NCBI RefSeq assembly: GCF_001483135.1
Contig: NZ_LNAL01000008.1
Span: 992,001-1,056,000, forward strand
Direction of reading: 5' to 3'
Source: Solirubrum puertoriconensis
GTDB lineage: Bacteria; Bacteroidota; Bacteroidia; Cytophagales; Hymenobacteraceae
Length of the DNA stretch: 64,000 nt
Position numbers and translations under genes: made by a program. The notes beneath the pieces are model-generated. The model made no database searches. It worked only from the letters and a program-made list of their open reading frames with translations, and was not told where the DNA came from. Shown here piece after piece: positions 1-64,000 of the stretch; the stretch's first letter is position 1, and each line of letters starts with the position of its first letter.

Positions 1-2
1 CC

Positions 3-1715
3 ACACTTAGCTCGCGCGGCCCCGCGCACGACGGCCGCCTCAAGCCCGAAATGGTAGCCCTAGGCGAAGCCGGCACTTCCGACGCGGCCGCTGTGGTTTC
101 GGGCATTGCTGCATTGGTGCAGCATGCCTACCGCGAGCAGCACAACGGCCAGTTGCCCCCGGCTGCCCTTAGCAAGGCCGTGCTCCTCAACAGCGCCGAT
201 GATGTGGGCCGACCGGGGCCGGATTTCGAAGCAGGCTTTGGCCAAGCCGATGCCCTAGGTGCCGTGCAGACAATGCTCGATAAGCGCTTCGTGCAGGGCA
301 AGGTAGCGGCCGGTGCCAGCAGCAAGTTTGCCGTAACGGTGCCCGCCGGTGTGCGGCAGCTAAAGCTCACATTGGCTTGGGCCGATCCCGAAGCCGCTGC
401 CAATGCCAGCAAAGCCCTCGTCAACGACCTCGATGTGGAGCTGGTAGGGGCCAACGGCGTGCGGTGGCGCCCGTGGGTGCTTAGCTCATACCCGCACCTC
501 GACTCGCTGAAGCTGCCCGCCCGCCGCGGCGTGGATCGGCTAAACAACGTGGAGCAGATAACGGTAGGCGCGCCAGCTGCCGGTGCATACGAAGTGCGCG
601 TAAATGGCACTACCGTAGCAGCAGGCCCCGAGCAGGAATTTGCCGTAGCCTACGAGTTCGAAACCCAAGGCCTTACCTGGAGCAACCCCGTAGCGGGCAC
701 GGCCCTGAACGCTGGGCAGCAGCAACGCCTGCGCTGGCATTGGCAAGGTGCTGCTACCACGGGCACCCTTAGCTACCGCACAGCCGGCAGCAATACTTGG
801 GTACCCATCAGCAACGCCGTAGACCTAGGCGTGGGGCTATACGCCTGGACGGCGCCCACCGAAGCTGCAGTGGCGCAGTTCCGCTTCGAAGTAGGCAGCG
901 CTGTGTACCCATCGGCCACCGCGGCGGTTAGCCAAGCACCGCTCGTGCAAGTGGGCTACGCCTGCGACGACGAAGCCCTGCTTACCTGGGCACCAGTGCC
1001 GGGCGCGAGTGGCTACCAGGTGCTGCGCCTCGGCCTTACAGCGCTCGAGCCCGTAGCCACTATCGCCGACACTGCTTTGCTGCTAACGAATTCGCAACTA
1101 TTCTTCCGGCATTACACCGTTGTACCGGTGTTGGCCAATGGCAACCCAGGCGTACGCGCGCGTACCATCTCGCTGAACTCGAACTCGGCTTGTTACGTGC
1201 GCTCCTTTTTGCCACGCCAGCTCGTTACCGATGAAATTGAGTTCGATCTGATTCTGGGCAGCACCTACCGCTTGCGGGCAGTGCACCTGGAGCGCGAAAC
1301 TGCCGGCGGATTCCAGACGGTGCAAACCGTTACGCCGGGTGCGCAATCAACCATCGTGTTGCAGGATCAGCTGCCTACACCGGGGCTATACCGCTACCGG
1401 GCCCGCCTCGAAACGGTATCGGGCTCTATGTTATACACGCAGGTGGAGGACATTTACTACGCCCGCCCCGGCGACGTGATGCTGTTCCCCAACCCCGTGG
1501 TTGCGGGCAAAGCAGCCACACTAATTGAAGCCAATGGCCTTGCCATGCATTGGCAGCTATTCGATAACCTAGGGCAGCTCGTGCGCGAAGGCGACGCCCC
1601 CGAGGCCGCCGTGGGCGAATTTGACACCAGCAACCTGCGGGCAGGTACTTATTTCGTGCGCATCACGCCTGCCGGCGGCACAACCGTGGTACGCCGTTTG
1701 GTAGTATTGCGCTAA
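3..1715 (+). CDS. Subtilisin-like serine protease with T9SS sorting domain (5' end outside window)
   Basis: This is the C-terminal part of a secreted S8 (subtilase) peptidase; the reading frame is open from base 3, so the start lies before the window. The first residues read SSRGPAHDGRLKPE, then GTSDAAAVVSG, which matches the subtilase block holding the catalytic serine (usually GTSxAAPxVSG). The catalytic Asp and His would be upstream. A beta-rich region and a fibronectin-like segment follow. The last ~75 residues (from LFPNPVVAGK to RRLVVLR) form a type A T9SS sorting domain, so the protein is probably exported through the outer membrane and anchored or released there. The gene ends at a very strong shared terminator. 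The family call is firm; the substrate is unknown. Confidence 0.9.
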   Translation, partial: TLSSRGPAHDGRLKPEMVALGEAGTSDAAAVVSGIAALVQHAYREQHNGQLPPAALSKAVLLNSADDVGRPGPDFEAGFGQADALGAVQTMLDKRFVQGKVAAGASSKFAVTVPAGVRQLKLTLAWADPEAAANASKALVNDLDVELVGANGVRWRPWVLSSYPHLDSLKLPARRGVDRLNNVEQITVGAPAAGAYEVRVNGTTVAAGPEQEFAVAYEFETQGLTWSNPVAGTALNAGQQQRLRWHWQGAATTGTLSYRTAGSNTWVPISNAVDLGVGLYAWTAPTEAAVAQFRFEVGSAVYPSATAAVSQAPLVQVGYACDDEALLTWAPVPGASGYQVLRLGLTALEPVATIADTALLLTNSQLFFRHYTVVPVLANGNPGVRARTISLNSNSACYVRSFLPRQLVTDEIEFDLILGSTYRLRAVHLERETAGGFQTVQTVTPGAQSTIVLQDQLPTPGLYRYRARLETVSGSMLYTQVEDIYYARPGDVMLFPNPVVAGKAATLIEANGLAMHWQLFDNLGQLVREGDAPEAAVGEFDTSNLRAGTYFVRITPAGGTTVVRRLVVLR

Positions 1716-1789
1716 GCACGGCCTTGCGCCCAACAAAACGGCCCTGCCTCCGAGGAGGCAGGGCCGTTTTGTTGGGCGCAAGGCCGTGC
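1716..1789. terminator. Bidirectional terminator, perfect 36-bp stem
   Basis: Bases 1716-1751 are the exact reverse complement of 1754-1789, leaving a 2-base centre. It starts right after the protease stop codon and ends 3 bp before the stop of the convergent metallopeptidase gene, so it probably stops transcription from both sides. The stem is unusually long for an intrinsic terminator. Confidence 0.85.
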
Positions 1790-1792
1790 CGG

Positions 1793-2590
1793 TTAGTACA
1801 AGTAGTTCAGAGCAGTTTTATCGTTGTTATTAAAGTTGCGGTTTTGGCCCGAGCCGATGCAGGCGAGCATGAACGAGCCGGGGTCGGCCGTGGTGGGCGT
1901 GCCGGGGATGTGAATGGCGCCCACGGTGCTGGCGCCCTCGTTGGCCGTGGCGCCGCCGCAGCTGTAGGAGCGGTCCATGTAGTCGGTGTGGCGGAAGCCG
2001 ATGCAGTGGCCGATTTCGTGCGCCAGAATGGTGGCCAGGTAGCCAAGGGCTGGATTAGTGCCGATGGCTCGCGAATTCACTTTTACTTGGTTGTGCGGTT
2101 CGCCTGCCGATGTTGGGAAACCAGCCGAAGCCAAATACGAACCGGTGCCGCGCACAATAGCAATATCGGCGCCCGACGACACCCGCACGAAGGTGAGCTG
2201 CAGGTTCGCGGCGTTGTAGCGGGCAATTGCCTCATCGAGACCGGCTACGTAGGTGCTGGGCAGCTGGCTCGAGATGCTTACCCGGATGGTGCGCGGCAAG
2301 CCTTTCACGAGGTTGGTGGTGCGGTACTGCTCGGCGTTGCCCACGCGCAGCAACTGCGGTGCTACGGGATTCTGCAGCTCGGCGTCGGTCAACAAGATGT
2401 CGCCTTCAACCAAATAGCCACCGTCTACTTTTTGCGCGCCGGTAGCCGTGAAGCCCATTGCCCGGATCTGACCTAGGGTTTCTTCCGACACCTGGTCTTT
2501 CACTTGCACATCATCTTTCGAGCAGCTGGCAAACGAGCATAGTGCTACGGCAGCTACGGCTACAGGGGTAAACCATTTTGCGATTTTCAT
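1793..2590 (-). CDS. HEIGH-type zinc metallopeptidase lipoprotein, copy 1
   Basis: This 265-residue protein has a lipoprotein signal peptide ending FASC with the lipidated Cys at about residue 23. A conserved N-terminal block follows (VKDQVSEET, then IRAMGFTATGAQKVDGGYLVEGD). The catalytic segment near residue 191 reads HEIGHCIGFRH, a metzincin-like HExxHxxGxxH zinc site with a nearby Met (YMDRS). This fits the dual-action HEIGH metallo-peptidase family of Bacteroidota, probably anchored in the envelope or surface exposed. It is the first of three tandem paralogues on this strand, each with its own promoter region and terminator. The ATG at 2590 is placed directly before the signal peptide. 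The substrate is unknown. Confidence 0.9.
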   Translation of the reverse strand: MKIAKWFTPVAVAAVALCSFASCSKDDVQVKDQVSEETLGQIRAMGFTATGAQKVDGGYLVEGDILLTDAELQNPVAPQLLRVGNAEQYRTTNLVKGLPRTIRVSISSQLPSTYVAGLDEAIARYNAANLQLTFVRVSSGADIAIVRGTGSYLASAGFPTSAGEPHNQVKVNSRAIGTNPALGYLATILAHEIGHCIGFRHTDYMDRSYSCGGATANEGASTVGAIHIPGTPTTADPGSFMLACIGSGQNRNFNNNDKTALNYLY

Positions 2591-2741
2591 AGGATTTTGG
2601 TTTGGTTAGGTTGGATTTGAACAGGTCGATAAGCTGAACAGAAAGAATTAAATAATCAATAGCTAATTGTTGAAACATGTACGCCCGAGCTAGCGTACGC
2701 GCGTGCCCAATGGCCTGATATTGATACAGTAAGGGCCAAAA

Positions 2742-2773
2742 ACAAGCCCGACTCCTAGCGGAATCGGGCTTGT
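2742..2773 (-). terminator. Terminator of metallopeptidase copy 2
   Basis: A 14-bp stem (ACAAGCCCGACTCC with one G-T pair, loop TAGC) lies about 25 bp beyond the stop of copy 2. On the minus strand it is followed by a T-rich stretch. It is nearly the same hairpin as the one after copy 3, so the terminator was duplicated with the gene. Confidence 0.75.
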
Positions 2774-2796
2774 AGTACCAACGCGGTGCTAACCGA

Positions 2797-3588
2797 TTAG
2801 TACAGGTAATTGAGGGCTGTAATGTCGTTGTTGTTGAAGTAACGATTCTGGCCCGAGCCGATGCAGGCGAGCATGAACGAACCGGGGTCGGCCGTGGTGG
2901 GCGTGCCTGGGATTAGGATAGCACCTACGGTGCTGGCGCCCTCGTTGGCCGTGGCGCCGCCGCAGCTGTAGGAGCGGTCCATGTAGTCGGTGTGGCGGAA
3001 GCCGATGCAGTGGCCGATTTCGTGCGCCAGGATGGTGGCCAGGTAATTGGTGTTGGGGCTCGAGCCAATGGCATTCGAGTTGACCTTTACTTGGTTGTAG
3101 GGGTTGCCGCTCGCCGGGAAACCAGCCGAAGCCAGGTACTGGCCGTTGCCGCGAACGATGGCAATATCGGCACCCGACGACACCCGACGGAACGAAAGCA
3201 ACAGGCCTTGCGCATTGTAGCGAGCAATTGCTTCGTCGAGGCCAGCTACGTAGGTGCTGGGCAACTGGCTCGAAATGCTAACCGTGATTTCGCGGCCCGA
3301 ACCGGCATTCACGAGGTTGGTGGTGCGGTACTGTTCGGCATTGCCTGTGCGCAGCAGTTGCGGCGCTTGAGGGTTCTGCAGCTCGGCTTCGCTGAGCAGA
3401 ATATCACCTTCAACCAGGTAGCCGCCGTCCACTTTTTGGGCACCGGTAGCCGTGAAGCCCATTGCCCGAATCTGATTCATGGTTTCTTCCGAAACTTGGT
3501 CTTTCACTTTCACATCGTCTTTCGAGCAGCTCGAGAAGGAAGCAAGAGCAACCGCAGCCACTGCCAGAGGGGTAAGCAACTTTTTCAT
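2797..3588 (-). CDS. HEIGH-type zinc metallopeptidase lipoprotein, copy 2
   Basis: A 263-residue paralogue of the neighbouring genes. The ATG at 3588 puts MKKLLTPLAVAAVALASFSSC at the N terminus, a clean lipoprotein signal; an upstream in-frame start at 3741 would add 51 non-conserved residues before the signal peptide and is unlikely. The zinc site HEIGHCIGFRH and the flanking YMDRSYSCGG are identical to copy 1. Over the catalytic region the DNA is almost identical to copies 1 and 3, while the middle part differs, which suggests gene conversion or strong constraint. It is probably envelope anchored; its target is unknown. Confidence 0.9.
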   Translation of the reverse strand: MKKLLTPLAVAAVALASFSSCSKDDVKVKDQVSEETMNQIRAMGFTATGAQKVDGGYLVEGDILLSEAELQNPQAPQLLRTGNAEQYRTTNLVNAGSGREITVSISSQLPSTYVAGLDEAIARYNAQGLLLSFRRVSSGADIAIVRGNGQYLASAGFPASGNPYNQVKVNSNAIGSSPNTNYLATILAHEIGHCIGFRHTDYMDRSYSCGGATANEGASTVGAILIPGTPTTADPGSFMLACIGSGQNRYFNNNDITALNYLY

Positions 3589-3776
3589 TTTAGAAAGTTT
3601 GGTGGTGTTAAGTGGAAGGGAATGTGGTTTACAATCTGAATAGAAAAAAGTGTCTTTGCAATGCTGTTTTGCAGAAACTTTAAAAATTATATATCGTAAT
3701 AGCGCCGCTATTCCTGTATTTATGAAATATAGTTTTATCAAGATGTAAGGCCGAGCTTCATGCCTTAATTAAAAAA

Positions 3777-3808
3777 ACAAGCCCGGCTCCTTGCGGAACC
3801 GGGCTTGT
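3777..3808 (-). terminator. Terminator of metallopeptidase copy 3
   Basis: A 14-bp stem (ACAAGCCCGGCTCC, loop TTGC, one G-T pair) follows the stop of copy 3. A run of seven A on the plus strand (3771-3777) gives the T tract on the minus strand. Confidence 0.8.
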
Positions 3809-3837
3809 AGCACGGTGGCTAAACGACTAGTAATGGA

Positions 3838-4644
3838 CTAGTACAGGTAGTTAAGAGCCGTTTTGTCGTAGCTGTCGAAATAACGGTTGGCACCGGTGCC
3901 AATGCAAGCCAGCATCCACGAGTTCGGCTCGGCCGTGGTGGGCGTGCCGGGGATGTGAACAGCGCCCACGGTGCTAGCACCTTCGTTGGTGTAAGCGCCG
4001 CCGCAGCTGTAAGAGCGGTCCATGTAGTCGGTGTGGCGGAAGCCGATGCAGTGGCCGATTTCGTGCGCCAGAATGGTAGCCAGGTAGTTCGTGCCAGGGT
4101 TAGAGCCTAGGTAAGCCGAGTTAACCTTTACGCTGTTGTAAGGATTGCCGCCCGATGGGAAGCCAGCCGAAGCCAGGTAGCTTGAGCCGCTCGGAGCAGG
4201 GGTCAGGTAGATGTTGTAGCCCGACGACACCCGGCGGAATCTGATCAGCAGGTTTTCGGCGTTGTAACGACGGATGGCTTCGTCAAGAGCGGTTACGTAC
4301 GACGAGGGCAGCGAGCTAGAAATAGCTACGTTGATAGTACGGCCCGAGCCTACGCTCACCAAGTTGTTGGTGCGGTACTGTTCTACATCGGCCACACGCA
4401 GAATTTGGTGGTCGGGCGTGCTGTTCAGGTCAGCATCGCTCAGCATGATGTCACCTTCAACCAGGTAGCCGCCGTCCACTTTTTGGGCACCGGTAGCCGT
4501 GAAGCCCAGGGCACGAATTTGGCCCATTGCTTCTTCGGATACCTTGTCCTTAACTTGAACATTTTCCTCTTTAGAGCAGCTGGATAGGGCCAGTGCCGAG
4601 AAAGCGCATACGGCTACAGTCGAAAGTACTTTGGTAAACTTCAT
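3838..4644 (-). CDS. HEIGH-type zinc metallopeptidase lipoprotein, copy 3
   Basis: A 268-residue paralogue, the most diverged of the three. The chosen ATG at 4644 gives MKFTKVLSTVAVCAFSALALSSC, a lipoprotein signal; the in-frame ATG at 4680 would add twelve residues that do not fit. The zinc motif HEIGHCIGFRH and YMDRSYSCGG are kept. It differs in the middle (for example a YNIYLTPAPSGSSYL segment where copies 1 and 2 read DIAIVRG), so its specificity may differ. The upstream region is AT-rich. A GTACGCG element lies about 100 bp before the start, as in copy 1. Confidence 0.9.
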   Translation of the reverse strand: MKFTKVLSTVAVCAFSALALSSCSKEENVQVKDKVSEEAMGQIRALGFTATGAQKVDGGYLVEGDIMLSDADLNSTPDHQILRVADVEQYRTNNLVSVGSGRTINVAISSSLPSSYVTALDEAIRRYNAENLLIRFRRVSSGYNIYLTPAPSGSSYLASAGFPSGGNPYNSVKVNSAYLGSNPGTNYLATILAHEIGHCIGFRHTDYMDRSYSCGGAYTNEGASTVGAVHIPGTPTTAEPNSWMLACIGTGANRYFDSYDKTALNYLY

Positions 4645-5126
4645 AAGTGGTTTGGTTGGGTTTGGTTGAACTATGCTCAAAAGGTGAGGTTAATTTTTGA
4701 CAAAATCAAAAAATTTTTACCGAAACTTTTTGCACATAGCAACAGTACGCGTGAGTGCGCACACACTCGTTCCTTATAGATTGCGCTATTTGGTGCAGGA
4801 AAATAGCAATTTGGCAGTGAAGGTTAGTTGTGTGGTTTTTATAACGATATGAATATTGATCCGTGTATATACATTTAAATGCTGAGCTTGCTAATAAGGC
4901 GATTGGCGTACAGAAGAGTCTTCCAACATTTCAATTTTTTGTTCCGAGCTGCTGAGCTTATACTTACTTAGGAGTTTCCGACTAGTAAGGCCGCGGAACA
5001 TAGCCTAGGTGCGGTTCGTTTGGGCAGCGACCGGAGCCACCCTCCGAAATCCTTATCTTTGTTTGAAACCCTCAATTTTTCTGCAGGCCCAATTGCCGGG
5101 TTCTGCTTGATCATAGATACTTTCCT
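4645..5126. other. Intergenic region between divergent metallopeptidase and ricT genes
   Basis: This 480-bp AT-rich stretch separates divergent genes and must hold promoters for both. I see the GTACGCG element at 4745, a CCTAGG at about 5003 and one exact TAnnTTTG box at 5054. I find no further gene. Confidence 0.6.
5054..5061 (+). promoter_or_regulatory. Possible -7 box of the ricT-gldH promoter
   Basis: TATCTTTG matches the Bacteroidota -7 consensus TAnnTTTG exactly and lies 66 bp before the ricT start. No well-spaced TTTG (-33) box is visible; the nearest TTTG (5019) is about 31 bp away, which is too far. Confidence 0.45.
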
Positions 5127-6683
5127 GTGGCTTGCACTTCATGTTCCAGCGGAGGCGGCGGATGCGCTACGGCTGGTTGCGGCTCAAAAGGGGGCTGCAA
5201 ATCGGGCGGGTGCACGCGCCTCAATGTGTTCGACTGGTTGCAGGACCTAGACCTGCCCGTCGACTTTAAAGAGTTTGATATAGTTGAAATCCGCTTTAAG
5301 GGCGGACGCAAAGAGTTTTTCCGCAACGTAACCCGCTTGCCCCTGGTAACCGGCGATGCTGTGGTGGTAGAGGCCGCCGGCAACGGTTGGCACCTAGGCT
5401 ATGTATCGCTGAAAGGCGAGCTGGTGCGCCTGCAAATGCGCAAGAAGAAGGTGGAGCCTGACAACAAGGATATCCGCAACATCTTGCGCGTGGCCACTGA
5501 GCAGGATGTGGAGCGCTACGAGGCTGCTTGCAACCTCGAGCTGGGTACCATGTTTAAGGCCCGCTCGGTGGTAGAGGAGTTGCAGCTTAAGATGAAGCTC
5601 TCCGACGTGGAGTACCAGGCCGACCGTACCCGTGCCACTTTCTACTACTCGGCCGAAGACCGCGTCGATTTTCGCGACCTGATTAAGCGCTTGGCCGAAG
5701 AGTTTCGGGTACGCGTGGAGATGCGCCAGATTTCGTTGCGCCACGAGGCGGGCCGCCTAGGTGGCATTGGCTCGTGCGGGCGCGAGCTGTGCTGCTCTAC
5801 CTGGCTTACCGAGTTCAAGAGCGTGAGCACCACGGCCGCGCGCTACCAAAACCTGAGCCTAAACCCGGCCAAGCTCTCGGGCCAGTGCGGCCGCCTAAAG
5901 TGCTGCCTCAACTACGAGTTGGATACCTACCTCGATGCCTTGCGCGATATTCCGCAGGTATCGAAGCCGCTGCAAACGCAGCAGGGCGACGCGTTTCTGC
6001 AGAAGACCGACATCTTCAAGAAGCGCATGTGGTTTGCCTTCCGCGGCGACAACAACTGGGTAATGCTCTCGACCGACCGCGTGAAGGAGATTCAGCTCCT
6101 GAACAAAGCCGGCGAAAGACCCGAAACCCTACAGCCACCCATCGTTGAGCCTGCACCTGCGCCCAGCGTACAAGAGCACGTTGAAGGCTCGCTCGACCGC
6201 CTCGACGACAAGATGAAGTCGGGTAAGCGGAACAAGCGCAAAAAGAAGAAAGACAAGGATAAAGCAGCGCCGGCTTCGGTGGTGCAGCCCAAGCCTACGA
6301 CTACCGTGCCCAAGGATGCCTTGCGCCCACGCAACGAGCCGAAGCCGGGCCCCGGCTCGGGTGAGCCAGGCAACACTATTTCGGCCCCCGTTGAAGGCGA
6401 AGCTGCCCCCGGCCGCAATGGCCGCTCGGGCCGCCGCGGCCGCAACATGAGCACCGATGCCCCGCGCGCCGAACGCCCTGCGCCGCGCTTCGACCCACGC
6501 TTCCGGCAGGCCTCGGCCAACGGCGACGGCGCTGCTCCGGGTGCTGCCAATGGCTCGGAGCCAACTGGCAACGAAAGCCGTTCGGGCCGCAATGGCCGCT
6601 CGCGCCGCGGCGGCCGTAGGCACGGCGGAGGCGGCTCGGGCGATAGTGCTGCTGCCTCCAACAACCCACCTGCTGCCTCGTAA
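5127..6683 (+). CDS. ricT: RicT/PSP1-family protein
   Basis: PSP1-domain protein of the RicT (YaaT) family. In Bacillus, RicT works with RicA and RicF in an Fe-S-containing complex that affects RNA processing; the role in Bacteroidota is less clear. It starts with a Cys/Gly-rich segment (residues 3-29, eight Cys). The PSP1 core runs to about residue 270 and has two conserved Cys clusters, CGRELCC (217-223) and CGRLKCC (254-260), likely metal ligands. The last ~160 residues are a Lys/Arg/Gly/Pro-rich disordered tail that could bind RNA. There is no ATG, so the start is a GTG at 5127. gldH follows after one base, so the two are co-transcribed. Confidence 0.88.
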   Translation: MACTSCSSGGGGCATAGCGSKGGCKSGGCTRLNVFDWLQDLDLPVDFKEFDIVEIRFKGGRKEFFRNVTRLPLVTGDAVVVEAAGNGWHLGYVSLKGELVRLQMRKKKVEPDNKDIRNILRVATEQDVERYEAACNLELGTMFKARSVVEELQLKMKLSDVEYQADRTRATFYYSAEDRVDFRDLIKRLAEEFRVRVEMRQISLRHEAGRLGGIGSCGRELCCSTWLTEFKSVSTTAARYQNLSLNPAKLSGQCGRLKCCLNYELDTYLDALRDIPQVSKPLQTQQGDAFLQKTDIFKKRMWFAFRGDNNWVMLSTDRVKEIQLLNKAGERPETLQPPIVEPAPAPSVQEHVEGSLDRLDDKMKSGKRNKRKKKKDKDKAAPASVVQPKPTTTVPKDALRPRNEPKPGPGSGEPGNTISAPVEGEAAPGRNGRSGRRGRNMSTDAPRAERPAPRFDPRFRQASANGDGAAPGAANGSEPTGNESRSGRNGRSRRGGRRHGGGGSGDSAAASNNPPAAS

Positions 6684-6684
6684 T

Positions 6685-7191
6685 ATGCGCCGCTTGCTCC
6701 ACCACTCACTGCTGCGTTTTGCCCTAGGTGCGTTGCTGTTGCCGGCCTTAGCTGCTTGCGATGGCAACCGCGTGTACGAAACCAACGTGGACCTGCCCGA
6801 CTACGCTTGGTCAGTGCAGAATAAGCCTGCATTTCAGTTCGAAATTCAGGACACTACGCAGCGCTACAACGTGTATTTCAACATCCGCAATGCCTCCATG
6901 TACAGCTACTACAACCTGTATGTGAAGCATACCCTTACGGGCCCTGGCGGCCCGGTCGGAAAGCCGCTGTTGCACCAGATGATTTTGATGGATCCGAAAA
7001 CCGGTGAGCCCCGCGGCAACGGCACCGGCGACATTTTCGACCACCAATTTTTAGCCTTGCCGCAGCAGCGTTTTGCGCGCCCTGGCACTTACCGTGTGGT
7101 GCTGGAGCAATACATGCGACAAGACGTGCTACCGGGCATTATGGCCGTGGGTGTGCGCGTTGAAAATGCCGCTGAAGCAGGTACTAATTAG
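6685..7191 (+). CDS. gldH: Gliding motility lipoprotein GldH
   Basis: A 168-residue lipoprotein with signal peptide MRRLLHHSLLRFALGALLLP and lipobox ALAAC (Cys at about residue 25). The beta-rich body (VYETNVDLPDYAW, later YNVYFNIRN and YYNLYVKHTL) matches GldH, which is needed for gliding and stabilises the GldJ part of the T9SS/gliding machinery in Flavobacterium. The ATG is one base after the ricT stop, so translation is probably coupled. Many non-gliding Bacteroidota keep gldH, so its presence does not prove motility. Confidence 0.88.
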   Translation: MRRLLHHSLLRFALGALLLPALAACDGNRVYETNVDLPDYAWSVQNKPAFQFEIQDTTQRYNVYFNIRNASMYSYYNLYVKHTLTGPGGPVGKPLLHQMILMDPKTGEPRGNGTGDIFDHQFLALPQQRFARPGTYRVVLEQYMRQDVLPGIMAVGVRVENAAEAGTN

Positions 7192-7217
7192 TAGCCATAG
7201 GTGCCTGAAGATGAATG

Positions 7218-7248
7218 AAAAAGCCGCCCCAAACCAGGGCGGCTTTTT
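7218..7248 (+). terminator. Terminator of ricT-gldH
   Basis: A 12-bp stem AAAAAGCCGCCC / GGGCGGCTTTTT with a 7-base loop and a trailing T run, 27 bp after the gldH stop. Confidence 0.88.
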
Positions 7249-7392
7249 TCGTGCTGACTGGGGGAGAAACGGTTTTCGCCAGTGCCGCTAGTGAAGGACA
7301 AATGTGCGCGCTTGCACAACTACGCGTTAGAAGCGGGCGTATAGACTTACCACTTTCCTTACAAGTTCTCACCCAACCAATTACACCGCACT

Positions 7393-9156
7393 ATGGCAGA
7401 TAACACGAAAAACCAGAACGACGCCAAGAACCAAAATTCCGGCTCTTCGCAAGGCGCTCAGGGCAGCACCTCTGGTACCGGTTCTACCAGCATGGGTTCC
7501 ACCACTTCGGGAGGTATGCAAGGCAGCACCGGCAACCAATCGGGTTCCTCTACTTCGGGCCTGACCAGCGGCAACAACGACAACAGCGGCCGCTCGTCAG
7601 GCTCAACTACTTCCAGCCAAGATCTAGCTTCGGCCTCTACCAGCATGGGCCAAGGCGGCCTAGGTGGTAACACCGGCGGCAGCACCTCGGGCAAGTCAGG
7701 CGGGTCTTCGTCGAGCAAGTCGGGCAGCAAATCGGCTACAGGCTCGACTTCGTCTTCCGCATCGGCCAAAAAATCGGGCAGCACCACCAAAGCTTCTTCG
7801 AGCAAAGGCGGTTCGTCGTCGGGCAAAAGCCAGAATAAAGACCAGAACCAATCGTCGGGCCAGCAGGGTAGCAATACCAGCATGGGCGGCAGCAACTACG
7901 GCGGCAACTTTGGCAACTCGATGGAGGGCAGCCACAACGACCGCGACCGTGACGAGAACATGTACAGCGGTGCTAGCCGCGGCGAGTACGGCTCGCACGG
8001 CATGGGCAACACCCAAGGTGGCTACGGCAACCAAAACCGCGACTTCGACACCCGCTCGCGCGGCGGCGAATACGGCCAGGATGGCTACAACCGCGGCGGC
8101 CAGGGCAACTCGTACGGCCAGTACGGCGGCCGCGACGAGTTTCAGGGCGGCGGTGGCTACGGCGGCCAAGGTGGCTACAGCGGCAACTACGGCCAGCAAA
8201 GCAACTACGGCGGCGGCATGAGCAACCAAGGCGGCTCGGGCATGCAAGGGGTCTACGGCCAGCAAGGCGGCAGCAACTTTGGCCAGCAGCGCCAAGGCCA
8301 CATGGATAGCCAGTATGGCCAGCGCGACTCGTACGGCTACCAAGAACGCGGCTACGGCCAGCAAGGCGGCAGCAATATGGGCGGCATGCAGGGCAACTAC
8401 GGCTCGCAGGGCGGCGATTACAGCGGCCGCAACTACGGCAGCGGAGGCGGCTACGGTGGCGGTATGCAAGGCGGCTACGGCCAGCAAGACGACTACCGCA
8501 GCTCCAACGACAACGGCTCGCGCTACGGCCGCGGCCAAGGCTACAGCAACGACTACGGCCGTTCGTCGATGGGCGGTGGCATGGGCAACCAAGGCGGCTA
8601 TGGCAACCAAGGTGGCATGAGCGGCCGCGGCCAGAATGACTACGGCCAGTACGGCAACCGCAACCAACGCGAAGATCAGGACCGCCAGTCCTCGCGCGGC
8701 GGCTACGATAACCAAGGCTACGGTGGCGGCGGCTACGGCGGTGGCCAAGGCGACTACGGCCGCAGCAACATGGGCGGCGGCAGCATGGGCGCTGGCTACG
8801 GCGGCGGCTACAACGACGACCGTTACGGCTCGGGCCGCTCGGGCTCGTCGTACGGCTCGCAGCAAGAAAACTACGGCTCGCGCAGCGGCTACAACGAAGG
8901 CCGCGGTGGCTACATGGGCAACTCGAGCCAGGGTTACGGCTCGCGGGGTGGCTCCTACAACGACCAGAACCCATCGGGCAGCAGCTCGCAAATGGGCTCG
9001 TCGTCGCGCGGGGCCGATAACTTCGAAGGCAACGACCGCAACCGCAACTACGGCCAGCAAAACCGCGGCAACTACCGCAACCAGGACAACGACGATTCGG
9101 ACTACGGCTCGGCACCCGGCCGCAACCGCGGCCGCGACAACGACGACCGTTACTAA
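7393..9156 (+). CDS. Low-complexity Gly/Ser/Tyr/Gln-rich protein
   Basis: This 587-residue protein has no signal peptide and no recognised domain. Residues 1-165 are Ser/Gly/Thr/Lys/Asn-rich with runs such as GSSSSKSGSKSATGS. From about residue 170 it is built of degenerate GGYGQQGG, NYGSQGG, GQYGGR and RGGYG units with scattered Arg and Asp. This composition resembles the prion-like [G/S]Y[G/S] and RGG regions of eukaryotic RNA-binding proteins, so condensate formation is conceivable but is only inferred. It ends RGRDNDDRY, a tail shared with the low-complexity protein at 53.9 kb. The reading frame is supported by third-position G/C bias and by a strong terminator right after the stop. Opposite-strand open frames here are artefacts of the repeats. 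Confidence 0.75.
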   Translation: MADNTKNQNDAKNQNSGSSQGAQGSTSGTGSTSMGSTTSGGMQGSTGNQSGSSTSGLTSGNNDNSGRSSGSTTSSQDLASASTSMGQGGLGGNTGGSTSGKSGGSSSSKSGSKSATGSTSSSASAKKSGSTTKASSSKGGSSSGKSQNKDQNQSSGQQGSNTSMGGSNYGGNFGNSMEGSHNDRDRDENMYSGASRGEYGSHGMGNTQGGYGNQNRDFDTRSRGGEYGQDGYNRGGQGNSYGQYGGRDEFQGGGGYGGQGGYSGNYGQQSNYGGGMSNQGGSGMQGVYGQQGGSNFGQQRQGHMDSQYGQRDSYGYQERGYGQQGGSNMGGMQGNYGSQGGDYSGRNYGSGGGYGGGMQGGYGQQDDYRSSNDNGSRYGRGQGYSNDYGRSSMGGGMGNQGGYGNQGGMSGRGQNDYGQYGNRNQREDQDRQSSRGGYDNQGYGGGGYGGGQGDYGRSNMGGGSMGAGYGGGYNDDRYGSGRSGSSYGSQQENYGSRSGYNEGRGGYMGNSSQGYGSRGGSYNDQNPSGSSSQMGSSSRGADNFEGNDRNRNYGQQNRGNYRNQDNDDSDYGSAPGRNRGRDNDDRY

Positions 9157-9179
9157 GCCAGCCTGAACTGAGCAAAACA

Positions 9180-9213
9180 AGAAAGGCCCCCGGCAACTGC
9201 CGGGGGCCTTTCT
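9180..9213. terminator. Bidirectional terminator, 16-bp stem
   Basis: AGAAAGGCCCCCGGCA pairs perfectly with 9198-9213. It sits between the convergent low-complexity gene and the NmrA-type reductase gene. Confidence 0.85.
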
Positions 9214-9255
9214 GCTTATTGGTGCTGCTGGCACCTAGGCGTTTGCCCAAGTAGC

Positions 9256-10134
9256 CTAGGCCGGCATCAGCTCGTGGCGGTGCTCCTGCGCAAACTCCTG
9301 AAAGCTGCGCGGCGGGCGGCCGGTTAGCTGCTCTACCGCGGGGGTGGTGCCAGCCAAGTGGCCAGCCTTGCCTAGGGCGTTCAGCTCCATCATGCTGTCA
9401 ACCATCCATTGTGGAGCGCCTTGCATGGCTTGGCGGGCGGCCGTTTCGGGCACATCAACGTACTGCACGGGGCGGCCCGTAGCTTGCCCGATAATGCCGG
9501 CTATTTCGGTGTGGTTTACGGCTTGCGGGCCGGTAAGCGTGTAGGCCTGGCCGTGGTGCTTGGCTACGTCGTCGGTAAGGATGGCGGCGGCTACTTCGGC
9601 AATGTCAAAGGCATCAATGTAGCTCATGCGGCCTTCGCCCAGCGGCAAGTAAATAGCGCCCTGCTCCCGGATGCTCTGGCCTTGGTAGTTCACGAAGTTC
9701 TGCATAAAGCTCGTAGGCCGCAGAATCACGTGCGATAGGCCGCTTTGCTCTAGGTACTGCTCCATTTGGCGGTGCCAGCGGCCCAGTTGAATACCAGGCT
9801 CCATATCGGCCCCGGCTGCCGAGAGCCTCACTACTTGTTGTACCCCAGCGGCTTTGGCAGCATCAACGAGTTGTTGGTTGATGATAAGCTGCTGGTCGGA
9901 GAAGGGCGTAAGCAAAAACACCCGATCGACGCCCGTAAAGGCCAACGGCAGGGAGGCCGGGCGGTGGTAATCAACCTCTACCAGCTGCACCTCGGGGTTG
10001 AAATGGCGCAGCCGGTCGCCTTTGATGATGGAGTGCACGGCTGCCCGGGTATTTACGCCGCGATTTATAAGTGCCCGAACAAGCTCGGAGCCAACGGTGC
10101 CGGTGGCGCCCGTTACAAGAATGGTTTCAGCCAT
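9256..10134 (-). CDS. NmrA-like NAD(P)-binding oxidoreductase
   Basis: A 292-residue single-domain atypical short-chain dehydrogenase. The N terminus ILVTGATGTVGSELV holds the TGxxGxxG dinucleotide-binding loop. FMQNFVNY and later LTGPQAVNHTEIA resemble NmrA/azoreductase-type proteins such as QorB. The usual Tyr-x-x-x-Lys catalytic pair is not obvious, which is normal for this group. It is probably a cytosolic quinone or NADPH-sensing reductase; its substrate cannot be read from sequence. It appears to be a single-gene unit. Confidence 0.85.
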   Translation of the reverse strand: MAETILVTGATGTVGSELVRALINRGVNTRAAVHSIIKGDRLRHFNPEVQLVEVDYHRPASLPLAFTGVDRVFLLTPFSDQQLIINQQLVDAAKAAGVQQVVRLSAAGADMEPGIQLGRWHRQMEQYLEQSGLSHVILRPTSFMQNFVNYQGQSIREQGAIYLPLGEGRMSYIDAFDIAEVAAAILTDDVAKHHGQAYTLTGPQAVNHTEIAGIIGQATGRPVQYVDVPETAARQAMQGAPQWMVDSMMELNALGKAGHLAGTTPAVEQLTGRPPRSFQEFAQEHRHELMPA

Positions 10135-10217
10135 AACAATTTGCGTTGGGGGATGAACAAAGCAGGCAGCTCCAAGAACTACTCCCTAGGGCCTGGCTTT
10201 GTTCAGGAAGGAGTGGG

Positions 10218-11102
10218 TTAGCGCTGGGCCACATCGGGCTTGAGGGCTACCTTAAACAGCTTGCCTTTTTCGTTGCTGACGACAAAGTCGTTTTGGTTCA
10301 CGAACACCAGCGCCTCAGCTTGCCCGCTCGATGGCATCGGAAAGCAGCTTTTGTCGCCATCGAAGAGCTTGGCGCCGGGTTGGCGCTTGATGAGGTACAC
10401 GTGCCCGTAGCCAAGCAGCGCCACCGTGCGGCCATCGGGGCTGATATCAGCCGAGGTAACCCAGGTATTTACCTGAATGCTGTCGGCGAGGCGTGCTACG
10501 TGGTTGCCGGGTTTAGCCGGCAGGTGGTACTCCTTCACCCAATTGCCCTTGCCGCGGTTTTTGGTGAAGAGGTACAGGCTGTCGTTGTGGAAGAAAAACG
10601 CCTCGCAATCAAAGTTCCGGAAGGGCTTTTTGGGCGGAAACTCGCGCTGATCGGGGTAGCGGAACTGGATGGTATCGAGCTGCGAAAACTGCGGCCCGCT
10701 GAGCTGGTAAATGCGCAAGTCGCGGCGCTTGTTGGTGTTGTTGCCGAAGTCGCCGATGTACAGCGTACCGCGCTGGCGGTCTTGGGCGAGGTCTTCCCAA
10801 TCCACGTTGTAGGCGCCGCGTACGGGGTGGGTACGGATCAGGTCGCCCTGCGGCGTTACAAGGTACAGCCAGGTGGTATTGCCGCCGTCGCCGTGCGTCC
10901 ACAGGTCGCCGGCCGGCGAGGCAACGGCCAGTCCCGAGCTTTCGACTACTTCGTCTTTGCGCAGCCGGCCCATCTGCTGCACGGTGTAATCTTTTCTGAT
11001 GCGGTCGAAGCCGCCGCGGGCATCTTGCTTGGTACAACCGCAGAGCACCGAGTGGAAGAAGATCAGAAAAGGCACCAGTTTGTCGCGAAGTACAAAAAGC
11101 AT
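10218..11102 (-). CDS. Beta-propeller-like lipoprotein
   Basis: A 294-residue protein with a short hydrophobic leader ending VLCGC (Cys at about residue 23), so probably a lipoprotein. The body has repeated beta-strand blades (GLAVASPAGDLWTHGDGGN, LIRTHPVRGAYNVDWEDLA, LYIGDFGNN, ALLGYGHVYLIKR), as in bacterial propeller or phytase/esterase-like sensors. NVDWEDLA with GDFGNN is a pattern seen in uncharacterised Bacteroidota proteins. The function is not known. It is the last gene of a minus-strand group, 112 bp after the helix-hairpin-helix gene. Confidence 0.72.
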   Translation of the reverse strand: MLFVLRDKLVPFLIFFHSVLCGCTKQDARGGFDRIRKDYTVQQMGRLRKDEVVESSGLAVASPAGDLWTHGDGGNTTWLYLVTPQGDLIRTHPVRGAYNVDWEDLAQDRQRGTLYIGDFGNNTNKRRDLRIYQLSGPQFSQLDTIQFRYPDQREFPPKKPFRNFDCEAFFFHNDSLYLFTKNRGKGNWVKEYHLPAKPGNHVARLADSIQVNTWVTSADISPDGRTVALLGYGHVYLIKRQPGAKLFDGDKSCFPMPSSGQAEALVFVNQNDFVVSNEKGKLFKVALKPDVAQR

Positions 11103-11214
11103 AGTTAGCTAGTGAAAAACGAAGGCTTAGGGCCAGTAATAACCTGCCGCTACTCGCAGCCTTACGAAAAGCACCCGCAAACGGCCAAATTCTGCCTTCA
11201 GGGCTAGGCGAAAA

Positions 11215-12189
11215 CTATAGACGAAGGTAGGGCAGCAGCTTCTGGTACGTGGTCTCGTCGATGATGCGGATTTTGCGCAGGTCGTCGGGCGTGCGGAAGG
11301 GGCCATGCTGGTTGCGGTAGGCCACAATCACGCGCGCCAGCCGCTTGCCTAGGTAGGGGTGTTGGCTGATTTCCTCGAACGAGCCGCTGTTCACGTCAAT
11401 GGCCGCGGGCTGGTAGCTGGGTGCCACGTAGGTATACTTGCGCAGGCTGTCTACGAGGTCGGGCGCATCGCGCAGGCTGTAAATTTCAGCTGCCTGACCA
11501 GGGCTGATGAAGCCACCCAGCCGCTCGCGGTACTCCACCACCCGCGCCGAGAGCTTGCGCCCGATGCCACGAATTTGCATCAGTTGCGTGGTGTCGGCCG
11601 AGTTGAGGTCGAAGGGCTGCAGGTTGCGCGGCTTGCGCGGAAACCTAGGCGCTTCGGAGTTGGCAAACGTGCGCTCGGGGTATCGGCTGGCAAAAGCCTG
11701 CTGTTCGCGCGGCGGCAGTTGCTCGGGCAAGAGCAGATAAGGCGCCAAGCGCTGGTAAGTGGTGTCGTGCAGGCCGTAAGCACGGCGAATCTGCTCCTTG
11801 GCCTTAAAGCCACCGATGGCGTTGCGGTACTTTACGAGGCGCTCGGCCAAAAAGCGCGGCAGCCCGCGGGCTTGCCAGCCGGTTTCGTCAACGGTGTTGG
11901 GGTTGAAAGGCGAAAGCGCGATGCGCGGCACCCGTGCATAGCCCGGCCGTGCGGGGTAGTTGTGCCTAGGTGCATTGGCGGGGCGAGCGGCGGCCAGCTC
12001 GGCAGCTAGTTGCTCGAGCTGTTGGCGGTCGGCTGCGGGGTCGTAGTAGGGGAGGGCCGGGCGGAGCAGTACCGGAGCGGCGAGCAGCCCCAGCATCAGC
12101 AGGAGCAACAACGCAAAGCCGTTGGTTTCGGCCCGCGAAAACCCAAAGTGGCGGCGTACAAATCGGCGGAGCGAATCGGGCACAGGCAT
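11215..12189 (-). CDS. Helix-hairpin-helix (ComEA-like) membrane-anchored protein
   Basis: A 324-residue protein with one N-terminal membrane segment (about residues 23-43) and then several helix-hairpin-helix units: FNPNTVDETGW...LPRFLAERLVKYR, FDLNSADTTQLMQIRGIGRK and IDVNSGSFEEISQHPYLGKR. The pattern (D/N)xNxA/S...L...GIG matches ComEA, a DNA-binding uptake protein. Having three units instead of one is common in Bacteroidota. It may bind DNA in the periplasm, but no other competence gene is in the window. Confidence 0.8.
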   Translation of the reverse strand: MPVPDSLRRFVRRHFGFSRAETNGFALLLLLMLGLLAAPVLLRPALPYYDPAADRQQLEQLAAELAAARPANAPRHNYPARPGYARVPRIALSPFNPNTVDETGWQARGLPRFLAERLVKYRNAIGGFKAKEQIRRAYGLHDTTYQRLAPYLLLPEQLPPREQQAFASRYPERTFANSEAPRFPRKPRNLQPFDLNSADTTQLMQIRGIGRKLSARVVEYRERLGGFISPGQAAEIYSLRDAPDLVDSLRKYTYVAPSYQPAAIDVNSGSFEEISQHPYLGKRLARVIVAYRNQHGPFRTPDDLRKIRIIDETTYQKLLPYLRL

Positions 12190-12285
12190 CAGCAGCTAAT
12201 ACAAACCCTAACTCAGCAGCAATACGCAGAACCGCCAAGCAAGTGTTTGGCTGTCGGGCCGAAAAAGTGCTTAGCGCACCTAGGG

Positions 12286-13212
12286 CTACTGCGGCAGCCG
12301 GTACACGCTCACACCGGCCGGCGTAAGCGTGTAGAGGAATTGCTCGCCCACAAGTACCTGCGTAACATCGGCGGTTGGTATGGACAGCAGGCGCTCTTTG
12401 GCGGTGTACACATCCACGAAATGCACTTGGCCGGCTTGCACGTAGTACAACTCGTTGCCGCGGAAACCCACCCAGCTAAGGCCGGGGTAGGGCAGCCGCT
12501 TGCGGTAGTTGCCTAGGTTGTCGAATACCCAAATGCCCGAGGTGCGGTCGACGAGGTACAGGTTGTTCTGGTATTCGCGCAGAAAGCGAAAATCGGGCTT
12601 GGTACGACCCAGCAGCAAATCGAGCGGCGTGCTGATGGTGAAGCGCTGCTGTTGCCCGCGGCCCAGCTGATTGAGCGTAAGGTTGCTCTCGTTCAGCAGC
12701 CAAATGTTGTCGTCGGGCGCGAGGGTAACGGTGCGCACCATGCCGCCCTCGGTAAGTTCGCTGAGGCGCGTGGAGCCAATGGGCGCCATAAACCGATCGA
12801 GCAACTGCAACTCCTGCCGGTCGTCGTAGAACACCAAAATTTTAGTGGTGTTCCAGGCTTCTACGGAAGCCGTGTGGCCCGGCAGCGGCGGCGAGTACAC
12901 AGCCAGCGGCTGTCCATCGGCCGCAAACTGGCGCAGGTTGTTTTGCGCGTCGGTAACGTACAGGTTGCCGCGGCGGTCGAGCGAAGCCGGTCCGGGCTTG
13001 GGCAAGGTGATGGAGCGTACCAGTGCAGGCGCCGCGGCCGTGGCTGCGGGCTGGCTAGCAGATGGTTGAGCGGCCGGGCGCACGGCTGCCGGCGCCGAGG
13101 GCGGCGTGGTGGCCGTTTGGGCGTGGCTGCCGTAGCTCAGGAGCAGCAGCGCACCTAGGGCGCAGCGGCCGGCATCAGCCTTTAAAGTGCTCCAGCGAGA
13201 GGTTGTTGCCAT
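12286..13212 (-). CDS. Secreted six-blade-propeller-like protein
   Basis: A 308-residue protein with a signal peptide (LGALLLLSYGSHAQ), then a Pro/Ala-rich linker (about residues 33-62), then propeller-type repeats: GPASLDRRGNLYVTDAQNNLRQF, ILVFYDDRQELQLLDRF, LYLVDRTSGIWVFDNLGN and FLYTLTPAGVSVYRLP. This fits NHL/SMP-30-like propellers. Its start overlaps the end of the lpxH-like gene by 38 bp, so the two are translated from one transcript. The function is unknown; envelope-associated by context. Confidence 0.75.
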   Translation of the reverse strand: MATTSRWSTLKADAGRCALGALLLLSYGSHAQTATTPPSAPAAVRPAAQPSASQPAATAAAPALVRSITLPKPGPASLDRRGNLYVTDAQNNLRQFAADGQPLAVYSPPLPGHTASVEAWNTTKILVFYDDRQELQLLDRFMAPIGSTRLSELTEGGMVRTVTLAPDDNIWLLNESNLTLNQLGRGQQQRFTISTPLDLLLGRTKPDFRFLREYQNNLYLVDRTSGIWVFDNLGNYRKRLPYPGLSWVGFRGNELYYVQAGQVHFVDVYTAKERLLSIPTADVTQVLVGEQFLYTLTPAGVSVYRLPQ

Positions 13213-13960
13213 CGTAAACGCCGTACGTGCAATAATTGACCCATTCGCCTAGGTTCACGTAGCGGCTGTTGGGGCCTACGGGTACATCGAGCGGCAGGTG
13301 GCGGTGCCCAAACACGTAAAAATCGTGGTGGAAGCGTTGCTCCAGCTCGCGGCAGTACACCAGCAACCACTCGTCGTCGCCGAGGTAAATATCGTCTTTG
13401 GCCGAGTTGCTGATGCGGCTGCGCTGGCTCCAGGCGTTGGCAATGCCGATGCCCACGTTGGGGTGAATGCGCGCAAACAACCACTGCGCTACCGGCGAGG
13501 CGAAGATGCACTTCAGTACCTTGTAGGTGTAGTCTTTCGGCCCGAGCCCGTCGCCGTGGCCCATGTGAAAGCGGTGCTGCCCGATGTCGAGGCTAACCGG
13601 GTGGCGCAACACCGGAATGCCCAGCTCTTGCGTGAAGTAGCCAAACATCCACATGTCGTGGTTGCCGGTGAAGAAGGTCACCGGAATACCGGAATCAACA
13701 AGTTCGGCGAGCTTGCCCTGCAGCCGGATAAAGCCGCGCGGAATGGCGTGGCGGTACTCAAACCAGAAATCGAAAATGTCGCCGACGAGGTAAATAGCCG
13801 CGGCATCCTGCGCGGCCCAATCGAGCCAGCGCACAATGCGCCGCTCCCGCTCCTGCGAGCTTTGGCGGCTGGGGGCACCTAGGTGAAAATCGGAAGCGAA
13901 GTATACCCGGCGGCCCGGTTCCAACAACACGGGGGGCAACTCAGGCAGAGGCGAGGTCAT
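13175..13960 (-). CDS. UDP-2,3-diacylglucosamine diphosphatase (LpxH-like metallophosphoesterase)
   Basis: A 261-residue metallophosphoesterase that would hydrolyse UDP-2,3-diacylglucosamine to lipid X in lipid A synthesis at the inner-membrane face. The metal-binding signatures are in order: DFHLG (Asp24, His26), GDIFDFW (about residue 60), GNHD, GHGD and GHRHLP. The ATG at 13960 is preferred; the in-frame start 30 codons upstream would run into lutC and lacks homologous character. It overlaps lutC by 20 bp upstream and the propeller gene by 38 bp downstream, forming a compact operon. Confidence 0.87.
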   Translation of the reverse strand: MTSPLPELPPVLLEPGRRVYFASDFHLGAPSRQSSQERERRIVRWLDWAAQDAAAIYLVGDIFDFWFEYRHAIPRGFIRLQGKLAELVDSGIPVTFFTGNHDMWMFGYFTQELGIPVLRHPVSLDIGQHRFHMGHGDGLGPKDYTYKVLKCIFASPVAQWLFARIHPNVGIGIANAWSQRSRISNSAKDDIYLGDDEWLLVYCRELEQRFHHDFYVFGHRHLPLDVPVGPNSRYVNLGEWVNYCTYGVYDGNNLSLEHFKG

Positions 13961-14594
13961 CCAGCAAAAACAAGGTGATACTGCGCGGGCCGTGCGCACC
14001 CAGTACCAACGTCTTTTCGATGTCGGCGGTGCGGCTCGGGCCCGTAGCAAGCGAAATCATGGAAGGCAGCTTGTCGGCGCCGTATTTGGTTTGCAGCAAC
14101 TGCAGGGCATCGCCAATATCGGCCACTACCTGCGATGCGCGGGCAAACACCAATTGCTGATCGGGGTAAATGCTCAGGCGCCGGCCACTAGCCGTGGCGG
14201 AGCCCAGCACCACCGAGCCAGTGCGGGCCACCAAGGCCTCGCAGGAGGTAAGGCCCGCATCGGCGTGGGCCAGAAACTCCGTCTCGTCGGCGGTGTGTAC
14301 AATGCCAGCGGCGTGCAGCAGCTTTTTCAGCTCGGGCTCCCACACAAACAAATGCTCGATGTTGCGCTCCTTTTTGTGGGCGTAGAGCAGATCGAAGAAG
14401 TGGTCTTCGGTGGCGCAGTAGTAAAACGTGCCGCCCACGCGCACAAAGCTTTCGGCAAACGCCACCACCAAATCGTCGGGCGGGGCGGCAAACAGCCGGG
14501 CCGAGAAATCGGGCGCGGTGGGCTGGTGCGGGCTGGGCTGCTGCAAGGCTTCGCGCACCCGCCGCAGAATGATGTCGCGGGAGGATTCGGGCAT
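13941..14594 (-). CDS. LutC/YkgG-family (LUD domain) protein
   Basis: A 217-residue LUD-domain protein. LutC is one subunit of the LutABC L-lactate oxidation complex, but in Bacteroidota a stand-alone gene is common and its role there is unclear. Family features are the central LTSCEALVARTGSVVLGS block and the C-terminal SLATGPSRTADIEKTLVLGAHGP block, both typical of the YkgG branch. No lutA or lutB is nearby. It is the first gene of the lutC-lpxH-propeller operon. Confidence 0.85.
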   Translation of the reverse strand: MPESSRDIILRRVREALQQPSPHQPTAPDFSARLFAAPPDDLVVAFAESFVRVGGTFYYCATEDHFFDLLYAHKKERNIEHLFVWEPELKKLLHAAGIVHTADETEFLAHADAGLTSCEALVARTGSVVLGSATASGRRLSIYPDQQLVFARASQVVADIGDALQLLQTKYGADKLPSMISLATGPSRTADIEKTLVLGAHGPRSITLFLLDDLASA

Positions 14595-14796
14595 GCCACA
14601 AAGCTAAGGATTACCGCTCGCGAATCACTTTAGGAACTAGCATCGCTAGCGGTAAGCAGCATTTCCTGGGCTTTAAGCTGAGAATTGCTTCAAGGGTAAT
14701 TATGCCCCACCGGAATGCCGAGCAGCTAGCCGCTGCACGGAGCGCAGCGCGGAGAAATCCTATCGGAACGGAAATATTAAAAATATGCTTTCTGGA

Positions 14797-14832
14797 TTTT
14801 TGAACAAGCTCGACAGCTGAGCATATTTATTG
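14797..14832 (+). promoter_or_regulatory. Probable promoter of the T9SS propeller protein gene
   Basis: TTTTTG at 14797-14802 is followed after 21 bp by TATTTATTG, close to the Bacteroidota -33/-7 pattern (TTTG, 19-21, TAnnTTTG). It lies 33 bp before the ATG. Confidence 0.45.
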
Positions 14833-14864
14833 TTCGCATTTCATTTTCTCTCAACCCTTACCGC

Positions 14865-17339
14865 ATGCACGTTTCTACTCGATTTTTTTATTGGTTCAAC
14901 CAGCTATTACTCTTCAGCACGCTTGCGCTGTTGATGGGGCACATTGCTAACGCAAGCGCTGGCGGTATGCCTGGCGCCCAGGCAACAAGCAACACTACCT
15001 CGCTGGGGCAAGTGCTAAACCCCGATGGCTCGCTACGGGTGGGCGCCTCAGGTGCTTTCAACCCTACAGGCTACGGCTTACAATTAGCTTCGGATGGCCG
15101 CCCCGTATTTAAGCTGCTTGACGTAACCGGTGCCGGCGACGAACGGTGGGCCGATGGCTTCAGCCGACCCAATGCCAGCGGCAGCATTCACGCGGTTGCT
15201 GTAAGTGGCACCGATGTGTATGTGGGCGGTCAATTCACCAACATCGGCGGCATCGATGCCAACAACCTAGCCCGCTGGGATGGCAAGGCCTGGAGCCCAG
15301 TGGGGCAGGGTCTTAACGGCGCAGTAAACGCGCTGGTACTAAGCGGCAATACTCTATACGTAGGCGGCGCCTTTACGCAGGCCGGCGGCACGCCCGCCAA
15401 CCGCGTTGCCCGCTGGAATGGCACGGCCTGGGCCGCCCTAGGTAGCGGGGTAAACAACCCGGTGAATGCCTTGGTGGTAACTGGCTCGGATGTGTATGCC
15501 GGCGGGCAGTTCAGCGAGGCTGGCGGCAACTCGGCCAGCTACGTAGCCCGTTGGAACGGCACCGCCTGGAGCAGCCTGGGCACCGGCCTCAACGCCGATG
15601 TGAACGCGCTGGTCATCAGCGGCACCGATGTGTACGTAGCTGGCCGCTTTACCCAAGCTGGGGGAGCGTCGGCTAACTACGTAGCTCGCTGGAACGGCTC
15701 CGCCTGGAGCAGCTTGGGCACTGGCCTGAACAATACAGCCTATGCCCTAGGTATGTCCGGCTCCGAGGTGTACGTGGCAGGTGCTTTCACGCAGGCCAGC
15801 GGAAGCGCTGCCAACCGAGTAGCTAAGTGGGATGGTACTGCTTGGAGCGCCCTAGGTACGGGCCTCAACCAAAACGCCTATGCCCTGGTGGTAAGCGGCG
15901 CCGAGGTATACGTGGCCGGTATGTTTACGCAAGCCGGCGGGGCTGCTGCGCCTGGCTTGGCTAAGTGGAGCAACAACGCCTGGAGCACTGTAGGCACCGG
16001 CTTAGAGGCCGGGGAGTTGCGCGCCTTGGCGCTGGTAGGCACCGACGTGTACGCGGCCGGGCAATTCCCGATGGCCAACAGCGTAGCCAAGTACAGCGGT
16101 GGCAAATGGAGCCGCCTAGGCTCAGGCCTGAACGGCAGCATCAACGCCGTGGTGGTAAGCGGGACCGATGTGTACGTAGGCGGCGCCTTCAACGCGGCCG
16201 GAGGCGTAGCAGCCAACCGCATTGCGCGCTGGAACGGCACGGGCTGGAGCGCACTTGGCAACGGCCTCAACGGCGACGTGCAGGCCATTGCGGTTATCGG
16301 TACCGATGTGTACGTAGCTGGTAGCTTCACACAAGCGGGCTCCGTAGCAGCAGAAAACATAGCCCGGTGGGATGGCACCGCCTGGAGCGCTCTAGGTAGC
16401 GGCGTAAGCGGCACTGTGTACGCACTGCTCGCCAACGGCTCCGATTTATACGTGGGCGGCAGCTTCGCACAAGCTGGTGGTATTGCTGCGCCTAACTTGG
16501 CCAAGTGGAGCGGCAGCGCTTGGGCTGGTGTAGGCGGTGGCCTAAATAACACCGTGCGCGCCCTGGCCCTCAACCGCGGCGATGTGTACGCGGCGGGCTC
16601 CTTCACGCAAGCCGGTACCACGTCCGCCAACCGCGTAGCGCGGTGGAACGGTAGCACTTGGAGCGCCCTAGGTACCGGCTTCGATGGCAACGTTAATGCC
16701 TTGGCATTTGCCGGCAACACGCTCTACGTTGGCGGCTTCTTCGGCACGGCAGGCACAACCGCCGCCAGCAATATCGCCCGCTGGGATGGCACTATCTGGT
16801 CCGCCCTAGGTAGCGGCGTGAGCGGCACTGTAACGGCTATTGCCACCAATGGCTCCGATGTATACGCTGCTGGTGGCTTTGCGCAAGCGGGTGGCGCCAC
16901 AGCCTCCCGCATTGCCCGTTGGAACGGTACCGCCTGGAGCAGCCTGGGCACCGGCCTCAACGGCATTGTGCGGGCTCTAGCCGTTCGCCCCGCCAACCAG
17001 TTGGTAGCCGGCGGCGACTTTACCGAGCTTGGCGATGGTAGCAAGCTGTCGGCGCACATGGCCGTGTACGCTGCCGATGCTGCCGTTATTACCAGCACCC
17101 GCAAAGTGGCCACCAATATGGGGTTGTACCCCAATCCGGCCAAAACCTCGGCTACGCTATCGGTAGCGCCGACCGCTGCCAGCCGCCAAGTGCTGCTAAC
17201 TGATGCGCTGGGCCGCGAAGTGCGGCGGTTTACGTTGCCAGCCCGCTCCACCGAGTTACCGCTCGATTTGCACGGTTTACCCGCCGGCCTCTACCAAGTG
17301 CGCTGCGGCGACGTTGCTGGTCAGCTGCTGGTTGAGTAA
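14865..17339 (+). CDS. T9SS-exported repeat protein with many propeller blades
   Basis: An 824-residue exported protein. A hydrophobic signal segment (about residues 10-32) is followed by about 13-14 tandem units of ~43-46 residues with the pattern V-A-L-x-V-x-G-T-D-V-Y-V-G-G-x-F-T-Q-A-G-G then RWNGTAWSALGSGL. Such units form beta-propeller or kelch-like folds. The last ~75 residues (LYPNPAKTSATL ... GLYQVRCGDVAGQLLVE) are a type A T9SS sorting domain. It is probably displayed at or released from the cell surface. The near-identical repeats invite slippage and recombination, so copy number may vary between strains. The function is unknown. Confidence 0.88.
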   Translation: MHVSTRFFYWFNQLLLFSTLALLMGHIANASAGGMPGAQATSNTTSLGQVLNPDGSLRVGASGAFNPTGYGLQLASDGRPVFKLLDVTGAGDERWADGFSRPNASGSIHAVAVSGTDVYVGGQFTNIGGIDANNLARWDGKAWSPVGQGLNGAVNALVLSGNTLYVGGAFTQAGGTPANRVARWNGTAWAALGSGVNNPVNALVVTGSDVYAGGQFSEAGGNSASYVARWNGTAWSSLGTGLNADVNALVISGTDVYVAGRFTQAGGASANYVARWNGSAWSSLGTGLNNTAYALGMSGSEVYVAGAFTQASGSAANRVAKWDGTAWSALGTGLNQNAYALVVSGAEVYVAGMFTQAGGAAAPGLAKWSNNAWSTVGTGLEAGELRALALVGTDVYAAGQFPMANSVAKYSGGKWSRLGSGLNGSINAVVVSGTDVYVGGAFNAAGGVAANRIARWNGTGWSALGNGLNGDVQAIAVIGTDVYVAGSFTQAGSVAAENIARWDGTAWSALGSGVSGTVYALLANGSDLYVGGSFAQAGGIAAPNLAKWSGSAWAGVGGGLNNTVRALALNRGDVYAAGSFTQAGTTSANRVARWNGSTWSALGTGFDGNVNALAFAGNTLYVGGFFGTAGTTAASNIARWDGTIWSALGSGVSGTVTAIATNGSDVYAAGGFAQAGGATASRIARWNGTAWSSLGTGLNGIVRALAVRPANQLVAGGDFTELGDGSKLSAHMAVYAADAAVITSTRKVATNMGLYPNPAKTSATLSVAPTAASRQVLLTDALGREVRRFTLPARSTELPLDLHGLPAGLYQVRCGDVAGQLLVE

Positions 17340-17357
17340 CTTAAGATTGACATAAGC

Positions 17358-17391
17358 AAAAAGCCCCGCCATTGCTGTGGCGGGGCTTTTT
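17358..17391. terminator. Bidirectional terminator
   Basis: A 14-bp perfect stem AAAAAGCCCCGCCA / TGGCGGGGCTTTTT with a 6-base loop, between the convergent propeller and OmpA/PD40 genes. Confidence 0.88.
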
Positions 17392-17413
17392 ATTGCTCTT
17401 TAAAATAGTGGGC

Positions 17414-19477
17414 TTACTTACCCAATACCTTAAACTCGGTGCGGCGGTTGAGCGCCTGGCCTTGCTTAGTGGTATTGGGCGCCACGGGCTGCGTATCGCC
17501 GTAGCCGGCCGAGGTAAGGCGCGAAGCCGGTACACCTTTGCCGGTGAGGTAATCAACCACGGCTTTGGCGCGGCGCTGCGACAAATCCTGATTGTAAACC
17601 GCTTTGCCCACGTTGTCGGTGTGGCCTGAAATTTCGATGCGCAGCGAAGGGTATTCGGTGGTCATCAGCTGCACAATGCGCTCTAGTTCGGCGGTGCTTT
17701 CCTTGCGGAGGGTAGCTTTGTCGAAGTCGAAGAAGATGTTGTTGAGCACCACTTTGGCACCCACATCTAGCTTCTTCAGCGGAATGTCCTTTACTACTTC
17801 CGAGAAGGCCGCACCCGCGGGCAGGTCAAAGTTTTCGGAGTGGAACAGGTAACCTTCCTTCCGCACCACAATGCCGTAGTTCACGCCCGACGGCAGCGAC
17901 ACCAGGTAGCGGCCTGTGCTGGCATTGGAGCCGAAGGTGGCAATGTTCTGGTTCAGCGTATTATCAACCAGCTCGATGGTAGCATCAATTGGCTTCTTTG
18001 TGTCGGCATCGGTTACGGTACCTTTTAGGATGGTAACCTGCGCCGTAGCAATGGGCACGGCCGGGGCTAGCAGCGTTTGGCGCACGGGCGCTGCGCGCGA
18101 GGCCAGCAGCGGTTCTTCGGCCGATAGCACCGGGGGCTTTTCGGGACCTAGGAAGGTAATCATGTAAATATCGCGCGAGCCTTGCGAGTCGTCGCGCGAG
18201 GAGGCGTAGTAGCCGTGGCGGCCCGAGGCCGACAACACGAAGAACACGTCGTCGTCGGGGGTGTTGATGGGCCAGCCTAGGTTCTCGGGCTTGCTCCACT
18301 GCCCGTTCTGCCACACCGACTTGAAAGTGTCGAAGCCGCCCATGGAGTTGTGGCCCTGCGACGAGAAGTAAATCGTTTTGCCGTCGGGGTGCACGAAGAT
18401 GCCGTCCTCGTCGTAGGGCGTGTTGATAACCGACCCTAGGTTCTCGGCCTTGCCTTTGCCCTCGATGTCGATGCGCCAGATGTCGTGGCCGCCCCGGTTG
18501 CCCTCGCCACCGCCGTTGCTCACGAAGTACAGCATGCGGCCGTTAGGAGCGTAGGCCGCTGAGGGCTCGTGCGACTGACCACCATTTACGCGCCGACCTA
18601 GGGTTTGCGGCTTGCGCCACGTAGTACCCTGCAACTCTGCCTGGTGAATGTCGCCGCCGCTATCCTCAACGTAGGTAATGAGACGTTGGCCATCAGGCGC
18701 CAGGGCCACCACGGCATCGTGCCCTTTGGTGTTTACCGTTTCGCCTAGGTTGCGGGCTGGCTGCCACTTGCCATCAGCGCCTTTCACCGACTGCCAAATG
18801 TCTTCGAAGTAGCCGCCCGAGTCGGGGTCTTTGTCGTCGCCCACGCCGCCTTCGCGCCGCGAGGTAAACAGCAGCACCGATTCGTCGGCCGTGATTACCG
18901 GGCCGTAATCGGCAAACGGCGAGTTTACGGTAGCGCCTACGTTATCGATAAATGCCCGGGTGGCATTTTTCTGCAGCACCAAGCCCGATTCGCATTCCCG
19001 GATCTTCTTCTGAATGTCGTTCTGCAGGGCCGTGCTGTTCTTGGTGCCAGGCGCCGGCATAGCCGCCTTGTACTCGGCAATGGCTTCCTGCCAACGGGCA
19101 TTCAGGTGCAGGCCGCGGCCAATCATGTACCGAATGCGAGCATCCACTACCGCATCGAGCTTGTAGGCTTTTTGCAGGTAGGGCAGCGCTTTTGATTTGT
19201 ACGGCGAGTTGAGGTAGCAGTGCCCGATCTTGAAATTGAGCAGGGCGTTGTTGGGGTTGAGCTCTTGGGCAGCCAAGTAGTGCGGCAGGGCCTGCTCGAA
19301 GCGCGGTGGATCCGACTGGTACCACTCATCGCCTTGCTTCAGATCTTTCAGGGCGGTTTTCAGGCCGTCTTTGTTGTCCGAAAACTGATCCTTGGTAAAC
19401 TCTACGCTTTGTGCCGATGCCGAAAACGCCAGCATCAGGCCGGCCGTCAGGCCTAGGGTATAACGAAGCTTATGCAT
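17414..19477 (-). CDS. OmpA-family protein with TPR, PD40 and carboxypeptidase-like domains (PorE-like)
   Basis: A 687-residue envelope protein with signal peptide (LGLTAGLMLAFSASAQ). It has an N-terminal TPR region (about 30-160), PD40/WD-like propeller repeats (about 180-430, each around S-x-D-G-x-x-L-Y-F-x-S), a carboxypeptidase-regulatory-like domain (about 480-560: TVTDADTKKPIDATIEL) and a C-terminal OmpA domain that binds peptidoglycan (FFDFDKATLRKESTAELE, GHTDNVG, NRRTEF). This order is that of PorE, which links the T9SS trans-envelope complex to the cell wall. Many paralogues exist, so the exact role is an inference. It follows the TPR gene by 24 bp. Confidence 0.87.
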   Translation of the reverse strand: MHKLRYTLGLTAGLMLAFSASAQSVEFTKDQFSDNKDGLKTALKDLKQGDEWYQSDPPRFEQALPHYLAAQELNPNNALLNFKIGHCYLNSPYKSKALPYLQKAYKLDAVVDARIRYMIGRGLHLNARWQEAIAEYKAAMPAPGTKNSTALQNDIQKKIRECESGLVLQKNATRAFIDNVGATVNSPFADYGPVITADESVLLFTSRREGGVGDDKDPDSGGYFEDIWQSVKGADGKWQPARNLGETVNTKGHDAVVALAPDGQRLITYVEDSGGDIHQAELQGTTWRKPQTLGRRVNGGQSHEPSAAYAPNGRMLYFVSNGGGEGNRGGHDIWRIDIEGKGKAENLGSVINTPYDEDGIFVHPDGKTIYFSSQGHNSMGGFDTFKSVWQNGQWSKPENLGWPINTPDDDVFFVLSASGRHGYYASSRDDSQGSRDIYMITFLGPEKPPVLSAEEPLLASRAAPVRQTLLAPAVPIATAQVTILKGTVTDADTKKPIDATIELVDNTLNQNIATFGSNASTGRYLVSLPSGVNYGIVVRKEGYLFHSENFDLPAGAAFSEVVKDIPLKKLDVGAKVVLNNIFFDFDKATLRKESTAELERIVQLMTTEYPSLRIEISGHTDNVGKAVYNQDLSQRRAKAVVDYLTGKGVPASRLTSAGYGDTQPVAPNTTKQGQALNRRTEFKVLGK

Positions 19478-19501
19478 TGCTAGGTAGGGTAGAGGGCCTC
19501 G

Positions 19502-20557
19502 TTATTCGCAGCCCGAGGCAGCTGCGTAGCTGGTTCCGGATTCAAGCCCAAGCTCGGCCGCACGGCGCCAATCCTGGCAGGCACCGCCCGCATCGCGCAG
19601 CATTTCGCGCGCGTGGCCGCGGTTCAGGTAGGCCTCGGCGTACTGCGGGTTAATTTTCAGGGCCGCCGAAGCATCGTCGGCAGCGGCTTTGTAGTTCTCC
19701 TGCTTCAGGTAAGCGGCCGCGCGGTTGTTTAGCGCCAGAGCGTAATCGGGCTTCAGTTTGAGGGCGTGCGAAAGATCCTCGATGGCGCCTTTGTAATCCT
19801 TGGCTTCGTAGCGGGCGGTGCCGCGGCCTAGGTAGCCCACGGGGTCGTCGGAGCGGCGGCGCAGGTAGTCGTTGTAGTCGGCCAGGGCACCTTGCAGGTC
19901 CTTATTGCGGCGTTTGGCGGCCGCTCGGTTCAGCAGCGCCACGTGCAAATCGGGGTTGTGGCGCAGGGCCTCGGTGTAATCGTTAATGGCCGCGGCCATG
20001 TTGCCCAACTGGCGCTGGGTGCTGGCCCGGTCGTGCCAAGCGTAGGCGTACTTAGAGTCGACCTTGATAGCCTGGGTGAAGTCACCTAGGGCCGCTTGGT
20101 AGTCGCCTTTTTCGAAGCGCAGGGCGCCGCGGTCGTACCAGGCTACGGCGTAATCGGGTTTCAGCTCGGTTACCTTGCCGTAGTCTTTCTCCGCTTCGGC
20201 AGCTTGGCCTTGTGCCTGCTCGGCTTGGGCGCGGCCGTACCACGCCGTAAAGCTGTTCGGGTCGAGGCGAATGGCTTCGTTGTAATCCTGCACGGCCGGC
20301 GCATACTGCTTCAGCTCGTAGCGGGTAGCCGCACGGTTGTAGTAGGCCGGTGTAAAGTCCTTCTTCACCGACAGGGCTTTGTCGAAGTCCTGCAGAGCGG
20401 CCTGGTAACTCTTGTTATTGAATTTCGCGACGCCGCTATTGTAATATTTCTCGGCGAGCTGAGCAGGCGGTAGCGTAGAGGCCCGTACGGTATCGGTTTG
20501 AGCTTGGGCTGTAAACCCAGCTGCAAGCCCTCCAATTAAGAATAAAAATTGTTTCAT
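19502..20557 (-). CDS. Secreted tetratricopeptide-repeat protein
   Basis: A 351-residue protein with a signal peptide (FLFLIGGLAAGFTAQA) and about eight TPR units of 34 residues, each with the pattern Y-x-x-A-x-x-D-x-x-x-A-x-x-x-x-P-x-x-x-x-x-x-x-x-R (for example AVAWYDRGALRFEKGDYQAAL). TPRs mediate protein binding. It is co-transcribed with the PorE-like gene 24 bp downstream and may be its periplasmic partner, which is inferred from the operon only. Confidence 0.82.
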   Translation of the reverse strand: MKQFLFLIGGLAAGFTAQAQTDTVRASTLPPAQLAEKYYNSGVAKFNNKSYQAALQDFDKALSVKKDFTPAYYNRAATRYELKQYAPAVQDYNEAIRLDPNSFTAWYGRAQAEQAQGQAAEAEKDYGKVTELKPDYAVAWYDRGALRFEKGDYQAALGDFTQAIKVDSKYAYAWHDRASTQRQLGNMAAAINDYTEALRHNPDLHVALLNRAAAKRRNKDLQGALADYNDYLRRRSDDPVGYLGRGTARYEAKDYKGAIEDLSHALKLKPDYALALNNRAAAYLKQENYKAAADDASAALKINPQYAEAYLNRGHAREMLRDAGGACQDWRRAAELGLESGTSYAAASGCE

Positions 20558-20631
20558 CGGCGAGGAAGCTCCTTAGTGAATGGGCTATGGCTCGTCGAAA
20601 GTTATTGCATTTTCCCGTAGCAGCCGCAGAA

Positions 20632-20934
20632 TCAGACTATTTCTTTACCCAAGGCTGCTTGGGCCAGCGCCTGCCATTCTTCGGCTTCGGTGCCTGCAAA
20701 ACCAGTTCTGCCGGCCCTCCGGTACCAGTGTCCAGCGTTGCCTAGGTCGCCTTCGCGGCGGTGTAAATAAGCATGCAGCCAACAGAATAGCGGGTCGGCC
20801 TCGTCGCGCTGGGCAATGTCGTGGGCGCCGCTCCATTGGCCGTTGCGTTCCAGCCACAAAGCGCGCAGCAACAGGGGTAGGGTAGCGGGCGGCTGCTTGG
20901 CACCTAGGGTGGCTTCAAACTCCTGAAAAGTCAT
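20632..20934 (-). CDS. Small conserved-type hypothetical protein
   Basis: A 100-residue cytosolic protein without signal peptide, rich in Ala, Leu and Trp. It has helical, TPR/Sel1-like character (LLLRALWLERNGQWSGAHDIAQ, then DPLFCWLHAYLHRREGDLGNAGHWYRRAG). Similar ~100-residue proteins occur in several phyla without assigned function. It lies 75 bp upstream of the TPR gene on the same strand and may share its transcript. Confidence 0.68.
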   Translation of the reverse strand: MTFQEFEATLGAKQPPATLPLLLRALWLERNGQWSGAHDIAQRDEADPLFCWLHAYLHRREGDLGNAGHWYRRAGRTGFAGTEAEEWQALAQAALGKEIV

Positions 20935-20998
20935 AAGAGCACGAAGTTGGCGACTCGTGAAAACTTCTGGGTAGGTAGTATTGGTTATACACGCGGCC

Positions 20999-21025
20999 TT
21001 GCCAGCTGCAGTTTGCGTAGTTTTG
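20999..21025 (+). promoter_or_regulatory. Possible promoter of the bacilliredoxin gene
   Basis: TAGTTTTG at 21018-21025 matches TAnnTTTG exactly, 63 bp before the ATG. The nearest TTG (20999) is 16 bp upstream, shorter than the usual spacing. Confidence 0.4.
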
Positions 21026-21087
21026 CGCGGTGCAGCGGCTAAGTGGCCGGCGCATATTCTTTTCGTACCCCCAAGCCCTTGTCAATC

Positions 21088-21510
21088 ATGGCAATGTACC
21101 CCGAATACATGGTGGCTCCTATCCGCCAAGACCTCGTAGAGGCCGGTTTTGAGCAACTCATGACGCCCGAAGAAGTAGACTCAGCCCTCAGCACCCAAAC
21201 CGGCACCGTACTGGTGGCCGTAAACTCGGTGTGCGGCTGTGCGGCTGCCAAGGCTCGCCCCGCCCTCAAAATGGCGCTTTCGAGCTCCGATAAAAAACCC
21301 GCAAAGCTGGTAACGGTATTTGCCGGCATGGAAACCGAAGCCGTAGCCAAAGTGCGCGAGCACATGCTGCCGTACCCGCCCAGCAGCCCCAGCATTGCCC
21401 TGTTCAAAGACGGTGAGCTGGTACACATGATCGAGCGTTACCACATCGAAGGCAACGACCTAATGCGCATTGTGGACAACCTCCAGGGCGCTTTCGCCGA
21501 ATACTGCTAG
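21088..21510 (+). CDS. BrxA/BrxB-family bacilliredoxin
   Basis: A 140-residue thioredoxin-fold protein of the YphP/YqiW family. The motif SVCGCAAAKARP holds the Cys-Gly-Cys active site, used in Firmicutes to remove bacillithiol from proteins. Several Bacteroidota also make bacillithiol or related thiols, so a de-bacillithiolation role is plausible. The start is ATG 21088 (MAMYPEYMVAPIRQDL); a longer frame from 21043 adds a non-homologous leader. The protein ends with a further Cys. Confidence 0.88.
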   Translation: MAMYPEYMVAPIRQDLVEAGFEQLMTPEEVDSALSTQTGTVLVAVNSVCGCAAAKARPALKMALSSSDKKPAKLVTVFAGMETEAVAKVREHMLPYPPSSPSIALFKDGELVHMIERYHIEGNDLMRIVDNLQGAFAEYC

Positions 21511-21532
21511 TAGTAAAAGTTTTCATGCATCA

Positions 21533-21566
21533 AAAAAGCCCCGCTGCACCTGCCGCGGGGCTTTTT
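21533..21566. terminator. Terminator between bacilliredoxin and reductase genes
   Basis: A 12-bp stem AAAAAGCCCCGC / GCGGGGCTTTTT with a 10-base loop, placed between convergent genes. Confidence 0.85.
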
Positions 21567-21568
21567 GC

Positions 21569-22105
21569 TTACCTAGGCGGGTGGGCCTGCAAGCGGTAAT
21601 CGAGCATCAGCACGCCGTCGTCGTAGCGCGTTACGTTTTCCAGCAGCAGGTTTTGGGGCGGTGGTTGGTTCAGCAGCTTGATGCCTTTGCCCAGGAAAAC
21701 GGGTATCACGGCCAACATCAGGCGGTCGATCAGCCCGGCGGCGTTGAAGGAATCGATCAGCGCGCCGCCGCCTACCAGCCACGTGCGGCCTTCGGGTAAT
21801 TGCTGCGCCAACTGCTCCACCGAATCGGGCCACAGCCAGATGCGCGGATCGGCGGAGGTGGGCAGCGTGCGTTTGGAGCACACATAGGTATCGAGGTTTT
21901 TGTAGGGCCACTCGGGAAGGTTGAAGCCCAGCACCTGCTCGTAAGTGCGCGAGCCCATCACTACCGCTTTCAGGCCTTTCACAAATTCGGCGTAGCCGTA
22001 ATCCTGCCCCGAGTTTTCGTAGGGCTTGAGGAAATCCACGTTGCCGTCTTCGGCGGCGATGTAGCCGTCGAGACTGGCGGCGATGTACAGTACAACTTCA
22101 GGCAT
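21569..22105 (-). CDS. Dihydrofolate reductase/RibD C-terminal family protein
   Basis: A 178-residue cytosolic reductase-fold protein. The N-terminal VVLYIAASLDGYIA and LKAVVMGSRTYEQV, and later TWLVGGGALIDSF, are hallmarks of the DHFR-like RibD C-terminal domain that binds NADPH. Stand-alone members are of unknown substrate and are not expected to replace FolA. ATG 22105 is chosen because the protein then begins MPEVVLYIAAS, as in relatives. Confidence 0.86.
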   Translation of the reverse strand: MPEVVLYIAASLDGYIAAEDGNVDFLKPYENSGQDYGYAEFVKGLKAVVMGSRTYEQVLGFNLPEWPYKNLDTYVCSKRTLPTSADPRIWLWPDSVEQLAQQLPEGRTWLVGGGALIDSFNAAGLIDRLMLAVIPVFLGKGIKLLNQPPPQNLLLENVTRYDDGVLMLDYRLQAHPPR

Positions 22106-22142
22106 AGCTGAATATAGCAACCGCGCCCTAGGTGCAAAAACA

Positions 22143-22172
22143 AAACGCCCGCAACCAGAGCTGCGGGCGTTT
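22143..22172 (-). terminator. Terminator of recQ
   Basis: An 11-bp perfect stem AAACGCCCGCA / TGCGGGCGTTT downstream of the recQ stop. The minus-strand continuation is T-rich. Confidence 0.75.
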
Positions 22173-22213
22173 GGGTTCAGATTAGCTGATTGGCCTGAAC
22201 TAAGAAGGTGGAT

Positions 22214-24445
22214 TTAGTTAGCCACTTCGCTCAGGAACTTGATGCGCATCAGGCGCAGGTCTTCCTCGGTGTAGTCGTCGGTGCCCAGTTCCTTCAGCGC
22301 CACTGCAATGTTGTCGGTGGTGGCGCTCATAAAGTAATCGTAAATTTCGTCCTGGCGGTCTTGGTCGAGCACCGAGTCGATGTAGTAGTTCAAGTTGAGC
22401 TTGGTGCCCGAGTAGCAGATGTGCTCAATCTCCTCCATCAGTTCCCGCATGTCGATGCCCTTGGCGGAAGCAATTTCTTCCAGGTCCATCTTCTTATCGA
22501 TCTGCTGAATGATGTAGATTTTGATCTTCGACTTGTTAACGGCCGATTTTACTACCACATCGGCAGCCGTTACAATGTCGTTTTCCTCTACGTACTTTTT
22601 GATCAGCTCCAAGAACGGCGCGCCAAACTTCTGCGCTTTGCCTTGGCCTACGCCCGAAACGTGCGCCAGGTCTTCCATCTTCACCGGGAAGGTGGTGGCC
22701 ATTTCCTTCAGCGAAGGATCCTGGAACAGCACGTAGGGCGGCAATCCTTTTTGGGCAGCCAGCTTCTTGCGCAGGGCCTTCAGCATGTCGAAGAGCGCGG
22801 CGTCGTGGCCAGCCGATTGCTGCACTTCTTCCTTTTGCTCTTCCTGCTGCACTTCTTTCTCGTAGTCGTGGTCCTTCGAGAACTTGATCGAGTACGGCTC
22901 TAGCAAAAAGGCTTCGCCTTTCTCGGCCATTTTTACCACGCCAAAGTTCTCGATGTCCTTCTCCAGGAAGCTGGCAATCATGCACTGGCGGATAACCGAG
23001 TGCCAGAAGGGCATGTCGTGCTCGGCGCCTTTTCCATACACGGGCAGGCGGTCGTGGCCGTAGCTTTCCACGTGCGGGTTTTTCATGCCCGTGAGCACCG
23101 TAGTCAGGTGTTCGATGCCAAAGCGCTCCTCGGTTTGCTGCACGGCCTGCAAGGCTAGCTGCACGTAGTGCTTGGCTTCGAACTTCTCGCGTGGGTGCTT
23201 GCAGTTGTCGCAGAAACCGCAATCCTTCTCGTACACCTCGCCGAAGTAGTGCAGCAGCTGCTTGCGGCGGCATACGGCCGAATCGGCGTAGTTGGCCATT
23301 TCCTGCAGCAGCAGCTTGGAGTTGTCGCGCTCAGTTACGGGCTTGTCCTTGTTGAATTTCTCCAGCTTCACGATATCGTCGTAGCTGTAGAACATCAAGC
23401 AGTGGCCATCGAGGCCGTCGCGGCCGGCGCGGCCGGTTTCCTGGTAGTAGCCTTCAATGCTCTTCGGCGTGTCGTAGTGAATCACGAAGCGCACATCGGG
23501 CTTGTCGATGCCCATACCGAAGGCAATGGTGGCCACAATCACGTCGCACTCTTCGTTCAGGAACGCATCCTGGTTGTGCATGCGCGTCTGTGGGTCGAGG
23601 CCCGCGTGGTAAGGCAGGGCGCGCACGTCGTTTACGCGCAGCAGCTCGGCAATTTCTTCTACCTTTTTGCGGCTCAGGCAGTACACAATACCAGCCTGGC
23701 CTTTCTGCTGCTTCACAAACTGAATCAGCGCCTTCTTGGTCTGGTGCTTCGGCCGAACCTCGTAGTATAAGTTGGTGCGGTTGAACGACGACTTAAACAC
23801 CGAAGCGTCGTCCATCTGCAGGTTCTTCTGGATATCGAGCTGCACCTTGGGCGTGGCCGTTGCCGTGAGGGCAATGATCGGCACATCCACCCCAATGTTG
23901 TCGATGATGCCCCGGATGCGGCGGTATTCCGGCCGGAAATCGTGGCCCCACTCCGAAATACAGTGGGCTTCATCGATGGCTACAAACGAGATGGTTGCCT
24001 TTTGCAGGAAGTCGAGCGTTTCGTCCTTGGTCAGCGACTCGGGCGCTACGTACAGTAACTTCACGTCGCCGTTAATTACGTCGCGCTTCACCTTGTTGGC
24101 TTCGGTTTTGGTGAGCGTCGAGTTCATCACCTGCGCATTCACCCCGAAAGCATTGAGCTGGTCGACCTGGTTTTTCATCAGGGCGATAAGCGGCGAAATA
24201 ACGATGGCCGTACCCGGCAACACCAAAGCTGGCAGTTGGTAGCACAGCGACTTACCCGCGCCCGTGGGCATTATCACGAAGGTATTATGGCCTTCGATGA
24301 CGTTTTGGATGATGGCTTCCTGCGTACCTCGGAACTGACCGTAGCCAAAAACTTCCTTTAACTTGGCCTTCAAATCAGCCCCTAGGGGCTTGGCAGCCTT
24401 TTTAACGGGAGCCGTAAGTTCTGCTGTGTTTGCTGCTTCTGACAT
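22214..24445 (-). CDS. recQ: ATP-dependent DNA helicase RecQ
   Basis: A 743-residue 3'-5' DNA helicase for recombination repair. It shows Walker A (MPTGAGKS, Lys65), the DEAH box (AIDEAHCISEWGHDFRPEY), helicase motif VI (QETGRAGRDG), the RecQ zinc site (CRRKQLLHYFGE ... CGFCDNC), the RQC winged helix and an HRDC domain (about 540-620). A further ~120-residue helical extension follows, as in other Bacteroidota RecQ, which makes it longer than E. coli RecQ (about 610). It starts back to back with kdsD. Confidence 0.95.
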   Translation of the reverse strand: MSEAANTAELTAPVKKAAKPLGADLKAKLKEVFGYGQFRGTQEAIIQNVIEGHNTFVIMPTGAGKSLCYQLPALVLPGTAIVISPLIALMKNQVDQLNAFGVNAQVMNSTLTKTEANKVKRDVINGDVKLLYVAPESLTKDETLDFLQKATISFVAIDEAHCISEWGHDFRPEYRRIRGIIDNIGVDVPIIALTATATPKVQLDIQKNLQMDDASVFKSSFNRTNLYYEVRPKHQTKKALIQFVKQQKGQAGIVYCLSRKKVEEIAELLRVNDVRALPYHAGLDPQTRMHNQDAFLNEECDVIVATIAFGMGIDKPDVRFVIHYDTPKSIEGYYQETGRAGRDGLDGHCLMFYSYDDIVKLEKFNKDKPVTERDNSKLLLQEMANYADSAVCRRKQLLHYFGEVYEKDCGFCDNCKHPREKFEAKHYVQLALQAVQQTEERFGIEHLTTVLTGMKNPHVESYGHDRLPVYGKGAEHDMPFWHSVIRQCMIASFLEKDIENFGVVKMAEKGEAFLLEPYSIKFSKDHDYEKEVQQEEQKEEVQQSAGHDAALFDMLKALRKKLAAQKGLPPYVLFQDPSLKEMATTFPVKMEDLAHVSGVGQGKAQKFGAPFLELIKKYVEENDIVTAADVVVKSAVNKSKIKIYIIQQIDKKMDLEEIASAKGIDMRELMEEIEHICYSGTKLNLNYYIDSVLDQDRQDEIYDYFMSATTDNIAVALKELGTDDYTEEDLRLMRIKFLSEVAN

Positions 24446-24525
24446 CGTTCTTCCTCGCTGAGCAAAGGGGTAAACCGGGCGAAAACTACGTTCGGGCTTT
24501 ACTGCTCAATCTAGACAAATTTAGA

Positions 24526-25506
24526 TTGAAACCGTTGACTGACGTCAATACCATAGGAAAAAATGTGCTTCTGCAAGAAGCAGAGGCCATTCGGGGTGTA
24601 GCCGAGGCTATTAGCCAAACCGGAGATTTCCAAGAATGTGTTACTACTATTCTCGGGCTACGCGGTAGGGTAGTAGTAACCGGCATTGGCAAAAGCGCCC
24701 ACATTGCCGGGAAGATGGTGGCTACCTTCAACTCCACCGGCACGCCTGCCTTGTTCATGCACGCCGCCGATGCCATTCACGGCGACCTAGGCATGATTCA
24801 GGCCGACGACTTTGTCATCTGCATCAGCAAATCGGGCGATACCCCCGAGATAAAAGTGCTAGTGCCGCTGCTGCGCCGCAAGCAAGTGCCCATGGCCGCT
24901 TTGGTGAGCAACCGCGAGTCGTACCTGGCCAAGCAAGCCGATTTTATCTTGCACGCCCCGGTAGAGCGCGAAGCCTGCCCCCACAACCTGGCGCCCACCA
25001 CCAGCACCACCGCTGCCTTAGCCCTAGGCGATGCGCTGGCCGTGGCCTTGTTGGAATCGCGAGGATTTACCTCACGCGATTTTGCCCACTTGCACCCCGG
25101 CGGTACCCTAGGTAAAAAGCTGTACCTCAAGGTGGGAGATGTTAGCCGGCAGAACCAAGCTCCGCAGGTACTGGATAACGCCGGCTTGCGCGAAATAATT
25201 CTCGAGATTTCGGGCAAACGTTTGGGCGCAACGGCCGTACTAGACGCCGCCGGCTTCCTGCAAGGCATCATCACCGACGGCGATTTGCGCCGTATGCTCA
25301 CCAACTTTGAGCCCGAGCGCCTAGGTGAGGTGCAGGCCCGTTCCATCATGACCCCCAACCCCGTTACCATCGACATCGAGGAGTTTGCAGCCGAGGCTTT
25401 GGCCCGCATGCAGGCTCGCAACATCACGCAACTTGTGGTAACCGAATCGGGGCAGTTCCAAGGCTTTATCCACCTGCACGATTTGCTGCGAGAAGGGCTG
25501 GTATAG
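24526..25506 (+). CDS. kdsD: D-arabinose 5-phosphate isomerase (KdsD/KpsF/GutQ family)
   Basis: An isomerase interconverting ribulose-5-phosphate and arabinose-5-phosphate, the first step towards Kdo for lipopolysaccharide. The SIS domain (GRVVVTGIGKSAHIAGKM, then ISKSGDTPEI) is followed by two CBS domains (about 200-326: GIITDGDLRRML, MTPNPVTI). No ATG exists near the start. TTG at 24526 gives a 326-residue protein starting MKPLTDVNTIGKNVLLQEAEA, close to the usual family length. An in-frame TTG at 24430 would begin inside recQ and add unrelated residues. GDP-mannose synthesis follows downstream, so this is a surface-sugar region. Confidence 0.9.
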   Translation: MKPLTDVNTIGKNVLLQEAEAIRGVAEAISQTGDFQECVTTILGLRGRVVVTGIGKSAHIAGKMVATFNSTGTPALFMHAADAIHGDLGMIQADDFVICISKSGDTPEIKVLVPLLRRKQVPMAALVSNRESYLAKQADFILHAPVEREACPHNLAPTTSTTAALALGDALAVALLESRGFTSRDFAHLHPGGTLGKKLYLKVGDVSRQNQAPQVLDNAGLREIILEISGKRLGATAVLDAAGFLQGIITDGDLRRMLTNFEPERLGEVQARSIMTPNPVTIDIEEFAAEALARMQARNITQLVVTESGQFQGFIHLHDLLREGLV

Positions 25507-25595
25507 CCCAGTAGTTTTTCGGCTGAAGAAAAATCGGATATTAGGCGCTTAGGTGCCGCACGGTTTTTCTTCTCTCTTCCCAACCAAACCGCACA

Positions 25596-26687
25596 ATGGC
25601 TTCTCCCGGTGCTCCTTACTTAGTGGTTATGGCTGGCGGCATTGGCAGCCGCTTCTGGCCGTTTAGCCGTACTCACCACCCCAAGCAATTTCACGATGTG
25701 CTCGGCGTCGGTAAGTCGATGCTGCGCATTACGGTTGATAGATTTCAGGGTATTTGCCCGCCCGAAAACGTGTACGTGGTTACCAACCGCGACTACGTGG
25801 ACCTGGTGCAGCAACACCTGCCCGAAATTACGCCCGACCAGATACTGGCCGAGCCCATCGGCCGCAACACGGCGCCTTGCATTGCTTACGCCAGCTACCG
25901 CATAGCGCAGCGCGACCCGCAAGGGGTGATTGTGGTAACGCCCGCCGACCACGCCGTACAGAAAGAGGACGAGTTCCGGGCCGTGATTCGCATGGCTATT
26001 GATGCCGCCCGCACGCAGGATGTACTTATTACCCTAGGTATCCAGCCCTCACGGCCCGACACAGGCTACGGCTACATCCAGTTTCACGACGAAGCCCAGC
26101 AGCTCGATGGCGGCCTGAAGAAGGTGAAAACCTTTACCGAGAAGCCCAACTCCGAACTGGCCCGCATGTTTGTGGAAAGCGGGGACTTCCTGTGGAATTC
26201 GGGCTTGTTTATCTGGCGTGCCGATTCCATTCTCCGGGCTTTCCACCACTACCTCTCCGACATTGCCGAGGTATTCGACGAGGGCCGCATGCTCCTAGGT
26301 ACCCCAGCCGAGAGGGGTTTCATCCAGCAAGCTTATTCGCGCTGCCGCAACATCAGCATCGATTACGGGGTGATGGAAAAGGCCGACAACGTGTACGTGC
26401 TGCCCGCCGATTTTGGCTGGAGCGACCTAGGGACCTGGGACTCGCTGCACCGCATGGGCCACCACGACGCCGACGGCAACGTGGTTGACGGCGACGCCCT
26501 GCTCTACGACACGCGCGAATGCGTAATCAAAACACCTTCCGAGCGCTTGGTAGTAGTGCAAGGCCTCGAGGGCTACATCGTGGCCGAGTACGACAATGTG
26601 CTGCTCATTTGCAAGCGCACCGAAGAACAACGCGTGAAGGACTTTGTGGCCGACGTGAAAAGCAAGAAAGGACAAGGGTACAACTAA
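25596..26687 (+). CDS. Mannose-1-phosphate guanylyltransferase
   Basis: A 363-residue nucleotidyltransferase that makes GDP-mannose from mannose-1-phosphate and GTP. Signature segments: MAGGIGSRFWPFSR (nucleotide-binding GGxGxRxWPxSR), EPIGRNTAPCI, TPADH, and FTEKP with WNSGLFIW. It lacks the fused isomerase domain of bifunctional ManC/AlgA. A CCCAACCAAACC leader lies just before the ATG. The gene ends at a very long palindromic terminator. Confidence 0.92.
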   Translation: MASPGAPYLVVMAGGIGSRFWPFSRTHHPKQFHDVLGVGKSMLRITVDRFQGICPPENVYVVTNRDYVDLVQQHLPEITPDQILAEPIGRNTAPCIAYASYRIAQRDPQGVIVVTPADHAVQKEDEFRAVIRMAIDAARTQDVLITLGIQPSRPDTGYGYIQFHDEAQQLDGGLKKVKTFTEKPNSELARMFVESGDFLWNSGLFIWRADSILRAFHHYLSDIAEVFDEGRMLLGTPAERGFIQQAYSRCRNISIDYGVMEKADNVYVLPADFGWSDLGTWDSLHRMGHHDADGNVVDGDALLYDTRECVIKTPSERLVVVQGLEGYIVAEYDNVLLICKRTEEQRVKDFVADVKSKKGQGYN

Positions 26688-26696
26688 CTCTTGTCG

Positions 26697-26758
26697 ACAG
26701 CTACGCAAACAAAGAAGCCGGGCTCAGTAGAGCCCGGCTTCTTTGTTTGCGTAGCTGT
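26697..26758. terminator. Bidirectional terminator, perfect 29-bp stem
   Basis: Bases 26697-26725 are the exact reverse complement of 26730-26758, with a 4-base loop AGTA. It lies between the convergent guanylyltransferase and rlmB genes, 3 bp before the rlmB stop, like the palindrome at 1716. Confidence 0.87.
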
Positions 26759-26761
26759 GGT

Positions 26762-27571
26762 TTACTGCTGAGGCGTAACCAGGCGCTGGCGCAGTACTTC
26801 GTATAGCAAAATGCCGCTGGCCACTGATACGTTCAGCGAACCGATCTGGCCGATCATCGGGATGCGGAGGCGGGCGTCGGCCAGTTCGAGCAGGTCGGGG
26901 CTGATGCCGTCTTCCTCGCTGCCCATTACCACCAGCAGCGGGCCGGTCATGTCGATGGCGGCTTTCTCGAGGCTTTCGTTGCCTTTTTCAGTACAGGCAA
27001 CTACCTGCAGGCCCGAGTCTTTGAGGCGGCGGATGGTGGAGTGCAGGTTAGGCTCGCGGCTTACCGGCACGCGCGTAAGGGCACCGGCCGAGGTTTTCAG
27101 CGCGTCGCCGTTGAGCTGAGCGGCACCACGGCTAGGTACCACAATGGCATCAACGCCCAAGCACTCGGCCGAGCGGGCAATGGCGCCAAAGTTGCGCACG
27201 TCGGTAATGCGGTCGAGCACGAGTACCAGCGGGTTCTTGCCCTGTTCGTACAAGCCGGCCAGCAAGTTATCGAGCGGGGCGTAGTCGATGGGCGACAGGA
27301 AGGCCACCGCGCCCTGGTGGTTTTTGCGGGTGAGGGCGTTAAGCTTCTCGATGGGCACCAGCGAAACCGGGGTATCGGCGGCGCGGGCCATTTCGCTTAT
27401 TTCCGCAACCAAGCTGTGCTTCTGGCCCTTCAGCAGGAAAATCTTCTCGAAGGTTTTGCCCGCGTGCAACGCCTCCAGAATGGGGCGCAGGCCAAAAATC
27501 ATATCGGCCGAGCGCTCGGCCGACTGCTGGCGGGGTGGGTATTGTTTATAAGAGGGGCGGCCTTCGTTCAT
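26762..27571 (-). CDS. rlmB: 23S rRNA (guanosine-2'-O-)-methyltransferase RlmB/TrmH family
   Basis: A 269-residue SpoU-class (SPOUT, knotted) methyltransferase that would 2'-O-methylate G2251 of 23S rRNA. After a short basic leader comes the substrate-binding domain (MIFGLRPILEAL). The catalytic motifs follow: LDRITDVRNFGAIARSAE, LLVVMGSEEDGISP and IPMIGQIGSLNVSVASGILLYE. ATG 27571 overlaps the stop of the upstream GWxTD gene as ATGA, which supports this start over 27610 and 27637. Confidence 0.9.
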   Translation of the reverse strand: MNEGRPSYKQYPPRQQSAERSADMIFGLRPILEALHAGKTFEKIFLLKGQKHSLVAEISEMARAADTPVSLVPIEKLNALTRKNHQGAVAFLSPIDYAPLDNLLAGLYEQGKNPLVLVLDRITDVRNFGAIARSAECLGVDAIVVPSRGAAQLNGDALKTSAGALTRVPVSREPNLHSTIRRLKDSGLQVVACTEKGNESLEKAAIDMTGPLLVVMGSEEDGISPDLLELADARLRIPMIGQIGSLNVSVASGILLYEVLRQRLVTPQQ

Positions 27572-28791
27572 CGGGCGGCCCCCTGCGGGACGGTCAAACC
27601 TTTTCTCCATTGCTCCACGGCACGAAACCAGAGCCATTCGTACTCGGGCCGGCGCACCAATTCGTAGTATTCAGGTGCAAAGGTACTGGGTTTGGGGCGG
27701 AACACGTACGGGCCACCCTGCACGGGGTCGTTGTACTCCCAGCGTTCCTCGGTGCTGGTACGCAATACGCGTTCGGGCGGGCCAAGTACTAGGTACAGCA
27801 AGCCGCGGTCGGTCATCCAGCCGGGCTTGTGGGCCGAAAACAGGCGGTTGGCGTTGGCTACCCGCCCGTAAAAGGTGCGAATTAGCTGCCGTGCTACTGG
27901 CTGCTGGTCGGCAGCGGCGCGCAGCCAAAACTGATCGACGGCTCGCTTCGGCGACTCGGCCCGCAACAGTCGTTCGCGCTCAGCGGAGGTGCTGAGGTAG
28001 CGTAGCGGCTCAATCAGCTCCGTAGCCGTCCGAACTTCGGGAAAAGTAGATGACTGTACCAATAAACCCATCGGCGGGGCATCGGCCACCTGCAGGGTAT
28101 AGAGCCCGGGCTCGGTAACACGCAGCCACTGGCCAGCACGCAACTCGGTTACCGCCTGAGCCGATAGGGTACGGCTGCTAGGCCCCTGAATGGTCGGGTT
28201 GGTGTGAGGCGGCAAGGCCGGGGCGAAGTCGTCGGGGTAGCGGCGGAGGGTGGCAGGTCGGTCGGGCCCGTAACAGTCAATTTGCACTACCTCGTCGGCC
28301 AGCAAGTAACGGCGTAGCAACGGCTGGTTGCTGGAGTCGGTTAGCACAAAAGGCCGGTTCAGCACTTCCGGAGTAAGCGCAAGCCAGGCCGCCGATCCGG
28401 GATTATCGGGCATGGTGTTGCTAGGCCACACCGCCAGTAATTTGGCCGATTGCAGCGCGGCCGCCGGTACGCAGAAGTCGAGCCATACAGGCTGCTCTGG
28501 GTCGCGTTGTTGCGGTGTGGTTTGGCGTACGGTATCCTGCCACAAGGGCTGACGAGCATCGTAAGTAGCCCAAACCACTATGCGCAGCGGCTGCCTAGGG
28601 AGGTGCAGCCCGCCCGAGCTTGGGAACCGTACATACAAGCGCAAACTGTCACCCTCGCGCCGGGCTTCGGCCAGGGCGAGTTGCTGCGTTTGGTAGAGCC
28701 CTGCCAAGTTCAGGCGATTGGGCACAGGCAGCCGTTGCCCCACTACGGCGGCGCTTACAAGCAGCTGAAGCAAAACGAGTAGCACACGCAT
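27568..28791 (-). CDS. GWxTD domain-containing secreted protein
   Basis: A 407-residue protein with a signal peptide (MRVLLVLLQLLVSAAVVGQ). The C-terminal ~130 residues carry the GWxTD domain: KPGWMTDRGLLYLVLGPPERV, then WEYNDPVQGGPYVF. These proteins are common in Bacteroidota and relatives, often in the envelope, with unknown function. The start at 28791 is picked because the signal peptide begins there. The stop overlaps the rlmB start, so both are co-translated. Confidence 0.85.
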   Translation of the reverse strand: MRVLLVLLQLLVSAAVVGQRLPVPNRLNLAGLYQTQQLALAEARREGDSLRLYVRFPSSGGLHLPRQPLRIVVWATYDARQPLWQDTVRQTTPQQRDPEQPVWLDFCVPAAALQSAKLLAVWPSNTMPDNPGSAAWLALTPEVLNRPFVLTDSSNQPLLRRYLLADEVVQIDCYGPDRPATLRRYPDDFAPALPPHTNPTIQGPSSRTLSAQAVTELRAGQWLRVTEPGLYTLQVADAPPMGLLVQSSTFPEVRTATELIEPLRYLSTSAERERLLRAESPKRAVDQFWLRAAADQQPVARQLIRTFYGRVANANRLFSAHKPGWMTDRGLLYLVLGPPERVLRTSTEERWEYNDPVQGGPYVFRPKPSTFAPEYYELVRRPEYEWLWFRAVEQWRKGLTVPQGAAR

Positions 28792-28856
28792 GGTACAGTA
28801 ATTAACGCAAACCCGACGAATTGCTGCAAATAGGTTGGGGCAAATGCACAAAAGCA

Positions 28857-28886
28857 ACGCGGCCCCGCTGGATAGCGGGGCCGCGT
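28857..28886 (-). terminator. Terminator of the DUF2723 gene
   Basis: A 13-bp perfect stem ACGCGGCCCCGCT / AGCGGGGCCGCGT with a GGAT loop, 24 bp past the DUF2723 stop. The minus-strand continuation is T-rich. Confidence 0.75.
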
Positions 28887-28909
28887 GGTACCTAGGGCCA
28901 AGGCTTAAG

Positions 28910-31900
28910 TTAGCCCTGTGGGTAGTACTGCTGCAGCAGCTGCAGGGCGCGAGTGGCACGCGTACGGTCGCCGATTTGCTCGGCGGCGCGGTACACGCTC
29001 TGCAGAGTGAGCAGGCTCAACTGCATTTCCACGTCGAACAGGCTGGCTTCGGGCGAGGTGCTGTAGTAGGCCAAGCTCTGTTGCGCGCGGTTTGTCATGA
29101 TATCCATGATTTCGTTGGCGCGCTGCGTTTCGCCTACTTTCACCAGCGGCACCACAAACTGCGGCACGTAGTAGTCGTACGGGATGCTCTTATCGGGCAT
29201 CACCTTGAAGCAGTAATCCATTACTTCCTTGGCCTTGGGCAAATTGCCGGCATCTACGTAGCTCTGCGCCAGGCGGTAGAACTTGTCGCGATAGTTGGCC
29301 GGGAAGCGCAGGTTGTTCTCGTCGTAGAAGATGTCGGCGCGGTCGAGGTTGCGGTACGCGAAACGCTTCATCAGAATGTCGTACATCTGATCCTTCACCA
29401 CATACCCCTCGTCGATGCCACGCGGATCGTAGTTTGGGTCCTTCAGCGGCAGCACACGGTAGGCCAGGCCCTCCAGCTGGAAGTACGGCTGCAGGCTCAT
29501 GAAGTCCTGCGAGTTCACGGTGGAAGAGAAGTAGATCGGGCGCTGCCAGTTATTGGTGGCCAGCATGTCCAGAATCACTAGGTTCTTCTTCTCGATGGCA
29601 CCCCGGCCCATATCCCACTCCATGCGCGACACCAATTGGCCGCGGCGCTCGGCCGGGATAATACCCAGCTTTTCAACGGCCGTGGTATCGACGGGCAGGT
29701 AGAACTTGCGCGTGGGGAACGACAGTAGCGGACGGCCACTCTGGGTTTGCACCTGCAGCAGCGGCGAATTCTGCTTCACGAGCTGCATAAACTCCGTGAG
29801 GTTCACCGAGGCCACCGAGGGATTTTCCACGAACGGCAGGTAATCGTTGGTGCCCTGGCGGTACGTGGCATTTTCCATCGAGATGGGCAGCGGCTGCGAT
29901 TTGTAGCTGCGGCGCTTCATCTGATCGATGTACCAGTCGGTGTTTAGGTAGCTGAGCACGGCCACGCGCACGTCGGTACGCACGCCTTCCACCTCCTGGG
30001 CATACCATAGCGGGAAGGTGTCGTTGTCGCCGTTGGTGAACAGGATGGCATTCGGCTGCAGCGAGTTCAGCAGGTTTTTGGCCGAATCGACAGAGTTGTA
30101 ACGGTCGGAGCGGTCGTGGTCGTCCCAGCCTTGGGTTACCATCAGCACGGGGGCCAGCAAGCCTAGGGCTACGGCTACACCGCCGCGCAGGCTATCGGCT
30201 TTCAGTACGGCGCGCAAAAGGTCAGCAAGACCCAACACACCCAAGCCAATCCAGATGGCGAAGGCGTAGGTGGCACCCGTAAAGGTGTAGTCACGCTCGC
30301 GCGGTTCGATGGGCGGCTGGTTGAGGTACACCACAATGGCCAGGCCTGTGAACAAAAATAGCAGCCCCACCACCAAGGCATTGCGGCCGTCGCGGCGTAC
30401 ATGGAAGAACAAGCCCAGTACACCTAGGAGGAGCGGAATAGCAAAGAAGTTGTTGCGGGCTTTGCTGTCAGCAATGCGCTCGGGCAAGCCGCTTTTGCCA
30501 GCCTCGGTAGGCCACATCACGCCGGCTTGCTGCACGTCGGAATCGCGGCCTACGAAGTTCCACATGAAATAGCGCCAGTACATGTGGCCCATCTGGTAGC
30601 GGAACAGGAAGCCAAGGTTCTGGCCCATGGTGGGCTTGGCTTCGGGCTGCACATCAACCCACTTCTGGTACTGCTGAATGTGGCCGGGGTCGGGCGAGTA
30701 CAGACGAGGCAGCAGCATCTTGTCGGCGTCGTCGTAGATGGTTTCCAGGCGGTGTTCGGCAATCACGTACTTATCGCCTTGGCGCACATAACGCGGGGCA
30801 CCCTCTTTCTGGTCGATGGGCTGGGCGCTGAACTGCGGGCCGTACAGCAACGGACGGTCGCCGTACTGCTCGCGCTTCAGGTAGCTCACAAACGAAAGCA
30901 CGTCGTTGGGCGTGTTCTCGTTGATGGTGGGCAGGAAGGACGAGCGGATGGGGATGATCAGGTACGAGGTGTAACCGATCAGGATAAACACCAAGCTGAG
31001 CAGGGCCGTGTTGAGCAAACGGTTGCCACTCCGGAAGGAGTAGCGAAAGCCAAACCACAGCAGGCCGATAAACAGAACCAGGAAGAAGATTACGCCCGAA
31101 TTAAAGGGCAGGCCAATCGAGTTGACGAAGAACACCTCGATGCTGCCGGCAATGGAAGGCAGACCGGGAATGATGCCCACCAGAATCAGCCCCACAATAA
31201 TGCTGCTGATAACCAAGGTAATTACGCTACCTACCCAGTTAGGCTGGGCTGTACGGCGGAAGTAGTAAATCAGACCTAGGGCCGGAATAGCCAGCAGGTT
31301 GAGCAAGTGCACGCCAATGCTGAGGCCCATTACGTAGGCAATCAGAATCAGCCACTTGTCGGAGTCGGCTTCGTCGGCGCGGTTTTCCCACTTCAGCATC
31401 AGCCACACAACCACCGCCGTGCACAACGACGACATGGCGTATACCTCGGCCTCGACGGCGTTGAACCAGAACGAATCGGAGAAGGTAAGGGCCAGCGCAC
31501 CTACTACGCCGCTGCCCAGAATCAGCAGCGTTTGCCCAGAGGTGGGCTCCAGCGTGCGGTCGTCGTGCATTCCGGGTCGGTGCATTACCAGCTTTTTGGC
31601 CAGCATGGTAATGCTCCAGAACAGGAACAGCACCGTGAACGACGAACTAAGTGCCGACAGGGCATTTACCAGCACGGCTACTTTGGTAACGTCGCCGAAC
31701 GACAGAAGCGAGAACAAGCGCCCTAATAGTAGGAAGGTAGGTGCTCCGGGCGGGTGCGGCACGAGCAGCTTGTAGGAGCAGGCAATAAACTCGCCGCAGT
31801 CCCAGAAACTAGCCGTGGGCTCGAGCGTGAGCAGATAGGTAACGGTGGCAATGGCAAAAACCAGCCAGCCCACCAGGTTATTCAAACGCGAGTAACGCTG

Positions 31901-31936
31901 CATAAAGGGTTGTTCAGGAAGGTCAAAAGTAGGCAT
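28910..31936 (-). CDS. DUF2723 (TMEM260-like) multi-pass membrane protein
   Basis: A 1008-residue membrane protein (about 997 if it starts at the ATG at 31903). The first half has about 10-12 membrane helices, beginning LVGWLVFAIATVTYLLTLEP. The acidic SFWDCGEF and HPPGAP segments near residue 45-70 resemble GT-C glycosyltransferases. The DUF2723 family includes animal TMEM260, reported as a protein O-mannosyltransferase, so glycosyl transfer from a lipid-linked sugar is plausible. The C-terminal ~350 residues are a soluble domain ending in TPR-like helices (RLAQSYVDAGNLPKAKEVMDY). Bacteroidota glycosylate many exported proteins, which would fit. Confidence 0.85.
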   Translation of the reverse strand: MPTFDLPEQPFMQRYSRLNNLVGWLVFAIATVTYLLTLEPTASFWDCGEFIACSYKLLVPHPPGAPTFLLLGRLFSLLSFGDVTKVAVLVNALSALSSSFTVLFLFWSITMLAKKLVMHRPGMHDDRTLEPTSGQTLLILGSGVVGALALTFSDSFWFNAVEAEVYAMSSLCTAVVVWLMLKWENRADEADSDKWLILIAYVMGLSIGVHLLNLLAIPALGLIYYFRRTAQPNWVGSVITLVISSIIVGLILVGIIPGLPSIAGSIEVFFVNSIGLPFNSGVIFFLVLFIGLLWFGFRYSFRSGNRLLNTALLSLVFILIGYTSYLIIPIRSSFLPTINENTPNDVLSFVSYLKREQYGDRPLLYGPQFSAQPIDQKEGAPRYVRQGDKYVIAEHRLETIYDDADKMLLPRLYSPDPGHIQQYQKWVDVQPEAKPTMGQNLGFLFRYQMGHMYWRYFMWNFVGRDSDVQQAGVMWPTEAGKSGLPERIADSKARNNFFAIPLLLGVLGLFFHVRRDGRNALVVGLLFLFTGLAIVVYLNQPPIEPRERDYTFTGATYAFAIWIGLGVLGLADLLRAVLKADSLRGGVAVALGLLAPVLMVTQGWDDHDRSDRYNSVDSAKNLLNSLQPNAILFTNGDNDTFPLWYAQEVEGVRTDVRVAVLSYLNTDWYIDQMKRRSYKSQPLPISMENATYRQGTNDYLPFVENPSVASVNLTEFMQLVKQNSPLLQVQTQSGRPLLSFPTRKFYLPVDTTAVEKLGIIPAERRGQLVSRMEWDMGRGAIEKKNLVILDMLATNNWQRPIYFSSTVNSQDFMSLQPYFQLEGLAYRVLPLKDPNYDPRGIDEGYVVKDQMYDILMKRFAYRNLDRADIFYDENNLRFPANYRDKFYRLAQSYVDAGNLPKAKEVMDYCFKVMPDKSIPYDYYVPQFVVPLVKVGETQRANEIMDIMTNRAQQSLAYYSTSPEASLFDVEMQLSLLTLQSVYRAAEQIGDRTRATRALQLLQQYYPQG

Positions 31937-31989
31937 AAATGCGGCACGTGCTTAGGTGCCCAGGTTCAGCCACACCTAGGCGCAAAAAA

Positions 31990-32022
31990 AGCCGCCGTTC
32001 TTAGTAATTAAGAACGGCGGCT
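31990..32022 (-). terminator. Terminator of the small T9SS-tagged gene
   Basis: A 14-bp perfect stem AGCCGCCGTTCTTA / TAAGAACGGCGGCT with a 5-base loop. A run of seven A on the plus strand gives the T tract on the minus strand. Confidence 0.85.
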
Positions 32023-32050
32023 CGTAATGGAGCTTGTATGTGGCAGGCAG

Positions 32051-32440
32051 TTAATTCTGCAAGGTCAGGCGCTTGGTGGCCACTACTTGCTCATCCATCA
32101 GCAGCGAGCAGAAGTAAATGCCGCCCGGCAGCGCCGATAGGTCGATAATCTGGCCTTGCACAGCCGTTTCGGGCCGAAGCGACACATTGCGCACTTCGCG
32201 GCCGATGATGTTGCTGATGCGTAGGCGGTAGGCTTTGCCCGGCTTGGTGTCGTTGAACGCTACCGTGGCTTGGCCACCACGCACGGGATTGGGATACACC
32301 GTGAGGGGCGCAGTGGTTACGGTAGGTTCCTGCGGGCCCTGAGCACGGTGCCGAGCGCCAACGCGCAGGTGCGTGGCCGTCGCGGCTAACTGCGTCAGCA
32401 GCAGCGTGGTGAATACCAAAATGTATGTAAATATTTTCAT
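32051..32440 (-). CDS. Small exported protein made almost entirely of a T9SS sorting domain
   Basis: A 129-residue protein: signal peptide (about 1-22), a short linker (THLRVGARHRAQGPQEP) and then a complete type A T9SS sorting domain (LTVYPNPVRGGQATVAF ... LPGGIYFCSLLMDEQVVATKRLTLQ). With hardly any passenger it may be a minimal cargo or a remnant of a larger protein. It is not part of an obvious operon and has its own terminator. Confidence 0.82.
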   Translation of the reverse strand: MKIFTYILVFTTLLLTQLAATATHLRVGARHRAQGPQEPTVTTAPLTVYPNPVRGGQATVAFNDTKPGKAYRLRISNIIGREVRNVSLRPETAVQGQIIDLSALPGGIYFCSLLMDEQVVATKRLTLQN

Positions 32441-32609
32441 CGAAGCTGCAAATGTAGGTTTGCTGAACGAGTCAGCAATGGTTTGAAATATAGACGGTTA
32501 GTAGCCATGCAAGGTTGCTCAGCTCAACCGGTCTATTTCATTATGGCAAGCTCCGTGCCGCGAATCCGGGCCTAGGTGCATTGCTATAATCTCAGACAGG
32601 CAAGCGGGG

Positions 32610-33395
32610 CTAAAGTTTAACCGAGTTTGGCAGTACGTGCTTTATTTCTTGCAGACCGAACTGCTGGGTTTTGCCGCTTGCCAACTCCAAAACTAACTGT
32701 CCGGCTTCGTTTACGTCGGCAATGCGGCCTTGCAACGGTTGGCCAGCTGCCTCAAACGGGTACCAATCGCCGTCGTGGCGGTAGAGCACGCCTAGGTAGT
32801 CGGTGCGTAACTGGTGGTGGCCGGCGCGCAGTTGCAGGTAGCGGCGCTCTAGGTGCTCGAGCAGGCGCGTGGCCAAAGGAGCTAGGGTGTAGGCGCGGCC
32901 CGTGAGCAAACCCAGCGAAGTGGCGGTAGGCACGCCGAAATCGGTCTGGTTAATGTTCAATCCGATTCCGACTATACTAAATTGAATTTGTGAGCCGCTA
33001 AGTGTGTTCTCGATCAGGATGCCGCCTAGCTTCTGATCTTGGTAAAACAAATCGTTTGGCCATTTTAGCCGCAGGGCAGGGTCGGGGCCGAGCAGGCCAG
33101 TGGCCCAATCGTGCACGCCTAGGGCTACGGCAAGGTTCAGCTGGAACTGCGCCGTGGCGGGCAAAAACGTAGGCCGCCATATCACCGAAAGCGTCAGGTT
33201 TTCGCCCGGTTTGGCCTCCCACTGGTTGCCACGCTGTCCGCGGCCGGCTGTTTGGCGGTCAGTTATGACGGTGCAGCCTTCGGTGGCGCGGTTTTGGCCT
33301 AGCAATTCGCGTGCTTCGGTGTTTGTGGAGCCGCATTCGGGCAACCATATTACTTGTTGGCCCGTGAACAGGGTTTGAGGGCTGATTTGCTCCAC
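32610..33395 (-). CDS. birA: Biotin--[acetyl-CoA-carboxylase] ligase
   Basis: A 261-residue biotin protein ligase that attaches biotin to the carboxyl carrier protein. Family motifs: LPECGSTNTEARELL, TDRQTAGRGQRGNQWEA (the GRGRRGRxW-type biotinyl-AMP loop), LRLKWPNDLFYQDQKLGGILIE and VGIGLNINQ. It has no N-terminal repressor helix-turn-helix, so it is a plain ligase. No ATG is suitably placed; the likely start is GTG at 33395, because the frame further upstream overlaps the divergent rsfS gene. About 42 bp separate the two starts. Confidence 0.88.
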   Translation of the reverse strand: MEQISPQTLFTGQQVIWLPECGSTNTEARELLGQNRATEGCTVITDRQTAGRGQRGNQWEAKPGENLTLSVIWRPTFLPATAQFQLNLAVALGVHDWATGLLGPDPALRLKWPNDLFYQDQKLGGILIENTLSGSQIQFSIVGIGLNINQTDFGVPTATSLGLLTGRAYTLAPLATRLLEHLERRYLQLRAGHHQLRTDYLGVLYRHDGDWYPFEAAGQPLQGRIADVNEAGQLVLELASGKTQQFGLQEIKHVLPNSVKL

Positions 33396-33437
33396 CTGAT
33401 TTTTCCTACTTTGTGTTGACAAACCTACTTCTCTCAC

Positions 33438-33824
33438 ATGAAAATTACCCCGGTTCGGCAGGATTCGGACAACTTGGCAGACATTATCGTACGCGGCATG
33501 CAGGACAAAAAGGCGTCCGACATCGTTGTGCTTAATCTTAAAAATCTCAAAAACGCTGTTGCCGATTACTTCGTCATCTGCTCGGCCACTTCCGATACCC
33601 AGCTCGATGCCATTGCCCGCTCGGTTGAAGAAGAAGTAGAGAAAACCACGGGCCAGAACCCGTGGCAGAGCGAGGGCCGCCAAAACCGTGAGTGGGTACT
33701 GCTCGACTACGTTGACGTGGTAGTGCACGTGTTCCTGCGCGACCGTCGTTCGTTCTACGCGCTCGAGGAGCTGTGGGGCGACGCCGAAATCTCGTACATC
33801 GAGGAAGAAACCGCCGTTAAGTAA
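33438..33824 (+). CDS. rsfS: Ribosome silencing factor RsfS
   Basis: A 128-residue RsfS/Iojap protein that binds ribosomal protein uL14 and blocks subunit joining when nutrients are scarce. Conserved parts: KKASDIVVLNL, ADYFVICSATSDTQLDAIA and WVLLDYVDVVVHVFLRDRRSFYALEELWGDA. It lies upstream of ftsH on the same strand and divergent from birA; this birA-rsfS-ftsH order is common in Bacteroidota. In many relatives a lutC gene follows ftsH, but here lutC is at 13.9 kb instead. Confidence 0.95.
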   Translation: MKITPVRQDSDNLADIIVRGMQDKKASDIVVLNLKNLKNAVADYFVICSATSDTQLDAIARSVEEEVEKTTGQNPWQSEGRQNREWVLLDYVDVVVHVFLRDRRSFYALEELWGDAEISYIEEETAVK

Positions 33825-33996
33825 GCGGCCCTGGTGCAACACTGCCGGCTTTTTCTTGCCCCTAGGTAAAGTAAATCCGGTGGTGCCGCGTCTGCTGTTC
33901 CAGGCTAGCCGTAGTATACTGCAGCCGGCCCGAACAAACCGCGCTTGCGGGGTGTTCTTCCTACTGTGCTTCTTTTATTGAAGACTCTTCTTATAC

Positions 33997-36120
<2,124 letters not shown>

Positions 36121-36153
36121 GGTTACTGTTTGCTGGCCAAGTAATTAACAAGT

Positions 36154-36196
36154 AAAAAAGAGGAGTCGCGGCCCGTCTGGCAGCGGCTCCTCTTTT
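36154..36196 (+). terminator. Terminator of rsfS-ftsH
   Basis: An imperfect 14-bp stem AAAAGAGGAGTCGC / GCGGCTCCTCTTTT (one G-T pair) with a T run, 34 bp after the ftsH stop. Confidence 0.75.
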
Positions 36197-36233
36197 CGTT
36201 TGGAGAGGTTCGGTTGTCTCTTCACTTTAAAGA

Positions 36234-36264
36234 AAAAAACCGCAGCCAAGGGCCGCGGTTTTTT
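36234..36264. terminator. Second hairpin after ftsH, A/T flanked
   Basis: AAAAAACCGC pairs with GCGGTTTTTT around an inner GCC/GGC pairing. The A and T runs on both sides make it a candidate terminator in either direction. Confidence 0.65.
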
Positions 36265-36535
36265 CAACACACCTATTGCAACAACCTATACAGAAGGACA
36301 ATTACTAAGTAATTAATCCTCCGGAGTATGGTACCTGAGCTGGCGCCGCGTTGCAGATTAGCGCCTAGCATTTATATTGTTGTGCATCCGGCGGCTCCGG
36401 AGCAAAATCATTCTGGTCTGTGACGCTACCCGGCAGGTTGCCTGTGGGTGGCAGCCGGCAGCGCTGTCAGCTTGGAGTCGTTTACTCGGCTTTTTGCTGC
36501 CTTTGATGATACAATGTTACGGCACGCAATGGCGC

Positions 36536-36566
36536 AAGTAAAGGAAGAATCATCCTTCTGTGTGAC
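36536..36566 (+). repeat. 31-nt intergenic element, copy A
   Basis: Shares AAAGGAAGAA, an 11-nt spacer and TGTGAC with copies at 40799 and 40998, all of the same length and orientation. AAGGA and TCCTT inside it could pair. Confidence 0.5.
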
Positions 36567-36740
36567 AAGCACTGAGTGAGGTTGAGTATGTCTTCAGCAT
36601 AGTTACTGTTGCCCAACACTCTTGTTGAACACCGGTTTTCTGGGGCTTAGCTCCTGAAAAAAGGTTGTAGGTACAGCGAAATGGATTCAAACATGGGTGA
36701 TTTGTGACTAAACTTAGCAGTTGGGCGATGCCCACAAACG

Positions 36741-37700
36741 CTATTTGCGGGTCGATTTTTTGGGCAAAAGCACGTGCAAAGCCAGAGTTGTAGCTGCCAG
36801 CGGTACGGCGGCGCCTAGCACCAGCCACCAAGCACTGGGCTCGAGGCGCGCAACGGCAAGGGTGCGCCCCCAATCCGAACGCTCAGGGGACAGCCCTACA
36901 CCCAAAAAAGCCAGAGTAGTTTGAAGCGCAATGCACGTTGCTAGGTTGAGAGGGAGAGCAGCGCGTAAGGGCGCCCAAACATTGGGTAATACATGGCGCA
37001 ACAGCACCCGGCCTTCTGATAACCCAGCGGCATAAGCTGCTTCAACAAAGCCTTGCTGCCTTGCTTGCATTACCTGCGCCCGAACCAGGCGAGCGGTGGC
37101 AGGCCAACAAGTGAGTGCAAGCAATCCTATCAGCCAAGAAGTAGAAGGGCCATGAACGGCCGCAAGCAGCAGCACCAGCAGCAGCCGTGGCACCGAGCCC
37201 AGAAAGGCTATACTAAACTGGAGCAGGCTATCGGCCGGTATTGCCACGGCGCGCTGCTTAATGTGACTGACTGTAAAACCACCTAGGGCAGCCGCCGCAA
37301 TCCACCAAGGCAACTGGGCTGCAGGCATAAGCAAAGCCAAAACGGCACAAGCAGCCACCACACCCAAAACCAGCCTAGGTGCCTGTAGCTCCGAGTTGCC
37401 CCAAGTGCCAACGGCTGCTCCTAGCAGTATGCCTAGGAGGGAGGTGAGCAGGGCGGCGGGCAGGCTAAGCGTCAGTAGAGAGTGGGTACCTGCCACCACG
37501 TCGGTCAGCACGTCGCGGCCAAATGGGTCGGTGCCCAACCAGTGCTGAGCTGAAGGCGCTTGGCTTATCTGCAGCACATCGACGATTACCACAAGCCACC
37601 GCTCGGGGTAACATACGGTGAGTACTGCCGCCAGGCCAACCCCTAAAAGCCATGCCGCTGCTAGCCACCGCCCCGCACGAGCTACCGAAAACCTGCGCAT
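36741..37700 (-). CDS. Peptide-type ABC transporter permease (DppC/OppC-like)
   Basis: A 319-residue inner-membrane permease with about six helices. The family signatures are QHWLGTDPFGRDVLTDVVAGTHSLL near residue 55, the cytoplasmic EAAYAAGLSEGRVLLRHVLPN (EAA loop, contact with the ATPase) and FLGVGLSPERSDWG near the C terminus. Its ATG overlaps the stop of the upstream permease gene as ATGA. With the neighbouring permease and binding protein it forms an importer for peptides or similar solutes; no ATPase gene is adjacent. Confidence 0.9.
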   Translation of the reverse strand: MRRFSVARAGRWLAAAWLLGVGLAAVLTVCYPERWLVVIVDVLQISQAPSAQHWLGTDPFGRDVLTDVVAGTHSLLTLSLPAALLTSLLGILLGAAVGTWGNSELQAPRLVLGVVAACAVLALLMPAAQLPWWIAAAALGGFTVSHIKQRAVAIPADSLLQFSIAFLGSVPRLLLVLLLAAVHGPSTSWLIGLLALTCWPATARLVRAQVMQARQQGFVEAAYAAGLSEGRVLLRHVLPNVWAPLRAALPLNLATCIALQTTLAFLGVGLSPERSDWGRTLAVARLEPSAWWLVLGAAVPLAATTLALHVLLPKKSTRK

Positions 37701-38722
37701 CAGCTCACCCGGATGCGTGGATCGAATACTGTTTGCAGTACATCGGCCACTGCCCAAGCCATTACCCGCACAGCTGCTACCAACAGCACGCCCCCAACCA
37801 GCACGGGTAAGTCACGACTAGCCGCAGCCTCTACCAAAAGTCGGCCCATACCCGGCAAGGCAAACACCAGCTCTATAACTACTGCGCCGGCTACCACATC
37901 GGGCAGCAGCTCGGTAACCTTCGTGACGAATACCGGCATGGCATTGGGCAGTACGTGGTGCCACCAAAGCCTGGGCACGGAGGCGCCTTTGGCCAATGCG
38001 GTTGTGCTGTAGGCTTGTAGCCGCTGTTGGCGCAAAGCAGCCTCGGTTGGGAGGAACAAGGCCGGGAAGGCCACCACCGACAAACTCAGAACCGGTAGCA
38101 CCAGATGGTAAGCCCGATCGAGTACCGAACTGCCAAGCACCTCGCCGGTAACTGACTCGAGCCCGAACGATGGGAACAATGGCCAGAAATCAGGGCTGGA
38201 TAGCAGCATCAGCAATAGCAACGCCACTACAAAAAGCGGCAAGCTATTGAGGGCGTAGGCCACCGGCACCAGCAGCCGGTGTACACCCGAACGGCGCGCA
38301 GAGGCTACTGCTGCTGCCAGGGCCAGCAGTACCGATACTACCAAGGCCGTGCCGGTGAGCGGCAACGTTACACCTAGCGCCGAGCCTAGGTGTTCTTCTA
38401 CCGCAACACCATCGCGGTAGGAGGTGCCTAGGTGCCCACTGGCTAGGTCGCTCAGCCAATTGTGATATTGGTTGGCCGTGCCATGCCACTGCCAGGGGAG
38501 CAAGCTGCAGTAAAAAAGTGGTTCGTTCAGACCAAGGCGTTGCAGGTACTGCTGCTCCGAGGCCGCGCGAGTAGCCGCGCTGGCAGTTGGCGACAGCTGC
38601 TCACTGGCAAACAGCCGAGGTGAGCTAGCGGCCACTCCTCGGCTCAGCAAAAACACGGCTGACGCCACTACCCACACGGTGCCCAGGGCTACCCCAATAC
38701 GCCTTAGCAGCAGCTTTATCAT
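37700..38722 (-). CDS. Peptide-type ABC transporter permease (DppB/OppB-like)
   Basis: A 340-residue permease. LLRRIGVALGTVWVVASAVFLLSRGV is the usual first helix of DppB-type proteins. The large periplasmic loop carries LGLNEPLFYC and GHLGTSYRDGVAVEEHLGSAL. The EAA loop is YSTTALAKGASVPRLWWHHVLPNA, and the end carries ELVFALPGMGRLLVEAAASRDLPVL. It follows the solute-binding protein gene by 6 bp, so the three genes form one operon. Confidence 0.9.
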   Translation of the reverse strand: MIKLLLRRIGVALGTVWVVASAVFLLSRGVAASSPRLFASEQLSPTASAATRAASEQQYLQRLGLNEPLFYCSLLPWQWHGTANQYHNWLSDLASGHLGTSYRDGVAVEEHLGSALGVTLPLTGTALVVSVLLALAAAVASARRSGVHRLLVPVAYALNSLPLFVVALLLLMLLSSPDFWPLFPSFGLESVTGEVLGSSVLDRAYHLVLPVLSLSVVAFPALFLPTEAALRQQRLQAYSTTALAKGASVPRLWWHHVLPNAMPVFVTKVTELLPDVVAGAVVIELVFALPGMGRLLVEAAASRDLPVLVGGVLLVAAVRVMAWAVADVLQTVFDPRIRVS

Positions 38723-38728
38723 GCCTAC

Positions 38729-40465
38729 CTAGGGGCGAGCAGCGGGCAAAAGCGTAAAGGCCGATAGGTCGTAACCGGGCTCAAGGCCGCTTGGGCGTAC
38801 GTTGCCGAAGCGCTTCGCTACGGCCAGGCGGTTTGGCTCGAAGAACAACGCTACCATAGGTGTCTGCTGGTACAGCACGGTTTGCAACTTGTGCAGCAAG
38901 CGTACTTTTTGGGTCGAATCCTCGGTGCTCACAATTTTATCGAGCAGGCGGTCGGAAGCGTCATTGCCAAAGCGGGTGCGGTTTACGCCGCCTTCGCCAA
39001 TGCTGCCCGTGTGGAGCAGCGGGCGCAAGTCGTACGAAAACGGGTTGCCGTACAAGGTGCGCAGGCATAGGTCGAACTGACCTTCGCGGCGCAGCTCCGA
39101 GAGCTTGCCCGCCTCGGTAGGCTGCAGGCTTACCGTTAGCCCAATTTCGCGGGCAGCTTGCTGCAGCAGCAGGGCAATGGTTTCGTAGGTACGGTCGCCG
39201 GCGGCGTAAAACAAGCGTGGCGTCAAGGTTTGGTTGGCGCGCGTCCAGCCGGTGCGGCCGCGTTGCCAACCAGCTTGCCGCAGCAACGCGGCCGCATTTT
39301 GCGGCGAATAGGGGCGGAGCGGTAAACTATCGTGGTACACCCACTTTTCGCGTGGGTTAATCAGGCTAGTGCTGCGCTGGCCCAAGCCAAATTGGGTGGC
39401 TTGCATCAGCCGCTGCGCGTCAACCAACATAGCCAGCGCTTGGCGGGTAGAGGCTTCTTTGAGCGCAGCCTGTTGGGTATTTACTTCCATCACCACCACC
39501 CGGTAAGATGCTGGCGAGTACAGATGGAAGTTGGCCGAATCGGTTTTGCGCAGCTGTTCGAAGTCAGGGCCAGGCATGTTCGGGTACACATCCAACTCGC
39601 CACGGCGCATGGCCAGCAAAGCGGTAGCAGCGTTGGGTACCACATGAAACTCAAGCCGACGCGGGTTGGCTACCAAGGGCGGCGCGGCGTTTTCCAAAGC
39701 ATCGCCCCACCATTTGGGCTTGCGCTCCAGTACCACCCGTTGGCCAACTTGCCAACTTACCAGCTGGTAGGCACCGCTGCCGCGTACCACGCGTGGGTCG
39801 CGCCACTGGGCCGCGTCGTTAAAGCGTTGCTGAAACGCCTGCACGGCTGTTGTTTTAGCTAGTGTGGTGTCGCCACCCAACAACCTCCCTAGGGGCACTT
39901 GGCGGAGCAGCGAATCGGGGTCAAGCAGGTATTCGGGTAGTACCGGGAAGTCGCCGCTGGTGGTGCGGTACTCCGGTGCGTAGCCGCGGCACACCAGCGT
40001 AAAGCGGCGCGGGTTTTGGGCATCTAACTGCACATCCTGCACAAAGCTTAGCGTATTGCGCAAGCTTTCGTTGGGCAGGCCAGGACAGGTAATCACCTTC
40101 AGGCTGAACACCACGTCCGAAGCCAACACCGGGCGGCCATTGTCCCAGGTGGCTTCGGGGCGGAGTTGATAGCTAAGAAAGGTAAGCGAATCGGTGCGCC
40201 GTACGGCCGGCATGTCGGTGGCTAGCCAGGGCACAAATCGGCGCTTGGTGCCATCTACCGTCAACAAGCTCTGGTAAAGTAGGTTGTTGAGCTGGATGGC
40301 ATAAGCATTAGGCAGCGTTACCGGGTTCAGCGACTCCGGGTCGCGGGGCCAGCATACGCGCACGGCCGCCGGGGCTGCTGACTGTTTGGAAGACGACGAG
40401 GAACAAGCGTAGCCAACGCAAAGGCTGAGGGCAACAAACAGCCTAAGTAGTAAGAATCGTAACAT
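38729..40465 (-). CDS. ABC transporter solute-binding lipoprotein, family 5
   Basis: A 578-residue extracytoplasmic binding protein of the DppA/OppA type. The ATG at 40465 gives MLRFLLLRLFVALSLCVGYACSSSS, a lipoprotein signal (Cys at about residue 21). Family features: WPRDPESLNPVTLPNAYAIQLNNLLYQSLL near the N terminus, the ATWDNGRPVLASDVVFSLK block, GSGAYQLVSWQVGQRVVLERKPKWWG and the C-terminal domain around DLCLRTLYGNPFSYDLRPLLH. The ligand cannot be told from sequence. Likely tethered in the envelope, feeding the two permeases downstream. Confidence 0.9.
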   Translation of the reverse strand: MLRFLLLRLFVALSLCVGYACSSSSSKQSAAPAAVRVCWPRDPESLNPVTLPNAYAIQLNNLLYQSLLTVDGTKRRFVPWLATDMPAVRRTDSLTFLSYQLRPEATWDNGRPVLASDVVFSLKVITCPGLPNESLRNTLSFVQDVQLDAQNPRRFTLVCRGYAPEYRTTSGDFPVLPEYLLDPDSLLRQVPLGRLLGGDTTLAKTTAVQAFQQRFNDAAQWRDPRVVRGSGAYQLVSWQVGQRVVLERKPKWWGDALENAAPPLVANPRRLEFHVVPNAATALLAMRRGELDVYPNMPGPDFEQLRKTDSANFHLYSPASYRVVVMEVNTQQAALKEASTRQALAMLVDAQRLMQATQFGLGQRSTSLINPREKWVYHDSLPLRPYSPQNAAALLRQAGWQRGRTGWTRANQTLTPRLFYAAGDRTYETIALLLQQAAREIGLTVSLQPTEAGKLSELRREGQFDLCLRTLYGNPFSYDLRPLLHTGSIGEGGVNRTRFGNDASDRLLDKIVSTEDSTQKVRLLHKLQTVLYQQTPMVALFFEPNRLAVAKRFGNVRPSGLEPGYDLSAFTLLPAARP

Positions 40466-40530
40466 GAACCTAGTGTGCCCATGGTGGGTGGACCGGCCCA
40501 AGTTACCGAATGCCGCGCTGATGAGACGAA

Positions 40531-40734
40531 TTAATGCGTTTCGCCCCAACCGTTGCCACCGATGCCAGGGCCGTCGTTGGTAGGGGGCGGCGGCGGGGTT
40601 GGGGTGCCCGACGCTTGAAGTGGCTGGGATTGTGATGCACTGCCGGCACTATCTGAAGTAGTGCCTTGGGTAGTGGTGCCAGCGCCTAGTAGGACACTGA
40701 GCTTCAATAAAGCGATGAGTAGCAGCTCCAACAT
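40531..40734 (-). CDS. Small hydrophobic-leader, Pro/Gly-rich peptide (doubtful)
   Basis: A 67-residue frame starting MLELLLIALLKLSVLLGAG, one possible membrane or signal segment, followed by a Ser/Thr/Gln/Pro-rich tail (PTPPPPPTNDGPGIGGNGWG). No family is recognised. It lies 66 bp upstream of the binding-protein gene on the same strand. It could be a leader or a real small membrane peptide. Confidence 0.4.
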   Translation of the reverse strand: MLELLLIALLKLSVLLGAGTTTQGTTSDSAGSASQSQPLQASGTPTPPPPPTNDGPGIGGNGWGETH

Positions 40735-40798
40735 GGTGGCAAGAATTAAGGTGTGCGAGAACCTTGAGTAAGACAAACATACCAACCTAGGCACGCCT

Positions 40799-40829
40799 AA
40801 GTAAAGGAAGAAACTTGCTTGTCTGTGAC
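40799..40829 (+). repeat. 31-nt intergenic element, copy B
   Basis: Starts AAGTAAAGGAAGAA and ends TGTGAC, matching copy A at 36536 in length and orientation. It lies just beyond the start side of the ABC operon. Confidence 0.5.
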
Positions 40830-40997
40830 TATGAATTACGGAGCAACTCTATAATGAAATATGGTTTAAATTTCTGGTTTTTATAGCTTAAGTCAATCCT
40901 GATCGGCGAAGCTTGAAAAAATACTGGCCAAAATGTGACATTCAGGTTGCTAGGAATTACAACTTGCACAATGCAAATTTGACTTACCTATCCGGGT

Positions 40998-41028
40998 TCA
41001 AAAAGGAAGAAACTTCAGCCTTTGTGAC
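40998..41028 (+). repeat. 31-nt intergenic element, copy C
   Basis: Has AAAGGAAGAAACTT and ends TGTGAC, with the same spacing as the other two copies. It ends 64 bp before the ATG of the gene at 41093 and runs directly into a CCTAGG. Confidence 0.5.
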
Positions 41029-41092
41029 CTAGGACGGCCTCATACGATCCTAGGCAGGGCGTGGCCTAGGTGCCCTATTGCAAGCTTTACAC

Positions 41093-42607
41093 ATGCACGA
41101 GCTGATTAATTTGGCCAAGATTGTGACCAACCGCCGGCTAACTACCTTGCCGTTGGTCGACTTTGCCGATAGCCGTACCGCAAAATCAAGAGAAGAGCAA
41201 CTGCTGGAGCTGTTGGTGTCGGGCGAAAGCCTTACCAACTTGCAAGTGGCTAAGCGTATGTACAATAGCAGCACGGCCAAAAGCCAAGCCGCTTTGCGCA
41301 AACTAAAGCAGCGTTTGCAAGAAAAGCTCCTTAATCACCTGTTCTTCTTGGATCATACTGATCCGAGGCACCCAGCGTTTCGCCGGTACGAGCAACAGTG
41401 TCTGGATTTGCTGTATCAGGCCACCATGTTGTGGCGCGAAAGCGAGCGGGTGCTGCTGCCGCAAGTGCTGCGCAAAGTGGTGCGCTTGGCTACCAGCGGC
41501 GAGTTTACCCAACAAGCAATCAGCGCTTGGGAAATGCTGCGCACGCTGTATGCCGAATCGAACGACTATACCCAGTACCAGAACAGCGTAAAGCAGCTCA
41601 ACAAGCTGTACGACACGTTGACCGTGGAGCGGGAGGCGCAACGGATTAACTGGGATGCCAAAATGAAGCTGGTGCGCTCGGTATCGGCGAGGCGCCGTTT
41701 GTTGCAGGAGTTGCCCGATATCATCTGCAAGCTCGAAGGCCTATACCAGCAAGTCCCGACTTACAACGTTTATGATCCGCTGCTGAAAATGCGGCTGATG
41801 CAGCAAGAGCTGAGCGGCAACTTCGAGGAAATCATCCGCATCACAACCGCCGCCGAAAAGCTGTTTGCGCAGGGCAAGCTGAACCCGAAGCGGTTTGATA
41901 GTCGCTTTACCAAGTTTTACAGCATGTACGCCCACTTGCGGGCGCGGCGCATTACCGAGGGGTTGGCGCTGGCCGAAGGGTACTTGGAGGCCTTTCACCG
42001 CTCCAACAACAACTGGTTTGCTTTTCTGGAGCTGTATTATCTGTTGGCCATGCACGATGGCGACTACGTGCGCGCCGGCGAACTGCTGCGCCGCATGCAA
42101 CAGAACCCGTTTGTGACAAAAATACCGCTGCCTGCCCAGCAGCGCTGGGAGCTGATGCAGGCCTATTTGTTTTTTGTGCGGCCCGAAGAGGCCCGGCTGC
42201 GGCCGCTGCACTTTGCGCAGCTGGTGCAGCGCATCCCCGACCACAGCCGCGATAAGCAAGGCTACAACGTAGCCATTCTGATTCTGCAGTTTCTGCACTA
42301 CCTGCGCGAAGGCAACCAGGAGGCATTGCTGGCGCGGTTAGAAGGCTTACGCAAGTATGAAAAAGCTCACTTGCGCGAAGCCTCTACCTTGCGGAGCCGG
42401 CTGATGTTCCGGCTGCTGCAGCTCACAGTAAAAGAAGATTTCGACCCGGAGGCTTGCGAAAAAAAGGGGCAAGCGCTACTGGCACGTTTGCGCGATACGC
42501 CGCCGCCCGGCGAAGCTTTCGCCGAAATCGAAATTATACCCTACGAAAACCTCTGGTCACAAACGCTGGGGTTGTTGCGCGAGCCAACCGCACAACGGGT
42601 AAGCTAA
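41093..42607 (+). CDS. Unrecognised alpha-helical (TPR-like) protein
   Basis: A 504-residue soluble protein without signal peptide or recognised domain. It is almost entirely helical. The N-terminal ~90 residues (REEQLLELLVSGESLTNLQVAKRMYN, then KSQAALRKLKQRLQEKLLNHLFF) look like a helix-turn-helix plus coiled segment, and the rest resembles TPR/HAT arrays (ITEGLALAEGYLEAFH, GDYVRAGELLRRMQ). A regulatory or scaffold role is possible but not shown. ATG 41093 is preferred over a TTG five codons upstream. It converges on the next gene with four bases between stop codons and no terminator. Confidence 0.72.
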   Translation: MHELINLAKIVTNRRLTTLPLVDFADSRTAKSREEQLLELLVSGESLTNLQVAKRMYNSSTAKSQAALRKLKQRLQEKLLNHLFFLDHTDPRHPAFRRYEQQCLDLLYQATMLWRESERVLLPQVLRKVVRLATSGEFTQQAISAWEMLRTLYAESNDYTQYQNSVKQLNKLYDTLTVEREAQRINWDAKMKLVRSVSARRRLLQELPDIICKLEGLYQQVPTYNVYDPLLKMRLMQQELSGNFEEIIRITTAAEKLFAQGKLNPKRFDSRFTKFYSMYAHLRARRITEGLALAEGYLEAFHRSNNNWFAFLELYYLLAMHDGDYVRAGELLRRMQQNPFVTKIPLPAQQRWELMQAYLFFVRPEEARLRPLHFAQLVQRIPDHSRDKQGYNVAILILQFLHYLREGNQEALLARLEGLRKYEKAHLREASTLRSRLMFRLLQLTVKEDFDPEACEKKGQALLARLRDTPPPGEAFAEIEIIPYENLWSQTLGLLREPTAQRVS

Positions 42608-42611
42608 TGAC

Positions 42612-42986
42612 CTAGGGCTGTTGGGCGGCTACCGCTTGAGCGGGCGTGGCGGCAGTAGCGGTGCTGGCAACCAACTGCTCGTAGCGTAGTAGCTGCGCAG
42701 GAGTAAGTACCGCCTTCAGTTGCGAGTGGTACTCATCGGCTACGGCTTGCAGCTTGGTTTTGCGCACGTCTTGGTCGCCGGCGTACATGCGCTCCACTTC
42801 CTGCTCTTGCTGTAAGCGTTGGTAGGTAAGGCTTTTAACCTTCAGGATACGGGCATCATCGAGGCCGAGCTGCGGTGTGAGTACACGCGTAGCCTCGGCG
42901 GCTTTTTGGCTAAGCGTGCCGCCGCCCTGCGCAAATGCGCCCGTAAAGCAGCAAGCAAGTACAGCAGAGAGAAATAGCTTTTTCAT
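42612..42986 (-). CDS. Small secreted helical protein
   Basis: A 124-residue protein with a signal peptide (MKKLFLSAVLACCFTGAFAQ) and a helical body with the pattern RILKVKSLTYQRLQQEQEVERMYAGD ... YHSQLKAVLTPAQLLRYEQL. The LTPxQLxxYE segment recalls Spy/CpxP-like and other small periplasmic proteins of Bacteroidota, where it is often annotated as unknown. It may be a periplasmic chaperone-like protein; this is only inference. Confidence 0.7.
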   Translation of the reverse strand: MKKLFLSAVLACCFTGAFAQGGGTLSQKAAEATRVLTPQLGLDDARILKVKSLTYQRLQQEQEVERMYAGDQDVRKTKLQAVADEYHSQLKAVLTPAQLLRYEQLVASTATAATPAQAVAAQQP

Positions 42987-43314
42987 GACGGTGTGGTTGT
43001 ATTAAGGTTATATGCTATAGGATTTACGTGGCAAATAAAATCAATATTCTATATATAAATGAATAATCGCAGTAATTAATTGCACAATATTTCTTCGCTT
43101 GCCTTTGCTTCGAACTCAACCGTAGTGTAGTAAGTAGGAGTGGTGCACGTAACCAACGCTATGCAGGCTTATTTGGTACGTGCCAGTTGCACGGGGCACG
43201 CGCGGGTTTAAGGCACGTGGTTGGCAAAGCCGGGTTGCTGCTGTACCTTGCCGCGGTTGCACTCGCGCCTGCCTTCTTCCTCTCCTTCTCAGACGTACCT
43301 GCTCGCCTAACCCG
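42987..43314. other. Divergent intergenic region
   Basis: About 330 bp with an AT-rich core at 43010-43095. I recognise no gene or RNA. It must carry promoters for both flanking genes. Confidence 0.5.
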
Positions 43315-43893
43315 ATGCCTGCCTCCGCTGCCCTACGTACCGCCGACTTTCTCGATCAGATGACCCGTGCCGTAGAAGAAGCGCGTACTGTAGCTCAGGA
43401 GCGCTTCCGGCCCCTCAACGAAGATCAGCTAAACCGCCGGCCTTCGCCCAGCAAGTGGAGCGTGGGCCAGTGTTTGGAGCACCTCAATATTATTGGAGGT
43501 TTGTACCTGCCCGTGATGACCCAGCGCGTACGCAAAGCCAAAGAGCGTGGTGCCCGGCCGGCCGAGTATGTAAAGAATGGCTTTATTGGCCGCCGCCTCA
43601 CGGAGGCTATGCTGACGCCGGCCCGCGAAAGGCCCATGAAGGCTCCGCAGCAATTTGCGCCAAGCGGCTCGCGCTTGCCGCGCACAGTGGTCGAAGTGTT
43701 TATTCGTCAGCTCGACGAATTGCTGAACGTGCTGCAGCAAGCCCGCGACGTTAACGCCAACGCCGTGCGTATCCCGAACACGCTGATTCCGTTGGTGCGC
43801 CTGCGCCTTACCGACCAGTTTGCTTTCCTGGTAGCACACCTGCAGCGCCACGTAGCCCAAGCCGAACGCGTGCTCGATTCGCAGCCGCGCTAG
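43315..43893 (+). CDS. DinB family protein
   Basis: A 192-residue four-helix-bundle protein of the DinB/YfiT superfamily, often metal-dependent hydrolases or thiol transferases. Family marks are LNEDQLNRRPSPSKWSVGQCLEHLN near residue 40, with a possible metal His, and the C-terminal RLTDQFAFLVAHLQRHVAQAERVL with two His. It starts at ATG 43315; the upstream frame has no homologous character. Its stop codon shares the CTAG tetranucleotide with the stop of the convergent barrel gene. Confidence 0.83.
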   Translation: MPASAALRTADFLDQMTRAVEEARTVAQERFRPLNEDQLNRRPSPSKWSVGQCLEHLNIIGGLYLPVMTQRVRKAKERGARPAEYVKNGFIGRRLTEAMLTPARERPMKAPQQFAPSGSRLPRTVVEVFIRQLDELLNVLQQARDVNANAVRIPNTLIPLVRLRLTDQFAFLVAHLQRHVAQAERVLDSQPR

Positions 43894-44591
43894 GTGCCGC
43901 GCGGAAGCAAGTAAGTAAGGGCCAGCGCAGCCGTGCGGTGGTACCGCGCTGTGCCCGGGCCACTGTACCACGCGGGCCGGTTGTTCTGCCAAGCCCAGCT
44001 GTACTGGGCCTGCAGCAGTACCGGGCCGGTTTGGTAACCTAGGCCTGCCGATATGCCGGTGTCGTAGCGCTGCGCATCGGCGTACGACTTCATAAACGCG
44101 GTGTATTCGAGTGGGCGAGCCTCGCGTACGGGTTGGTTTTGCCCGCCCGTGGGCTGATATTCTTGCTCGAACTGCCCGCCCACGCCCATGGCCAAGTAAG
44201 GGCCAGCAAATACCTGCAAGTAACGGGCCCACACCGGAGCCACTGCCAAATGCAGCGGCACCTCGAGGTAGCCAAAGCGGGTTCGGATGCGATAGTCGTA
44301 CAGCAGCTCGCCCGTGGGCGAAGGCAGCGCGTACTGCGTACGCTGCCGCGCACCTTTTTGAGTGTAGAGCATGGCCGTTTGCAAGCGTACCGCGCCCCAT
44401 TGCCACTGGCCAGCCAAACCTACTTGTGCGCCTGCCAGCGGCGAATAGCGCGAAGGGTAGCGCTCGGGCCGGCTGCTAAGCGTGGTGAGGGTAGCACCCA
44501 AGCGCGGGCCGTAGCTGAACTGCGCCCGAGCGGCAGTACTTAGCAGTAGGCTGGCAAGAGCAGCGCATAAGAATGTCAGGATTCGGAGCAT
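43890..44591 (-). CDS. Outer-membrane beta-barrel protein (PorT-like)
   Basis: A 233-residue protein with a signal peptide (LTFLCAALASLLLSTAARAQ) and alternating amphipathic strands: FSYGPRLGATLTTL, VGLAGQWQWGAVRLQTAMLYTQKGA, GYLEVPLHLAVAP and LLQAQYSWAWQN. This is the pattern of the small PorT/OMP_b-brl barrels of Bacteroidota. It ends in a hydrophobic strand (TAALALTYLLP). The ATG at 44591 directly precedes the signal peptide. Its role is unknown. Confidence 0.82.
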   Translation of the reverse strand: MLRILTFLCAALASLLLSTAARAQFSYGPRLGATLTTLSSRPERYPSRYSPLAGAQVGLAGQWQWGAVRLQTAMLYTQKGARQRTQYALPSPTGELLYDYRIRTRFGYLEVPLHLAVAPVWARYLQVFAGPYLAMGVGGQFEQEYQPTGGQNQPVREARPLEYTAFMKSYADAQRYDTGISAGLGYQTGPVLLQAQYSWAWQNNRPAWYSGPGTARYHRTAALALTYLLPRGT

Positions 44592-44803
44592 GGGAGCGGA
44601 AGCTGGCGGCCCTAGGTGCAATGGGTTGCCTCGGAATAGCTGAGTCAAAGGTGTCGAGGTAAGAGCTAAAATCAGTGGATGCAAGGCTCACATAAGCATG
44701 TGGTTCAGGGCCATTAGCATGCCTCAGCAATAAAATTTACCTCCGAGCGTGTGGAAAAAGCAGGGCGCCGGCATCGATAAGCTGTAATTACCTTGCTTTG
44801 CTC

Positions 44804-47800
44804 ATGCGTTTCCTCCTGCTCATCCTGGCCGCTTGGCTGTTGTTGATGGTAGTACCCTCTAATGCATCGGCCCCACCTGCGGGCGGGCCGTACGCTGCGC
44901 AGTGGAAAAAAATTGATGCGCTGCTGCAAAAAGACCAAACAGAAGCCGCCCAGAAGTTGGTGCTCGGTATATATCAGAAAGCCCGCGCCGCTAACCAAAC
45001 GGCCGATTACGTGCGCGCTCTGGTATACCGCCTGCACTTGCTGGAGCGGCGCGAAGAAGATGCCGATGCGAAAGGAATTCGGCTGCTCGAAGAAGACCTA
45101 GGGAAAGCCGCTTTTCCGGCGCGGCCGGTGCTGCACAGCCTGTTGGCCGAGCAGTACCACCAGTACCTGCGCCAAAACCGCTACCGCCTCTACGACCGCA
45201 CCCAGGTAGCTGCCGCAGCCGATTCCCTAGGTGCCGACGATCTGCAAACCTGGGATGCCGCCCGCTTAGCCAGCCAAGTAGTGCGCCACTACCGCGCCTC
45301 CGTCGAAACCGATGCCGCCCGTCAGCAGCAAACCACGCTGCGCAACTTAGGCCAGCTGGCCACGCCCGCCGATGCGGCTGGCCAGCAACTGCGCCCCACG
45401 CTCTACGACCTGCTCGCCCACCGCGCCATCGAGGCTCTGAACGACGACGAACTGTACCTCACGCGCCCGGCCGAGCAGTTCCGCTTTACCGAAACGCGGC
45501 TGCTTGCCTCCAACGAGGAATTTGCCCAACTCTCCCTAGGTGCCCCCGCGGCCGACTCGCTCAATGGGCCACTGCATGCTTTGCGCCTGTGGCAACAACT
45601 CACGGCTTTCCGGCTACGCGATGCCCGAAACCAAGCTGCCCTGGCCGATGTGGAGCGCCTGCGCCTCGCCTTTGTGCACGAGCATGCCGCCTTCGCCAAC
45701 AAAACGGCCGCTTACATCGCTGCCCTGCGCCGCGCCCAGCAGCGCTACCAAGCCTTACCCGCTTGGGCTGATTTTCAGGCCGAGCTTGCAGAGCAGGCTC
45801 AAAGCCAGAAGCGCTACGCCGAGGCCATGGAGCTAGCCCGGGCCGCCGTGCAGCGCTTCCCCAAATCGGTAGGAGCCGCGCGGGCACAAGGCATCATAAA
45901 CGAGCTGGAACGGCCCGAGCTACAGGTGCGTACGTCTGAGGTAGAGCTGCCCAACGAGGCCATGCTGCTGAGCGTGCGCTACCGCAACCTGAAGCAAGTG
46001 TACGGTTTTGCCTGGAAGCTGCCCGCCGCGGCCATACTGCGCGAACAGCTCGGCCAACGCAACACCGAAATCCAGAAAGCCTACGCCAAGCGCCTAGGGG
46101 CCAAGTCCGTTGCTACCTGGACGATGGCCCTGCCCGGCTCCACCGATTACCGCGCGCACCGCGCCGAGGTGGCCGGGCCCAAGCTGCCGGCCGGGCATTA
46201 CCTCATGCTGGTGAGCACCGCCGCCGAGCAGCCCGGCAAGGAGCGGGAGAATGTAGCCACCGCCTACGCTTTTGTATCGGTGAGCGAGTTGGGTGAGGTG
46301 CACCGCGCCGCCCCCACCAGCGGTACCGATATCTGGACGCTCAACCGCCGCACTGGCCAGCCGCTAGCGGGCGTGGGCGTGCAGCTGTGGTACCAGGATT
46401 ACACCAACGGCAAAGAGCGGCACCGCTCCGGCCAGCTCCTGCAAAGCAACGCCGAGGGCTTTCTGAACGTGCCGCCCGATGATAACCGCCGCGCCTATCA
46501 GCAAGCCCTGTTGCTGCGCCGCGGTGCCGATACCTTGGTGGTACAAACCAACATAGGCAACAACCGCATGTTGCCTAACCGCAACTCCGAGCAAGAGCAA
46601 CGCCCACGGGCCTTCCTCTACACCGACCGCGCCATTTACCGCCCCGGCCAAACGGTGTACTTCAAAGGCATTGTGGCCCAAAACCAAAACGGCCGCAGCC
46701 AAGTGCTGAAGAACACGCAGGTGCAGGTGCGCTTGCTCGATGTGAATGGCCAGCCCGTGCAGGAATTTACCTTCACTACCTCCGATTACGGCAGCTTCAA
46801 CGGCTCGGTAGTGCTGCCTACAGGCCTGCTCAACGGGCAAATGCAGCTGCACGTGCGCACCAAGTTCTTCAGCGAAGAGCAGTACCCAGGGCAGGCGTTT
46901 ATTTCGGTCGAAGACTACAAGCGCCCCACGTTCTTCGTTGCGCTCGATCCGGTAAAAGGCACGCCCAAGCTCGGCGATACGCTATCGGTGCGCGGCACGG
47001 CCACGGCCTACGCCGGCCAAGCCATTGATGGCGCCACGGTGCAATACCGCGTGGTACGCCGCACGGTGTGGCCGATGCTTGGGTGGGCCGAGCTGGACTT
47101 CGGCTTCGGCAGCGCCTTGGGCATCCGCCGCCCGTACTACCCGGGCCGCGGCGGCGAGCAGCAAATTGCCACCGGTACTGCCACCACCGATGCGCAGGGC
47201 CGTTTCCGGGTAAGCTTCACGGCCACCCCGCCCGACGAAGCCGCCAACGACGACACGCCCGACGAGGACGAAGACGATGAAGACGGCTACCGCCCGCCCG
47301 GCCCGTGGCGCCCCAGCTACGTGTTTGAGGTAACCGCTGATGTAACCGACCCCAACGGCGAAACGCGCTCCGCCGAGCGCGGCGTTACCCTAGGCGGGCA
47401 GCCGCTCAACTTGGCCCTGAGCGGCCCTAAGTTGGTTAATCAGCAGCAAGTTGAGGAGGCATTTGAACTGCGCAGCAAGAATGCTACCGGCGAGGCCGTG
47501 CCCGCTACCGGCACCCTGCGCCTTTACCGCCTCACGCCGCCGGCGCGCATGCTGCGCCCGCGCCTGTGGCAGCGCCCCGACCAGCCCGGCCTCAGTCGCG
47601 AACAGCACCAGCAGCTCTTCCCGCTCGATGCCTGGTTAAATGAAGACGACCCCGACAAGTGGCCGCGCACCGTGGTAGGCGAGTGGCGCTTCGATACCGG
47701 TCAGCGCACGCAGCTGCCCGAGGTGGCCCGCGCCCTAGGTGCCCAAACGCCGGGCGCTTACCTGCTGGAGGCCAGCACCCTTGCCGGCACCGATACGGCC

Positions 47801-50800
47801 CGTACTCGTCTGGGCTTCACGCTCTACAACCCTGCCGCGCCGCAGCTACCGTTGCCCGTGCCGCAGTGGCTTACGGCCCTGCAGGATACCGTAGCCCCGG
47901 GCCAAGCCGTGCAAGTGCTCGTCGGCTCGGGTTTTGAGGCGGTGCACGCACGGTTGGAGGCAGAAAGCCAAGGCCAGCTAGTGCGCGCCGAGTGGCTGCC
48001 GCTGCGCCGCGAGCAACGGCTCATCAGCCTGCCCACTACGCCCGCCAACGCCGGGCCCATGCACGTGCGGCTGATGTTTGTACACGCCGGACGTTTCTAT
48101 CAGCAGGAAGCTACGGTACAAGTAGCCGAGCCCGAGCGGCCGTTGCAGCTTGCCATTAGCACCTTCCGCGATAAGCTGCAGCCTGGCCAAAAGGAAACCT
48201 GGCGCCTCACCATTCGCAACAGCCAAAACCAGCCCGCCGCGGCCGAGCTGCTGGCATCGCTCTACGATCAGTCGCTCGATTACTTCCGGCCACACGCTTT
48301 CGCGAAGCCCGAGCTGCCGCAGCCGTATTTCGGGCAGCGGTTTGGCTGGAGCGGTGTGTTTGGCGCAGAAAGTTGGGAGTTGTTATTTTCCAGGTTTAGG
48401 GGAAAAGCTTTAGGGCTGCAGTATTACATCTATCCGGCGGTTAGAATGAATATGCCTCAATGGCAACAAACCAGAGGCATAAACTCCAGTCAATTGTATG
48501 ACTTAGAAGATCTGGGCGATGAAGGCAATGCCAGCTTACAAGAAGTGGTAGTTACTGGTGCAGGCCGTGGTGCAAACGTTAGGGTCCGTGGCATCAGCAC
48601 CATGGCGGCTGCACCCGTCGCTGCCGCCACAGCAGATGCTGCAGTTGTTGAGCAGAAAGCTTATAAGATTAGCGGTGCTGTGTCCGAAGTCAAAAGAACT
48701 CCGCAGGACCTCGCTACCGTACCCGTCCGCTCCGACTTCCGCGAAACCGCTTTGTGGGCACCCGCTGTGCGCACCAACGACAAAGGCGAAGTGGTGCTGG
48801 AATTTCAGATGCCCGAGGCCGTGACCCGCTGGCAACTGCTCACGCTGGCGCACACGCCCGATTTGCAAACCGGCATGCTGGCGCGGCAGCTTGTCACGCA
48901 AAAAGAGCTGATGGTAACGCCCAACGCGCCGCGCTTCTTCCGCGAGGGCGACCAGCTGCGCCTCACGGCCAAAATCAGTAACCTCAGCGGCAAAGCCCTA
49001 GGTGGCACGGCTAAACTCATCTTGTTGGATGCCCGCACAAATCAGCCCATCGACAAGCAACTGCTGCGCGGCAAAGCCCAGGAGAAGTTTAAGGTTGCGG
49101 CCAACCAGAGCACCACAGTAGGGTGGGAGCTGAGCATTCCGGCTGGCCTCGAGGCCGTAACCTACCGCGTGGTGGCGCAGGCCAAAAACTACTCCGATGG
49201 CGAGGAAAACACCCTACCGGTGCTGCTCAATCGCCTGCTCGTAACAGAGGCGCTGCCGCTTACCGTGCGCGGCAACTCGGTGCGCGAGTTTGAGCTGCGC
49301 AAGCTGACAAGCACCACCTCGGCCACGCGCCAAAACCAGAGCCTCACGCTGGAGCTAACCAGCAACCCGGCCTGGTACGCTGTGCAGAGCTTGCCCTACT
49401 TGATGGAGTACCCCTACGAGTGCTCCGAGCAGGTATTCTCGCGCCTCTACGCCAATACGCTTGCCGCGCGCATTGTGCAGCAAAATCCGCGCATCCGACC
49501 GGTGCTGGAGGAGTGGAAACGCGCTGCTGCCAGCGGCGACCCGAAGGCGCTGCGCTCCAAACTCGAGCAAAACCAAGAGCTGAAAGCCTTGCTGCTGCAG
49601 GAAACGCCGTGGGTGCGCGAAGGACAGTCGGACACGGAGCGCATGCGCCGCTTGGCCGAGTTGTTCGACGAGCCCCGCCTGCAAGCCGAAATACAGCGCG
49701 CTGCCCAAAAGCTGCAAGAGCTGCAAAGCCCCAGCGGTGCCTTCCCATGGTTTAAGCAAATGCCCGACAACCGCTACATCACGCAGGTGGTGGTGGCGGG
49801 CTTCGGCCGCCTGCGCCGCCTAGGTGCTTTTGATGCCCTGCAGGATGCCCGCACCGCCGATATCCTCCGCCGCACCGTAGCCTACCTCGACCGCGAACTA
49901 GCCGACGACTACGCCCAGCTGCGCCGGCAGAAAGGCGTGAAGCTCGCCGACGACCACCTAGCCGACGCCACGTTGCAGGCGCTCTATGCCCGCTCGTTTT
50001 GGGCGGCCGAACTGCCCGTGCCCGCCCAGGCAAAACCGGCTTTCGAATACTACCGCGAACAAACCGCCAAGTACTGGCCCAAGCGCAACCGCTACCTGCA
50101 AGGCTTTGCCGCCGTGGTGCTGCACCGCAACGGCCAAGCCAAGCCCGCCCGCGAGGTGGTAGAGGCGCTGCGCCAAAACGCCCTGCGCTCCGACGACCTA
50201 GGTATGTACTGGAAGGATGTGCAGCCGGGTTTCTACTGGCAGCAGGCGCCCACCGAAACCCAGGCGCAGCTGATCGAAGCGTTCAGCGAAGTAGCCTCGG
50301 AAGATCAGCAGTCGGTAGAGGAAATGAAGCTGTGGCTGCTGGCTCACAAGCGCACCCACAACTGGGAAAGCACCCGCGCTACCGCCGATGCCTGCTATGC
50401 TTTGTTGCTGCAAGGCGGGCGCAACTGGCTCGAGCCCGCGCAGCCGTTGCAGGTTTCCCTAGGTGCACAAGCCATCAACACCAGCCAAGGGGCCGAGGCC
50501 GGCACCGGCTACCTCAAGCGCAGCTACCCGGCTGCCGAGGTAAAGCCCGCTCTGGGCAAAGTGCGCGTGCAGAAAACCGACGCCGGCGTGGCTTGGGGTG
50601 CGCTGTACTGGCAGTACTTCGAACAGCTTGATAAGATTACGCAAGCCGACAAAGCTCCCATTACGCTCACGCGCCAGCTCTTCCGCGAAACACCGAGCAG
50701 CAACGGCCCCGTGCTTGCGCCCATGCAGGCCGGTACGCCGCTGCGGGTAGGCGAGGTGCTGGTGGTGCGCCTGGTGCTGAAAACCGACCGCGAGCTGGAG

Positions 50801-51082
50801 TTTGTGCACCTAAAGGACACCCGCGCCGCCGGCCTCGAACTGATTGGCCAAACCTCGGGCTACCGCTACCAGCAAGGCCTCGGCTACTACGAAAGCCCGC
50901 GCGATGCCGCCACCAACTTCTTTATGGATGTGCTGCCCCGTGGCACGCACGTGTTCGAGTACCGTTTGCGCGCGGCCCAGGCCGGCGACTTCTCCTCGGG
51001 CATAAGCCAGGTGCAGTGCCTCTACGCGCCGGAGTTTACCAGCCATTCGGCTGGGCAGCGCTTGCGCATTGGGGCCCAGTAA
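44804..51082 (+). CDS. Bacterial alpha-2-macroglobulin family protein with EVVVTG insert
   Basis: A 2092-residue envelope protein with a signal peptide (LLLILAAWLLLMVVPSNASA) and a helical N-terminal region. The MG2 domain is near residue 600 (FLYTDRAIYRPGQTVYFKG) and the A2M domain near 1318 (ALWAPAVRTNDKGEVVLEF). The terpenoid-like domain carries PYECSEQ at 1538-1543, the position of the thioester Cys-x-x-Gln that traps attacking proteases. So a protease-trapping defence in the periplasm or on the surface is likely. Residues ~1190-1300 are an extra, lower-GC insert with LQEVVVTGAGRG and NVRVRG, like a TonB-receptor plug signature. Translation starts at ATG 44804. No penicillin-binding protein gene (pbpC) is adjacent, unlike in E. 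coli. Confidence 0.92.
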   Translation: MRFLLLILAAWLLLMVVPSNASAPPAGGPYAAQWKKIDALLQKDQTEAAQKLVLGIYQKARAANQTADYVRALVYRLHLLERREEDADAKGIRLLEEDLGKAAFPARPVLHSLLAEQYHQYLRQNRYRLYDRTQVAAAADSLGADDLQTWDAARLASQVVRHYRASVETDAARQQQTTLRNLGQLATPADAAGQQLRPTLYDLLAHRAIEALNDDELYLTRPAEQFRFTETRLLASNEEFAQLSLGAPAADSLNGPLHALRLWQQLTAFRLRDARNQAALADVERLRLAFVHEHAAFANKTAAYIAALRRAQQRYQALPAWADFQAELAEQAQSQKRYAEAMELARAAVQRFPKSVGAARAQGIINELERPELQVRTSEVELPNEAMLLSVRYRNLKQVYGFAWKLPAAAILREQLGQRNTEIQKAYAKRLGAKSVATWTMALPGSTDYRAHRAEVAGPKLPAGHYLMLVSTAAEQPGKERENVATAYAFVSVSELGEVHRAAPTSGTDIWTLNRRTGQPLAGVGVQLWYQDYTNGKERHRSGQLLQSNAEGFLNVPPDDNRRAYQQALLLRRGADTLVVQTNIGNNRMLPNRNSEQEQRPRAFLYTDRAIYRPGQTVYFKGIVAQNQNGRSQVLKNTQVQVRLLDVNGQPVQEFTFTTSDYGSFNGSVVLPTGLLNGQMQLHVRTKFFSEEQYPGQAFISVEDYKRPTFFVALDPVKGTPKLGDTLSVRGTATAYAGQAIDGATVQYRVVRRTVWPMLGWAELDFGFGSALGIRRPYYPGRGGEQQIATGTATTDAQGRFRVSFTATPPDEAANDDTPDEDEDDEDGYRPPGPWRPSYVFEVTADVTDPNGETRSAERGVTLGGQPLNLALSGPKLVNQQQVEEAFELRSKNATGEAVPATGTLRLYRLTPPARMLRPRLWQRPDQPGLSREQHQQLFPLDAWLNEDDPDKWPRTVVGEWRFDTGQRTQLPEVARALGAQTPGAYLLEASTLAGTDTARTRLGFTLYNPAAPQLPLPVPQWLTALQDTVAPGQAVQVLVGSGFEAVHARLEAESQGQLVRAEWLPLRREQRLISLPTTPANAGPMHVRLMFVHAGRFYQQEATVQVAEPERPLQLAISTFRDKLQPGQKETWRLTIRNSQNQPAAAELLASLYDQSLDYFRPHAFAKPELPQPYFGQRFGWSGVFGAESWELLFSRFRGKALGLQYYIYPAVRMNMPQWQQTRGINSSQLYDLEDLGDEGNASLQEVVVTGAGRGANVRVRGISTMAAAPVAAATADAAVVEQKAYKISGAVSEVKRTPQDLATVPVRSDFRETALWAPAVRTNDKGEVVLEFQMPEAVTRWQLLTLAHTPDLQTGMLARQLVTQKELMVTPNAPRFFREGDQLRLTAKISNLSGKALGGTAKLILLDARTNQPIDKQLLRGKAQEKFKVAANQSTTVGWELSIPAGLEAVTYRVVAQAKNYSDGEENTLPVLLNRLLVTEALPLTVRGNSVREFELRKLTSTTSATRQNQSLTLELTSNPAWYAVQSLPYLMEYPYECSEQVFSRLYANTLAARIVQQNPRIRPVLEEWKRAAASGDPKALRSKLEQNQELKALLLQETPWVREGQSDTERMRRLAELFDEPRLQAEIQRAAQKLQELQSPSGAFPWFKQMPDNRYITQVVVAGFGRLRRLGAFDALQDARTADILRRTVAYLDRELADDYAQLRRQKGVKLADDHLADATLQALYARSFWAAELPVPAQAKPAFEYYREQTAKYWPKRNRYLQGFAAVVLHRNGQAKPAREVVEALRQNALRSDDLGMYWKDVQPGFYWQQAPTETQAQLIEAFSEVASEDQQSVEEMKLWLLAHKRTHNWESTRATADACYALLLQGGRNWLEPAQPLQVSLGAQAINTSQGAEAGTGYLKRSYPAAEVKPALGKVRVQKTDAGVAWGALYWQYFEQLDKITQADKAPITLTRQLFRETPSSNGPVLAPMQAGTPLRVGEVLVVRLVLKTDRELEFVHLKDTRAAGLELIGQTSGYRYQQGLGYYESPRDAATNFFMDVLPRGTHVFEYRLRAAQAGDFSSGISQVQCLYAPEFTSHSAGQRLRIGAQ

Positions 51083-51120
51083 CCACGTCCACCTAGGCCC
51101 CTAAGTGGCGACACCCAGCA

Positions 51121-51154
51121 ACCAGCTGCCGGCTATGTCGGCAGCTGGTTTTTT
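51121..51154 (+). terminator. Terminator of the macroglobulin gene
   Basis: An 11-bp perfect stem ACCAGCTGCCG / CGGCAGCTGGT with a 7-base loop and a T run, 39 bp after the stop codon. Confidence 0.87.
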
Positions 51155-51463
51155 GTGGCCGTTGCTGCCGCCACCCTAGTTGTTAGATGCGCCGCTGAGC
51201 AAACGTCAGGCGTGAATGGCGTCCGTTTCCTCAAACCATATTTCGCTGAGAGTTGCAAGCTACGCATGCGCAAGCAAGGCCGATTTTGCAGCGCTTAAGC
51301 AGCGTATTTCAGCTCAACCATAATATTCGGCGCGCGACGGCGTTTTTCACCTTTCCGGGAATATAATGGCCGATAGGATGCTATTCAGCAGGGGTTTTGC
51401 CTCTTTCCAAGATGCGTGGTATTTTTGCGCCCCGGTTGATTTTTTGGATTGAGAGGATTGCTG
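51155..51463. other. Intergenic region upstream of the basic-tailed secreted protein
   Basis: About 310 bp with one strong promoter at 51396-51427 and otherwise nothing I can name. Confidence 0.5.
51396..51427 (+). promoter_or_regulatory. Strong Bacteroidota-type promoter
   Basis: TTTG at 51396 and TATTTTTG at 51420-51427 with a 20-bp spacer match the -33/-7 consensus fully. It lies 37 bp before the ATG at 51464. Confidence 0.75.
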
Positions 51464-52012
51464 ATGATACGAACCGCTTTACTCACGGCTGCTTTGGCAG
51501 CTTTTGCGCTGACTACCCAAGCCCAACACGGGCGCCGCTCGGCTGTTTCACACGCCAAGCAGCCCGATACCGCGGGCAAAGTAGCCGTGCCGGTAGGCCC
51601 GGTATTGCCCGGCGAGGAAGCTCTGTCGGCCCAGGAGCGCGCCGAGCGCACGTTCATCATGCCGGTGCGTAAGAAGATGCCCTCGGTGGCACGCCCATCT
51701 GCCGCTCCGCGCCCCCAACTCGACCCCACCAGCACCGACGCGGTTGCCATTGGCCCGCCCACAGCCGAAGAAGCCGCCGAAGAGGCTGCCAGCAAAGCCG
51801 AAGCGGCAAAGGCTACCGCTGCTCGCTCTACGCATAGGTCTTCGGGCCACCGCAGCAGCAGTGCGCGTCGTAGCAGCTCGCGCAGCCGGAGCAGCAACAA
51901 GAGTTCGTCGGCCCGGCGCAGCACCTACAGCAAAAAGAAGAGCACGGCTAAGAAAAGCACCAGAAAGTCGTCGGCCGCTAAAAAGAAAACTTCGTCGCGT
52001 CGTCGTCGCTAG
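51464..52012 (+). CDS. Secreted protein with Ser/Lys/Arg-rich tail
   Basis: A 182-residue protein with a signal peptide (MIRTALLTAALAAFALTTQA). The middle is Pro/Ala-rich and not recognised. Residues ~110-182 are a highly basic Ser/Arg then Lys/Ser/Arg tail (RSSSARRSSSRSRSSNKSSS), similar in composition to histone-H1-like or mucin-like tails. Being exported, it might bind acidic polymers such as lipopolysaccharide or DNA; that is conjecture. The start at 51464 is chosen for the signal peptide. Confidence 0.68.
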   Translation: MIRTALLTAALAAFALTTQAQHGRRSAVSHAKQPDTAGKVAVPVGPVLPGEEALSAQERAERTFIMPVRKKMPSVARPSAAPRPQLDPTSTDAVAIGPPTAEEAAEEAASKAEAAKATAARSTHRSSGHRSSSARRSSSRSRSSNKSSSARRSTYSKKKSTAKKSTRKSSAAKKKTSSRRRR

Positions 52013-52024
52013 TTTGGGTTGACA

Positions 52025-52066
52025 CCAACAAAAAAGCACCTCCGGCTGGAGGTGCTTTTTTGTTGG
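52025..52066. terminator. Bidirectional terminator, perfect 19-bp stem
   Basis: CCAACAAAAAAGCACCTCC at 52025-52043 pairs exactly with 52048-52066 (loop GGCT), between the convergent basic-tailed gene and the ferredoxin gene. Confidence 0.87.
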
Positions 52067-52093
52067 GGCAAGTGCTCAGCGGAGTACCTAGGG

Positions 52094-52432
52094 CTACACG
52101 TTTTGCGGCATCAGGCGCACCACCAGACCATCGAGGCGCGATGTGATGCGGATTTGGCACGACAAGCGGCTGCCGTTCGACATGATGGGCAGCGACTCGA
52201 GCATGGCCATTTCGTCGTCGCTAGGCTCGGGCAGTTCGGGGCCGGCCAGCACCTCTACGTGGCAGGTGCCGCACAGCGCCATACCGCCGCAGGTGGCTTG
52301 TATGTCGTAGCCCGAAGCTTTCATCACCTCCATCAGACTCAGGCTCATGTCGGTAGGAGCAACCAGCTCGGTGCGTTGGCCGGGGGCATCCTCAACGTAT
52401 ACCCGTACTTCTGTAATATCTTCTAAGCTCAT
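52094..52432 (-). CDS. 2Fe-2S ferredoxin
   Basis: A 112-residue [2Fe-2S] electron carrier. Cluster ligands are visible as CGGMALCGTC (Cys-x5-Cys-x2-Cys) and a later Cys in RLSCQIRI, the adrenodoxin/Isc-type arrangement. The start at 52432 gives MSLEDITEVRVYVEDAPGQ. The ferredoxin--NADP reductase gene lies upstream on the same strand but has its own terminator in between, so they are neighbours in function rather than one operon. Confidence 0.9.
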   Translation of the reverse strand: MSLEDITEVRVYVEDAPGQRTELVAPTDMSLSLMEVMKASGYDIQATCGGMALCGTCHVEVLAGPELPEPSDDEMAMLESLPIMSNGSRLSCQIRITSRLDGLVVRLMPQNV

Positions 52433-52508
52433 AGCAGGAGTTCTTCGTTGTAAGTTGCGAGTTGTCGGGCTTAGCAATTGGCCCAACGGCGGTGCGAAAA
52501 AACGCAAA

Positions 52509-52540
52509 AACCGGGAGCCAATCTGCATCGGCTCCCGGTT
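52509..52540 (-). terminator. Terminator of the ferredoxin reductase gene
   Basis: An 11-bp stem AACCGGGAGCC / GGCTCCCGGTT with a 10-base loop. An A run on the plus strand gives the T tract on the minus strand. It lies between the reductase stop and the ferredoxin start. Confidence 0.78.
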
Positions 52541-52594
52541 CTTGCGCGTCAGCCCGACGGACTGGCAACTAACAGCTGATAACTGACAACTGAT

Positions 52595-53611
52595 TTACAG
52601 CGTGGGTACCCCGTTTACGGTGGTGTACTTGAGCACGTACTTCTTGTCGGGGAACATGTACTTGTAAGCCCCTTGCGCCATCAGAGCCGCTTCGTGGAAG
52701 CCGCACAGGATGAGCTTCAGCTTGCCGGGGTAGGTGTTGATGTCGCCGATGGCGTACACGCCGGGTACGGAGGTGGAGTAGTCGAGGGTGTTCACCTTCA
52801 CGGCGTCGTCCTCAAGCTCCAGGCCCCACTCGCCAATCGGGCCGAGCTTGGGCGTGAGGCCGAACAGCGGAATAAAGCTGTCGACGGTGATGGTGTTGGT
52901 GCTGCCGTCGTTGGCGGTGATGGTAACGGCTTCTAGCTGCTCCTGACCGTGCACGTGCGTCACGTTGCTGCTGAGTACCAGGTTTACTTTGCCAGCCTCG
53001 TGCAGAGCTTTCACCTTCTCGGCCGAGTCGGCGGCGCCGCGGAAAGTGGTGCCGCGGTGCACCAGCGTAACCTCCTTGGCTACGTTGGCCAGGAAAATGG
53101 TCCAGTCGAGGGCCGAGTCGCCGCCGCCAGCAATAACGATGCGCTGGTCGCGGAAGGTTTCGGGGTCGCGCACCATGTAGTACACGCCCTTGCCGCCTTC
53201 GTACTTCTCTAGCTCCTCGATGGCAGGCTTGCGGGGCTCGAACGAACCTAGGCCACCGGCAATGGCAATGGCTTTGCAGCGAATCTCGGTGCCGTCGGTG
53301 GTGGTAAGCACGAAAGAACCGTCTTCCAGCTTCTCGAACGACTCGACCCGCTCGCCCAGCGTAAAGGTGGGGTGGAAGGGCTCGATCTGGCGCATTAGGT
53401 TTTGCACCAGGTCGCCGGCCAGCACCTCGGGGTAGCCCGGGATATCGTAGATGGGTTTCTTCGGGTAGATTTCCGACAACTGCCCGCCTACTTGCGGCAG
53501 GGCGTCGACTACGTGGCAGCGGAGCTTAAGCAAACCGGCTTCGAAGACGGCAAACAGCCCCACGGGGCCGGCACCGATGATGCAGATGTCAGTGGAAATG
53601 GTAGCGTGCAT
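52595..53611 (-). CDS. Ferredoxin--NADP(+) reductase, thioredoxin-reductase type
   Basis: A 338-residue FAD/NAD(P)-dependent oxidoreductase like Bacillus YumC. It has the FAD motif IGAGPVGLFAVFEAG, the NADPH motif VIAGGGDSALDW and the FAD-contacting VYAIGDINTYPGK. The redox CxxC pair of true thioredoxin reductases is absent, which supports a ferredoxin reductase. It would transfer electrons between NADPH and the ferredoxin encoded next to it. The ATG at 53611 starts MHATISTDICIIGAG. Confidence 0.88.
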   Translation of the reverse strand: MHATISTDICIIGAGPVGLFAVFEAGLLKLRCHVVDALPQVGGQLSEIYPKKPIYDIPGYPEVLAGDLVQNLMRQIEPFHPTFTLGERVESFEKLEDGSFVLTTTDGTEIRCKAIAIAGGLGSFEPRKPAIEELEKYEGGKGVYYMVRDPETFRDQRIVIAGGGDSALDWTIFLANVAKEVTLVHRGTTFRGAADSAEKVKALHEAGKVNLVLSSNVTHVHGQEQLEAVTITANDGSTNTITVDSFIPLFGLTPKLGPIGEWGLELEDDAVKVNTLDYSTSVPGVYAIGDINTYPGKLKLILCGFHEAALMAQGAYKYMFPDKKYVLKYTTVNGVPTL

Positions 53612-53920
53612 TACGGAGGTAAAACAATCAGCAAAGGGCACCGCGGCGGGTGGCTTGCATCGTTCGTATCGGGTAGATAACCAATGCCAAGGGCAAGAGG
53701 TTGCCGCTCATGCAAAAACGGTGCGCAAAGGTACGGCGCTTCGTGCAAAACATAGCGCCTCAAGTATAAAGAAGCCGAGTGGGTAGCCCTAGGTGATAAC
53801 CTGACCAAGCCGCTTGGCAAGCTGCTGTACCTAGGTCAGCGGCCCTAGGTGGCTGCAAAAAAAGCCGATGCAGGCAGCAGTGCCCACACCGGCTTTTCTG
53901 GAAGTTGTTTCGGCTACCAA
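53612..53920. other. Intergenic region with three CCTAGG sites and a terminator-like hairpin
   Basis: CCTAGG occurs at 53788, 53830 and 53844. AAAAGCCG (53860) can pair with CGGCTTTT (53890) and is probably the terminator of the minus-strand low-complexity gene that ends at 53921. No gene is visible. Confidence 0.55.
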
Positions 53921-54799
53921 TTACCGATTGCGGCGGTTGTAGCGGTCATCGTTGTCGAAATCGTCGTTGTCGCGCCCACGGCGGCTGCCGTAGCTGCTTC
54001 CGCTGCGGCCGTAGTCGTCGTCCATGCTGCCCGAAAACTCGTTGCCAAACGACGAGCCGTACATGGAGGTGTCGTAGGAGCCGTAGTTCGAGCCGTAGTT
54101 CAGGTTGTTGCGGCCCATGTCGCCCATATTGTCCATGTTACCGCTCATGCCGGCGCCGCGGTGGCTGCCACCGTGGTAGTTGTCGGTGTTGTCGTAGCTG
54201 TTGCGGCTGCCCATGTTGCGGTCCATGTCGCGGCTAAACGATTGGTCGCGGCCGCTCATGCCCATGCTGCCGCGGCCCGAGGAGCCGTAGTTGCTGCTGC
54301 CGTAACCGTCGTAATCGAAGTTGTCGCCGCTGCGGTTCATGCTGCCCATGCCGCCACGGTTCATTTGGTTGCTGCCGCCGTAGCCACCCCTGTTGCGGCT
54401 GCTGCCGTAGTCGTCGTTGCCGTACATGGAGGAGCCCATGCCGCCGGAGTAGCCGCCGCGGCCTTGCATGCCGTAGCCGCGCGAATCATCGTCCATACGG
54501 CCCGTCATGTCGCCCATACCAAAATCGGAGCGGCCACCGTAGCCTTGCGAGTTGCCCATGCCGCCGCTCATGTCGCGGCCGCCGCGGTAATCGTTGTAGT
54601 CCGAGCCCATGCCGTAGCCACCTTGGTTACGCATCGAGCCACCTTGCCCCGAGTTCATGCCGCCACGCGAGTCGCCGAAATCAGAACCCCGTCTGTAGCT
54701 GCTGTTTCGGTCTTGGTAGTCGTGGTTATTGCCCGAGCGCTGATTGCGGTTGCGGTTGTCGAAACGGTCCTCGTCGCGGTGCTGATTGTAATTTGCCAT
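53921..54799 (-). CDS. Low-complexity Gly/Asn/Arg/Ser/Met-rich protein, second of its kind
   Basis: A 292-residue protein without signal peptide, starting MANYNQHRDEDRFDN. It is made of degenerate units such as GGYGMGSDYND, GGMGSSMYGNDDYG and SGRDQSFSRDMDRN with no globular pattern, rich in Gly, Asp, Arg, Asn, Ser, Met and Tyr. The end, SRRGRDNDDFDNDDRYN, echoes the RGRDNDDRY end of the 587-residue protein at 7.4 kb. They are probably members of one family of disordered proteins. A function such as RNA binding or stress condensation is inference only. The ATG at 54799 follows an AACCAAAA leader. Confidence 0.72.
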   Translation of the reverse strand: MANYNQHRDEDRFDNRNRNQRSGNNHDYQDRNSSYRRGSDFGDSRGGMNSGQGGSMRNQGGYGMGSDYNDYRGGRDMSGGMGNSQGYGGRSDFGMGDMTGRMDDDSRGYGMQGRGGYSGGMGSSMYGNDDYGSSRNRGGYGGSNQMNRGGMGSMNRSGDNFDYDGYGSSNYGSSGRGSMGMSGRDQSFSRDMDRNMGSRNSYDNTDNYHGGSHRGAGMSGNMDNMGDMGRNNLNYGSNYGSYDTSMYGSSFGNEFSGSMDDDYGRSGSSYGSRRGRDNDDFDNDDRYNRRNR

Positions 54800-55138
54800 G
54801 GTACAAAAAGGGTTTTGGTTAGGCCTTGTTGTACCCTCCCGCAAACCGAAAGGTTACCTACCTCTGTGCAAGCGTAAGTGGTTTATTGTTCAGCTTGTTA
54901 ACGTGCAAAATACTGGTGCGCAAAAGCTTTGACTAGTGCGCTTCTGTAAGTAAAAAAGCATCTACTAGTGCAGCATTAGACCGCAGCCCAAGGCACAGTA
55001 CGTTGCAGCGGCATTTACTTCAGCGCGCGCACTTAATAAGCTGTTCAAAACCCGGCTTACAAGCGTGCCATTACGCCTTAACTACCTAATGGTAAGAGGC
55101 GATGCTATGTTAAGGTAATGTTACCTACTTTTGCTTGC
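54800..55138. other. Divergent intergenic region with ACTAGTGC sites
   Basis: Between the divergent low-complexity gene and the small membrane protein gene. It contains ACTAGTGC at 54932 and 54964, a variant ACTGGTGC at 54912 and one exact TAnnTTTG box at 55126. Confidence 0.5.
55126..55133 (+). promoter_or_regulatory. -7 box directly before the small membrane protein gene
   Basis: TACTTTTG matches TAnnTTTG. It lies only 6 bp before the ATG at 55139, so transcription would start at or just after the ATG: either the mRNA is leaderless or the true start is a later codon (the ATG at residue 17 of this frame). Confidence 0.5.
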
Positions 55139-55336
55139 ATGAGACTCAAGCGTCTGTCCGAGTTGCCGCCGAGCATCCAGGGTATGCTTGATAAGCTATT
55201 GCTCGCCGCGCTGGTTTTAATTGTGCTCATAAGTATGCGCTCCTGCGTGCGCAACGTTGCCGATGCTATCGGCCTGGGTACGCTCACCGCTTCGGAGCAC
55301 CAGGCACGCGAACGAGCCGACCTCACATCCGACTAA
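55139..55336 (+). CDS. Small single-pass membrane protein
   Basis: A 65-residue protein (MRLKRLSELPPSIQG) with one membrane helix, LLLAALVLIVLISM, and a polar C terminus ending ERADLTSD. No family is recognised. A TAnnTTTG box sits almost on the ATG. It lies upstream of the histidine-kinase-like gene, 166 bp apart, but probably is not in its operon. Confidence 0.5.
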   Translation: MRLKRLSELPPSIQGMLDKLLLAALVLIVLISMRSCVRNVADAIGLGTLTASEHQARERADLTSD

Positions 55337-55502
55337 GCGCCGTTGCTTGGCTTTGGGCACCTAGGGGCAGCCTGGTAGTTTAAGGTAATTGCTATCCGTA
55401 GCTCTGCAGCACGGCGCTGGTCTGTGTTCACACAAATCAGGCGGCTAATGCAATTATTTCTTGCTTATATCATTATATTGCTTGCCTGCTATATAATTAG
55501 GT

Positions 55503-57599
55503 ATGAAGCAAACTATACCCAACTGGTTGCTACTGTTAGCATTTACATTACTCAGCACGAGGAGTATACTCGCGCAAAGCCCGCAAACCCCAGTATTGCG
55601 GCGGGCATTAGCTAAAGCGCCCCACGATACTGCTCGCGTACTGCTGCTGGCCGATTTAAGTGCTTCTTACCGCTATTCCGACTTCGATTCGGTGCAGTAC
55701 TACGCCAAGCAAGGGCTGCAGCTGGCGCGGCGCATCGGCTACGCCAAAGGAGAGGGACGGTGCTTATCGCGCATTGGCATTTTGATGGGGGAGCGGGGTA
55801 ATTTGCCGCAGGCCTTGCGTACCAACCTGCAGGCGCTGCACCTCAACGAGCAAAGCCGCGATTTGGAAGGCACCGCGCGCACGCTCAACCAAACAGGGCT
55901 GCTTTATTTCGCCCTCGACGATTTTCGGCCTTCTATTGCATACTTCCTGCGGGCCAAACGCATTTACGAGCAAGCCGGCGTAACCGACGACTCCCAGCTT
56001 GTAAGCGTTTTTACCAACCTAGGCGCCAGCTACGAGGGGCTAAAGATGCTCGATTCGGCTGCTTATTACCTCAACCTGGCTTACGCCCGTACGCGCCAAT
56101 CGCGCAACGTGCACACCAGCTGCTGGGGCAACCCCATGCCCTACGTGCTGCGCGAGCTGGGCTTGCTGCAGGTGGCCCTCGGCAACGATGCTGCTGCCCT
56201 CGATTACTACGCCCGCAGCACCCGCGCTTCGCTGCCCGAAAACGACCGCCGCAGCCGCTGCCGCTCTTATCAATACCTAGCAGAGCTGTACGAGCAGCGC
56301 CACCAAACCGACTCCAGCATTTATTACGCCCGCAAAGCCTTGGCCGTGGGGCAGTCGTTGCCGTTTGTGGTGGGCATTGTGCGCACCAGTACGCTGCTGG
56401 CCGATGCCTTTGTAGCCCGCGGCCAACGCGACAGTACCTTAAAGTACATGCACATCAAGCAGCAGGCCGAAGACAGCCTGTACAACCCGCAACGCATTAA
56501 GCAACTCGATGCCATTGGCTTTGCCGAGCAGCAGCGCCTGCGCACCCTCGAGCAGGAGCGGCGCTACTACCAAGAGCGGGGGCGTACCTATGCCTTGCTC
56601 ACGGGTGTTAGTGCCTTGGGGCTGTTGGCGCTGCTGCAATGGCGCAACATTCGGCGGCAGCGGCGCACCAATGCTCGCCTGCAAGCCCTTAACCATCAGG
56701 TAACGCAGCAAAAAGAGGAGCTTACCAGCCAGCGCGACCGGCTAGGTACCATGCTGCTTGAACTGAAAGCCACCCAAAGCCAATTGGTGATGCGCGAAAA
56801 GATGGCCTCGTTGGGCGAACTGATGGCGGGTGTAGCCTACGAAGTGCAAGTTCCCATGAAGCAGGTCAAGAACCTGACGGGCGTAAACCAGCAACTCATA
56901 GCCGAGCTGAAGAGCGAGCTAGCCCAACTTCCTTTGGCCTACGATGAACTCGAGCATCTGTTCGATCCCCTGAACGCCCTAGGTCTCAACCAAGCCAAGA
57001 TTGAGCAAGCCAGCCAGCGGGCCGATTCCATCGTGCGCGGCATGTTGGAGTACTCGAGCAACAGCCCTGCCCCGCGCCAGCTCACCGACGTAAACGCTTT
57101 CGTGGAGGATTACCTGCGCCTTACCTACCACGATGTGCGCGTCAAGAACAAGAGCTTCCATGCGGCCTTGCTGCCACGCCTCGACCTAGCCACTGGCAGC
57201 CTCAGCGTAGTGCGCCACGACCTAGGGCGTGTACTGATTTCGTTGTTTGCCTATGCCTTTAACGCCGTGCAGCAACGCTTGCTGCTGGCCGAAGAGGATT
57301 ACGTGCCGCAAGTAATGGTGAGCACGCAGCGCACGGCCGAACACATCGAAATACGCATTCGCGACAACGGTTTGGGCCTTTCCGAAGCTGCGCAAGCTTC
57401 CGCGTTCGAGCGGTTCCTAACGCCGGCTGCCGCTACTGAGCACGCCAACCTAGGCCTCTCGCTCAGCCACGATTTAATTGTGCAAGGCCACCACGGCACG
57501 CTCTCCCTCAGCAGCCAAGAGGGGCACTACACCGAATACCTCATTACCTTGCCCCTGCACACGCGCAAGCCCGCTAACCCCGAGTCAGTGTATGCTTAA
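55503..57599 (+). CDS. TPR sensor histidine-kinase-like protein lacking the phospho-acceptor His
   Basis: A 698-residue protein with a signal peptide, about seven TPR units (30-350), one membrane helix (ALLTGVSALGLLALLQW) and a coiled segment, then histidine kinase domains, the common Bacteroidota TPR-kinase layout. The HisKA region reads MREKMASLGELMAGVAYEVQ where relatives have AHEIQ, so the phosphorylated His is Tyr446. The ATPase N-box reads LFAYAF (Tyr584 instead of the Asn that binds Mg-ATP). The G1 Asp is kept (RDNGLGLS), but the G2 loop has changed (ANLGLSLS). It is therefore probably a pseudokinase that signals by binding, or it is inactive. No response regulator gene is adjacent. 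Confidence 0.85.
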   Translation: MKQTIPNWLLLLAFTLLSTRSILAQSPQTPVLRRALAKAPHDTARVLLLADLSASYRYSDFDSVQYYAKQGLQLARRIGYAKGEGRCLSRIGILMGERGNLPQALRTNLQALHLNEQSRDLEGTARTLNQTGLLYFALDDFRPSIAYFLRAKRIYEQAGVTDDSQLVSVFTNLGASYEGLKMLDSAAYYLNLAYARTRQSRNVHTSCWGNPMPYVLRELGLLQVALGNDAAALDYYARSTRASLPENDRRSRCRSYQYLAELYEQRHQTDSSIYYARKALAVGQSLPFVVGIVRTSTLLADAFVARGQRDSTLKYMHIKQQAEDSLYNPQRIKQLDAIGFAEQQRLRTLEQERRYYQERGRTYALLTGVSALGLLALLQWRNIRRQRRTNARLQALNHQVTQQKEELTSQRDRLGTMLLELKATQSQLVMREKMASLGELMAGVAYEVQVPMKQVKNLTGVNQQLIAELKSELAQLPLAYDELEHLFDPLNALGLNQAKIEQASQRADSIVRGMLEYSSNSPAPRQLTDVNAFVEDYLRLTYHDVRVKNKSFHAALLPRLDLATGSLSVVRHDLGRVLISLFAYAFNAVQQRLLLAEEDYVPQVMVSTQRTAEHIEIRIRDNGLGLSEAAQASAFERFLTPAAATEHANLGLSLSHDLIVQGHHGTLSLSSQEGHYTEYLITLPLHTRKPANPESVYA

Positions 57600-57708
57600 G
57601 CTTGGGCGCCAACAGTGCGCGGCAATCCCTAGGTGGGTGCTGCCTACTGTTGATTAAGTATAGCCGGCAGCACCAACTTAAGAGTTATATGAGAATGAAT
57701 TAAAAACA

Positions 57709-57741
57709 AAAACACCCTCAGCGCAGTGCTGAGGGCGTTTT
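57709..57741 (-). terminator. Terminator downstream of tRNA-Arg
   Basis: AAAACACCCTCAGC pairs with GCTGAGGGCGTTTT (one G-T pair). The A-rich plus-strand flank gives a T tract on the minus strand just past the tRNA 3' end. It may also stop the kinase-like transcript from the other side. Confidence 0.75.
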
Positions 57742-57744
57742 CAG

Positions 57745-57818
57745 TGGTCACGTAGGGAGTCGAACCCCAAACCTCCTGGTTCGTAGCCAGGTGCTCTATC
57801 CAGTTGAGCTACGTGACC
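57745..57818 (-). tRNA. tRNA-Arg (anticodon ACG)
   Basis: A 74-nt tRNA without encoded CCA. The acceptor stem is GGTCACG / CGTGACC with discriminator A. The anticodon arm is CCTGG-CTACGAA-CCAGG with anticodon ACG (first base probably edited to inosine), reading CGN codons. The T arm with TTCGA is intact. It is preceded by a consensus promoter. Confidence 0.93.
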
Positions 57819-57837
57819 GTTTTCCGTTTTGGTGCTG

Positions 57838-57869
57838 CAAAGATAGGCGGTCCTTTTTGGCTTCTGCAA
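57838..57869 (-). promoter_or_regulatory. Promoter of tRNA-Arg
   Basis: On the minus strand, TTG (57867-57869), a 21-bp spacer and TATCTTTG (57838-57845) fit the Bacteroidota promoter. The -7 box ends 20 bp before the tRNA 5' end. Confidence 0.7.
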
Positions 57870-57926
57870 GTGTTAAGCGAATATTTCCTGCTGAGAAGCA
57901 TTGGCGAAGCGGCAATAAGCTGAAAG

Positions 57927-58640
57927 TCAGGCTGAATTTTTTTGCGGTTTTTTTAAGGCTCGCTTCAGCGCTCGGTCGAAGAGCCAATACAAGCCGAACA
58001 CCGATATAGCGATAAGCCCAACCACAAGCAATTTACCAGCCGTGCCACTGTCGGGGTCACGGATGAGGGCAAATACATCTTGGGCTTTGGTGCCAAGCCA
58101 ATAGAAGAACATGCTGCGCGGCAACATGCCCACTACCGATGCCGACAGAAACCGCTTTTTATCGACGCGCATTACCGTGAGCACAAACGTCATGAGTGCA
58201 AAGGGGAGCACCGGAGAAATTCGCGTCAGCAGGATCAGCTGCCAGCTTTCGTTTTTAAGCTCCTGCATCACGGCATCGGCCTTTGGGAAATGGTGCAGGA
58301 AACGCATCATCTTGCCATGATCGAGGCTGGAGGCCACGGTGTAACCCACCATGGCGGCCAGCATGTAGCTGAGGACCATACCCGGAAAACCCCACCACCC
58401 TAGGTAAAAACCCGTTACCAACGCCACGAAGGTGGTAGGGGTAAGGGCGAATGCCATGGTAAAGGCAATGATGGCAAAGTAGAGGAGAATCTGCCAGGCG
58501 GTAAGATGCTGTAACAGTTGCTGGTTTTGGTACAGGACCCAGCTGAGGGAAGAACTGCCCACCACCGGTAACGCCACTAGTAACCCCATCGAAAACAGGG
58601 TTGAGAAATTGGTGCGGAGCAGTTCGCGTAGAATGCGCAT
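57927..58640 (-). CDS. TVP38/TMEM64-family (VTT domain) membrane protein
   Basis: A 237-residue DedA-superfamily protein with about five to six membrane segments. The VTT core includes ALTPTTFVALVTGFYLGWWGFP, then LLTRISPVLPFALMTFVLTV and FLSASVVGMLPRSMFFYWLGT; the F-x-x-R-(I/F)-S-P-x-x-P-F motif is conserved in this family. VTT proteins act as phospholipid scramblases or transporters, for example of undecaprenyl-phosphate in some bacteria. The specific substrate here is not evident. Confidence 0.85.
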   Translation of the reverse strand: MRILRELLRTNFSTLFSMGLLVALPVVGSSSLSWVLYQNQQLLQHLTAWQILLYFAIIAFTMAFALTPTTFVALVTGFYLGWWGFPGMVLSYMLAAMVGYTVASSLDHGKMMRFLHHFPKADAVMQELKNESWQLILLTRISPVLPFALMTFVLTVMRVDKKRFLSASVVGMLPRSMFFYWLGTKAQDVFALIRDPDSGTAGKLLVVGLIAISVFGLYWLFDRALKRALKKPQKNSA

Positions 58641-58655
58641 AGGACAATAATAAAA

Positions 58656-58685
58656 GCACGGACCGGAGCGGTTGCCGGTCCGTGC
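58656..58685 (-). terminator. Terminator upstream of the VTT gene
   Basis: An 11-bp perfect stem GCACGGACCGG / CCGGTCCGTGC. Only the minus strand continues into a T-rich stretch (TTTTATTAT). It therefore ends a transcript from the right, which supports a minus-strand gene at 58722. Confidence 0.65.
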
Positions 58686-58721
58686 AGAACAAAACGGAAT
58701 TACCGGAAAATGGTGGTGGTT

Positions 58722-58961
58722 TCAGCGCCAGATGCGTGAGCTGGGCAGCTTACGTAATGGAGCAATACCGGGCTTGCTAAGGTACTTGCCAAGGTGCGGC
58801 AATGCACTTTGTGAAGATGAAGTAGAGCAACCGCAGCGCAAAAGGAATGCTATTGGAAAAGCCGAAACGCTTCCTTCAAGTTTTGAAGCGGCCATTACGG
58901 CGGCATGCAACAAGCCAAGGAGAAAAGCAACGCAAGTTTTAAAGGCAAGCCTTTCCAACAT
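58722..58961 (-). CDS. Small secreted-type hypothetical protein
   Basis: A 79-residue frame whose start MLERLAFKTCVAFLLGLLHA looks like a signal peptide, followed by a basic, Ser-rich tail ending PLRKLPSSRIWR. No family is recognised. A minus-strand terminator directly downstream supports transcription in this direction. The overlapping plus-strand frame (58672-58989) has no such support. Confidence 0.45.
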   Translation of the reverse strand: MLERLAFKTCVAFLLGLLHAAVMAASKLEGSVSAFPIAFLLRCGCSTSSSQSALPHLGKYLSKPGIAPLRKLPSSRIWR

Positions 58962-59103
58962 CGACAAACCCAAATTTGATTTCGTGTAGTAGGCCCGGCG
59001 GTATTAGGCCCCATTCGGGTGCAGGGCCATCTGCAGATAATTGGCAGAGCACCTCGTAAGGCTTTAACATTTGAGCTTGCTTAAGCATCGAGAGCAGTAA
59101 TGT

Positions 59104-59111
59104 TACCTTTG
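59104..59111 (+). promoter_or_regulatory. -7 box of the GT-C-like gene
   Basis: TACCTTTG matches TAnnTTTG exactly, 49 bp before the ATG at 59160. A TTG at 59077 is 24 bp away, slightly far. Confidence 0.5.
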
Positions 59112-59159
59112 TGCTTGCCTGCGCCGTGCACCGCGGCCGCCTCAAAAGCCTACATTATT

Positions 59160-60464
59160 ATGTTTTCTAATCAGCACAAGGCGCTGTATCTCCTGTACTT
59201 TGTAATGCTGCTGCTGGTGGTGCCGCACGCTGGCTTTTCGGGCGATGTAGATTGTTGGTGGCGCTGGTCGGATTACATCCTGCAGGAGGGGTTACCCAAC
59301 ATCTACCAATTTCCGGATGTCAACTACAATCCTCTCTACCCTTATGTGCTTTGGCTCTACACCAAGCTTATGGGTACGCACGAGAAGATCATGCATTACC
59401 GGCATGCGCTAAAAGGCTTTACCCTGCTGTTCGATTTTGCGGGTGCCTTTGCGGCGGTGTCGCTTGCGAAGGGGAAGGAACGCCGATTTATGCTTGCGTT
59501 GCTGCTGCTGTTCAACGTGGGGTATATGTACAATACCCTGGCTTGGGAGCAGATCGACGCCATCTACACATTCCTGGGTTTTATGGCTGTGCTGCTTGCG
59601 CTTCGTGGCAATACCGTCGTGAGCGTACTGTGCTTGTTGCTGGCACTCAATACTAAGGCTCAGTCCATCATATTTCTGCCGCCGTTGCTGCTGCTGTGGT
59701 TGCCGCAATGGCTGCGCAGTGCCCGCCGGCAGGTAGTACCCGCGCTAGGCATTGCGGCTGTGGTGCAGGTGCTTATTCTGGCACCTTTCATTTGGTTTGG
59801 ATCCGTAAACTACGGCCCACGCATCGCTCAAATCAACCTGCATGCGGCCGATATGTACCCGCATCTGTACGTGGGCGCCAATAACCTCTGGACCATCATT
59901 GCACCCGACAGCCCGCTGAAATTGCTGGAAAGCTGGACTGACCTGGCAGTGGCGCATGGCCTCACGTACCGGCAATGGGGCATGCTGATGTTCATGGCCG
60001 CCTCGGCCGTTGCGCTGTTGCCGCTGCTGGCCTTGGCATGGCGGAGTTGGCGTGCCAATCGGCTGTTGGAACGCTCCGAATTGGCATTGGTGCTGCTAAG
60101 CTTCGGCATTATTCCGTTGCTGTCTACGTACTTCAATACCCAAATGCACGAGCGGTATTGGCACCCCGCCATTTTGTTTCTGGCAGCCTACGCGTTCCTG
60201 ACGCGCCGGTACTGGTTGTATGTGGTGCTTTCAATTGCGTATTTCCTCCAGCTCGAATCTATTCTGCACTACTTGGAGCTGAGGAAGTACACGGTGTTGT
60301 TGTTCGACAAGTACTTCATTGCAGGCTTGTTCACGCTACTGATTGTGGGAGCCATGGTTGAGCTGTATTGGCAGGCTCTACGTACGCTGCGTGCTAGCGG
60401 CCAGCGCGCTACCGATACCGCACCTTCCGTGTCCCCAACTCAAGCAGCGCCTTCACTTTCTTGA
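59160..60464 (+). CDS. Multi-pass GT-C-like glycosyltransferase
   Basis: A 434-residue membrane protein with about 10-12 helices. The first lumenal loop is acidic (FSGDVDCWWRWSDYILQ), the position of the catalytic Asp in GT-C transferases that use polyprenyl-phosphate sugars. A later motif LAWEQIDAIYTFLGF, and STYFNTQMHERYWHP in the last third, resemble uncharacterised mannosyltransferase-like proteins. It probably adds a sugar to a lipid or exported protein. The start at 59160 is chosen because a frame from 59100 adds unrelated residues. Confidence 0.72.
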   Translation: MFSNQHKALYLLYFVMLLLVVPHAGFSGDVDCWWRWSDYILQEGLPNIYQFPDVNYNPLYPYVLWLYTKLMGTHEKIMHYRHALKGFTLLFDFAGAFAAVSLAKGKERRFMLALLLLFNVGYMYNTLAWEQIDAIYTFLGFMAVLLALRGNTVVSVLCLLLALNTKAQSIIFLPPLLLLWLPQWLRSARRQVVPALGIAAVVQVLILAPFIWFGSVNYGPRIAQINLHAADMYPHLYVGANNLWTIIAPDSPLKLLESWTDLAVAHGLTYRQWGMLMFMAASAVALLPLLALAWRSWRANRLLERSELALVLLSFGIIPLLSTYFNTQMHERYWHPAILFLAAYAFLTRRYWLYVVLSIAYFLQLESILHYLELRKYTVLLFDKYFIAGLFTLLIVGAMVELYWQALRTLRASGQRATDTAPSVSPTQAAPSLS

Positions 60465-60625
60465 AATATAACTCGGCTTTCCGCTCGGGTAAATCTTTCT
60501 TGAAGTGCAACGTATGCCAGCAAATACGTTGACTGCAAGCAACTACTTGCCCGTTTGAGTTGCCAGTCGTAAGCACCTAGGAAGCCGGTCGCAATGGCTG
60601 CCTCTTCGTTTAAGGTTGTCTCGTT

Positions 60626-60633
60626 TAACTTTG
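60626..60633 (+). promoter_or_regulatory. -7 box of the cystathionine synthase/lyase gene
   Basis: TAACTTTG matches TAnnTTTG exactly, 42 bp before the ATG. No clear -33 box is visible at the usual spacing. Confidence 0.5.
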
Positions 60634-60675
60634 GCCTGCCGCACACCCGCGGCTCTGTACCTGCAGCACTAGCGC

Positions 60676-61815
60676 ATGAAATTCGGAACGAAAGCTATCC
60701 ACGCCGGCGTGCACCCCGACCCAACCACGGGGGCCATCATGACGCCGATTTACCAAACCTCGACCTATGTGCAACGCTCGCCCGGCGACCACAAAGGCTT
60801 CGAGTATTCCCGCACGCATAATCCCACCCGCACGCAACTCCAAGACGCCCTGGCCGCGCTCGAAAACGGCACGCACGGCCTGTGCTTTGCTACCGGTATG
60901 GCCGCCATCGATGCGATGGTGAAGCTGTTGGAGCCCGGCGACGAAGTAGTAGCTACCAACGACCTGTACGGGGGCACCTACCGCATTTTCACTAAGGTTT
61001 TCGCGAAGTACGGCATCGTGTTCAAGTTCGTGCCGATGCACGATGTGCAAGCCGTGCGTGCCGCCATGACGGAGCGCACCAAGCTGGTATGGGCCGAAAC
61101 GCCCACCAACCCGCTGCTGCACATCATCGATATTAAGGCCATGGCCGAAGTGGCGCACGAGTTTGGCGCGCTGCTGGTGGTGGATAACACCTTTGCTACT
61201 CCTTACCTGCAAACCCCCCTCGACCTAGGTGCCGACGTGGTGATGCACTCCCTCACCAAGTACATGGGTGGCCACTCCGACGTGGTAATGGGCGCCCTCA
61301 TCGTGAAGGACGACGAACTGCACCAGCGCCTTGCTTTTGTGCAGAACGCCTCGGGCGGTACCCCCGGCCCGCAGGATTGCTTCTTGGTATTGCGCGGCCT
61401 GAAAACCCTGCACGTGCGCATGCAGCGCCACAGCGAAAACGGCCGCGCCGTGGCCGAGTTCCTGCGCCAGCACCCGCGCGTAGGCAAGGTGTACTGGCCC
61501 GGCCTGGAGTCGCACCCCAACCACCAGGTGGCCCGCCAGCAAATGCGCGACTTCGGCGGCATGATTTCCTTCGTGCTGAAAGACGACAAAGTGGAAGATG
61601 CCGTGCAGGTGCTCGAGAAGTTCCAGCTGTTTTCGTTGGCCGAGAGCCTAGGTGGCGTTGAGAGCCTAAGCGGCCACCCCGCCACCATGACGCACGCCAG
61701 CATTCCGGCCGAAGAGCGCCGCAAAGCCGGTTTGTCCGACTCGCTGATTCGCCTGTCGGTGGGCATTGAAGATGCCGAAGACCTGATTGAAGACTTGGCG
61801 CAAGCTCTGGGGTAA
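60676..61815 (+). CDS. Cystathionine gamma-synthase/lyase family PLP enzyme
   Basis: A 379-residue trans-sulfuration enzyme. The PLP lysine lies in VVMHSLTKYMGGHSD; the phosphate-binding ATGMAAIDA and the YSRTHNPTR loop near residue 45 are conserved. It could be MetB (methionine synthesis) or MccB/Cth (cysteine from cystathionine); sequence alone does not decide. The downstream small secreted gene starts 8 bp later and may share the transcript. Confidence 0.9.
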   Translation: MKFGTKAIHAGVHPDPTTGAIMTPIYQTSTYVQRSPGDHKGFEYSRTHNPTRTQLQDALAALENGTHGLCFATGMAAIDAMVKLLEPGDEVVATNDLYGGTYRIFTKVFAKYGIVFKFVPMHDVQAVRAAMTERTKLVWAETPTNPLLHIIDIKAMAEVAHEFGALLVVDNTFATPYLQTPLDLGADVVMHSLTKYMGGHSDVVMGALIVKDDELHQRLAFVQNASGGTPGPQDCFLVLRGLKTLHVRMQRHSENGRAVAEFLRQHPRVGKVYWPGLESHPNHQVARQQMRDFGGMISFVLKDDKVEDAVQVLEKFQLFSLAESLGGVESLSGHPATMTHASIPAEERRKAGLSDSLIRLSVGIEDAEDLIEDLAQALG

Positions 61816-61823
61816 GCTTTACG

Positions 61824-62276
61824 ATGCGTGCTTACGTGTTACTCTTAGGTCTGCTGTTGGGAATGTGGAATCCGATCCACGCCCAGCAGCCAGCCGAAAG
61901 CTCGGAGCCGTTTCGGAAAGCCAATGCGGTGCTGTTGTACACTAATGCGGCCCCTGATTCGGTGCTCTACGCAATGGCCGAAAACCTCCGTCGTCGCGGC
62001 TTCGAAACCGCTGAATTGGATGCCCGTCATCTGGTGACACTGCCCGGCATAGAAACAGGTAGCCAAGGCTGGCCGCTAGTCATTCGGGCGGAGCGCATGA
62101 CTGGCGGCGTGGTACTCACAGGGACTTACCGCATGGACGGATTAGTTGGTCGGCCCGAGTTTGCCGCCGAATTTTTGGGGTTCGAATGGTCGCCGGCCAA
62201 AAGCAGTTTCAGGCAAGTCGAGAAAACAGCTCGCTCGGTCGGCCGCAGTACCATCAAGTACAGCCGACACAAGTAG
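61824..62276 (+). CDS. Small secreted hypothetical protein
   Basis: A 150-residue protein with a signal peptide (YVLLLGLLLGMWNPIHAQ). The mature part has an alpha/beta look (ANAVLLYTNAAPDSVLYAMAENLRRRGFETAELD) and ends basic. No family is recognised. The helix PDSVLYAMAENLRRRGFE followed by strands resembles small Bacteroidota periplasmic proteins of unknown role. It follows the PLP enzyme by 8 bp and ends at a terminator. Confidence 0.68.
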   Translation: MRAYVLLLGLLLGMWNPIHAQQPAESSEPFRKANAVLLYTNAAPDSVLYAMAENLRRRGFETAELDARHLVTLPGIETGSQGWPLVIRAERMTGGVVLTGTYRMDGLVGRPEFAAEFLGFEWSPAKSSFRQVEKTARSVGRSTIKYSRHK

Positions 62277-62293
62277 CGTTTCACGTTTTAGCC

Positions 62294-62328
62294 AAAAGCC
62301 CCGGCAGATTTGCTCTGTCGGGGCTTTT
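62294..62328. terminator. Bidirectional terminator
   Basis: AAAAGCCCCG / CGGGGCTTTT with an extended, slightly imperfect upper stem, between the small secreted gene and the convergent OmpA lipoprotein gene. Confidence 0.82.
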
Positions 62329-62353
62329 GCTTGAATTCAGGTAGGAAAGTGGC

Positions 62354-63385
62354 CTACTTCGCTGGCGTCGAGTTCGACTCCAGCATCTGAAATAGTTCGT
62401 CGAGCTTGGGCGTGAGAATAATCTCGGTGCGGCGGTTCAGGGCCTTGTTCTGGGGCGAGTCGTTTTTGGCTACGGGCACATATTGCGAGCGGCCCGATGC
62501 CGTAACGCGCTCGGGCTGCACGCCACCTACCGTAAGCAGGCGCGCTATTTCGGTGGCACGTAGGGCCGAAAGATCCCAGTTGTCGGCCATGCCGGCGGTG
62601 CCTTTCAGGATGGGCACATTGTCGGTGTGGCCTTCAACGACCACGTTCACATCGCGCTGATCTTTCAGCACACCGGCTAGTTTGGTAAGGGCCTCCTGGC
62701 CTTTCGGGTCGACTTTGGTTGAGCCCGACTTGAATAGCAGTTGCTCCGATAGCGACACGTACACCTTGCCGTCCTTCACTTTCACCTGTAAGTCGCTGGC
62801 TTTAAAGGAGAGCAGGGCGTTGCTCACTTTGGCCTTAAGCGCGTTTACGGCGGCATCCTTCTCGGCCAAGGCCTTTTCCAGCTCGGCCAGCTTTGCCTCG
62901 CGCGACTTCACATCGGAGGCCAGCTTGTCAATCTCGTTGCGGCTCTTATTCAGGTTGTTGGCTAGGTCGCCCAGCTCGGCCTCGCGGCGGGCTAGGTCTT
63001 GCGCTACTTTTTGGTAATCGGCGTTTTTGTTAGCCAACACCTTCTCGTTGTTCTTCAGCAGCTTGTCGTACGTATCGCTCAGCTCGCGGTACAAGCCCTG
63101 GGTGCGGCGCAAAATGGTGCCGGTTTGGGCCGAGTCGTTCACGAGGCGCTTGTTTTCGAGGCGCAACGCGCTTAGCTCTTCGTTGGCCTTCTTCAGCTCG
63201 GCCACGGCTTCGCGGGCTTGGCGCTCGGCCGATTCGCGGGCTTGTTCGGTGGCTTCGTGGCGGGCCTTCAGGTCGTCAAACTTTTTGGAGGCAACGCAGC
63301 TGGGCAGCGCCGTGCTAGCTGCCAATAGCGCGGCCAGCAGCAGGGGAGAGGTTGACTTCTTCACAGACAAAATTGTGCAAAACAT
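62354..63385 (-). CDS. OmpA-family lipoprotein with long coiled coil
   Basis: A 343-residue cell-wall-binding lipoprotein. The signal ends LPSC (lipid Cys at about 30). Residues ~40-190 are a continuous coiled coil (ARHEATEQARESAERQAREA and onward). The C-terminal OmpA domain (about 200-330) has FKSGSTKVDPKG, VEGHTDNVP and NRRTEI, the residues that bind diaminopimelate of peptidoglycan. It would tether the outer membrane to the wall. The start could also be the GTG at 63364 (MKKSTSPLLL), which better matches a typical signal peptide. Confidence 0.86.
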   Translation of the reverse strand: MFCTILSVKKSTSPLLLAALLAASTALPSCVASKKFDDLKARHEATEQARESAERQAREAVAELKKANEELSALRLENKRLVNDSAQTGTILRRTQGLYRELSDTYDKLLKNNEKVLANKNADYQKVAQDLARREAELGDLANNLNKSRNEIDKLASDVKSREAKLAELEKALAEKDAAVNALKAKVSNALLSFKASDLQVKVKDGKVYVSLSEQLLFKSGSTKVDPKGQEALTKLAGVLKDQRDVNVVVEGHTDNVPILKGTAGMADNWDLSALRATEIARLLTVGGVQPERVTASGRSQYVPVAKNDSPQNKALNRRTEIILTPKLDELFQMLESNSTPAK

Positions 63386-63593
63386 GTCGGCTTTCGGGCC
63401 GAACATATGGCCATGGCAAGGTAGCTTTTTTAGCGTCAGTAAGTCCCAAATAGCACGTGGAATAATGCACCTGGCAAGTGCCTGGGTACAGGCGGGCCCA
63501 CGTACCTAGGGCTGATTTATAGGGTGGTATGTGGTGGTCGATGGGTGCCGAACGTGCGTTAGGTTTTCAGCCGGCCAGAACGGATTCACCCTA

Positions 63594-63601
63594 TATATTT
63601 G
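63594..63601 (+). promoter_or_regulatory. -7 box of the aldolase gene
   Basis: TATATTTG matches TAnnTTTG exactly, 46 bp before the ATG at 63647. Confidence 0.55.
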
Positions 63602-63646
63602 TGGCATCGTTCTATTTCCCATTCCCACCTTATCACCCCATTTTCA

Positions 63647-64000
63647 ATGGAAACGAGCACCCTTCAGGTAAGCGCCGAAGTTGACGCGCTGCTCCAGCAC
63701 GAGTGTCAGACCATTACCAAGGACCAGATTCACCAGCCTGGCCCCGATTTCATCGACCGCTGCTTTCTGCAGTCCAACCGCTCGCCGCAGGTACTGCGCA
63801 GCCTAGGTCAGCTTTACAACTCGGGCCGCCTAGCAGGTACCGGTTACATGAGCATCCTGCCCGTTGACCAAGGTATTGAGCACACCGCCGGTGCTTCGTT
63901 TGGCCCGAACCCGATGTATTTCGACCCCGAGAACATCATCAAGCTAGCTATTGAAGGTGGCTGCAACGCGGTGGCTACTACCTTCGGCACGTTTGGTACG
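63647..64000 (+). CDS. Class I fructose-bisphosphate aldolase (3' end outside window)
   Basis: The first 118 residues of a DhnA/archaeal-type class I aldolase that splits fructose-1,6-bisphosphate in glycolysis. Starting [17 protein letters not shown], it carries [20 protein letters not shown] and [23 protein letters not shown], hallmarks of this family. The Schiff-base lysine would lie past the window edge. Confidence 0.85.

What the first reader, a model, noticed from the sequence alone, without database searches (positions are those of the whole stretch)
59..63807. CCTAGG is a HIP1-like highly iterated palindrome
Seen: about 104 copies in 64 kb versus about 20 expected at roughly 60% GC. 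CTAG is usually depleted in bacteria, so the excess is striking. Copies are spread over both strands' genes and intergenic DNA, often CCTAGGT. In coding DNA they are nearly all in the Leu-Gly frame. The closest known analogue is cyanobacterial HIP1 (GCGATCGC). Inference: it may be a methylation target, a chromosome-organisation or repair signal, or the product of biased mismatch repair.
Basis: partly seen in the sequence, partly recalled or inferred. Interest (0 to 1): 0.85.

Follow-up and report, generated by a model that had tools for sequence, protein, structure and literature searches.

The report
Evenly spaced, species-specific genome word
This Hymenobacter-like bacterium carries one short DNA word about every 770 letters of its genome, evenly spaced and spelled differently in related species, which resembles the self-recognition tags of naturally transforming bacteria although the usual machinery for reading such tags was not found.

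Summary
In detail: exactly 104 CCTAGG in the window (shuffles 15.6 ± 3.9), 6212 in 4.80 Mb. Codon usage is not the cause: synonymous-codon shuffling of the genes in 356 kb gives 36 ± 6 against 343, and intergenic density exceeds coding density about twofold. 'HIP1-like palindrome' is half right: in this clade the word is asymmetric, G-[C/G]-CCTAGG-T-G. Three of 8 congeners have 5300-6200 copies, five have 123-249. Related clades spell it differently round a CTAG/TAG core: CCCTAGGG, ACCTAGGT, TGGCCTA, GGGGTAGG. In G000 spacing is the most even of 176 hexamers, and opposite orientations substitute for each other. No methyltransferase family of five searched is shared by the three genomes with this word; Vsr and a type IV pilus ATPase do not account for it. 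Best reading: dialects of a density-limited self-recognition word, working like uptake sequences (DUS/USS), with an unknown reader. Anatomy is well supported; function is inferred.

The parts
59..63807 (.). Array of 104 CCTAGG words over the whole window, one per 615 bp on average
   Evidence: searches list every copy; one search gives coding, frame and flank counts
2472..2477 (+). Example of a word that contains the TAG stop codon of an ORF (1724-2476); in the pooled stretches of G000, G005 and G006 58 of 720 called genes end this way
40786..41070 (.). Four words (40786, 41028, 41049, 41065) in a gap between listed ORFs of at least 150 aa: intergenic copies, three of them in a tight cluster
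33997..36120 (+). ftsH gene, used as anchor for the species tree and for orthologous stretches; carries words at 34407, 34683 and 35556

Best explanation
SHOWN: the genome carries a short asymmetric word, G[C/G]CCTAGGTG with core CCTAGG, about once per 770 bp, in coding and non-coding DNA and in both orientations about equally. It arises by point changes and prevails over codon preference. In this clade sites are spaced more evenly than chance, and opposite orientations count as equivalent, so whatever rewards a site asks for about one per kilobase and does not care which way it points. Related clades have their own spelling round a CTAG/TAG core, and sister species may have no such word. INFERRED: this is a family of self-recognition words that works like the DNA uptake sequences (DUS/USS) of Neisseriaceae and Pasteurellaceae. 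A sequence-specific DNA receptor or nuclease acts on DNA fragments according to whether they carry the word.
For: Genome-wide excess in 3 of 8 congeners. Intergenic excess, 2.75 against 1.13 per kb in 356 kb. Asymmetric flank. Dialects in separate FtsH clades: G000/G005/G006 CCCTAGGT; G125/G140 ACCTAGG[G/C]; G109 CCCTAGGG; G070 ACCTAGGT; G158 A[C/G]CTAG[C/G]T; G080/G082/G172/G164 TGGCCTA; also G135 and G083 (not in the tree) GGGGTAGG. Drive on the full word: Leu CTG to CTA in context C_CTN_GG 7 of 37 branch-sites against 151 of 3993 elsewhere (P 0.0005); CTA lost in 41 of 308 against 36 of 87 (P 5e-8). CTA is 64% of 798 Leu codons in that context, 5-9% in the other three contexts, and 2-7% in the same context in 4 low genomes. 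Gly third base after CCTA follows the dialect: T 54% of 513 (16% elsewhere) in the G000 group, G 73% of 56 (19%) in G109, T 88% of 59 (21%) in G070; G082, C 13 of 14 (65%), is too few to tell. Variance/mean of 2-kb counts 0.58 in G000, lowest of 176 hexamers (itself included), median 1.19; a class-preserving null gives about 1.05, with 0, 1 and 0 of 1000 runs as low in G000, G005, G006. Evenness also in G070 0.56, G140 0.72, G080 0.70, G082 0.80, G172 0.66, G109 0.81. Opposite orientations repel: r -0.18 at 2 kb, -0.29 at 4 kb; with the TGGCCTA word -0.20 and -0.34 (P 0.015, 0.004). No overall strand bias, 372:339. A plasmid-like contig has 2 words where 16 are expected. Published uptake sequences: even spacing, non-coding excess, no orientation bias (PMC1939737, passages); dialects round a fixed 3-base core (PMC3630211, abstract and passages).
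Against: The ATPase family of type IV pili and type II secretion (PF00437) is over the cut-off in 0 of 25 genomes searched, with one genome (G130) showing weak matches, so the known uptake-word machinery is missing; competence genes such as comEC and dprA were not searched. Evenness is not general: G158 0.96, G164 1.07 and G125 1.69 (an 18-kb word-free block) show none, and in the G000 group the repulsion of orientations is weak at 0.5-1 kb (r -0.06). PMC1939737 also says that uptake sequences are less evenly spaced than a compaction role would need. Single-mismatch variants of the core are not in excess (2798 observed, 3268 expected), unlike HIP1 and an uptake sequence in PMC1939737. Two strain-specific blocks of 7 and 9 kb carry as many words as the core, whereas USS are reported under-represented in new segments (PMC7811141, passages). 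Aligned intergenic words are lost about as fast as other hexamers (0.25 against 0.24), and in the three-genome comparison losses exceed gains (ratio 0.34, second lowest of 397 hexamers), so the drive may be past its peak or saturated. Words near stop codons do prefer one orientation, 92:34.
Confidence: 0.4

Rival explanations
1. HIP-type word: an orphan DNA methyltransferase modifies the word and methyl-directed mismatch repair enriches it to about one per kb (Elhai's model).
For: Density fits the model's set point of about one per 1000 nt, and a per-kb repair signal could give even spacing.
Against: G000 has no match to PF00145, PF02086, PF07669 or PF02384, and one PF01555 match on a 12.5-kb contig; G005 has no PF01555, PF00145 or PF02086. 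Large methyltransferase-domain proteins of G005 and G006 differ visibly in a stretch of the C-terminal half that I take for the target-recognition part (read by eye). Words of three groups are not palindromes. Methyltransferase families outside these five were not searched, and methylation itself cannot be seen here.
Confidence: 0.15
2. Chi-like signal: the word regulates a recombination or degradation nuclease and marks self DNA at double-strand ends.
For: Asymmetric, over-represented, lineage-specific words; the rare CTAG core gives low background.
Against: Chi is read in one direction (my recall), so each orientation should be spaced on its own; instead the two orientations substitute for each other, and overall strand bias is absent. 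Recombination nuclease genes were not examined.
Confidence: 0.18
3. Binding site of a chromosome-organising protein that needs a site about every kilobase.
For: Even spacing and orientation indifference in the G000 group and the TGGCCTA clade.
Against: Five of 8 congeners lack the excess, and spelling differs between close species such as G070 and G158, which is unlike a core chromosome protein.
Confidence: 0.12
4. Site-by-site biased mismatch repair (Vsr-like) converts near-matches to the word, with no function.
For: Near-matches of the core are slightly below expectation and single positions are strongly biased toward the word.
Against: Does not predict long-range even spacing; the Vsr family is found in 5 of 25 genomes and not in G000 or G005.
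Confidence: 0.07
5. Composition or codon-usage artefact.
For: 67 of 72 coding copies in the window share one frame.
Against: Synonymous-codon shuffle 35.8 against 343; intergenic excess; CTA is rare outside the word.
Confidence: 0.01

Closest known systems
DNA uptake sequences (DUS) of Neisseriaceae, with dialects
   Same: Asymmetric words in high copy; dialects by clade round a short invariant core; some relatives with none (PMC3630211, passages); no orientation bias and excess in non-coding DNA (PMC1939737, passages)
   Different: About 8 bp; sharp, with no excess of one-mismatch core variants; no type IV pilus ATPase found; uptake untested; these bacteria belong to Bacteroidota
HIP1 and alternate HIPs of cyanobacteria
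   Same: Density, and replacement by other words in some relatives (PMC4390886, sections read)
   Different: Asymmetric in several clades; no shared methyltransferase found; spacing regularity measured here is not mentioned there (term search of its text)
USS of Pasteurellaceae
   Same: Spacing near 1 kb, origin by point mutation (PMC7811141, passages), orientation indifference
   Different: No consensus beyond about two flanking bases; no pilus ATPase found; as many words in two strain-specific blocks as in the core
Chi sites
   Same: Asymmetric octamer in excess
   Different: No strand bias in the stretches seen, orientations interchangeable, about six times denser than E. coli Chi (1008 in 4.64 Mb in the table of PMC1939737)

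Membership tests
HIP (highly iterated palindrome) | Palindromic word | tested here: not met
   G000: 432 of 513 sites have the A flank on one side only, 31 on both, 119 expected; TGGCCTA and GGGGTAGG are not palindromes. The six-base core is a palindrome, and the octamers of G109 and G070 are
HIP (highly iterated palindrome) | Cognate DNA methyltransferase present | tested here: inconclusive
   None of five families is common to G000, G005 and G006; other families and methylation itself were not tested
HIP (highly iterated palindrome) | Density of about 500-2500 per Mb | tested here: met
   1293 per Mb
DUS/USS uptake sequences | Over-represented asymmetric word about once per kb, excess in non-coding DNA, no orientation bias | tested here: met
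DUS/USS uptake sequences | Even spacing along the chromosome | tested here: met
   G000 group and six other genomes below 1; not in G158, G164, G125
DUS/USS uptake sequences | Type IV pilus based uptake machinery | tested here: not met
   PF00437: 0 of 25 genomes over the cut-off
DUS/USS uptake sequences | Word increases DNA uptake or transformation | not testable with these tools
   needs an experiment
Chi | Direction-dependent action, replication-strand bias | tested here: not met
   372:339 overall; opposite orientations repel each other. Only local stretches of the chromosome were examined, and the position of origin and terminus is unknown
Vsr-type very short patch repair | Vsr endonuclease in the genome | tested here: not met
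   no match in G000 or G005

The most novel reading that the evidence does not exclude
A further, independent kind of genome self-marking: in Hymenobacteraceae a pilus-independent reader recognises a short word with a CTAG/TAG core, changes spelling quickly between species, can be gained or lost whole, and rewrites about 6000 sites under kilobase-scale density control, acting as a species barrier to DNA exchange or as a self-mark for a defence nuclease.
Probability: 0.45. Interest if true: 0.92.

Novelty: new variant of a known kind. Interest (0 to 1): 0.82.

Why it matters
Only two bacterial families are known to me (recall) to carry genome-wide uptake words, and the function of HIP1 is still open. 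Here is a family with gain or loss and re-spelling of such words between related species, without pilus ATPases and without a shared methyltransferase in the families searched.

Tried and rejected
Codon usage, composition and Markov artefact: rejected. Exact palindrome: rejected for this clade by the flank analysis. Replication-direction signal: no bias in the stretches seen. Methyltransferase of five families, or Vsr: not shared. Type IV pilus uptake: ATPase not found. Purely site-autonomous drive: spacing too regular. I first read the gain/loss ratio as decay; the codon-context rates show gain still raised, so decay or saturation is undecided. Among Leu contexts, the CTA share falls from 0.72 (next word 200-400 bp away) to 0.44 (under 50 bp); a logistic fit finds an effect below 150 bp (-0.45, interval -0.69 to -0.17), none at 150-1000 bp and a weak one at 1000-1500 bp, so the long-range evenness is not explained by Leu-codon choice alone. 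In one search the variance ratios of G109 and G070 were inflated because palindromes were counted twice; one search corrects them. The FtsH scan of genome contigs was cut at 80 loci, with one Hymenobacter and one Pontibacter. Of 73 named Bacteroidota loci scored, three had a top octamer above z 9: L063, and L133 and L107, whose words proved to be local repeats. Literature: searches listed no report of this word in Hymenobacteraceae; in PMC1939737 CCTAGG appears once, as part of GCCTAGGC, which the table gives as absent from E. coli. Two of 29 genomes (G171, G147) were left out of the FtsH tree because their ftsH match came in pieces. Dialects were read from 436 kb of G000, 80 kb of each of 15 genomes, nineteen 20-kb and one 5.4-kb stretch and four 20-kb stretches (a fifth of 1.6 kb was skipped), so words in other genomes, and weak words, cannot be excluded. 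G076 (high) was not sampled for its dialect.
Full report
WHAT WAS CHECKED. The window (G000:C8:992001-1056000 of a 4.80-Mb genome) holds exactly 104 CCTAGG, against 15.6 ± 3.9 in dinucleotide shuffles and 21 by third-order Markov. The genome holds 6212, the word read backwards 136. T9SS sorting domains and FtsH (best named loci Hymenobacter amundsenii 81% and Pontibacter fetidus 74%) place it in or near Hymenobacteraceae; the genome itself is unnamed. Gene calls below come from my own script, not a standard gene finder.

NOT CODON USAGE. In 356 kb of G000 coding density is 1.13 per kb (344 sites) and intergenic density 2.75 per kb (143 sites in segments over 20 bp; 145 before that filter). Shuffling synonymous codons among these genes gives 35.8 ± 5.7 words where 343 are seen. 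CTA makes up 64% of 798 Leu codons standing after C and before GG in the three high genomes, against 5-9% in the other contexts; in four low genomes the same context has 2-7%. In pooled stretches of the three high genomes, 58 of 310 TAG stop codons (720 genes) lie inside the word, and there is a second peak of words starting 4-8 bases after the first base of the stop codon.

THE WORD IS ASYMMETRIC. Of 513 sites, 432 have A (or T on the other side) on one side only, 31 on both, 50 on neither; 119 'both' would be expected for independent flanks. CCCTAGGT/ACCTAGGG makes up 236 of 513. Oriented logos give G[C/G]CCTAGGTG with little beyond about two flanking bases. Overall strand bias is absent, 372:339; just past stop codons the forward form prevails, 92:34.

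DISTRIBUTION AND DIALECTS. Of 8 species held in the genus, 3 have 5325-6212 copies and 5 have 123-249. Of 204 family genomes, 9 have over 5000, 4 have 1209-2331 and the other 191 under 1000 (my count of its table). The FtsH tree (27 of 29 genomes searched, plus Pontibacter) separates G000/G005/G006, G070/G076/G158, G109/G125/G140 and G080/G082/G164/G172, with word-poor genomes between them (15 of 25 inner branches starred, so deep order is unsure). Spellings: CCCTAGGT; ACCTAGGT (G070) and A[C/G]CTAG[C/G]T (G158); CCCTAGGG (G109) and ACCTAGG[G/C] (G125, G140); TGGCCTA, followed by G or C in G082. G135 and G083 carry GGGGTAGG. The low genomes sampled with 80 kb (G001, G003, G004, G130) show no comparable word. 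Of 20 stretches only G135 did, and of 4 scored only G083. Among 73 named Bacteroidota loci the Pontibacter fetidus locus stands out by a scattered word, AACTATAG; two others with high scores are local repeats.

DRIVE. In a 202-kb three-way alignment (pairwise identity 0.87-0.88) 135 words are shared by G000, G005 and G006, 113 by two, 94 are in one only. At Leu codons with the rest of the word in place, CTG becomes CTA in 7 of 37 branch-sites against 151 of 3993 elsewhere (P 0.0005), and CTA is lost in 41 of 308 against 36 of 87 (P 5e-8) (branch-sites are not fully independent). Against the low relative G003 the commonest counterparts of a word are CCCAGG and CCGAGG, one change away. Against my reading: on a star-tree estimate losses exceed gains (0.34, second lowest of 397 hexamers), and aligned intergenic words are lost as fast as other hexamers, 0.25 against 0.24 (coding 0.22 against 0.28).

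SPACING. In 325 kb of G000 the variance/mean of counts is 0.58 in 2-kb and 0.42 in 10-kb bins; the 2-kb value is the lowest of 176 hexamers of 350-700 copies (itself included; median 1.19), and so is its share of short gaps. I left out the last 31 kb, a low-GC stretch with few words. A null that keeps the numbers in Leu-Gly pairs, at gene ends, in other coding and in intergenic DNA gives about 1.05 at 2 kb; 0, 1 and 0 of 1000 runs are as low in G000, G005 and G006 (the three stretches are largely orthologous, so not independent). Other genomes, 80 kb each: below 1 in G070, G140, G109, G080, G082, G172 (0.56-0.81), but not in G158 (0.96), G164 (1.07) or G125 (1.69, with one 18-kb word-free block). 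Counts of the two orientations are negatively correlated, -0.18 at 2 kb and -0.29 at 4 kb, weakly at 0.5-1 kb (-0.06); the asymmetric TGGCCTA word of another clade gives -0.20 and -0.34, with -0.09 (P 0.07) at 1 kb. The reward for a word therefore seems to depend on whether another is near, whichever way it points.

MACHINERY NOT FOUND. G000 has no match to PF00145, PF02086, PF07669, PF02384 or Vsr PF03852. Its one methyltransferase match, PF01555, lies on a 12.5-kb contig; of the 8 kb compared, at best 16% aligns to a Hymenobacter plasmid, with replication and relaxase genes annotated there. G005, with the same word, has no PF01555. PF00437, the ATPase family of type IV pili and type II secretion, is over the cut-off in 0 of 25 genomes.

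INTERPRETATION. Regular spacing with interchangeable orientation argues against a process acting on each site in isolation and against direction-dependent signals. It fits a function read once per DNA fragment of about a kilobase. Similar traits are reported for uptake sequences: even spacing, non-coding excess, no orientation bias (PMC1939737, passages), spacing of about 1000 bp and spread by uptake plus recombination (PMC7811141, passages), and dialects round an invariant core that act as species barriers (PMC3630211, abstract and passages). I therefore hold that the word works like an uptake or self-recognition sequence, at 0.4; it fails the membership test on pilus machinery, and uptake itself is untested. 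The HIP model (PMC4390886: abstract and sections 2.3, 2.5, 3.4 part 1 and 3.5 read) fits the density but needs a methyltransferase that was not found. What seems new is a word family with re-spelled dialects in Bacteroidota; no mention was found in the searches listed under Tried and rejected.

Noticed in passing
L063 (Pontibacter fetidus), whole locus: AACTATA occurs 62 times in 22 kb (AACTATAG 36, expected 4), spread over the locus: a possible AT-rich counterpart of the word in another genus.
   Followed up: partly
L268 (G135) and L330 (G083): GGGGTAGG/CCTACCCC 21 and 19 times in 20 kb: another dialect, in genomes with little CCTAGG.
   Followed up: partly
L212-L215 (G125:C7:960001-1040000), bases 18491-36837 of the joined stretch: An 18-kb block without a single word between word-rich flanks: perhaps recently acquired DNA.
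   Followed up: no
family table: GGATCC (the reversed control) has 0-20 copies in many genomes of genus g5 and 100-300 in many others, which suggests avoidance of a restriction site.
   Followed up: no
window, all: GAGCTC is strongly depleted (2, expected 19) and GATC is about half of expected (75, expected 153).
   Followed up: no
L045 (G005), L061 (G006): Homologous large proteins with a weak methyltransferase-domain match are nearly identical except for a stretch in the C-terminal half, as if a target-recognition part had been swapped (MmeI-like is my recall).
   Followed up: partly
G000:C8:1222001-1256000 (L205, L206): Lower-GC stretch with SusC/SusD-like outer-membrane genes has about half the word density.
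   Followed up: partly
window 44798-51082, 28910-31936, 22214-24445, 57745-57818: Alpha-2-macroglobulin family protein, TMEM260-like O-mannosyltransferase, RecQ helicase and a tRNA.
   Followed up: no
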